Of a stretch of 20,694 nucleotides of DNA, positions 1 through 20,694 are shown one piece after another. The stretch is from the NCBI GenBank assembly GCA_900754605.1, contig CAAEDK010000276.1:1-20694 (forward strand), read 5' to 3'. Each line of letters begins with the position of its first letter. Position 1 is the stretch's first letter. Source of the DNA: an uncultured Oscillospiraceae bacterium. Its GTDB lineage: Bacteria > Bacillota_A > Clostridia > Oscillospirales > Oscillospiraceae. The notes beneath the pieces were generated by a model. The model saw only the letters and a program-made list of their open reading frames with translations, did not search any database and was not told the origin of the DNA. Made by a program: the position numbers and the translations under genes.

Positions 1-545
1 GCTGCAATGGGATCAAGCTGACTGGTCGGTTCGTCCAGAATGAGCACACTGGGCTGCATCGCCATGATAGACGCCAAATTCAGGAGCTGTTTCTGCCCGC
101 CGGACAGCTCTGTGACATTCTTGTAGAACCATGTCTGAATGCCGAAAAAGGAGGCCATCTCGGCCACCCGGCGCCGGATGGTGGGCGTATCATATCCCAG
201 GCTCTCCAAGCCGAAGGCCAGCTCATGCCACACCTTGTCGGTGACAATCTGGTTCTCCGGGCTCTGCTGCACAAAGCCGATTCTTGCGCTCTGCTCGCGC
301 TGATCCAGCTCCTCCAGCGGCCGTCCCTCAAAGCGGATGTGACCCATCCGGCGGCCATGGGGGGCCAGTACGGTCTTGAGCTGACGCAGCAACGTGGATT
401 TCCCACAGCCTGACGGGCCGCACAACACCAGGAATTCCCCCCGCTCCACGGTCAGCGTTAAATCGTCCAGCGTCTTCTCCGCCTGCTCCGGGTAATAGAA
501 GGAAAAGTGTTCAATTTCAATACTTGGCTTCTTCTGCTCAGACAC
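1..545 (-). CDS. ecfA: ECF transporter ATP-binding protein (EcfA/CbiO-like), 3' end cut by window edge
   Basis: This is an ATPase subunit of an energy-coupling factor importer, a cytoplasmic protein that hydrolyses ATP to drive vitamin or metal uptake through EcfT. Visible in order are a Walker A loop GPSGCGKST (about residues 43-51), a Q-loop region FVQQSPENQIV typical of the EcfA/CbiO group, the ABC signature LSGGQKQ (about 146-152), Walker B LILDEPTS, and the D-loop SQLDP right at the edge. The H-loop and C-terminus lie outside the window, so I cannot tell a single-domain ATPase from a fused two-domain one. I chose a GTG start at 545 because GGGAGG lies about 9 nt upstream and the reading frame matches family N-termini. 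The start overlaps the end of the TIM-barrel gene by 8 nt, which suggests translational coupling. Confidence 0.9.
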   Translation of the reverse strand, partial: MSEQKKPSIEIEHFSFYYPEQAEKTLDDLTLTVERGEFLVLCGPSGCGKSTLLRQLKTVLAPHGRRMGHIRFEGRPLEELDQREQSARIGFVQQSPENQIVTDKVWHELAFGLESLGYDTPTIRRRVAEMASFFGIQTWFYKNVTELSGGQKQLLNLASIMAMQPSVLILDEPTSQLDPIA

Positions 546-1524
546 GCATCCGTCCTCCCTGCTGTAATAATCTTGTCTGTACGCTCACGGCCTCCGCCCG
601 GGCCATGCGCCCGCGAGAGGACAGCTCGTGGGTCAGGTAGCGCGGTTCAATCTGCTCCAGAACTGACAGGATGGCGGGGTCTGTCCAGGGGCGATGCTGA
701 TCAATCTGGAGGATGTGCTGATAGCTCACTCCAAACCGCTCCATATAGTCCTCCGGCAGCCCCGCTGGCAGTGAACCAGTGTGCGCCTTCACATAGGCCC
801 CACTCAGGGACTGGTGTAGATGGACGCCCCGCACCCACTTTGCCAGGCTGCCATGCCGGTTCAGCATACGCCGGATGTAGTCTGCTCCCTCTGCCTCAGT
901 TTTCAACTCAGTACAAGCATTCATCAGATGTCCGGTGTCCAGCAGAATCCCTTTCCCCGCAAAGCGGATTCCCTCCAGCAGCCGGGCCGTCTCCTCCGGT
1001 TCCGTAAAGGTAAAGCCTGGCCACCACTGATTTTCCACCAGGAATTCAAACGGCCATCTCTCCTCGCCAAGAATGAGGTTCACCACCTCTACCGCCGCGT
1101 CAATGACCTCCTGGTTGGTGTGCAGCCAGCGGTAGGTATATCCCTCCTCCAGCGATACGTCCGACACATGGAAGACCACATAACGGGCGCCCAGGTTCAC
1201 CGCCCGCCGTAAATCCGCGCGGTATTGCTCCAGCAGCGTATCTGGCCCCAGCCCGCCATAGAAGCTGGCCGTAACCTCCAGTGAGCCGAATTTTTGTTTC
1301 AGTGCCGCCCGGTCATCTCGATAGAAGTCCAGCCAGTCCGGGTAAAAAATCAGGTGGTACCCAAGAATAAGCTCGGCAGGCAAATCCTTTGGCAGATCCT
1401 CTCCGCCCCAGACGCCCTCGATGCCGTCGCAGCCCAGCCGTTCCAATTCCTGGCCTAGATCACGCCAACTGTTGTACTCCCCAAGAGTCCCGGAGTACAG
1501 AGGCAGGCTCATCATTTGATACAT
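538..1524 (-). CDS. TIM-barrel protein, sugar-phosphate isomerase/epimerase or AP-endonuclease-2-like
   Basis: This is a 328-residue predicted cytoplasmic protein of the xylose-isomerase-like TIM-barrel superfamily, whose members are isomerases, epimerases or endonuclease IV-like enzymes using a metal centre. Barrel-strand motifs with likely metal or substrate ligands are visible: VVFHVSD, FLVENQWWPG (Glu), ILLDTGHLMN (Asp and His), GVHLHQS (His), QIDQHRPW and LTHEL (Glu). The length is ordinary for the family and the protein looks intact. The ATG at 1524 has GAGGTG 5 nt upstream and overlaps the end of ecfT by 13 nt. The stop overlaps the ecfA start by 8 nt. Being sandwiched between two ECF subunits implies the enzyme acts on, or is needed with, the imported compound. 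The substrate cannot be read from the sequence. A DNA-repair role is possible but less likely in this context. Confidence 0.8.
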   Translation of the reverse strand: MYQMMSLPLYSGTLGEYNSWRDLGQELERLGCDGIEGVWGGEDLPKDLPAELILGYHLIFYPDWLDFYRDDRAALKQKFGSLEVTASFYGGLGPDTLLEQYRADLRRAVNLGARYVVFHVSDVSLEEGYTYRWLHTNQEVIDAAVEVVNLILGEERWPFEFLVENQWWPGFTFTEPEETARLLEGIRFAGKGILLDTGHLMNACTELKTEAEGADYIRRMLNRHGSLAKWVRGVHLHQSLSGAYVKAHTGSLPAGLPEDYMERFGVSYQHILQIDQHRPWTDPAILSVLEQIEPRYLTHELSSRGRMARAEAVSVQTRLLQQGGRMRV

Positions 1525-2369
1525 GGCTTCACCTCATTTCGGGCGTCCAGTCTGCTCCAGGTACGGTCCGCGTGGATATTCAGGAACACCGGCGTCAGGC
1601 ATAATGCCAAATAGACCGCCTGTAGGCAGACTGTCAGCGGCGCCGCAGGCGCTCCCTTGGCCGTCGGGTAGTATCTCCAGGAAAAGCCGCCCACCGCCGC
1701 TCCGCAGCAGAGGAAGAACCCGCAATAGAGCAGCCATCCCAGCGCCATCTTGTCCCGGTCATCAAAGCGGTAAATGGAGAAGGCCGTCCGCCCCGGAAGC
1801 CCATACCCCCGGCTCTTCATGCTGTCAGCTGTCTCAATTGCATTTTCCAGGCTCCAGGTAAGCATGATGGAGAAAATCGTGACAGCGTTTCGAATCCGCC
1901 GGATAACCCCACCATCGGAGACATCCCGTCCGATGCATCGCTGCGCCTCCGACACAACGTGGAATTGGGCCTGGAACTTTGGGACAAACCGCAGTGCCAT
2001 GCTCAGCACCAGCGAGAGAGCCGGTATGAGCCTTCCAAACAGGTAGACAAATTTGTCCGAGGTCATCACCGCTGTGTAACAGGAAAACCATGTCACCACT
2101 GCGGCCAGCATGGCTGCCGCCGCTAATCCATACAGGATACTCTCCAATGTGAGCGGATTTCCCGAAGGCAGGTATGTAAGCAGGGTCGCCCCCTCATGGT
2201 TGAAGGCCGGGTTGATCAGGGCGGCCATCGCCATCATGGGGAGCATAAAGACAAGCGAGAAGCGTATCGCCTTCCGCCCCCTCAGATAGACCGCATAGGC
2301 CAGCGCCGACCCAAGGGAAATGCCGAGGCTGACCGGGTGCATGAAAAACATTGTAAAGGCTATCACCAT
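1512..2369 (-). CDS. ecfT: ECF transporter transmembrane protein EcfT, 5' end apparently damaged
   Basis: This is the integral-membrane scaffold of an ECF importer, coupling the ATPases to a substrate-binding S component. It shows several hydrophobic segments and family-typical stretches such as NPAFNHEGATLL, GNPLTLESI, MTSDKFVYLFG and LRFVPKF. The cytoplasmic coupling-helix motif SMKSRGYGL lies near residues 184-192, with an earlier AQRCIGRD that probably corresponds to the other coupling motif. The only in-frame ATG with open sequence is at 2369 and has no Shine-Dalgarno. The same frame stays open upstream and encodes RDTFSSYHPIINFLYFG, which looks like the normal EcfT N-terminus, but it has no start codon before an in-frame TAG. 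An ATG at 2436 is one base out of frame. Removing one base would restore a start about 22 codons upstream, so this is either a frameshift or a sequencing error. Function as annotated is uncertain. Confidence 0.85.
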   Translation of the reverse strand: MVIAFTMFFMHPVSLGISLGSALAYAVYLRGRKAIRFSLVFMLPMMAMAALINPAFNHEGATLLTYLPSGNPLTLESILYGLAAAAMLAAVVTWFSCYTAVMTSDKFVYLFGRLIPALSLVLSMALRFVPKFQAQFHVVSEAQRCIGRDVSDGGVIRRIRNAVTIFSIMLTWSLENAIETADSMKSRGYGLPGRTAFSIYRFDDRDKMALGWLLYCGFFLCCGAAVGGFSWRYYPTAKGAPAAPLTVCLQAVYLALCLTPVFLNIHADRTWSRLDARNEVKPCIK

Positions 2370-2442
2370 TCCAAAATACAGAAAATTTATTATTGGGTGA
2401 TAGCTGGAAAAGGTATCTCTATTTCGGATAAGGCATCCCCTC

Positions 2443-2478
2443 TAAACACCGGGTACGGCAGTCAGCCGTACCCGGTGT
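2443..2478 (-). terminator. Perfect 14-bp hairpin before ecfT, possible weak terminator
   Basis: A perfect 14-bp inverted repeat (2446-2459 with 2465-2478, 5-nt loop) precedes ecfT. On the minus strand it is followed only by TTTAG, so the U-tract is short. It may be a weak terminator, an RNA-stability hairpin or a processing site separating the binding-protein genes from the transporter genes. Confidence 0.45.
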
Positions 2479-2521
2479 GCATTTCTGTTGCGAGGCATTC
2501 CCGGTATGCACGCTACTCGGC

Positions 2522-2925
2522 CTACTCTGCCCGCGGCTCCTGTTCATGCCTCGCTATCTCGCCGGCAATCTCTTGAAAGCGGCCAGCAAGATAGCCATAG
2601 TTGTCCCTTTGGTGCGGTATCAGGCATTTGCTGCAATCCTTAACGCCGTTCTCCAAATGGTGAAGCATCTCCGCACGTTCTGCCCAGCATATACATCGGA
2701 CGATAGCGGAACAGGCGGCTGAGTTCCATCCCTTCCGCATGGAGCGGCAGGGATAGCGTTCCCACGCCTTATTGGAGGAGAAAGAAAACGTCCTGCCTTC
2801 CCGGTATTGCAGTTGCTACACTCCCTGCAGTAGTGCAGGAATCGTCCCGCAACCACGCACTCGTTCAGATAGGTTCTTACAGGAACGGCAACTGCATTTG
2901 CCTCTACCGTATACGGCATGAGCAT
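2522..2925 (-). pseudogene. Frameshifted gene remnant, N-terminus resembles DUF2284 (predicted metal-binding)
   Basis: A reading frame opens at 2925 (a second ATG lies at 2919), 23 nt after the DUF4430 gene stop, with AGAGGG just upstream. It encodes YLNECVVAGRFLHYCRECSN, which resembles the cysteine-rich N-terminus of DUF2284 proteins (C...F..YC.EC.NY, normally followed by WSCPPF). The expected continuation is broken. A stretch FSFSSNKAWERY appears in another frame, and that frame continues to 2522 with AEMLHHLENGVKDCSKC and HQRDNYGYLAGRFQEI. No single frame gives a credible protein, so I read this as a decayed gene with at least one frameshift. DUF2284 is a recollection of the cysteine pattern and is the weaker part of the call; two unrelated fragments side by side is an alternative. 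Confidence 0.4.
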
Positions 2926-2948
2926 TATCCCTCTGAAAGAATTTCAGA

Positions 2949-3896
2949 TCACTCTCCAGTCGAATAAAAACCGCCCACATCCACACCCAGGTCGCAGGTG
3001 TAGACCCACTCTATTACATCCCCCTCTTTGAGCTGATAGCGTGAGCAGCCATAATTGGGGAACCACCCGTTCACTTTATACATCCAGCCGGACAGCTCGC
3101 CGCAGTCAAACTCATAGAGGTTGTTAATCCCCTCAATATAAGCGGAGTTATACATGGGGGTGTCCTCGAACTCCATGTGGATGCCAGCCTTCCGCATCTC
3201 GCGCTGGAGCACATTGAACACACTCTCCCCCTCGTAGAACGTAACAGTCGTCGTAGGGAATATGACTCCGTCTTCCGGTACCAGCTCCACCTTCTCTGGA
3301 TCCAGCCAGTCCATGTTGTCCAGAATGGTGTCACAGCGGACAGAGAGCGTACAGGTATGGGTCACATCGGAGAACTCCACATCCTGCGGCTCCACCGGCA
3401 GAGGCTTTCCTTCCGGCACTGGATCCGTAAGATACTTGTCCTTTCCAGTCTCCGGATTGATCTCCATGCCGTTGGCCTCTGAGTACGCCTTGTCGCCCTT
3501 TTCCACACCGGCGGAGGAGCCGCCCGCCAGCTCGGCCGCGGCCTCCACCTTCTCCCGGGCAGTCATGCCGCCCTCCGCACCGCCCGGGCGGGCATCCAGC
3601 CCACCGGGTGTTGGGGATGGCGCAAGGGCATCAGTCTCCTGGGGGGTCTCGGACGGCACCGGACTACCGCTCACCGTCGGCGGGGGGCTTTCCGCCTCCC
3701 CGCCAGGTGTCACGATAGGCGCTATGGATTCCTCCGGACCGGAGGCGGGCGGCGCGGCCTCCAGCACTGCGCTGCTCTCCTGCTCCTGCACCGTCCAGCC
3801 CTGAAGACCTGGCGCGTTGCCGCCATACCAGAACGCCCCTGCCAGGACCGCGATCACGGCCACAGCGGCAATGATTTTCCCTTTTGTCAGCTTCAT
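2949..3896 (-). CDS. Membrane-tethered DUF4430 (transcobalamin-like beta-domain) protein
   Basis: This is a 315-residue extracytoplasmic protein. Residues 1-6 are basic and 7-25 form a hydrophobic segment without a clear cleavage or lipobox cysteine, so I infer an N-terminal anchor or signal. Residues about 30-110 are a Pro/Ser/Glu-rich linker. Residues about 179-312 form a DUF4430 domain, with family features including FYEGESVFNVLQREM, an ELSGWMYKVNGW motif, NYGC and a GDVIEWVYTCDLGVDVGG end. The same motifs recur in both DUF4430 copies of the giant protein. DUF4430 is the family of the C-terminal domain of transcobalamin and intrinsic factor, so a ligand-binding role near the ECF importer is plausible. 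The start codon overlaps the preceding stop (ATGA). No SLH domain is present. Confidence 0.85.
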   Translation of the reverse strand: MKLTKGKIIAAVAVIAVLAGAFWYGGNAPGLQGWTVQEQESSAVLEAAPPASGPEESIAPIVTPGGEAESPPPTVSGSPVPSETPQETDALAPSPTPGGLDARPGGAEGGMTAREKVEAAAELAGGSSAGVEKGDKAYSEANGMEINPETGKDKYLTDPVPEGKPLPVEPQDVEFSDVTHTCTLSVRCDTILDNMDWLDPEKVELVPEDGVIFPTTTVTFYEGESVFNVLQREMRKAGIHMEFEDTPMYNSAYIEGINNLYEFDCGELSGWMYKVNGWFPNYGCSRYQLKEGDVIEWVYTCDLGVDVGGFYSTGE

Positions 3897-4204
3897 TCGG
3901 CCGCCTCACTGTCTTCCCACGGCGTGTACAGGCAGTAGGCCGGGCACAGGTCGCCCATATAGATCCACACGTTCTCTCCCATGTCGACGGGCTCGGAGAA
4001 TGTCAGATTGGGGATCATCAGCTTGAGAGTGGTGCGCTTACGGCCCTTGATATTTTCCCCTTCAGGTGAGGGCTCCTTCCGGAACGCCTCCACCCGCTGG
4101 GCCAGGTCGTTGATGCCCAGCTCCCGGGAGAGCTTTGGAAGTATCTCCTCCTCCTTACAGTAAGCCACATGATCCGGATTCTTGAACCAAGCTACGTTCA
4201 TCAT
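3893..4204 (-). CDS. Small hypothetical protein (103 aa), operon member
   Basis: I do not recognise this family. The protein has no signal peptide or membrane segment. Two cysteines near residues 16 and 87 and a further one near 91 are visible, along with basic patches (GRKRTTLKL) and the stretch GENVWIYMGDLCPAYCLY near the C-terminus. AAGGGG lies about 10 nt upstream of the ATG at 4204, and a second ATG follows immediately at 4201. The stop overlaps the start of the DUF4430 gene in an ATGA arrangement, and the upstream SLH gene ends 26 nt away, so it is co-translated with two surface proteins. Ribosome binding and coupling make it a real gene. Its location (probably cytoplasmic) and job are unknown. 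Confidence 0.7.
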   Translation of the reverse strand: MMNVAWFKNPDHVAYCKEEEILPKLSRELGINDLAQRVEAFRKEPSPEGENIKGRKRTTLKLMIPNLTFSEPVDMGENVWIYMGDLCPAYCLYTPWEDSEAAE

Positions 4205-4230
4205 ACTGTTTCGTCCCCTTTCTGTAATCG

Positions 4231-5901
4231 TCAGAGCAGCTCAGCGCTACTCAGAAGGTTGAAAAGCATCTGAGCAACCTCTGCTCGGGTCACAGCGTCC
4301 TGGGGCCGGACGTTCAACTCCGTTTGGCTCAGGATCCCCTCCTGGTAGCAGAAGGCCAGCTGGGCCCTGGCCCACTCCGCGGAGCTCATATAGTCCGGGA
4401 ACTGCGCCAGCATATTCCGCACAGCTGCGGTATCCATCTCCGTCTCGAGTCCGCACAGCTCCGCCGCGCGGGACACCATGACGGCCGCCTCCTGCCGGGT
4501 GATAGTCCCGTCCGGGCTGAACCGGCCCTCGCCCACGCCGTTGATAAGGCCGTATGTGCTGGCCGCGCCCACATAGGGGGAATACCAGGCAGTGGAGGCC
4601 ACGTCCACGAAGGCGCCGGTGTCCGCTGGTGTCAGCCCCAGGGCCCGTACCACGATGGTTGCAAACTCTGCCCGGGTCATGCTTCCATCCGGGTCAAAAT
4701 TTCCGTCGGACTTGCCGTCAATGATGCCTCGGGCGGCCAAGGCCTCGATGGCGGTGATCTGGTCACTGAAGGCGATGTCCGGGAAGGTCTTACCCGGTGA
4801 CGTGATAGGCTGGGCGGTCACGGCGGGATCCTTGCCCTCCAAGCCCTGTCCCTGCCCGCTCATCTCTGTCTCCACGGCGTCGGGGATGGAGAGGGCGTCG
4901 GACATGCGGTAGAGGCTGCTGCGCCCCTCCGCCGCCCGCTGGGCGGCCACCAGGCCGTAGAAGCCCTGCTCCGTCGCCATCTGGTTGGACCCGGAGCCGG
5001 ACTGGGTGTGCAGGAAGCCCTCCCCCTGCCGGTAGAAGGTCATCAAATTGTCCAGCATGGTGTTTCCGTTCTTTACAAACCGAGGATCATCCAGTTCGAT
5101 GCCCAGCTCACACAGAGCCACGATCATCTGCACACAACTCTCGGAGTTAGCCGTCCCCCAGGACGCAAAACCGCCATCGTCGCTCTGCTGTTCCGACATG
5201 CACGTCAGTGCTTCCTTAGTAGCCCGCGCTACCTCCGGCTGATCTTGATACTTGGCCAGTGCCTGCAGAGCCATACCGGTGATGTCTGGATCGGATATTC
5301 CATCGCCAGAACTGGCTGCCTCTGTTCCTCCGAACAGGCTCCACCCTCCATCGGGCAGCTGGCACTCCAAAATGCGGTCGATATACATTTGACGGGTCGC
5401 CTGTACATTTGCCTCCGGGTTCTCCGGCATGGGATAGCCTGCGCTATCCAGTGCAATCAACGCCCAAATTGGGCCGTTAAGCCCCTGCCAAATCGTTTTT
5501 TCGTAGTCGCCCAGCGGTTTGGTCAGGTCATATCCAGCCACATTTCTGGCATCTTTCCCGATTGAGCTGAGAGCAACTATCACACGGGAATACTCCGTAT
5601 ATTTCTTATCGTGCAGCTTGCCGTCGCAGGCCGTTACATAGGCCTCCACAGTGGCATAGTAGTCCTGATAATAGCTGTCCGGTACATCGTACCCACTTCG
5701 GGCCAGCCCCAGCACAGCCCATTCACCGCCGATAGACCCTACCTGCGGGTTCTGAACGGTGCGGTACATATATTCTGCGGTATCCTGCACCGCCTCGTTC
5801 AAGGTCTCTTTGGATACGGCCGCCTGCGCTCCCGTCAACATACCCGTGGTCAGGGACAGGGCAAGCACAAATGCGAATCCACGCTGTTTCCATTTCTTCA
5901 T
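4231..5901 (-). CDS. Secreted alpha/alpha-toroid (transcobalamin alpha-domain-like) protein with three SLH domains
   Basis: This is a 556-residue exported protein held to the cell wall by SLH domains. Residues 1-27 are a signal peptide (basic start, hydrophobic core, ending AQA). Residues about 30-335 are a prenyltransferase/squalene-cyclase-like helical barrel, with repeated helix pairs and motifs GGEWAVLGLARSGY, GPIWALIALDSAGY, LPDGGWSLFGG, SDDGGFASW, MATEQGFYGLVA and LYRMSD. Three SLH domains begin near residues 373, 431 and 500. The same fold and several of these motifs occur once in the giant protein, so the two are paralogous. The fold is that of the alpha-domain of transcobalamin/intrinsic factor, and no terpene-cyclase function is expected in a secreted SLH protein. 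The ATG at 5901, chosen for its upstream GGAGGAG and because it begins the signal peptide, overlaps the preceding gene's stop by 4 nt. Confidence 0.9.
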   Translation of the reverse strand: MKKWKQRGFAFVLALSLTTGMLTGAQAAVSKETLNEAVQDTAEYMYRTVQNPQVGSIGGEWAVLGLARSGYDVPDSYYQDYYATVEAYVTACDGKLHDKKYTEYSRVIVALSSIGKDARNVAGYDLTKPLGDYEKTIWQGLNGPIWALIALDSAGYPMPENPEANVQATRQMYIDRILECQLPDGGWSLFGGTEAASSGDGISDPDITGMALQALAKYQDQPEVARATKEALTCMSEQQSDDGGFASWGTANSESCVQMIVALCELGIELDDPRFVKNGNTMLDNLMTFYRQGEGFLHTQSGSGSNQMATEQGFYGLVAAQRAAEGRSSLYRMSDALSIPDAVETEMSGQGQGLEGKDPAVTAQPITSPGKTFPDIAFSDQITAIEALAARGIIDGKSDGNFDPDGSMTRAEFATIVVRALGLTPADTGAFVDVASTAWYSPYVGAASTYGLINGVGEGRFSPDGTITRQEAAVMVSRAAELCGLETEMDTAAVRNMLAQFPDYMSSAEWARAQLAFCYQEGILSQTELNVRPQDAVTRAEVAQMLFNLLSSAELL

Positions 5902-6590
5902 ATGACCGCGTCTCCTCCTGTTTTTCTTTCGGAAGGCCCTGCAGGTTCCCTCCAGGCACTGAGCCAATAGCTCCACAAATGCTTCATGGCCAGCTTGCTA
6001 AGGACAGGTATGCCCATCAGCTCCATGGCCCTTTTATTGGTACATCGCTTTTTTTGAAACAGCTTCTTAAGCTCTGGTGTGATTTCTTCTTCTCCCGGCG
6101 GCCGCCAGCTTTCTTTGACAGACTTGCACATGCGTTCTACCAGTTCTGACTCCCGCTCCGTCAAGGGAGAACCAATCCGTTCGCAATACGCCCTGAATCT
6201 GTCTGCGGACACCCGCTCCGGCCAGTCTGGCGGCCACCGCTTTTGCTCTTCCAGCCTTTTTCGAAATCCTTTGGCTGCCCAGCACGCTTTATTGGTACTT
6301 CCAAAGCGCCGTTTCAAATAAACCTGACGTATTAGGCTGAGCTGATACAGCCGTGGCTTATGGCCTGGATGATCCATTGTCCCAACCACGGCCTCCAAAA
6401 GCGCCTCATCCGTATAGCTCTCATAAATCTGCCGGCCGATATTCCCTTCGGGATTAAATACCCGCCAGATGTCCGGATCCACCGTTTGTCTTGAACTTTC
6501 TTGTTCTTCCCGGCTTTCCACGTCCAGTTCTGAGAGCCACTGGCGGTATCCCCGCAGCTCTTTTTCCGTCAGCTTTTGCTCTTTGAGCAT
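5898..6590 (-). CDS. Homing-endonuclease-associated-repeat-like protein (230 aa), no nuclease domain seen
   Basis: This is a highly charged, Lys/Arg/Glu-rich protein with no signal peptide. Residues about 57-107 fit the HNH_repeat/HEAR pattern: TDEALLEAVV at the start, a Gly-His-x-Pro turn in the middle, and RRFGSTNKACWAAKGF at the end, close to the family's FGSW..AL.AAG ending. This type of repeat is a small DNA-binding-like helical unit often linked to HNH nucleases, but no HNH catalytic motif is visible here. I chose the ATG at 6590 because GAGGTG lies upstream and the longer frame would run through a hairpin. The stop overlaps the next gene's ATG by 4 nt. The gene sits directly after a structured RNA and a terminator hairpin, as does the HEAR-like gene at 19350-19694 after the riboswitch. 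A regulatory role is inferred from position only. Confidence 0.65.
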   Translation of the reverse strand: MLKEQKLTEKELRGYRQWLSELDVESREEQESSRQTVDPDIWRVFNPEGNIGRQIYESYTDEALLEAVVGTMDHPGHKPRLYQLSLIRQVYLKRRFGSTNKACWAAKGFRKRLEEQKRWPPDWPERVSADRFRAYCERIGSPLTERESELVERMCKSVKESWRPPGEEEITPELKKLFQKKRCTNKRAMELMGIPVLSKLAMKHLWSYWLSAWREPAGPSERKTGGDAVI

Positions 6591-6611
6591 GATACCGCTC
6601 ACCTCAACAAG

Positions 6612-6647
6612 TAAAAGGCACGCCCTCCCCTTGGGTGAGCGTGCCTT
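6612..6647 (-). terminator. Hairpin terminator upstream of the second HEAR-like gene
   Basis: A 9-bp stem (6615-6623 with 6639-6647) and a GC-rich loop that can pair further internally end in TTTTAC on the minus strand. It lies between the structured RNA and the Shine-Dalgarno of the 6590 gene, the place expected for an attenuator. The U-tract is short, so termination may be partial. Confidence 0.6.
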
Positions 6648-6670
6648 ACATTTGTATATCCCACCCATTT

Positions 6671-6755
6671 CTTCACAATCAGGTCTTGCCGACTAGACGG
6701 CGGGGGCAGGCCCGTACCGGTTTCCCGGAGTTTCACCTGACTGCATCTCTGTTTA
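6671..6755 (-). ncRNA. Compact structured RNA with cobalamin-riboswitch-like fragments
   Basis: The minus strand can form a closing stem (6735-6743 with 6676-6684, one G-U pair) around three short hairpins, including a GAAA-tetraloop hairpin at 6717-6728. Sequence blocks match parts of the cobalamin riboswitch core: GGTGAAACTCC (6737-6727), TACGGGCCTGCC (6716-6705) and AGTCGGCAAGACCT (6694-6681). The peripheral arms of a full cobalamin riboswitch, including the GGGAAGGC block, are missing and the spacing is compressed. It could be a short variant, a decayed riboswitch or an unrelated RNA. The following terminator hairpin supports a cis-regulatory role. Confidence 0.45.
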
Positions 6756-6770
6756 ATTGTGGGCTGGGCC

Positions 6771-6800
6771 GCCCGGCAGACCAAATTCGGTCTGCCGGGC
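6771..6800. repeat. Perfect 12-bp inverted repeat
   Basis: Positions 6771-6782 pair perfectly with 6789-6800 around a 6-nt loop. Neither strand has a T-tract after the stem, so it is not a standard intrinsic terminator. It lies between the giant gene's terminator and the compact RNA and may be part of that RNA's 5' leader or a processing hairpin. Confidence 0.6.
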
Positions 6801-6810
6801 TCCTGCTCAA

Positions 6811-6858
6811 GTAAGAAGGTGCTCCCTCCATCCTTACTGGGTGGATAGGGGGAGCACC
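6811..6858 (-). terminator. Terminator of the giant surface-protein gene
   Basis: The minus strand folds into a long hairpin with a perfect 9-bp outer stem (6818-6826 with 6850-6858) and more pairing inside, followed by TTCTTACTT. It lies about 65 nt after the giant gene's stop. It separates the two gene clusters, and I see no clear promoter between it and the 6590 gene, so read-through may feed the second cluster. Confidence 0.65.
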
Positions 6859-6923
6859 CATGCGGCTCGGCCTGGGTTTACAGACCGGAGCCGAACGGGG
6901 GTTTCATAGTTTCTTCCGGCATC

Positions 6924-9900
6924 TCAGGCGTTCTTTGCCTTACTCTCCAGAAGGCGCATCAAAATGGTGGCAACCTCAGCGCGGCTGGCCTGGCCCTGCG
7001 GGTCTAAACACTTTCCATCCTTTCCGGTAATCAGCTTCTCCGCATAGGCCCACTCCATAGCCCGGGTTGCCCAAGCGGAGGTATCCGTACCGTCGGCAAA
7101 ATCCTGCAGATTGGCCGTTTTGCTTACATCCCAGCCCTTGAGCTTCGCATAGCGATACAGGATGGAGGCAATCTGCTCACGGGTCACGCTGCCCTCCGGG
7201 TCAAAGCCCGCACCTGTGCCGCTGACGATATCAGTCTGGCTGGCCCAATCCACAGCCTCGGTGTACCACGCATCCGGCTTCACATCCGGGAAACCGGATG
7301 TGCCAGCCGCCGCAGGCTCGCCCTCCAGCCGCCACAGCGCCGTAACCAGCATGGCGCGGGTCATGGTGCCGTTGGGAGAGAAGGTGGTGGCGCTGGTGCC
7401 GTTAAAGAGCTCGTTGGTATAGGCATAGGCCACTGCGTCGTAGAACCAGTCTCCCTCACGCACGTCGGTGAAGGGGAGCTGCACCGGCTGTTCCGGCGGT
7501 ACTGCAACAAAGGTGCCCAATTGGGTCGTGCTGACCTTTACCCAAAGCCCGCCGTTCCGGCTCAGGCAGACGCCAGCCAACTTCTCTACCGCGCCGCCTC
7601 CGCTGATCTGGTATACGGTGCAGGCCTGGCCCGCCTGGAATGCACCGGCATTCACGGGCAGAAGCAGGGTAATGGACCGGCCGCCAAAGCTGGTGATGGA
7701 CTTGTTGCCGGAGGTAAGGGACACCTCCACCACAGAGGCACCGCTCATCTGCTCTTCCGTAACGTCCGCCCTGCCGTTCAGCAGAGCCTCTGCCTGGGAG
7801 ATGGTGCGCCGTGCCATATTGACGGTCAGATCCTTCCCGCCTGCCCCACTCAGGATTCTGGCAAGGGTGAGATTTGGCATGGACAGCTCGCCCAGCGGCG
7901 TCCGTACAGCCAGATCCGCGTTCGTCTCGTCAAGGGCGTTGTCCAGGGTGCATCGGGGCAATTCCACAGAGATAGCGGACGCCTGTTCCGCCCCCGTCGG
8001 GGCGATGACCAGCACGCTGGCCTCGGCCTCGAGAGCCTCGTCCAGGAGCTTGTTGAGATCCGCCGCAGTCACTGCCGCAGAAGCGTTTCCGCTATTATCC
8101 ACAGACGCTTTGGGCTCCAGGACAACTTCAACGCCGTCCTGCTCTGGCAGTGTCAGGCTACCGTCAATGACAGGCAGCTCATTCTGCCCGACCGCACCGG
8201 ACTCTATCAGCCACAGCCGCAGGGCCTCATACCGCCCTGCGTCCTCTGCTGTAATGTACTCCCGCTGCTTGCTGTTCAGCTTCTCATATGCGTCTGCGGC
8301 TTTCCGCACCTGACGGATCAGGCTACTGGTCGGGACTTTGTTCTTGTTAACCGCCGGCAGCTCCTTTAGGAGCTTTTTGGCTGCGTCGATCTTCTCATAG
8401 AACTCGATTTTCTCCTCGGCGGCCTCCAGCTTATTCAAGAGGGTCTGGCTGATCTCAGCCTTCGCCTTTTGGGTCAGCGCGTCATAGGCCGCCCGCGCCG
8501 CCGACACCTTAGATGCCTGGGTCTTGTAGTTGGCATAGGTAATCTCCGGCACTGCCTTGATCATCCCAATGACCGCTTCCGCGCTGTTGCCGTTCACCAC
8601 GGTAATGGTATACTTGGTACCCTCGTAGTCAATGGCCTCCGTGCTCTGGTTGTTCATAGAAGGCCACGATGGGTCGCCTACGCCGATGTAAAGGATGTCG
8701 CCGGGCTTGACTGTGATGCTCTCCGTGCGCTTGTAGAAGGCAGAGTCGCGGTTGTAGCGGTTCAGGAAGGTCTTAACCATGTAGTTCTTGTTGACCGCGG
8801 TGGGCGTCACGGTGACCCGCGCACTGTTCCCGGTAATGCTCAGGGTATACTCCAAGGTATCGCCGTCAAAACGGGGGGCGAGACTCCCGCCGCTAATGTG
8901 CAGGTCCTCCAGACTAGTGTCCGAATTGCCCCAGAGACTCCCCACATCTTCGCCCAGGTTCTGGGTGAACACGATGTTCAGGTAGTCGCCGTCTGCCAGC
9001 TCGTAGGTGCCGCGGCCTCCGACCCGGAAGGACTGGAAACCTTCGTTGACAAACCAGTCGTTGAGGGTGCCCATCCAGCCGGCACCCCGGGAACCGTCGA
9101 ACTCGGCCAAGCTGGGCTCGCTGTTGTCCCGCCGGCCATTTCCGTTTTTATCCATATAGATGCCGGACAGGTAGGTGATATCATAGCCTCCGGTATCGCT
9201 GGCCCCGGTACCCCACCAGGAGTAGCCGTCCAGGGCCAGGGCCTTGAGTACGATGGTCATCATGGTGTCCTCGGCGCACAAGTCATACCAGCCAGACGCC
9301 AGGGTGCCGGTGAAGTCTCCGCCCCAGTAGGTGTTATTCTCAATGCTGATATACACCTCGCCTACCACGGGGCCAAAGTCCGGGATCTCCGTGCCACGCT
9401 GGAAGGTGGCGCGGATGCTGTGGCTCGCATCCACATCGTAGAAGGTATAGGAAGCGCTTCCGTCCGAACGGATGTACAGCTCGTCCAGATCGACCGTCTT
9501 TCCGTCTACGCGCAGAGTGGCGATCTCGTAACCGTTGTCCGGCGTGATGTGGAAGATCTGATCTTCGCCGGCATCCACTTCGACAGAGCCAAACGGATCA
9601 ATATCTCCATTGCCGCCAGCCGTCGCCGTGATGGTAAAGGTCTGCGCTGTGGTCTCTGCCAGGACGATGAAGGTGCTCAGGTGGTTCACGCTGATGCTGA
9701 CCACCCGGCCACTGTCAGAAACGCGGCATGTGCCGGTAAGAATCTCATGGCTACCGTTATCGCTGATAACCAGCACTTTGTACTCTCTACTCAGGGTAAA
9801 GCTGTTGTCCACGGGGATGGTGAGGGTAAGGTCGTGACCACCGAAAGAGGTAAGTTCTGTGCTGCCCACCCTGACCGACACTTCCACCGCCACGCTACCG

Positions 9901-12900
9901 GCGAGGTTCGTCCCATCGGGAACTATGTCCTCCATTGCGCTGTGACTCTTCTCCTCCACATGGATGGACAGCTTCTCCCCGTCAGTCTCTTTTTGGGCAA
10001 TGGAGCCCAGGACATTTGCGGGGAGGGTGACGGTTCCCCTGGACGTCTGGATCTCCACACCGGCATTGGCCTCCGAGATGGTCTGGGCCGCGCCCGCGGG
10101 CAGTTCCACGCTGACCGAGGAAATGCTGCTGCTGTCCGCCGTGGGAATGATGGTGATGGTATCCGCCGCTGATGCAGTCACCGCTTCTACCGCTTTCTGC
10201 ACCGCCGCTTCGTCGATGACCGCGGTCTGAGTATTGCCATTTATTGTCACCTCCTGCACGATCACAGGGGAGGGCTTCTCAAAGGTGACGGATATGGCGT
10301 GGTCCTCGGTGACGTTCTCAAAGGTGTAGGTGTAGGATTTGCTGTCCGCGCTGGTGACCAGGGCGTTGGCGGCTGTGGTCGGGGCGGCAGATTCCGCCTC
10401 CGTCCGCTCCGCGCCGCAGTCCGGGCACACATAGACGGAAATTGTCTCCGTGGAGGCCGCCGCGTCCAGCTCCCAGCTGTGGGGGGCCAGAGAGGACAGC
10501 TCCTCCAGGCCGCAGGCGGCGCATACGTTCCAGTGCACCCCGCTGCTGTGGGCTGTCTCTGTGAAGGCGTGCTGTGCGTAATCGCCATAGGACTGGCCGC
10601 AGAGGTCGCAGCTCGCCAGGGCCGTGCAGGTGGCTGTGCCGCCGCTGTGGCTGCACGCCGCCGTGCCGCCCGTCTCCGGGCTGTAGCCGCACACCTGGCA
10701 GGCGCTCCCCTCTGCATGGGGCTCCGCTGTCCCGTCCGTCTGGGGCAGACCGGCGCCCACGCTCATCAGGAGCATCGGGTGGATTCCCACAACACTGACC
10801 AGTTCCCCGCCCGTGCTGCCGGGGTTTATATCCGGCTGGCTCTCATCACTGGCCGGGGCTTCGGCGGATTCCGGAATTTTGGTCTGCTCCTCTGCCGGGG
10901 GCTCGTTTTCGTTGGCAGAGTCTTCTCCGGTTTCCTCTCCGGGGGCAGGTACTTCAGGATCGGATTCTCCTTCTGGAGGAATTGTGTCGGGATCTTGCCC
11001 CTCGGTCTCCTCCGGCTGTTGTCCGTCGGCATCGGGCATCTCCGGTTCGGCCCCGGGCGCTTCGGTTTCCTCGCCGGTAGTGGGTTTCTGAGTGGCGCCT
11101 CCCTGCTCCGGGAACTCCAGCTCCGGTGGAGCGGGCTCCTCCGTCTGCTCGAACACATGGGGTTCTGCGCTACTTTTGGCGCCGCAGATCTGGCACACCT
11201 GCCAATGGCTCGTCTCGTCCATCTGCCACGCGCCGCCGTACTGATGCGGAACCGTTCTGGTTTCCGCGCCCTGCTCCAGCACTTCGCCGCAGGCACCGCA
11301 GATCGTATCTCCAGTGTATCCAGGCTCTGTGCAGGTGGCCGCTCGCTGGCCGATGACGACGTTCTCACCCACATGGATGCCGTCGGCGCAGGCCTCCGGC
11401 TCCACGTCCTCAACGGGAACTGTGGGTAGCTGGTATTCGGGCGGTTCTAGTTTCTGCGCCACGGTTGCACCGCCGGCCCAGACGGATTTCCCGTCCACGA
11501 GGATGTCCTCAATCTGGTAGCCCTCGTTTGGCGTGACGGTAAAGGACTGCTTCGCCCCATCCGGCACCGTGACATCACCGACGGGAGAGATGGTGCCACC
11601 GGCATCTGCCGAGGCGTGGATGGTGTGGTCGGTATCAGTACCGTCCGTCGGACCGTCAAACACGTCGCTCATGTCATAGAGGGGTTTCTTGTTGTTCTTG
11701 TAGCGGTCGTAAGCCACCAGGGCATAGGCTGCCTGCTCGGTGGACATTTGGTCGATGGGACCATCAGAGGTGTGGCTGAATCCGCCATCCGTCTTCCGGT
11801 AGCCCAGCAGGTCCGCCAGAACGCTGATGCTGCCCTTGGCAAAGCTCCCCGCATCCTTCTTGAGCGCAGCTAGGGCCACAATGACCTGCGCGCTGGACTC
11901 CGAACTGCCGTATCCGCCGGTGCTGTTCTGCGAGGTGGACAGGAAATCCAAAGCTTTTTTTACAGCGCTCTGCAGATCTTCATGGCTGTGCGCTGTGCCC
12001 AGACGGTTGAACTCACCTGCGTCGAGATAGTAGGGTGCAAGCGCCTGGAGTGCCATGGCGCAGACGTCCACGCCGCCCAGTTGGCTTCCGGAGCCGTCAT
12101 TCTCCTGGTCCGGGTTATAGATGGGCCAGTTGCCGTTGGACTGCTGCTTGTCAATCAGCAGGTCAATCCATGCGGCCCGGGCCGTGTTGCCCGCTTCATC
12201 CCGGTAATAATCGCCGGAATTCAAGGCAATGAGAGCCCAGATGGTGCCGTTGTTGCCCTGCTCAGAGACCTGATAGGTGTAGCTGCTGCCTTCGGCGGCC
12301 TCGTCCAGCAACGGCTTCACCAGATTGTAGGTTTTACCGTCACTGACCTGGAACTGTGTGGCGTCCATGCCCAAAGCGGTTAGGGTTACTACGACACGGG
12401 CGTACTCTGTGTGCATGGTTCCATTCTTGGAGGTGTCCAGTATGCCGTCATGGGTCTCCACATAATCCGCCAGGTTGGCCAGATATGCCGCCCGGACGTC
12501 TTCGGACAGGGTGCCGGCCCGGGCCTGGGCCAGGACGGCCCACTCGCCTTTTGTGGAGCCGACAATCGGATTTTTGACGTTCTGCTCCAAATATTCCAGA
12601 ACGCCGTTCATGACCTCCCGGTAGCCGGAGGTGTCCTGTCCGCCGCCCTGGAGGATCTCCAGCGCGGCCTCGGCAGCCTCCAACACGTTCAGGTTGGACA
12701 CCATGTCCTTGCCGCTGAACTTGCCGGCATAGTCCGTGTACGCCTGCCGGGCAGCGGTGATGGCCGCCTCGCTCTCCAGCGTAACCGTGCCGATTCCGGC
12801 GATCCGTTCTACCACAGGCAGGGCGGCCTCCGCATTGAGGAGGGTGTTGTAGGAATCCGGCGCGGTTGCAACCAGGGCTTTTTGCGCATCCGTCAGGTTC

Positions 12901-15900
12901 TCATATGCCGTCCTGGCGGCTACAATGGCATCCTTGCTCCCGGCGCTGACTTTTTCCCCAATCGCTTCCACCAGATCGTTAAACGCCTGTACTGCGGCCA
13001 CGTCGTCCGGCGATATGCTCCCGCCCAGGGCCTCCACCGCCTCGTTGAGACGGGCGACCTCCGCTGCCTTCAGATAAAGTTGGCCGCTGATACCCAATGC
13101 CTCGTAAGCCGTTTTTGCAGCTTCAACTTTTGAACGGTGCGCCTCAGGATTCTCCGTAATTTCTACGGCAGTGGGAAGGTCGGCGATCTGAGTTTTTACG
13201 CTGTCAATAGCCGCAAAGAACTGGATCTGCTCCGCCGCTGCTGTCAGTTTAGCAGCAGAAACCTGTGATTTGTCCGGCAGTGCATTATAATCCGCTTGTA
13301 GCGCACTGACCGTCTGTTGGAAGCTTTTATAGTTGCTATATGTGATTTCTGACTTATCCGGCAGGTCGTCGATCCTGGCCTGGATTCCCTTCGCTCCGCT
13401 CTCGCAGACCTGGATGGTGTACCAGGTGCCGGTATAGCGGAGCGTGTTGCCGGACTGGTTGTTCATGGACGGCCACTTGTATTCGCCCACACCGATGTAA
13501 ATGGTGTCTCCTGGCTGGACCGGTAGATTTTCACCACGGCGATAGTACTCCACATTGTTGGCCGTGGTTTTGTTATTGATAAATGTCTTGACCAGGAAAT
13601 TTTTGTTTGCCGCTGTAGGTGTGACCGACACATCTCCGCCGTCCAGGGTCAGGGCATAACTGGTGGTCTCCCCGTCGAAGGATGGCGACAGCGTACCGCC
13701 GGTGACCTCTAGTTCCTTGAGGCTGGTGTCTCCGTTGCCCCAGGTTCCGCCCAGATCGTCTCCGTACCCGTCCATCGTGAACATCACGCGGATCTCGTCT
13801 CCGTCAACCAGGCGGTAATCGCGATCCGTATTTGAAACAGCATAGGAAGAAAATCCGTAGTTGGTGAACCAATCGTTGAGCACGCCCATCCAGCCGGAAC
13901 TCACACTGCCGTCAAATGCCGCAAGTTTGGCTTCGCCATTGTCCCACTGCCCATTCTGATTTACATCTTTATAGATGTTTTCGATGTAAGTGACGCTCGT
14001 GTCATTCCCGTTGTTCCAACCATAACCGTTCTCGGACAGGGCTTCCAACACAGCAGTCATCATAGTGGTATCACTGTAAAGCTCGACCTCCGCCTCTACA
14101 AAGGCGCCGCCATTTTGATAGAAAGAGCCGTCCGCGTAAGTGGTGTTCTCAACGGTCACATGCACACTGCCGAACTCTCCGCTGGAAACGCGCGTCTCAA
14201 CGGCTTTCATCGCATTGAGGGCATCGCTCAAGGCTGTTTCTATTGCTTCGGCGTTCTCCGCCGCATTGATCTTGGACACGCCCTCGTCATACGCAGATGT
14301 CAGTGTCTTCCAGTTTGTATCGCTGTAATCAGACCGCTTATAGCCATTGAACGCCTCTGACAGTTGATCCAGCGCACTGCTGCGCAGACTTTCCACCGAT
14401 GTTTTGCCTCGGATATAAAATGTGATCGTCACATCGTTCCTCGGCATGAACGCTGATGTGGAGTCAGCGAAGTAGAAAGGGGCAACCCCTTCCCAACCCT
14501 TGTTGTATCCGCCTTTCGGATCGGTTGGGGGCCTATCCAGCCTCAATTCGCTCAGTGTCGCCCCCGTGGACTCCACACGATAGATCTCATAGTCCAGTTC
14601 ATTCAATGCAGTGCCGGTTTCCGTACGGATATATACCCACCACTCATCATTGGGCGAGAGTTCAATGACGTTCGCATATCGAAAGCCTTTGTTTTTAAGG
14701 GCCAAAAAGCTCTTGAATGGGTCACTGGATCCCTCCTGCCCAATGAACTCAAAGGTCAGCGTAAAGGTCTTTTCCGGCAGGTTGCTTCCGTCCTCACCAT
14801 AGGCTTCTACCAGAGCCTCCCACTGTGCCTGTTCCTGGCCGGTGAGCTGTGATTTCTGGTAGCCGGTCATTCCGGCATAGTGGGAACTCGCCTCCTGCAT
14901 GGTGGAGATGTCGCTCTGCAGGAAGAGTCCCTCCCCGATCTGTGCCACTGTTGGGAGCTTCGCCAGGTATTTCCGCATGGCAGAGACAGATTCCTCATTG
15001 GATTTCTCCGCGTTCTCCACCAGGCTCTCGATTTGGGTCAGCGCATTTGAGAGCGCGTCTTCGGCCGCTTTAAGGCTTGTCGCGTCCTCGATGGCCTGCA
15101 CTCCCGCATCATGGGCCGCCTGGACCTGGGCGTAGACGGCTTCTCCCAACTCAGTGGCGTTGCATCCGGCCAGCACCGCAGCCAGAAGGCTCTTGCGCGC
15201 TTCCTTCGCCGCCGCAAGTTCTTCCTCATTCAGAGGGGTGACCGTCACTGTGGTCCGGGCGGGCGCGTTCAGCGATGCGTACTGGTGCTGGGCGCTGCTG
15301 GCCGTCTGGTCAAATATCACGGATTCCGGATTCGCCGCAACCAGCACATATTGGCCCGCCTCATTGAGATGCGTGGTCACCGTCCCGCTTGCGTCGGTGA
15401 TCCCCTCCAGAAGCTGGTACTCCCCGGACGGCGCTCCTCTCTCATCCAGCTTCACTGCCAGCAGGCGGGCGCCGTTGAACGGCGCAGAGCGGCCGTCGTA
15501 GCTTCCCACCCAGCCTCCAGTTCGGGTCACCTTCAGCGTAAGCGCCTCGCCCTCTGCCACGGTCTCCGCATGGTCTTCAAACGACAGCAGGCCCCAGAAG
15601 TCTGTCGTGTTGACATACGCCGTTACGCCCATGGCGCTGTATTCCCTGTCCATGGGAGCGGGGGCGAACAGGATCACAACTTCATCGCCGTCCCGGAGCT
15701 TTATGTCGCCCCACTTCGCTCGATTTACGGCCACTCCGTCGAGCTGTGTCGGATTTAATCCGGCATCCCGGAGCTGAATGCCGTTGACGAAGACCGCGAC
15801 CGTGGTTTGGCGGTTTGACGTGAGCGAGGAATTGCCTTTCACCTGCAGCTGGAGCCCGGCTGACGCGACCAGTCCGGCAACGGTGCGGCCCGCACCGCTC

Positions 15901-17321
15901 AGGGAGACGTCAGGGTTCTCATAGATGCCTTCCGAGGGCGGGAGTCCCAGCTCCGCTCCGTCTGGGCTGGCGAGGTCGTAGGCAACCTGGCTGTCGGCCA
16001 CGCGGAGGGAGACAGAAATTGTTTCCTTCGCGCTCTCCAGCCCCTCGTAGTAGGCCGACCACAGCGCCGCCGCATGTCTCTGATATCCATTCAGGACAGA
16101 AGCGGACACCGACGTCCCTACCAGACCGTGCTGCTGATAGTAGGATTGGGCTTCCTGGTAGGCCGTCTGGAACGCGGTAAAGCTCTCCTCTGTATAGCCG
16201 CTCTCATGTTCCAAAGCGCCCGCGAACTGAGCGAGCATACCGGCAAGCGACCGCTGATAGATCGACGCGCTGGTCACCTCATCGCCGCCGTTGTAAACAG
16301 CGTCCAGATCGCCGGCGGCAGCCAGCAACTCCTCCGCGTACTGCTCCACAGTGTCCTGATGCTCAGCCTTGTTCTCCGTTGTGGGGTTCCCATCCTGGTC
16401 ATAGAGGGAAGCGAGGTAAGCTTTGCCCTTCTCATAGACTGTCTTATACGCAGTCCAGGTCTCCGGCGTATAGTCCTCCTGCCGGTACCCTCGGCTTTCC
16501 ACCTCCTGGATGGCTTCATACAGGACAGTGGCGTTGACCTGGTTAGCAGGGATCAGGTTGGCGATGGCCGCATTCAATGAAGCTGTGGCACCATTCACAT
16601 CCTCCTGTGTTGCAGTTATATTATCTAAAATCTCCTTTGCTGTTTTTAGTGCCGTCTGAAAGTCCTGCCAAAAGCCGTCACTGCTCGTTGTCTTCCCGTT
16701 GTAATAATCCTCAGCCTGATAGTAATCACTACTACTTATTAAGCCAGCCCCAGCAATGACACGTTGAAGCTCATCTTTATTTGCTCCTTCGACTTCTTGC
16801 GATGCCTCTGGCCATTCCAAAATAAGGACACCAATTATGGTATTAATTTTACCCCGTTTAACAGTATATAGGTAGTATCCAAGCTTGTCTGTGTCTGTTC
16901 TTAGTCCATCTAAAATTTCTTCAGACAGATTGGATGAAATACTGCTTTGATAAAGGGCCTCACCTTTCGAGTAATTTTCCGAATCAGGTGCCACGTTAAT
17001 CAAGTTTGTCGCACCTATAGCTGCTGGTTTCTTACCCATAACTGGCACGACAGTCGTAATTGCGCAGCTTGACGCATCCGAAAACTCAATCGCATTATAT
17101 TGCACAGTATCTACTACAAGGCGGTATAAATTATAATCATTTCCTTCAATTGTTATAGTTCCAATTTGCTCCAAAGCATCTGGGTCCGATACGGTCATGG
17201 TCTCGGCGGCAAAAGCAGTTGTCGGTAAAAACCCAAGCAGGATTGTCAAAATCAAAATAAATGAGATGAGCGAGCGTCCAAAAGGACGCTCGCTCACTTT
17301 TCCTATTTTATCCATATCCAT
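6924..17321 (-). CDS. Giant SLH-anchored surface protein with two DUF4430 modules and a transcobalamin alpha-domain-like toroid
   Basis: This is a 3465-residue exported protein. Rough order: signal peptide 1-39 (ends AFAA); FIVAR-like helical repeats about 160-430; a beta-rich region 430-700; more helical repeats to about 1050; DUF4430 copy 1 (1051-1190, with SGWMGVLNDWF); a cadherin-like beta domain to 1312; helical repeats to 1557; an alpha/alpha-toroid 1566-1888 (KGEWAVLAQARAG, GTIWALIALNSG, STEQAAYALVAY, LYDMSD); a B-repeat split by a Cys-rich and Pro/Glu-rich stretch (1945-2310); a beta module 2349-2558; a second B-repeat; DUF4430 copy 2 (2654-2797) with its own cadherin-like domain; helical repeats; a second copy of the 2349 module (3053-3278); and three SLH domains from 3283, 3342 and 3404. 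It carries both halves of a transcobalamin-type binder. The start at 17321 lies 3 nt after the previous stop and has a poor ribosome site; GTG at codon 9, preceded by AGGA, is an alternative. Confidence 0.92.
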   Translation of the reverse strand: MDMDKIGKVSERPFGRSLISFILILTILLGFLPTTAFAAETMTVSDPDALEQIGTITIEGNDYNLYRLVVDTVQYNAIEFSDASSCAITTVVPVMGKKPAAIGATNLINVAPDSENYSKGEALYQSSISSNLSEEILDGLRTDTDKLGYYLYTVKRGKINTIIGVLILEWPEASQEVEGANKDELQRVIAGAGLISSSDYYQAEDYYNGKTTSSDGFWQDFQTALKTAKEILDNITATQEDVNGATASLNAAIANLIPANQVNATVLYEAIQEVESRGYRQEDYTPETWTAYKTVYEKGKAYLASLYDQDGNPTTENKAEHQDTVEQYAEELLAAAGDLDAVYNGGDEVTSASIYQRSLAGMLAQFAGALEHESGYTEESFTAFQTAYQEAQSYYQQHGLVGTSVSASVLNGYQRHAAALWSAYYEGLESAKETISVSLRVADSQVAYDLASPDGAELGLPPSEGIYENPDVSLSGAGRTVAGLVASAGLQLQVKGNSSLTSNRQTTVAVFVNGIQLRDAGLNPTQLDGVAVNRAKWGDIKLRDGDEVVILFAPAPMDREYSAMGVTAYVNTTDFWGLLSFEDHAETVAEGEALTLKVTRTGGWVGSYDGRSAPFNGARLLAVKLDERGAPSGEYQLLEGITDASGTVTTHLNEAGQYVLVAANPESVIFDQTASSAQHQYASLNAPARTTVTVTPLNEEELAAAKEARKSLLAAVLAGCNATELGEAVYAQVQAAHDAGVQAIEDATSLKAAEDALSNALTQIESLVENAEKSNEESVSAMRKYLAKLPTVAQIGEGLFLQSDISTMQEASSHYAGMTGYQKSQLTGQEQAQWEALVEAYGEDGSNLPEKTFTLTFEFIGQEGSSDPFKSFLALKNKGFRYANVIELSPNDEWWVYIRTETGTALNELDYEIYRVESTGATLSELRLDRPPTDPKGGYNKGWEGVAPFYFADSTSAFMPRNDVTITFYIRGKTSVESLRSSALDQLSEAFNGYKRSDYSDTNWKTLTSAYDEGVSKINAAENAEAIETALSDALNAMKAVETRVSSGEFGSVHVTVENTTYADGSFYQNGGAFVEAEVELYSDTTMMTAVLEALSENGYGWNNGNDTSVTYIENIYKDVNQNGQWDNGEAKLAAFDGSVSSGWMGVLNDWFTNYGFSSYAVSNTDRDYRLVDGDEIRVMFTMDGYGDDLGGTWGNGDTSLKELEVTGGTLSPSFDGETTSYALTLDGGDVSVTPTAANKNFLVKTFINNKTTANNVEYYRRGENLPVQPGDTIYIGVGEYKWPSMNNQSGNTLRYTGTWYTIQVCESGAKGIQARIDDLPDKSEITYSNYKSFQQTVSALQADYNALPDKSQVSAAKLTAAAEQIQFFAAIDSVKTQIADLPTAVEITENPEAHRSKVEAAKTAYEALGISGQLYLKAAEVARLNEAVEALGGSISPDDVAAVQAFNDLVEAIGEKVSAGSKDAIVAARTAYENLTDAQKALVATAPDSYNTLLNAEAALPVVERIAGIGTVTLESEAAITAARQAYTDYAGKFSGKDMVSNLNVLEAAEAALEILQGGGQDTSGYREVMNGVLEYLEQNVKNPIVGSTKGEWAVLAQARAGTLSEDVRAAYLANLADYVETHDGILDTSKNGTMHTEYARVVVTLTALGMDATQFQVSDGKTYNLVKPLLDEAAEGSSYTYQVSEQGNNGTIWALIALNSGDYYRDEAGNTARAAWIDLLIDKQQSNGNWPIYNPDQENDGSGSQLGGVDVCAMALQALAPYYLDAGEFNRLGTAHSHEDLQSAVKKALDFLSTSQNSTGGYGSSESSAQVIVALAALKKDAGSFAKGSISVLADLLGYRKTDGGFSHTSDGPIDQMSTEQAAYALVAYDRYKNNKKPLYDMSDVFDGPTDGTDTDHTIHASADAGGTISPVGDVTVPDGAKQSFTVTPNEGYQIEDILVDGKSVWAGGATVAQKLEPPEYQLPTVPVEDVEPEACADGIHVGENVVIGQRAATCTEPGYTGDTICGACGEVLEQGAETRTVPHQYGGAWQMDETSHWQVCQICGAKSSAEPHVFEQTEEPAPPELEFPEQGGATQKPTTGEETEAPGAEPEMPDADGQQPEETEGQDPDTIPPEGESDPEVPAPGEETGEDSANENEPPAEEQTKIPESAEAPASDESQPDINPGSTGGELVSVVGIHPMLLMSVGAGLPQTDGTAEPHAEGSACQVCGYSPETGGTAACSHSGGTATCTALASCDLCGQSYGDYAQHAFTETAHSSGVHWNVCAACGLEELSSLAPHSWELDAAASTETISVYVCPDCGAERTEAESAAPTTAANALVTSADSKSYTYTFENVTEDHAISVTFEKPSPVIVQEVTINGNTQTAVIDEAAVQKAVEAVTASAADTITIIPTADSSSISSVSVELPAGAAQTISEANAGVEIQTSRGTVTLPANVLGSIAQKETDGEKLSIHVEEKSHSAMEDIVPDGTNLAGSVAVEVSVRVGSTELTSFGGHDLTLTIPVDNSFTLSREYKVLVISDNGSHEILTGTCRVSDSGRVVSISVNHLSTFIVLAETTAQTFTITATAGGNGDIDPFGSVEVDAGEDQIFHITPDNGYEIATLRVDGKTVDLDELYIRSDGSASYTFYDVDASHSIRATFQRGTEIPDFGPVVGEVYISIENNTYWGGDFTGTLASGWYDLCAEDTMMTIVLKALALDGYSWWGTGASDTGGYDITYLSGIYMDKNGNGRRDNSEPSLAEFDGSRGAGWMGTLNDWFVNEGFQSFRVGGRGTYELADGDYLNIVFTQNLGEDVGSLWGNSDTSLEDLHISGGSLAPRFDGDTLEYTLSITGNSARVTVTPTAVNKNYMVKTFLNRYNRDSAFYKRTESITVKPGDILYIGVGDPSWPSMNNQSTEAIDYEGTKYTITVVNGNSAEAVIGMIKAVPEITYANYKTQASKVSAARAAYDALTQKAKAEISQTLLNKLEAAEEKIEFYEKIDAAKKLLKELPAVNKNKVPTSSLIRQVRKAADAYEKLNSKQREYITAEDAGRYEALRLWLIESGAVGQNELPVIDGSLTLPEQDGVEVVLEPKASVDNSGNASAAVTAADLNKLLDEALEAEASVLVIAPTGAEQASAISVELPRCTLDNALDETNADLAVRTPLGELSMPNLTLARILSGAGGKDLTVNMARRTISQAEALLNGRADVTEEQMSGASVVEVSLTSGNKSITSFGGRSITLLLPVNAGAFQAGQACTVYQISGGGAVEKLAGVCLSRNGGLWVKVSTTQLGTFVAVPPEQPVQLPFTDVREGDWFYDAVAYAYTNELFNGTSATTFSPNGTMTRAMLVTALWRLEGEPAAAGTSGFPDVKPDAWYTEAVDWASQTDIVSGTGAGFDPEGSVTREQIASILYRYAKLKGWDVSKTANLQDFADGTDTSAWATRAMEWAYAEKLITGKDGKCLDPQGQASRAEVATILMRLLESKAKNA
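8596..9357 (-). repeat. DUF4430 plus cadherin-like beta module, copy 2 within the giant gene
   Basis: This segment encodes DUF4430 (AGWMGTLNDWFVNEG, ending GEDVGS) followed by a beta-sandwich starting TSLEDLHISGG and containing PSWPSMNNQS. It is clearly homologous to 13408-14170 in the same gene, including the shared PSFDG/PRFDG and NKNFLVKTF/NKNYMVKTF stretches, which indicates an internal duplication. Confidence 0.85.
13408..14170 (-). repeat. DUF4430 plus cadherin-like beta module, copy 1 within the giant gene
   Basis: This segment encodes DUF4430 (SGWMGVLNDWFTNYG, ending GDDLGG) followed by a beta-sandwich starting TSLKELEVTGG and containing YKWPSMNNQS. Copy 1 lies before and copy 2 after the alpha/alpha-toroid. 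The order of shared motifs is identical in both copies. Confidence 0.85.
17267..17296 (-). other. Perfect 13-bp hairpin inside the giant gene's signal-peptide codons
   Basis: Positions 17267-17279 pair perfectly with 17284-17296 around a 4-nt loop, giving a UUUU loop in the mRNA. It lies within codons 9-19 of the giant gene, just after the possible GTG start and before the hydrophobic core of the signal peptide. It is followed by T-rich coding sequence, so it could act as a partial attenuator, a translational brake or an mRNA end-protecting structure. Confidence 0.7.
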
Positions 17322-17324
17322 TTT

Positions 17325-18938
17325 TTATTGGCAAATCAGCACAGTAATATACGGGGCCTCTTCTCCGGTCTGCGTGATGATCTGTAACATGTCTCCGGCT
17401 GCCATTGTAAACACATGCCCATCCGCAGCATCGCTAATCGTCTCGCCATTGAGCAACACACGCTCCATATCGGAGTACAGACGGTACTTGCCAGCGGCCA
17501 CTACCTGGCTCCCCCCGTTGCTCGTATTCACCTCGTTCTCTCCTGTCGCTGCATCGGCAATAAACAGATCCTCCGTGATGCTGGCAGAGCCGCTCCCTGT
17601 CACCGCGTAGATGCCGCAAACCTCAGCGGAGGTCTCACCGAAGATACCGGGTGTGGGGATGGTGGTGTTATCCGTGCTGCTCATCAGTGCGGATGTATAT
17701 ACCCGGATATAACCGATCCTTATAAGCCCCGCAGGTGTGCCGTCCGGCTTTACCGCCCACGCAATGTCGAAGCCATCCCCACCCTGCGTGGTGGCCGCGG
17801 CGGTGTAGGGATTGATCGCCGTACCATAATTGCCGCCATTCACATGGATATCCGCATAGCCAAACTGATAGTCCGCGGTGGTATCCGTGTCCTTTACCAG
17901 TGTAACGCCGGTATAAGTCACGCTGGCGCCGTTAAAGGCGGAAGCGCCGACGGTCTGATCGCTGGAGACGGCGGACGTCTTCCACACGCCGCCGTAGTTC
18001 GCCGTGGTGGGGAACCACGCAGCGGCGCCAGCCTTGAACGTCCCGGTGAGTGGGAAGGAAACGCCGGGATTGCGCCCGTTCGGATCCGTGATGCTGTACT
18101 GAATATCGCTCCCGCTCAGGGTATAGGTGATGTTCACATCGCGAAGCGTATTGGGGTCATAGTACAAACTTCCGGCCAGCTCATACCAGGTCTTTCCATC
18201 TTCGGAGACCTGGACAGAGGCCGCCTCAGGGTTGCCGTTGAAGGCGTTGCCGTAGACGATAAAGTCCACGCCATAGGGATTGCTCGCGTCATCTTCAATA
18301 TAGGCCTGGTTCCCTTCGCTGTCCCGCAGGGCATACTGGACGTAGCCGCCGCCGGCACCCAAGGAGACGCCGGTAGAAGAGAACCCGCCTAGAACCTTGG
18401 GGGTGCTGCCGGCCGTCGTGCTGCCGTCGGTATAAGGGCTGCCCCACATCGTGCCCCGGGCATACTGGCCCAGCGGCAGATACCCCTGCAAGACTCCGGT
18501 GATGGCGCCGCCGGCCATCTGTCCCTCCGGCGCAGCAAAGGTCAGCGTGTAGACGTTGTTGCTCTGGGCCGCATTCGCCAGCCTAATCACAATGCTGCCC
18601 CCGCTGTTGTTGGTCACCAAATACTTGGTGCCGCCCTCCGTTTCCTCCACAGGCGCAGACAGGGTGCCGCCAGTAACGGTGATTCCGTTCTCCTCGGCGC
18701 TGTCTACATAGAGGTAGAAGCTGGAGGGATAGTAGCCGTCTTCACTCGACACGATATCTCCTGTGTGATAAGCTTCGGAATCTACGGTTTCACTATCCCA
18801 TACCACCGACAAAGGGCCTGCAGTATCAACGCTGATGCGGTCATGGTCATTGTCCATTACCGCTCCCGCACTGACCGTCAGCAAGCTGAATGCCATAGCC
18901 AGGGTCAGCAGCATCGCTGTAAATTTTCTGGTTTTCAT
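17325..18938 (-). CDS. Secreted beta-rich surface protein resembling B12-locus cell-surface proteins
   Basis: This is a 537-residue exported protein with a signal peptide (residues 1-26, ending SAGA) and no SLH, LPXTG or membrane anchor. The centre (about 215-415) holds a beta-sandwich-type domain with PYGVDFIVYGNAF, NPEAASVQVSEDGKTWYELAG, QFGYADIHVNGG and GGDGFDIAWAV. From memory, very similar motifs occur in surface proteins of Bacteroides vitamin B12 loci and in clostridial proteins encoded beside DUF4430 genes; I cannot confirm this by search. The ATG at 18938 was chosen for GGAGG 7 nt upstream and because it begins the signal peptide, although the frame is open further upstream. Its stop lies 3 nt before the giant gene, so the two are co-transcribed. 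It may be a ligand-binding or accessory partner of the giant protein. Confidence 0.75.
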   Translation of the reverse strand: MKTRKFTAMLLTLAMAFSLLTVSAGAVMDNDHDRISVDTAGPLSVVWDSETVDSEAYHTGDIVSSEDGYYPSSFYLYVDSAEENGITVTGGTLSAPVEETEGGTKYLVTNNSGGSIVIRLANAAQSNNVYTLTFAAPEGQMAGGAITGVLQGYLPLGQYARGTMWGSPYTDGSTTAGSTPKVLGGFSSTGVSLGAGGGYVQYALRDSEGNQAYIEDDASNPYGVDFIVYGNAFNGNPEAASVQVSEDGKTWYELAGSLYYDPNTLRDVNITYTLSGSDIQYSITDPNGRNPGVSFPLTGTFKAGAAAWFPTTANYGGVWKTSAVSSDQTVGASAFNGASVTYTGVTLVKDTDTTADYQFGYADIHVNGGNYGTAINPYTAAATTQGGDGFDIAWAVKPDGTPAGLIRIGYIRVYTSALMSSTDNTTIPTPGIFGETSAEVCGIYAVTGSGSASITEDLFIADAATGENEVNTSNGGSQVVAAGKYRLYSDMERVLLNGETISDAADGHVFTMAAGDMLQIITQTGEEAPYITVLICQ

Positions 18939-19333
18939 ACGTAAACCTCCTTCAAGTCTCTCCGTTGGATCGTTTCCCTTGTACTCCTGTTTACAACTCT
19001 TTTTGACTCTCACCGCCTCCTTCCGCTGAGAAGTCGCATTTTAATCAACCGTCAATGCGGCCGCCGCCGCGCTCCCGGAAAAAGCGCAGGGGCCGCCGCA
19101 CCGATTGTCCCGTTCCCGCTGATCCTCTCCGCCCAAACACCAATACTGTTCCTGTGCAGTTGCCGCCCCGCATTGCTCCACGTCTCTCCGCTGTTGGTGG
19201 CTCGGCCGGCCTTGCCGGCGTCCTGGCCTACTCCGCTCACGGAATATCGCTTTTGGTACTGGGTTATTCAATTGTCAGCCGCGTACCGGCCATATGCGAC
19301 AGGCGATAGCCCGCTGAATGCTCAAAGAGAGAT
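18939..19333 (-). other. Leader without a convincing gene, about 395 nt
   Basis: This GC-rich stretch lies between the first HEAR-like gene and the secreted-protein gene. Short open frames exist on both strands but have no Shine-Dalgarno or recognisable protein, and one would need a TTG start. I see no promoter with good -35 and -10 boxes. The Shine-Dalgarno of the downstream gene (GGAGG) lies at its low-coordinate end. It could be an untranslated leader or the remains of a lost gene. Confidence 0.5.
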
Positions 19334-19357
19334 CGTCATAGGGGTTTCCCTATGACG
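19334..19357 (-). other. 10-bp hairpin overlapping the stop of the first HEAR-like gene
   Basis: Positions 19334-19343 pair perfectly with 19348-19357. The stem covers the gene's stop codon. The minus strand continues ATCTCTCTTTG rather than a T-run, so it may stabilise or partly terminate the riboswitch transcript rather than end it. Confidence 0.5.
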
Positions 19358-19694
19358 GAAGAAGGGGATCCCCTTCTTCCTCCGGATTGCTCGCTGCTGT
19401 TCTGTTGCTCTGTGCACTCCCGCTCTCCGCCTGGCAACGGAACTCCTCCTTGAAAATCTGCCGCTTGGAGGTGGGCTTCTGCTTCTTCGGCGAGGGCAGT
19501 CCTGCTGACGTGATCACATTCTGCCAGCCGCCAAAGCGCGCCGCCTCGCTCCGGACATAATCCAGCAGCGCTTCGTCGCTGGCGTCACCATGCGCCTGGG
19601 CAAACTGGACGTTTCGCTGACGAAGCGCCTCCTTGGTCCGCCCAATGAGCTTTCTGCTGAGCTGCTGGTTGCCGATGAAATGCTTACCGTTCAC
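19350..19694 (-). CDS. Small homing-endonuclease-associated-repeat protein (114 aa)
   Basis: The GTG start at 19694 is preceded by a perfect AGGAGG with a 7-nt spacer, which decides the start over a longer upstream frame that runs through two terminators. Residues about 17-62 fit one HEAR/HNH_repeat unit: GRTKEALRQRNVQFAQAHG, then SDEALLDYV, ending ARFGGWQNVITSAGL. This corresponds to the family ending FGSW..AL.AAGL. The rest is a Lys/Gln- then Ser/Glu-rich tail. No nuclease motif and no signal peptide are visible. It is the first gene behind the cobalamin riboswitch, so its expression should fall when cobalamin is plentiful. A DNA- or RNA-binding regulatory role is inferred. The other HEAR-like gene in the window sits in the equivalent place behind the compact RNA. 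Confidence 0.7.
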   Translation of the reverse strand: MNGKHFIGNQQLSRKLIGRTKEALRQRNVQFAQAHGDASDEALLDYVRSEAARFGGWQNVITSAGLPSPKKQKPTSKRQIFKEEFRCQAESGSAQSNRTAASNPEEEGDPLLPS

Positions 19695-19756
19695 AAAACA
19701 GCCTCCTGACTTGTGGCACAATCCGGCTACCCCGCAAACCTCTTGGGGCAATCGAA

Positions 19757-19792
19757 ACAAAAAGACGGACGCATACCGATACGTCCGTCTTT
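19757..19792 (-). terminator. Distal of two tandem terminators behind the riboswitch
   Basis: An 11-bp perfect stem (19761-19771 with 19782-19792) with a 10-nt loop is followed on the minus strand by TT, then GTTT; the last T residues of the stem extend the run. It may also work on the plus strand. It stands between the riboswitch and the 19694 gene. Confidence 0.75.
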
Positions 19793-19807
19793 CTCCCGAG
19801 CTTGCGA

Positions 19808-19837
19808 ATAAAAAACGGACGCAAAATATGCGTCCGC
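19808..19837 (-). terminator. Proximal of two tandem terminators behind the riboswitch
   Basis: A 7-bp GC-rich stem (19816-19822 with 19830-19836), extended by a G-U pair, is followed by TTTTTTATT on the minus strand. It is a textbook intrinsic terminator and shares its GGACGC stem core with the distal one. It is the probable off-state of the riboswitch. Confidence 0.8.
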
Positions 19838-19905
19838 TTCTGCTCCCATTTCGGGTAGAAGGGGCCACTTATTCAGTGCCCTCCTCACATTTGGCATTTA
19901 TCTCA

Positions 19906-19936
19906 GAGCAACCCCAATGAATTGGGGGTAAGCTCC
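19906..19936 (-). promoter_or_regulatory. Hairpin between the riboswitch aptamer and the terminators
   Basis: The minus strand forms an extended hairpin, GAGC with GCTC outside and an ACCCC..AA with TT..GGGGT stem inside. No U-tract follows. Directly downstream of the aptamer's last conserved block, it could serve as a switching element of the expression platform. Confidence 0.5.
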
Positions 19937-19937
19937 T

Positions 19938-20170
19938 AGTAGGTCTTCTGACTAATGTGTCCCGACGGGCTTAAAGCCCGCCTGCGCATATCCGCCGCCT
20001 TCCCAGCTAAGCCATTACGACCGCCAGTGACCTGCTTTCGCAGAAAACAGATATACTCCACAATCACAGCTATTGAATTGCACGTCCCCGTAGCTTTCGC
20101 CACGGCTCCTGCTGCAAAACATGTCCAGGAATTTCACCTGATTCCCTTGTTCAGAAACAAGGATGCGTGT
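19938..20170 (-). promoter_or_regulatory. Cobalamin riboswitch (AdoCbl-type aptamer)
   Basis: The conserved blocks of the cobalamin aptamer occur in the right order on the minus strand: GGGAAT (20146-20141), GGTGAAATTCC (20138-20128), CACTGGC (20029-20023), GCTGGGAAGGC (20007-19997) and the B12-box AGTCAGAAGACCT (19953-19941). Supporting hairpins are a 7-bp stem with a GAAA loop at 20088-20105 and a 5-bp stem at 19966-19980 in the position of the kissing-loop arm. Known family behaviour is cobalamin binding that turns off uptake genes. Two terminators follow at 19808-19837 and 19757-19792. The exact 5' boundary is uncertain. The GCCCCCGC-type block after GGTG is weak, so this may be a divergent member. 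Confidence 0.85.
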
Positions 20171-20339
20171 CCGCTCCCTGACGGGAGTCGGGTCGCGCAT
20201 TTGCCACAAAAGCCGGATTCATATTAAATTTTACAGGAAGGTGCATGCCACTCTGCCCATGCAGAACTCAGAAGCCATCCCCTTCAAAGAACTATCTTTT
20301 GTTAAACTTGCACTTTACAAATGGCTTTCTTTTGAGTTC

Positions 20340-20367
20340 ATTATACAACTTTCCGCTTAAAATGCAA
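20340..20367 (-). promoter_or_regulatory. Sigma-70/SigA-type promoter for the riboswitch transcript
   Basis: TATAAT (20345-20340) is preceded 16 nt upstream by TTGCAT (20367-20362; CTTGCA gives a 17-nt spacer). Transcription should start near 20333, giving a leader of about 640 nt that holds the riboswitch, hairpin and terminators before the GTG at 19694. Confidence 0.8.
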
Positions 20368-20443
20368 GGGGTAAACAGGAAAATTTTTCAAACACTATTT
20401 CGCGATCCTGATAATCGCCTTTTCGCCGAGCGCTGCGGTATAA

Positions 20444-20490
20444 TAAAAAGCACATGGCCCACCCCTGCGCCGGGTTCAGGCCATGTGCTT
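20444..20490 (-). terminator. Intrinsic terminator upstream of the riboswitch promoter
   Basis: A 12-bp perfect stem (20448-20459 with 20479-20490) with a GC-rich loop leads into TTTATTA on the minus strand, with two more T residues in the stem. It probably ends transcription from the neighbouring unit outside the window and insulates the cobalamin-regulated promoter. Confidence 0.75.
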
Positions 20491-20500
20491 CTCTTGTTCC

Positions 20501-20555
20501 GGCTGGAAGAACACATAATATTACCCACGATATTATGCGCCCTTTTCTTCCAGCC
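20501..20555. repeat. Imperfect inverted repeat of 55 nt
   Basis: Outer arms 20501-20511 and 20545-20555 are perfect complements, and an inner pair (20514-20521 with 20530-20537) continues the stem. It lies between two minus-strand terminators in a stretch of about 200 nt with no gene. No terminal direct repeats are evident, so a mobile element is not supported. It may be a transcript-end structure or a miniature repeat. Confidence 0.5.
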
Positions 20556-20645
20556 GATTGCTCCAAAATGACGCGAGACCTGCAGAAGAGTCCCGTGTCC
20601 CGTGTGGAGCAGCACGAAATAGGAGGGACAAGTGAATTCGGCAAC

Positions 20646-20672
20646 AAAAAAACTGTATCCTGAAGGATACAG
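20646..20672 (-). terminator. Intrinsic terminator at the window's right edge
   Basis: An 8-bp stem (20653-20660 with 20665-20672) with a 4-nt loop is followed by seven T residues on the minus strand. It probably ends a gene to the right of the window. No gene is seen between it and the promoter at 20340. Confidence 0.85.
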
Positions 20673-20694
20673 CAACAAATTCCACAGGTTCCTA

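Follow-up and report, generated by a model that had tools for sequence, protein, structure and literature searches.

A candidate riboswitch-controlled operon for cobamide capture and import with separate transcobalamin-like halves

Introduction

In the vertebrate B12 carriers, the C-terminal beta domain is DUF4430 (PMC4350170). When TC-alpha and TC-beta of human transcobalamin are made separately, they assemble only with cobalamin, and structures of TC-beta have been solved with cobalamin and with cobinamide (PMC5599065). In ECF importers the S component is itself the binding protein; structure 6FNP is the B12 transporter ECF-CbrT, which also transports cobinamide, and the cbrS gene adjoins cbrT (PMC5997447). 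Because cbrS lies beside cbrT, a partner protein for ECF-CbrT is possible.

The locus described here combines elements of both systems. The minus strand of the window, by which we mean the whole 20,694-nt stretch of DNA analysed, carries a cobalamin riboswitch, three DUF4430 domains, two alpha/alpha-toroid domains and the T and A subunits of an ECF importer. The bacterium is a gut-type Gram-positive, and we consider it probable that this is a riboswitch-controlled operon for the capture and import of cobamides, the vitamin B12 family, in which the two halves of a transcobalamin are split, and a cobamide as the class of ligand is strongly supported. Among the papers listed in literature searches (20 of 42 and 20 of 120 in two of them), none describes such a split-transcobalamin system.

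Organization of the gene cluster

That the cluster is real is confirmed, and the nearest genome (G001) holds the same cluster on contig C205 (99.3% over 19.7 kb). A paralogous copy on contig C6 of that genome, mostly about 80% identical where it can be aligned, likewise lies behind a riboswitch. All features described below are on the minus strand, and the genes would be read as a single transcript. The riboswitch aptamer (19921..20177) matches RF00174 with 39.2 bits (E 6.5e-7), above the gathering threshold of 31.5 bits, and both the aptamer core and the B12 box align, which upholds the cobalamin riboswitch of the preliminary description. A regular expression for the riboswitch recovered 10 or 11 of 19 known switches as well as that of the window and was dropped. 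Directly behind the riboswitch are two terminator-like hairpins, the first at 19811..19841 (fold of 19795-19860, z −5.9), which is absent from the consensus scan, and the second at 19759..19794, for which the consensus scan gives 16 pairs followed by a T run (z −4.3). These hairpins are probably the expression platform.

The first large gene after the switch encodes a secreted-looking protein of 562 aa (17325..19013; likely start 18938, by eye), for which Pfam returns a weak F5/8 type C match below the cut-off; a homologue is found in locus L084, near riboswitches. A role for this protein as a DUF4465/BtuJ-like binder was rejected, as there was no DUF4465 match up to E 10. It is followed by a 3465-aa surface protein (6924..17321), to which Pfam and profile comparisons assign two DUF4430 domains, one alpha domain and three SLH stretches, and by a 581-aa protein (4231..5976) with an alpha/alpha-toroid domain (about 4885-5826) and three SLH stretches. 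Next come a conserved small ORF of 103 aa (3893..4204), which resembles a stretch of G001 contig C12 and has a homologue in locus L071, and a 315-aa protein (2949..3896) with an N-terminal hydrophobic anchor, recognized by eye, and a DUF4430 domain (about 2997-3230). The remaining genes encode an ECF T component of the CbiQ family (1512..2369), a TIM-barrel protein (538..1524; Pfam AP_endonuc_2) that also precedes the ATPase gene in relatives L068 and L070, and an ECF ATPase (3..545) that is incomplete at the low edge of the window and, by comparison, is the start of an A-A-S fusion.

DUF4430 and alpha/alpha-toroid domains

Three copies of DUF4430 had been proposed from the sequence, and three are found, one by PF14478 and two by family profile only. 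The 315-aa protein matches PF14478 (DUF4430) with 67.3 bits, and its family has at least 7998 relatives at E<=0.001 (7998 of 7998 scored candidates). The 2 domains of the 3465-aa protein, at 13719..14186 and 8910..9374, align by hhalign to the profile of this family (E 6.7e-13 and 2e-10, respectively). Pfam on the whole 3465-aa protein detected neither copy; searched alone, the first reached 18.3 bits, under the Pfam cut-off of 23.8 bits, and the second matched nothing up to E 10. When the profile of the membrane DUF4430 family (A6) was compared with PDB sequences, neither transcobalamin nor 3U7Z was matched up to E 10, where matches were at chance level only, and the structural link of DUF4430 therefore rests on folds.

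The alpha/alpha-toroid domain of the 3465-aa protein (residues about 1555-1892; 11646..12659) aligns with the 581-aa family by hhalign at E 3.1e-43. The SLH anchors named in the preliminary description are there, as three Pfam stretches in each of the two alpha proteins (6927..7481 in the 3465-aa protein). The transcobalamin alpha fold that had been proposed for these domains holds in part. In structure comparison the 581-aa protein does match transcobalamin, weakly and about level with terpene cyclases, but PF01122 has no match in either window alpha domain or in the alpha-DUF4430 fusion P0342 up to E 10, nor in the fusion of locus L087 up to E 1. Pfam matches of the window alpha domains to squalene-hopene-cyclase and prenyltransferase families are all sub-threshold. 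The alpha domain by itself is thus not specific.

One-chain fusions of alpha and DUF4430 occur naturally and repeatedly in bacteria, and their architecture is transcobalamin-like. A structural match to transcobalamin had been set beforehand as a test, and with the model of P0342 the top 15 Foldseek matches (E from 7e-9 to 7e-7) are all vertebrate B12 carriers, namely transcobalamin, intrinsic factor and haptocorrin. In VIA-align of the fusion model, transcobalamin is absent among the best 50 matches listed; the rows there belong to the alpha half and are terpene cyclases, epimerases and glycoside hydrolases, and the comparison therefore relies on how Foldseek ranks the two-domain model. Hydrophobic, probably membrane-spanning helices lie between alpha and DUF4430 in the bacterial fusions. 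Within the window, alpha precedes DUF4430 in the 3465-aa protein only, at a distance of about 760 residues. A riboswitch search in loci L086 and L087 (G032 and G040) found none.

The ECF importer and its S component

The ECF subunits named in the preliminary description are seen in the CbiQ/EcfT match (33.1 bits) and the edge-truncated ATPase; the window thus holds EcfT and the first EcfA, and a second EcfA is seen in relatives. No S component was found within the 20,694-nt window. The 580-nt gap at 2370-2948 was considered as its site and rejected, as the minus strand there has no open frame of that size and holds remnants only; in locus L069, an intact DUF2284 protein lies between the ECF T component and the ATPase. 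By comparison with relatives, the S component would lie beyond position 1 as part of an A-A-S fusion. In most relatives seen, S is fused to the ATPases, with two ABC stretches, and matching remainders of such a fusion are present on G001 contigs C209 and C228. The S components of G001 are on contigs other than that of the window's counterpart, and the second ABC stretch was recognized there by eye.

The preliminary description had suggested looking beyond position 1 for an S component, and those of the relatives match only CbrT, not a transporter for an unrelated ligand. A profile of 6 S domains or proteins from long operons (A3) has 6fnp_A (CbrT) as its sole PDB match at E<=1 (E 3.2e-12), and the same is true of a profile of 15 S components beside short DUF4430 genes (A5; E 1e-23). 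Relatives of the S component were found in at least 576 stretches. Among 80 of the S-component loci listed, many of which end at contig ends, DUF4430 is present in 60, alpha in 50 and T in 74, and alpha is present in 39 of the 52 well-covered loci. Riboswitches at these loci were taken from a sequence-only model (R1), using the 31 of its 44 rows whose E does not exceed about 5e-6. In Sporobacter termitidis DSM 10068, locus L159 combines a riboswitch, alpha, DUF4430, T and the S component on a single contig.

Linkage of DUF4430 to cobalamin riboswitches

DUF4430 is present in 55 of 118 sampled genomes, and its genes lie behind cobalamin riboswitches far more often than expected. In order-level relatives, 29 of 42 DUF4430 places have a riboswitch on their own strand and at most 12 kb upstream, against an expected 0.45. 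In the class-level sample, from which repeated rows of G001 (4) and G054 (1) were dropped, one is found within 10 kb upstream at 75 of 126 places (expected 0.76) and downstream instead at 10. The chance expectation accounts for the number of switches per genome, with genome sizes rounded and placement assumed uniform, and the places are not independent since several DUF4430 domains share one operon. The riboswitch tables keep rows below the Rfam cut-off (four and three), and the DUF4430 tables a few below that of Pfam. Where a genome has exactly one riboswitch match, that match lies ahead of a DUF4430 gene in 14 of 15 order-level genomes (20 kb; the matches in G024 and G028 are below the Rfam cut-off) and in 22 of 28 class-level genomes (10 kb).

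A model for cobamide capture and competing explanations

The earlier overall reading of the locus, surface capture of cobalamin followed by import, is supported by the structural match and the CbrT-type S component. At low cobamide, the switch would permit transcription of the operon. The SLH-anchored alpha half, including the alpha and DUF4430 domains of the 3465-aa protein, may hold cobamide at the cell wall, with the 315-aa membrane-anchored DUF4430 protein as the putative beta half at the membrane. Cobamide could then bridge alpha and beta, as it does with the separately made halves of human transcobalamin, before being passed to the CbrT-type S component fused to ATPases and imported together with the T component. 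Ligand binding, assembly of alpha and beta by the ligand and the order of hand-off are predictions of this model.

If DUF4430 were an accessory domain of general use in ECF importers or surface proteins, its proximity to riboswitches might merely reflect a large cobalamin regulon. DUF4430 does occur in the Lactococcus lactis and Methanosarcina acetivorans genomes used as controls, and G001 counts 18 riboswitch matches, of which one is below the cut-off. We regard this explanation as very improbable, however, since the number of switches per genome is already in the chance expectation, and the genomes with a single switch show the same linkage. In addition, the S components of G038, G039, G046 and G047, genomes without a detected switch, fall within profile A5, which matches CbrT only. 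A second possibility, improbable to a lesser degree, is that the vitamin is bound by DUF4430 proteins only, and that the alpha SLH proteins bind glycans or another polymer and have no more than an anchoring or scaffolding role. Taken by itself, alpha is no closer to transcobalamin than to terpene cyclases, epimerases and glycoside hydrolases, and no alpha was detected in some short loci that encode DUF4430 and an S component (L074, L080 and L082, for example). Against this stand the repeated one-chain fusions, the presence of alpha in most of the well-covered S-component loci and the transcobalamin match of the two-domain model.

The strongest competitor, though we still think it unlikely, is that a B12-capable organism takes up not B12 itself but a corrinoid precursor or analogue (cobinamide, or incomplete or foreign cobamides) and remodels it. 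By eye, cbi-type synthesis genes lie behind cobalamin switches in G001, ECF-CbrT moves cobinamide too (PMC5997447), and human TC-beta has been solved with it (PMC5599065), but an alpha half may point to recognition beyond the corrin ring. The computed results fit a precursor and a cobamide alike. The capture and import of cobamides remains our preferred reading. We can extend it, tentatively and with more doubt than conviction, to a split transcobalamin widespread in Clostridia and glued by its ligand, in which S-layer alpha and membrane beta close on the vitamin and deliver it to the ECF S component as an extracellular stage, and animal B12 carriers descend from such an alpha-DUF4430 protein.

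The operon offers a specific candidate that can be tested and that is found repeatedly in Clostridia. If the model is correct, DUF4430 gains a function, ECF importers gain a dedicated capture stage outside the cell, and bacteria recognize the vitamin with the same two-half architecture as the animal B12 carriers, whose niches they may share. A bacterial origin of those carriers is a possibility that it raises.

Comparison with known systems

In Bacteroides, the B12-binding lipoproteins BtuG, BtuH and BtuJ provide surface capture before a membrane importer from riboswitch-regulated loci (PMC13398666), as proposed here, but BtuJ has a jelly-roll fold of DUF4465, a family that the 562-aa protein here does not match, and btuB is part of these Gram-negative loci. 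A solved bacterial structure, RUMGNA_00854 of R. gnavus (PDB 3U7Z; 96-97 residues), matches the DUF4430-containing model and was deposited as a putative metal-binding protein; judged by title, none of the papers listed for it concerns its function. ECF-CbrT of Lactobacillus delbrueckii has the same S-component family and ECF T and A components as the operons here and has been studied in an E. coli laboratory strain without btuF, btuC and metE. In most relatives seen here, by contrast, S shares a chain with two ATPase domains, and alpha and DUF4430 surface proteins are encoded alongside. The vertebrate carriers (transcobalamin, intrinsic factor and haptocorrin) join a DUF4430 beta domain to an alpha/alpha-toroid partner, and the window likewise encodes both. 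The vertebrate carriers are taken up by endocytosis, however, while the halves encoded in the window are for the most part separate proteins with SLH or membrane anchors, controlled by a riboswitch and encoded beside an ECF importer.

Gene order and domain content

The main genes of the window lie on the - strand and run from about 20.2 kb toward position 1. The series opens with a cobalamin riboswitch (RF00174; 20177-19921, - strand, 39.2 bits) and two terminator-like hairpins, both seen in folding and the second also in a terminator scan. Next, a small ORF that weakly matches an HNH repeat (19350-19868, E 0.012) precedes the gene for a secreted-looking 562-aa protein, and there follow, on the same strand, a 3465-aa surface protein, a second weakly HNH-repeat-like ORF (5898-6668, E 0.1), a 581-aa alpha/alpha-toroid SLH protein, a 103-aa ORF, and a membrane-anchored 315-aa DUF4430 protein. 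Gene remnants in several frames lie in the gap (2370-2948) between the last of these and ECF T, after which come a TIM-barrel protein (AP_endonuc_2; 538-1524, - strand) and, at the window's low end, only the start of an ECF ATPase. The three DUF4430 and two alpha domains counted in the preliminary description were all recovered, one DUF4430 domain through Pfam and two through profile comparison, the alpha domains by matching each other.

Some minor parts recur in related loci. The HNH-repeat-like ORFs stand between switch and surface genes, and in the relative L068 a related ORF is flanked by two riboswitches. By eye, the remnants are consistent with a decayed gene for DUF2284 plus a cysteine-rich small domain; in L069 an intact DUF2284 protein (4155-4727, - strand) is flanked by ECF T and the ATPase. 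L068 and L070 likewise have a TIM-barrel gene ahead of that for the ATPase.

The missing S component

In five relatives (L068, L069, L070, L077, and L086) the ECF ATPase is an 864-892-aa fusion whose two ABC domains are followed by an S domain at the C-terminus, as verified with Pfam for L069 and L086, and the S component of L073 and L087 occupies a separate frame. The nearest genome, G001, carries the window's counterpart on contig C205 (99.3% over 19.7 kb) and a second, diverged copy of the cluster on C6. It has two S domains, one on C209 and one on C228; both come after an ATPase stretch starting at the very edge of the contig, and the copy on C228 is broken by masked bases. These remainders are consistent with the truncations of C205 and C6, to which they would be joined. 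A profile of six S components (A3) had a single PDB match at E<=1, 6fnp_A (E 3.2e-12), and a profile of 15 S components adjoining short DUF4430 genes (A5) gave the same single match (1e-23). This structure is ECF-CbrT, for which cobalamin and cobinamide transport is reported as demonstrated (PMC5997447).

Structural likeness to transcobalamin

The InterPro label for DUF4430 is transcobalamin-like. P0342, a natural one-chain bacterial protein with an alpha half, two hydrophobic helices, and DUF4430, yielded a predicted model (pLDDT 91, pTM 0.62) whose Foldseek ranks 1-15 are rat, human, and bovine transcobalamin, intrinsic factor, and haptocorrin (E 7e-9 to 7e-7), with further matches to the human beta domain on its own (5no0, 5np4) and to bacterial 3u7z. 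TM-scores over the whole model are low (0.24-0.39, normalised by query length); we attribute this to the free placement of the halves. For the alpha half of P0342, VIA-align ranks terpene cyclases first, and the model of the window's 581-aa protein (residues 26-581, pLDDT 86) matches SLH structures first and then rat transcobalamin (E 7.6e-5) amid terpene cyclases. Alpha by itself is therefore a common fold, and it is the pairing of alpha with DUF4430 that points to transcobalamin.

Linkage of DUF4430 to cobalamin riboswitches

DUF4430 occurs in 38 of 60 order-level relatives, and riboswitches were searched in G001 and 37 other DUF4430 genomes. Genomes with a switch match hold 42 of the 63 DUF4430 places, and a switch lies upstream on the same strand within 1.5 kb in 14 of the 42 (0.06 expected), within 12 kb in 29 (0.45 expected), and within 20 kb in 30 (0.74 expected). 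Of the 15 genomes with a single switch match, 14 have it ahead of a DUF4430 gene at a distance of up to 20 kb, including two (G024 and G028) in which the match is below the Rfam cut-off. In the class-level sample DUF4430 was found in 55 of 118 genomes, and 48 of 53 new DUF4430 genomes had a switch match; 75 of 126 DUF4430 places lie within 10 kb downstream of a switch (0.76 expected), against 10 of 126 with the switch on the opposite side, and single switches lead DUF4430 within 10 kb in 22 of 28 genomes. Against this linkage, a switch within 1 kb was seen for 10 of the 17 short DUF4430 genes (<200 aa) of the order-level set, yet for just 2 of the 18 in the class-level sample. The window's own 315-aa gene stands 16.7 kb behind its switch. 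DUF4430 is also present in the control genomes of Lactococcus lactis and Methanosarcina acetivorans.

In G001 there are 18 matches to the cobalamin riboswitch, and 17 of these exceed the cut-off. A stronger one (C205:103-296, 107.5 bits) lies just past the window's high end, which places the G001 cluster after a tandem pair of switches. Inspected by eye, other switches stand ahead of B12 synthesis genes (C188), of a BtuFCD-like importer (C111), and of several operons with peptide-type solute-binding proteins. Riboswitches near Opp/Dpp-type binding-protein or transporter genes were seen by eye on C210, C134, C12, and C164 (L030, L031, L026, and L033), with five solute-binding-protein genes in tandem on C210; such genes are possibly corrinoid or cobalt importers. 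Another riboswitch on C210 (L029; 25197-25382, - strand) appears by eye to precede nitrogenase-like genes, and a B12-controlled nitrogenase-like enzyme, if true, would be of interest.

Recurring layouts

Two layouts recur. The long one runs switch, large SLH protein(s), alpha-SLH, membrane DUF4430, T, and A-A-S. The short one, at 12 places, has a DUF4430 protein (open frame 137-261 aa) and a switch that lies 302-564 nt before the domain; a CbrT-type S component adjoins 10 of the 12 (G042:C99 left out), and none was found alongside DUF4430 at the G043 place. Anchors differ in G040, where T and A come after a dockerin-DUF4430 protein and an alpha-DUF4430 protein in one chain; a riboswitch search found none at the locus. 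In L087, the G040 locus, the DUF4430 surface protein (7672-9348) carries a type I dockerin domain, which suggests attachment via cohesin in place of SLH.

The best 80 S-component loci of a longer list include DUF4430 in 60, alpha in 50, and T in 74; for the 52 loci that have 8 kb or more of upstream sequence, the numbers are 43, 39, and 52, with a riboswitch-like match in 22. An Rfam check confirmed the switch in six of seven loci (L137, L150, L159, L164, L172, and L174) and not in L163. DUF4430, alpha, T, and the CbrT-type S component share one locus in named isolates, including Sporobacter termitidis DSM 10068 (L159) and Fusibacter paucivorans DSM 12116 (L163). In three loci (L141, L158, and L194) a riboswitch-like match stands ahead of ECF T and a CbrT-type S component, and DUF4430 was not detected; these are apparently the same importer without capture proteins.

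A possible capture mechanism and known systems

In the bacterial operon the two halves have genes of their own, with one product placed at the S-layer and the other at the membrane, and the 3465-aa protein additionally carries both. The simplest reading is that either half could capture the ligand, which would then close the alpha and DUF4430 halves together and be delivered to the S component at the membrane. Among the matches listed in literature searches on DUF4430, transcobalamin-like proteins with riboswitches, Firmicutes or Gram-positive B12 binders, and CbrT, none concerned the system by title or abstract opening; subscription journals were thinly covered, and an earlier description is possible. 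The parts are ordinary by name, yet they form a coherent, recurrent system, seemingly undescribed in the literature searched, that offers a sharp bench test. Vertebrate TCN proteins are reported to carry DUF4430 at the C-terminus (PMC4350170), and separately made human TC-alpha and TC-beta are reported to require cobalamin for assembly, the structure of TC-beta alone having been solved with cobalamin (PMC5599065). In L. delbrueckii the cbrS gene adjoins cbrT (PMC5997447), and the nearest hint of the arrangement described here is a BtuH homologue of Eubacterium siraeum, reported to lie close to an ECF-like cobamide transporter (PMC8941943).
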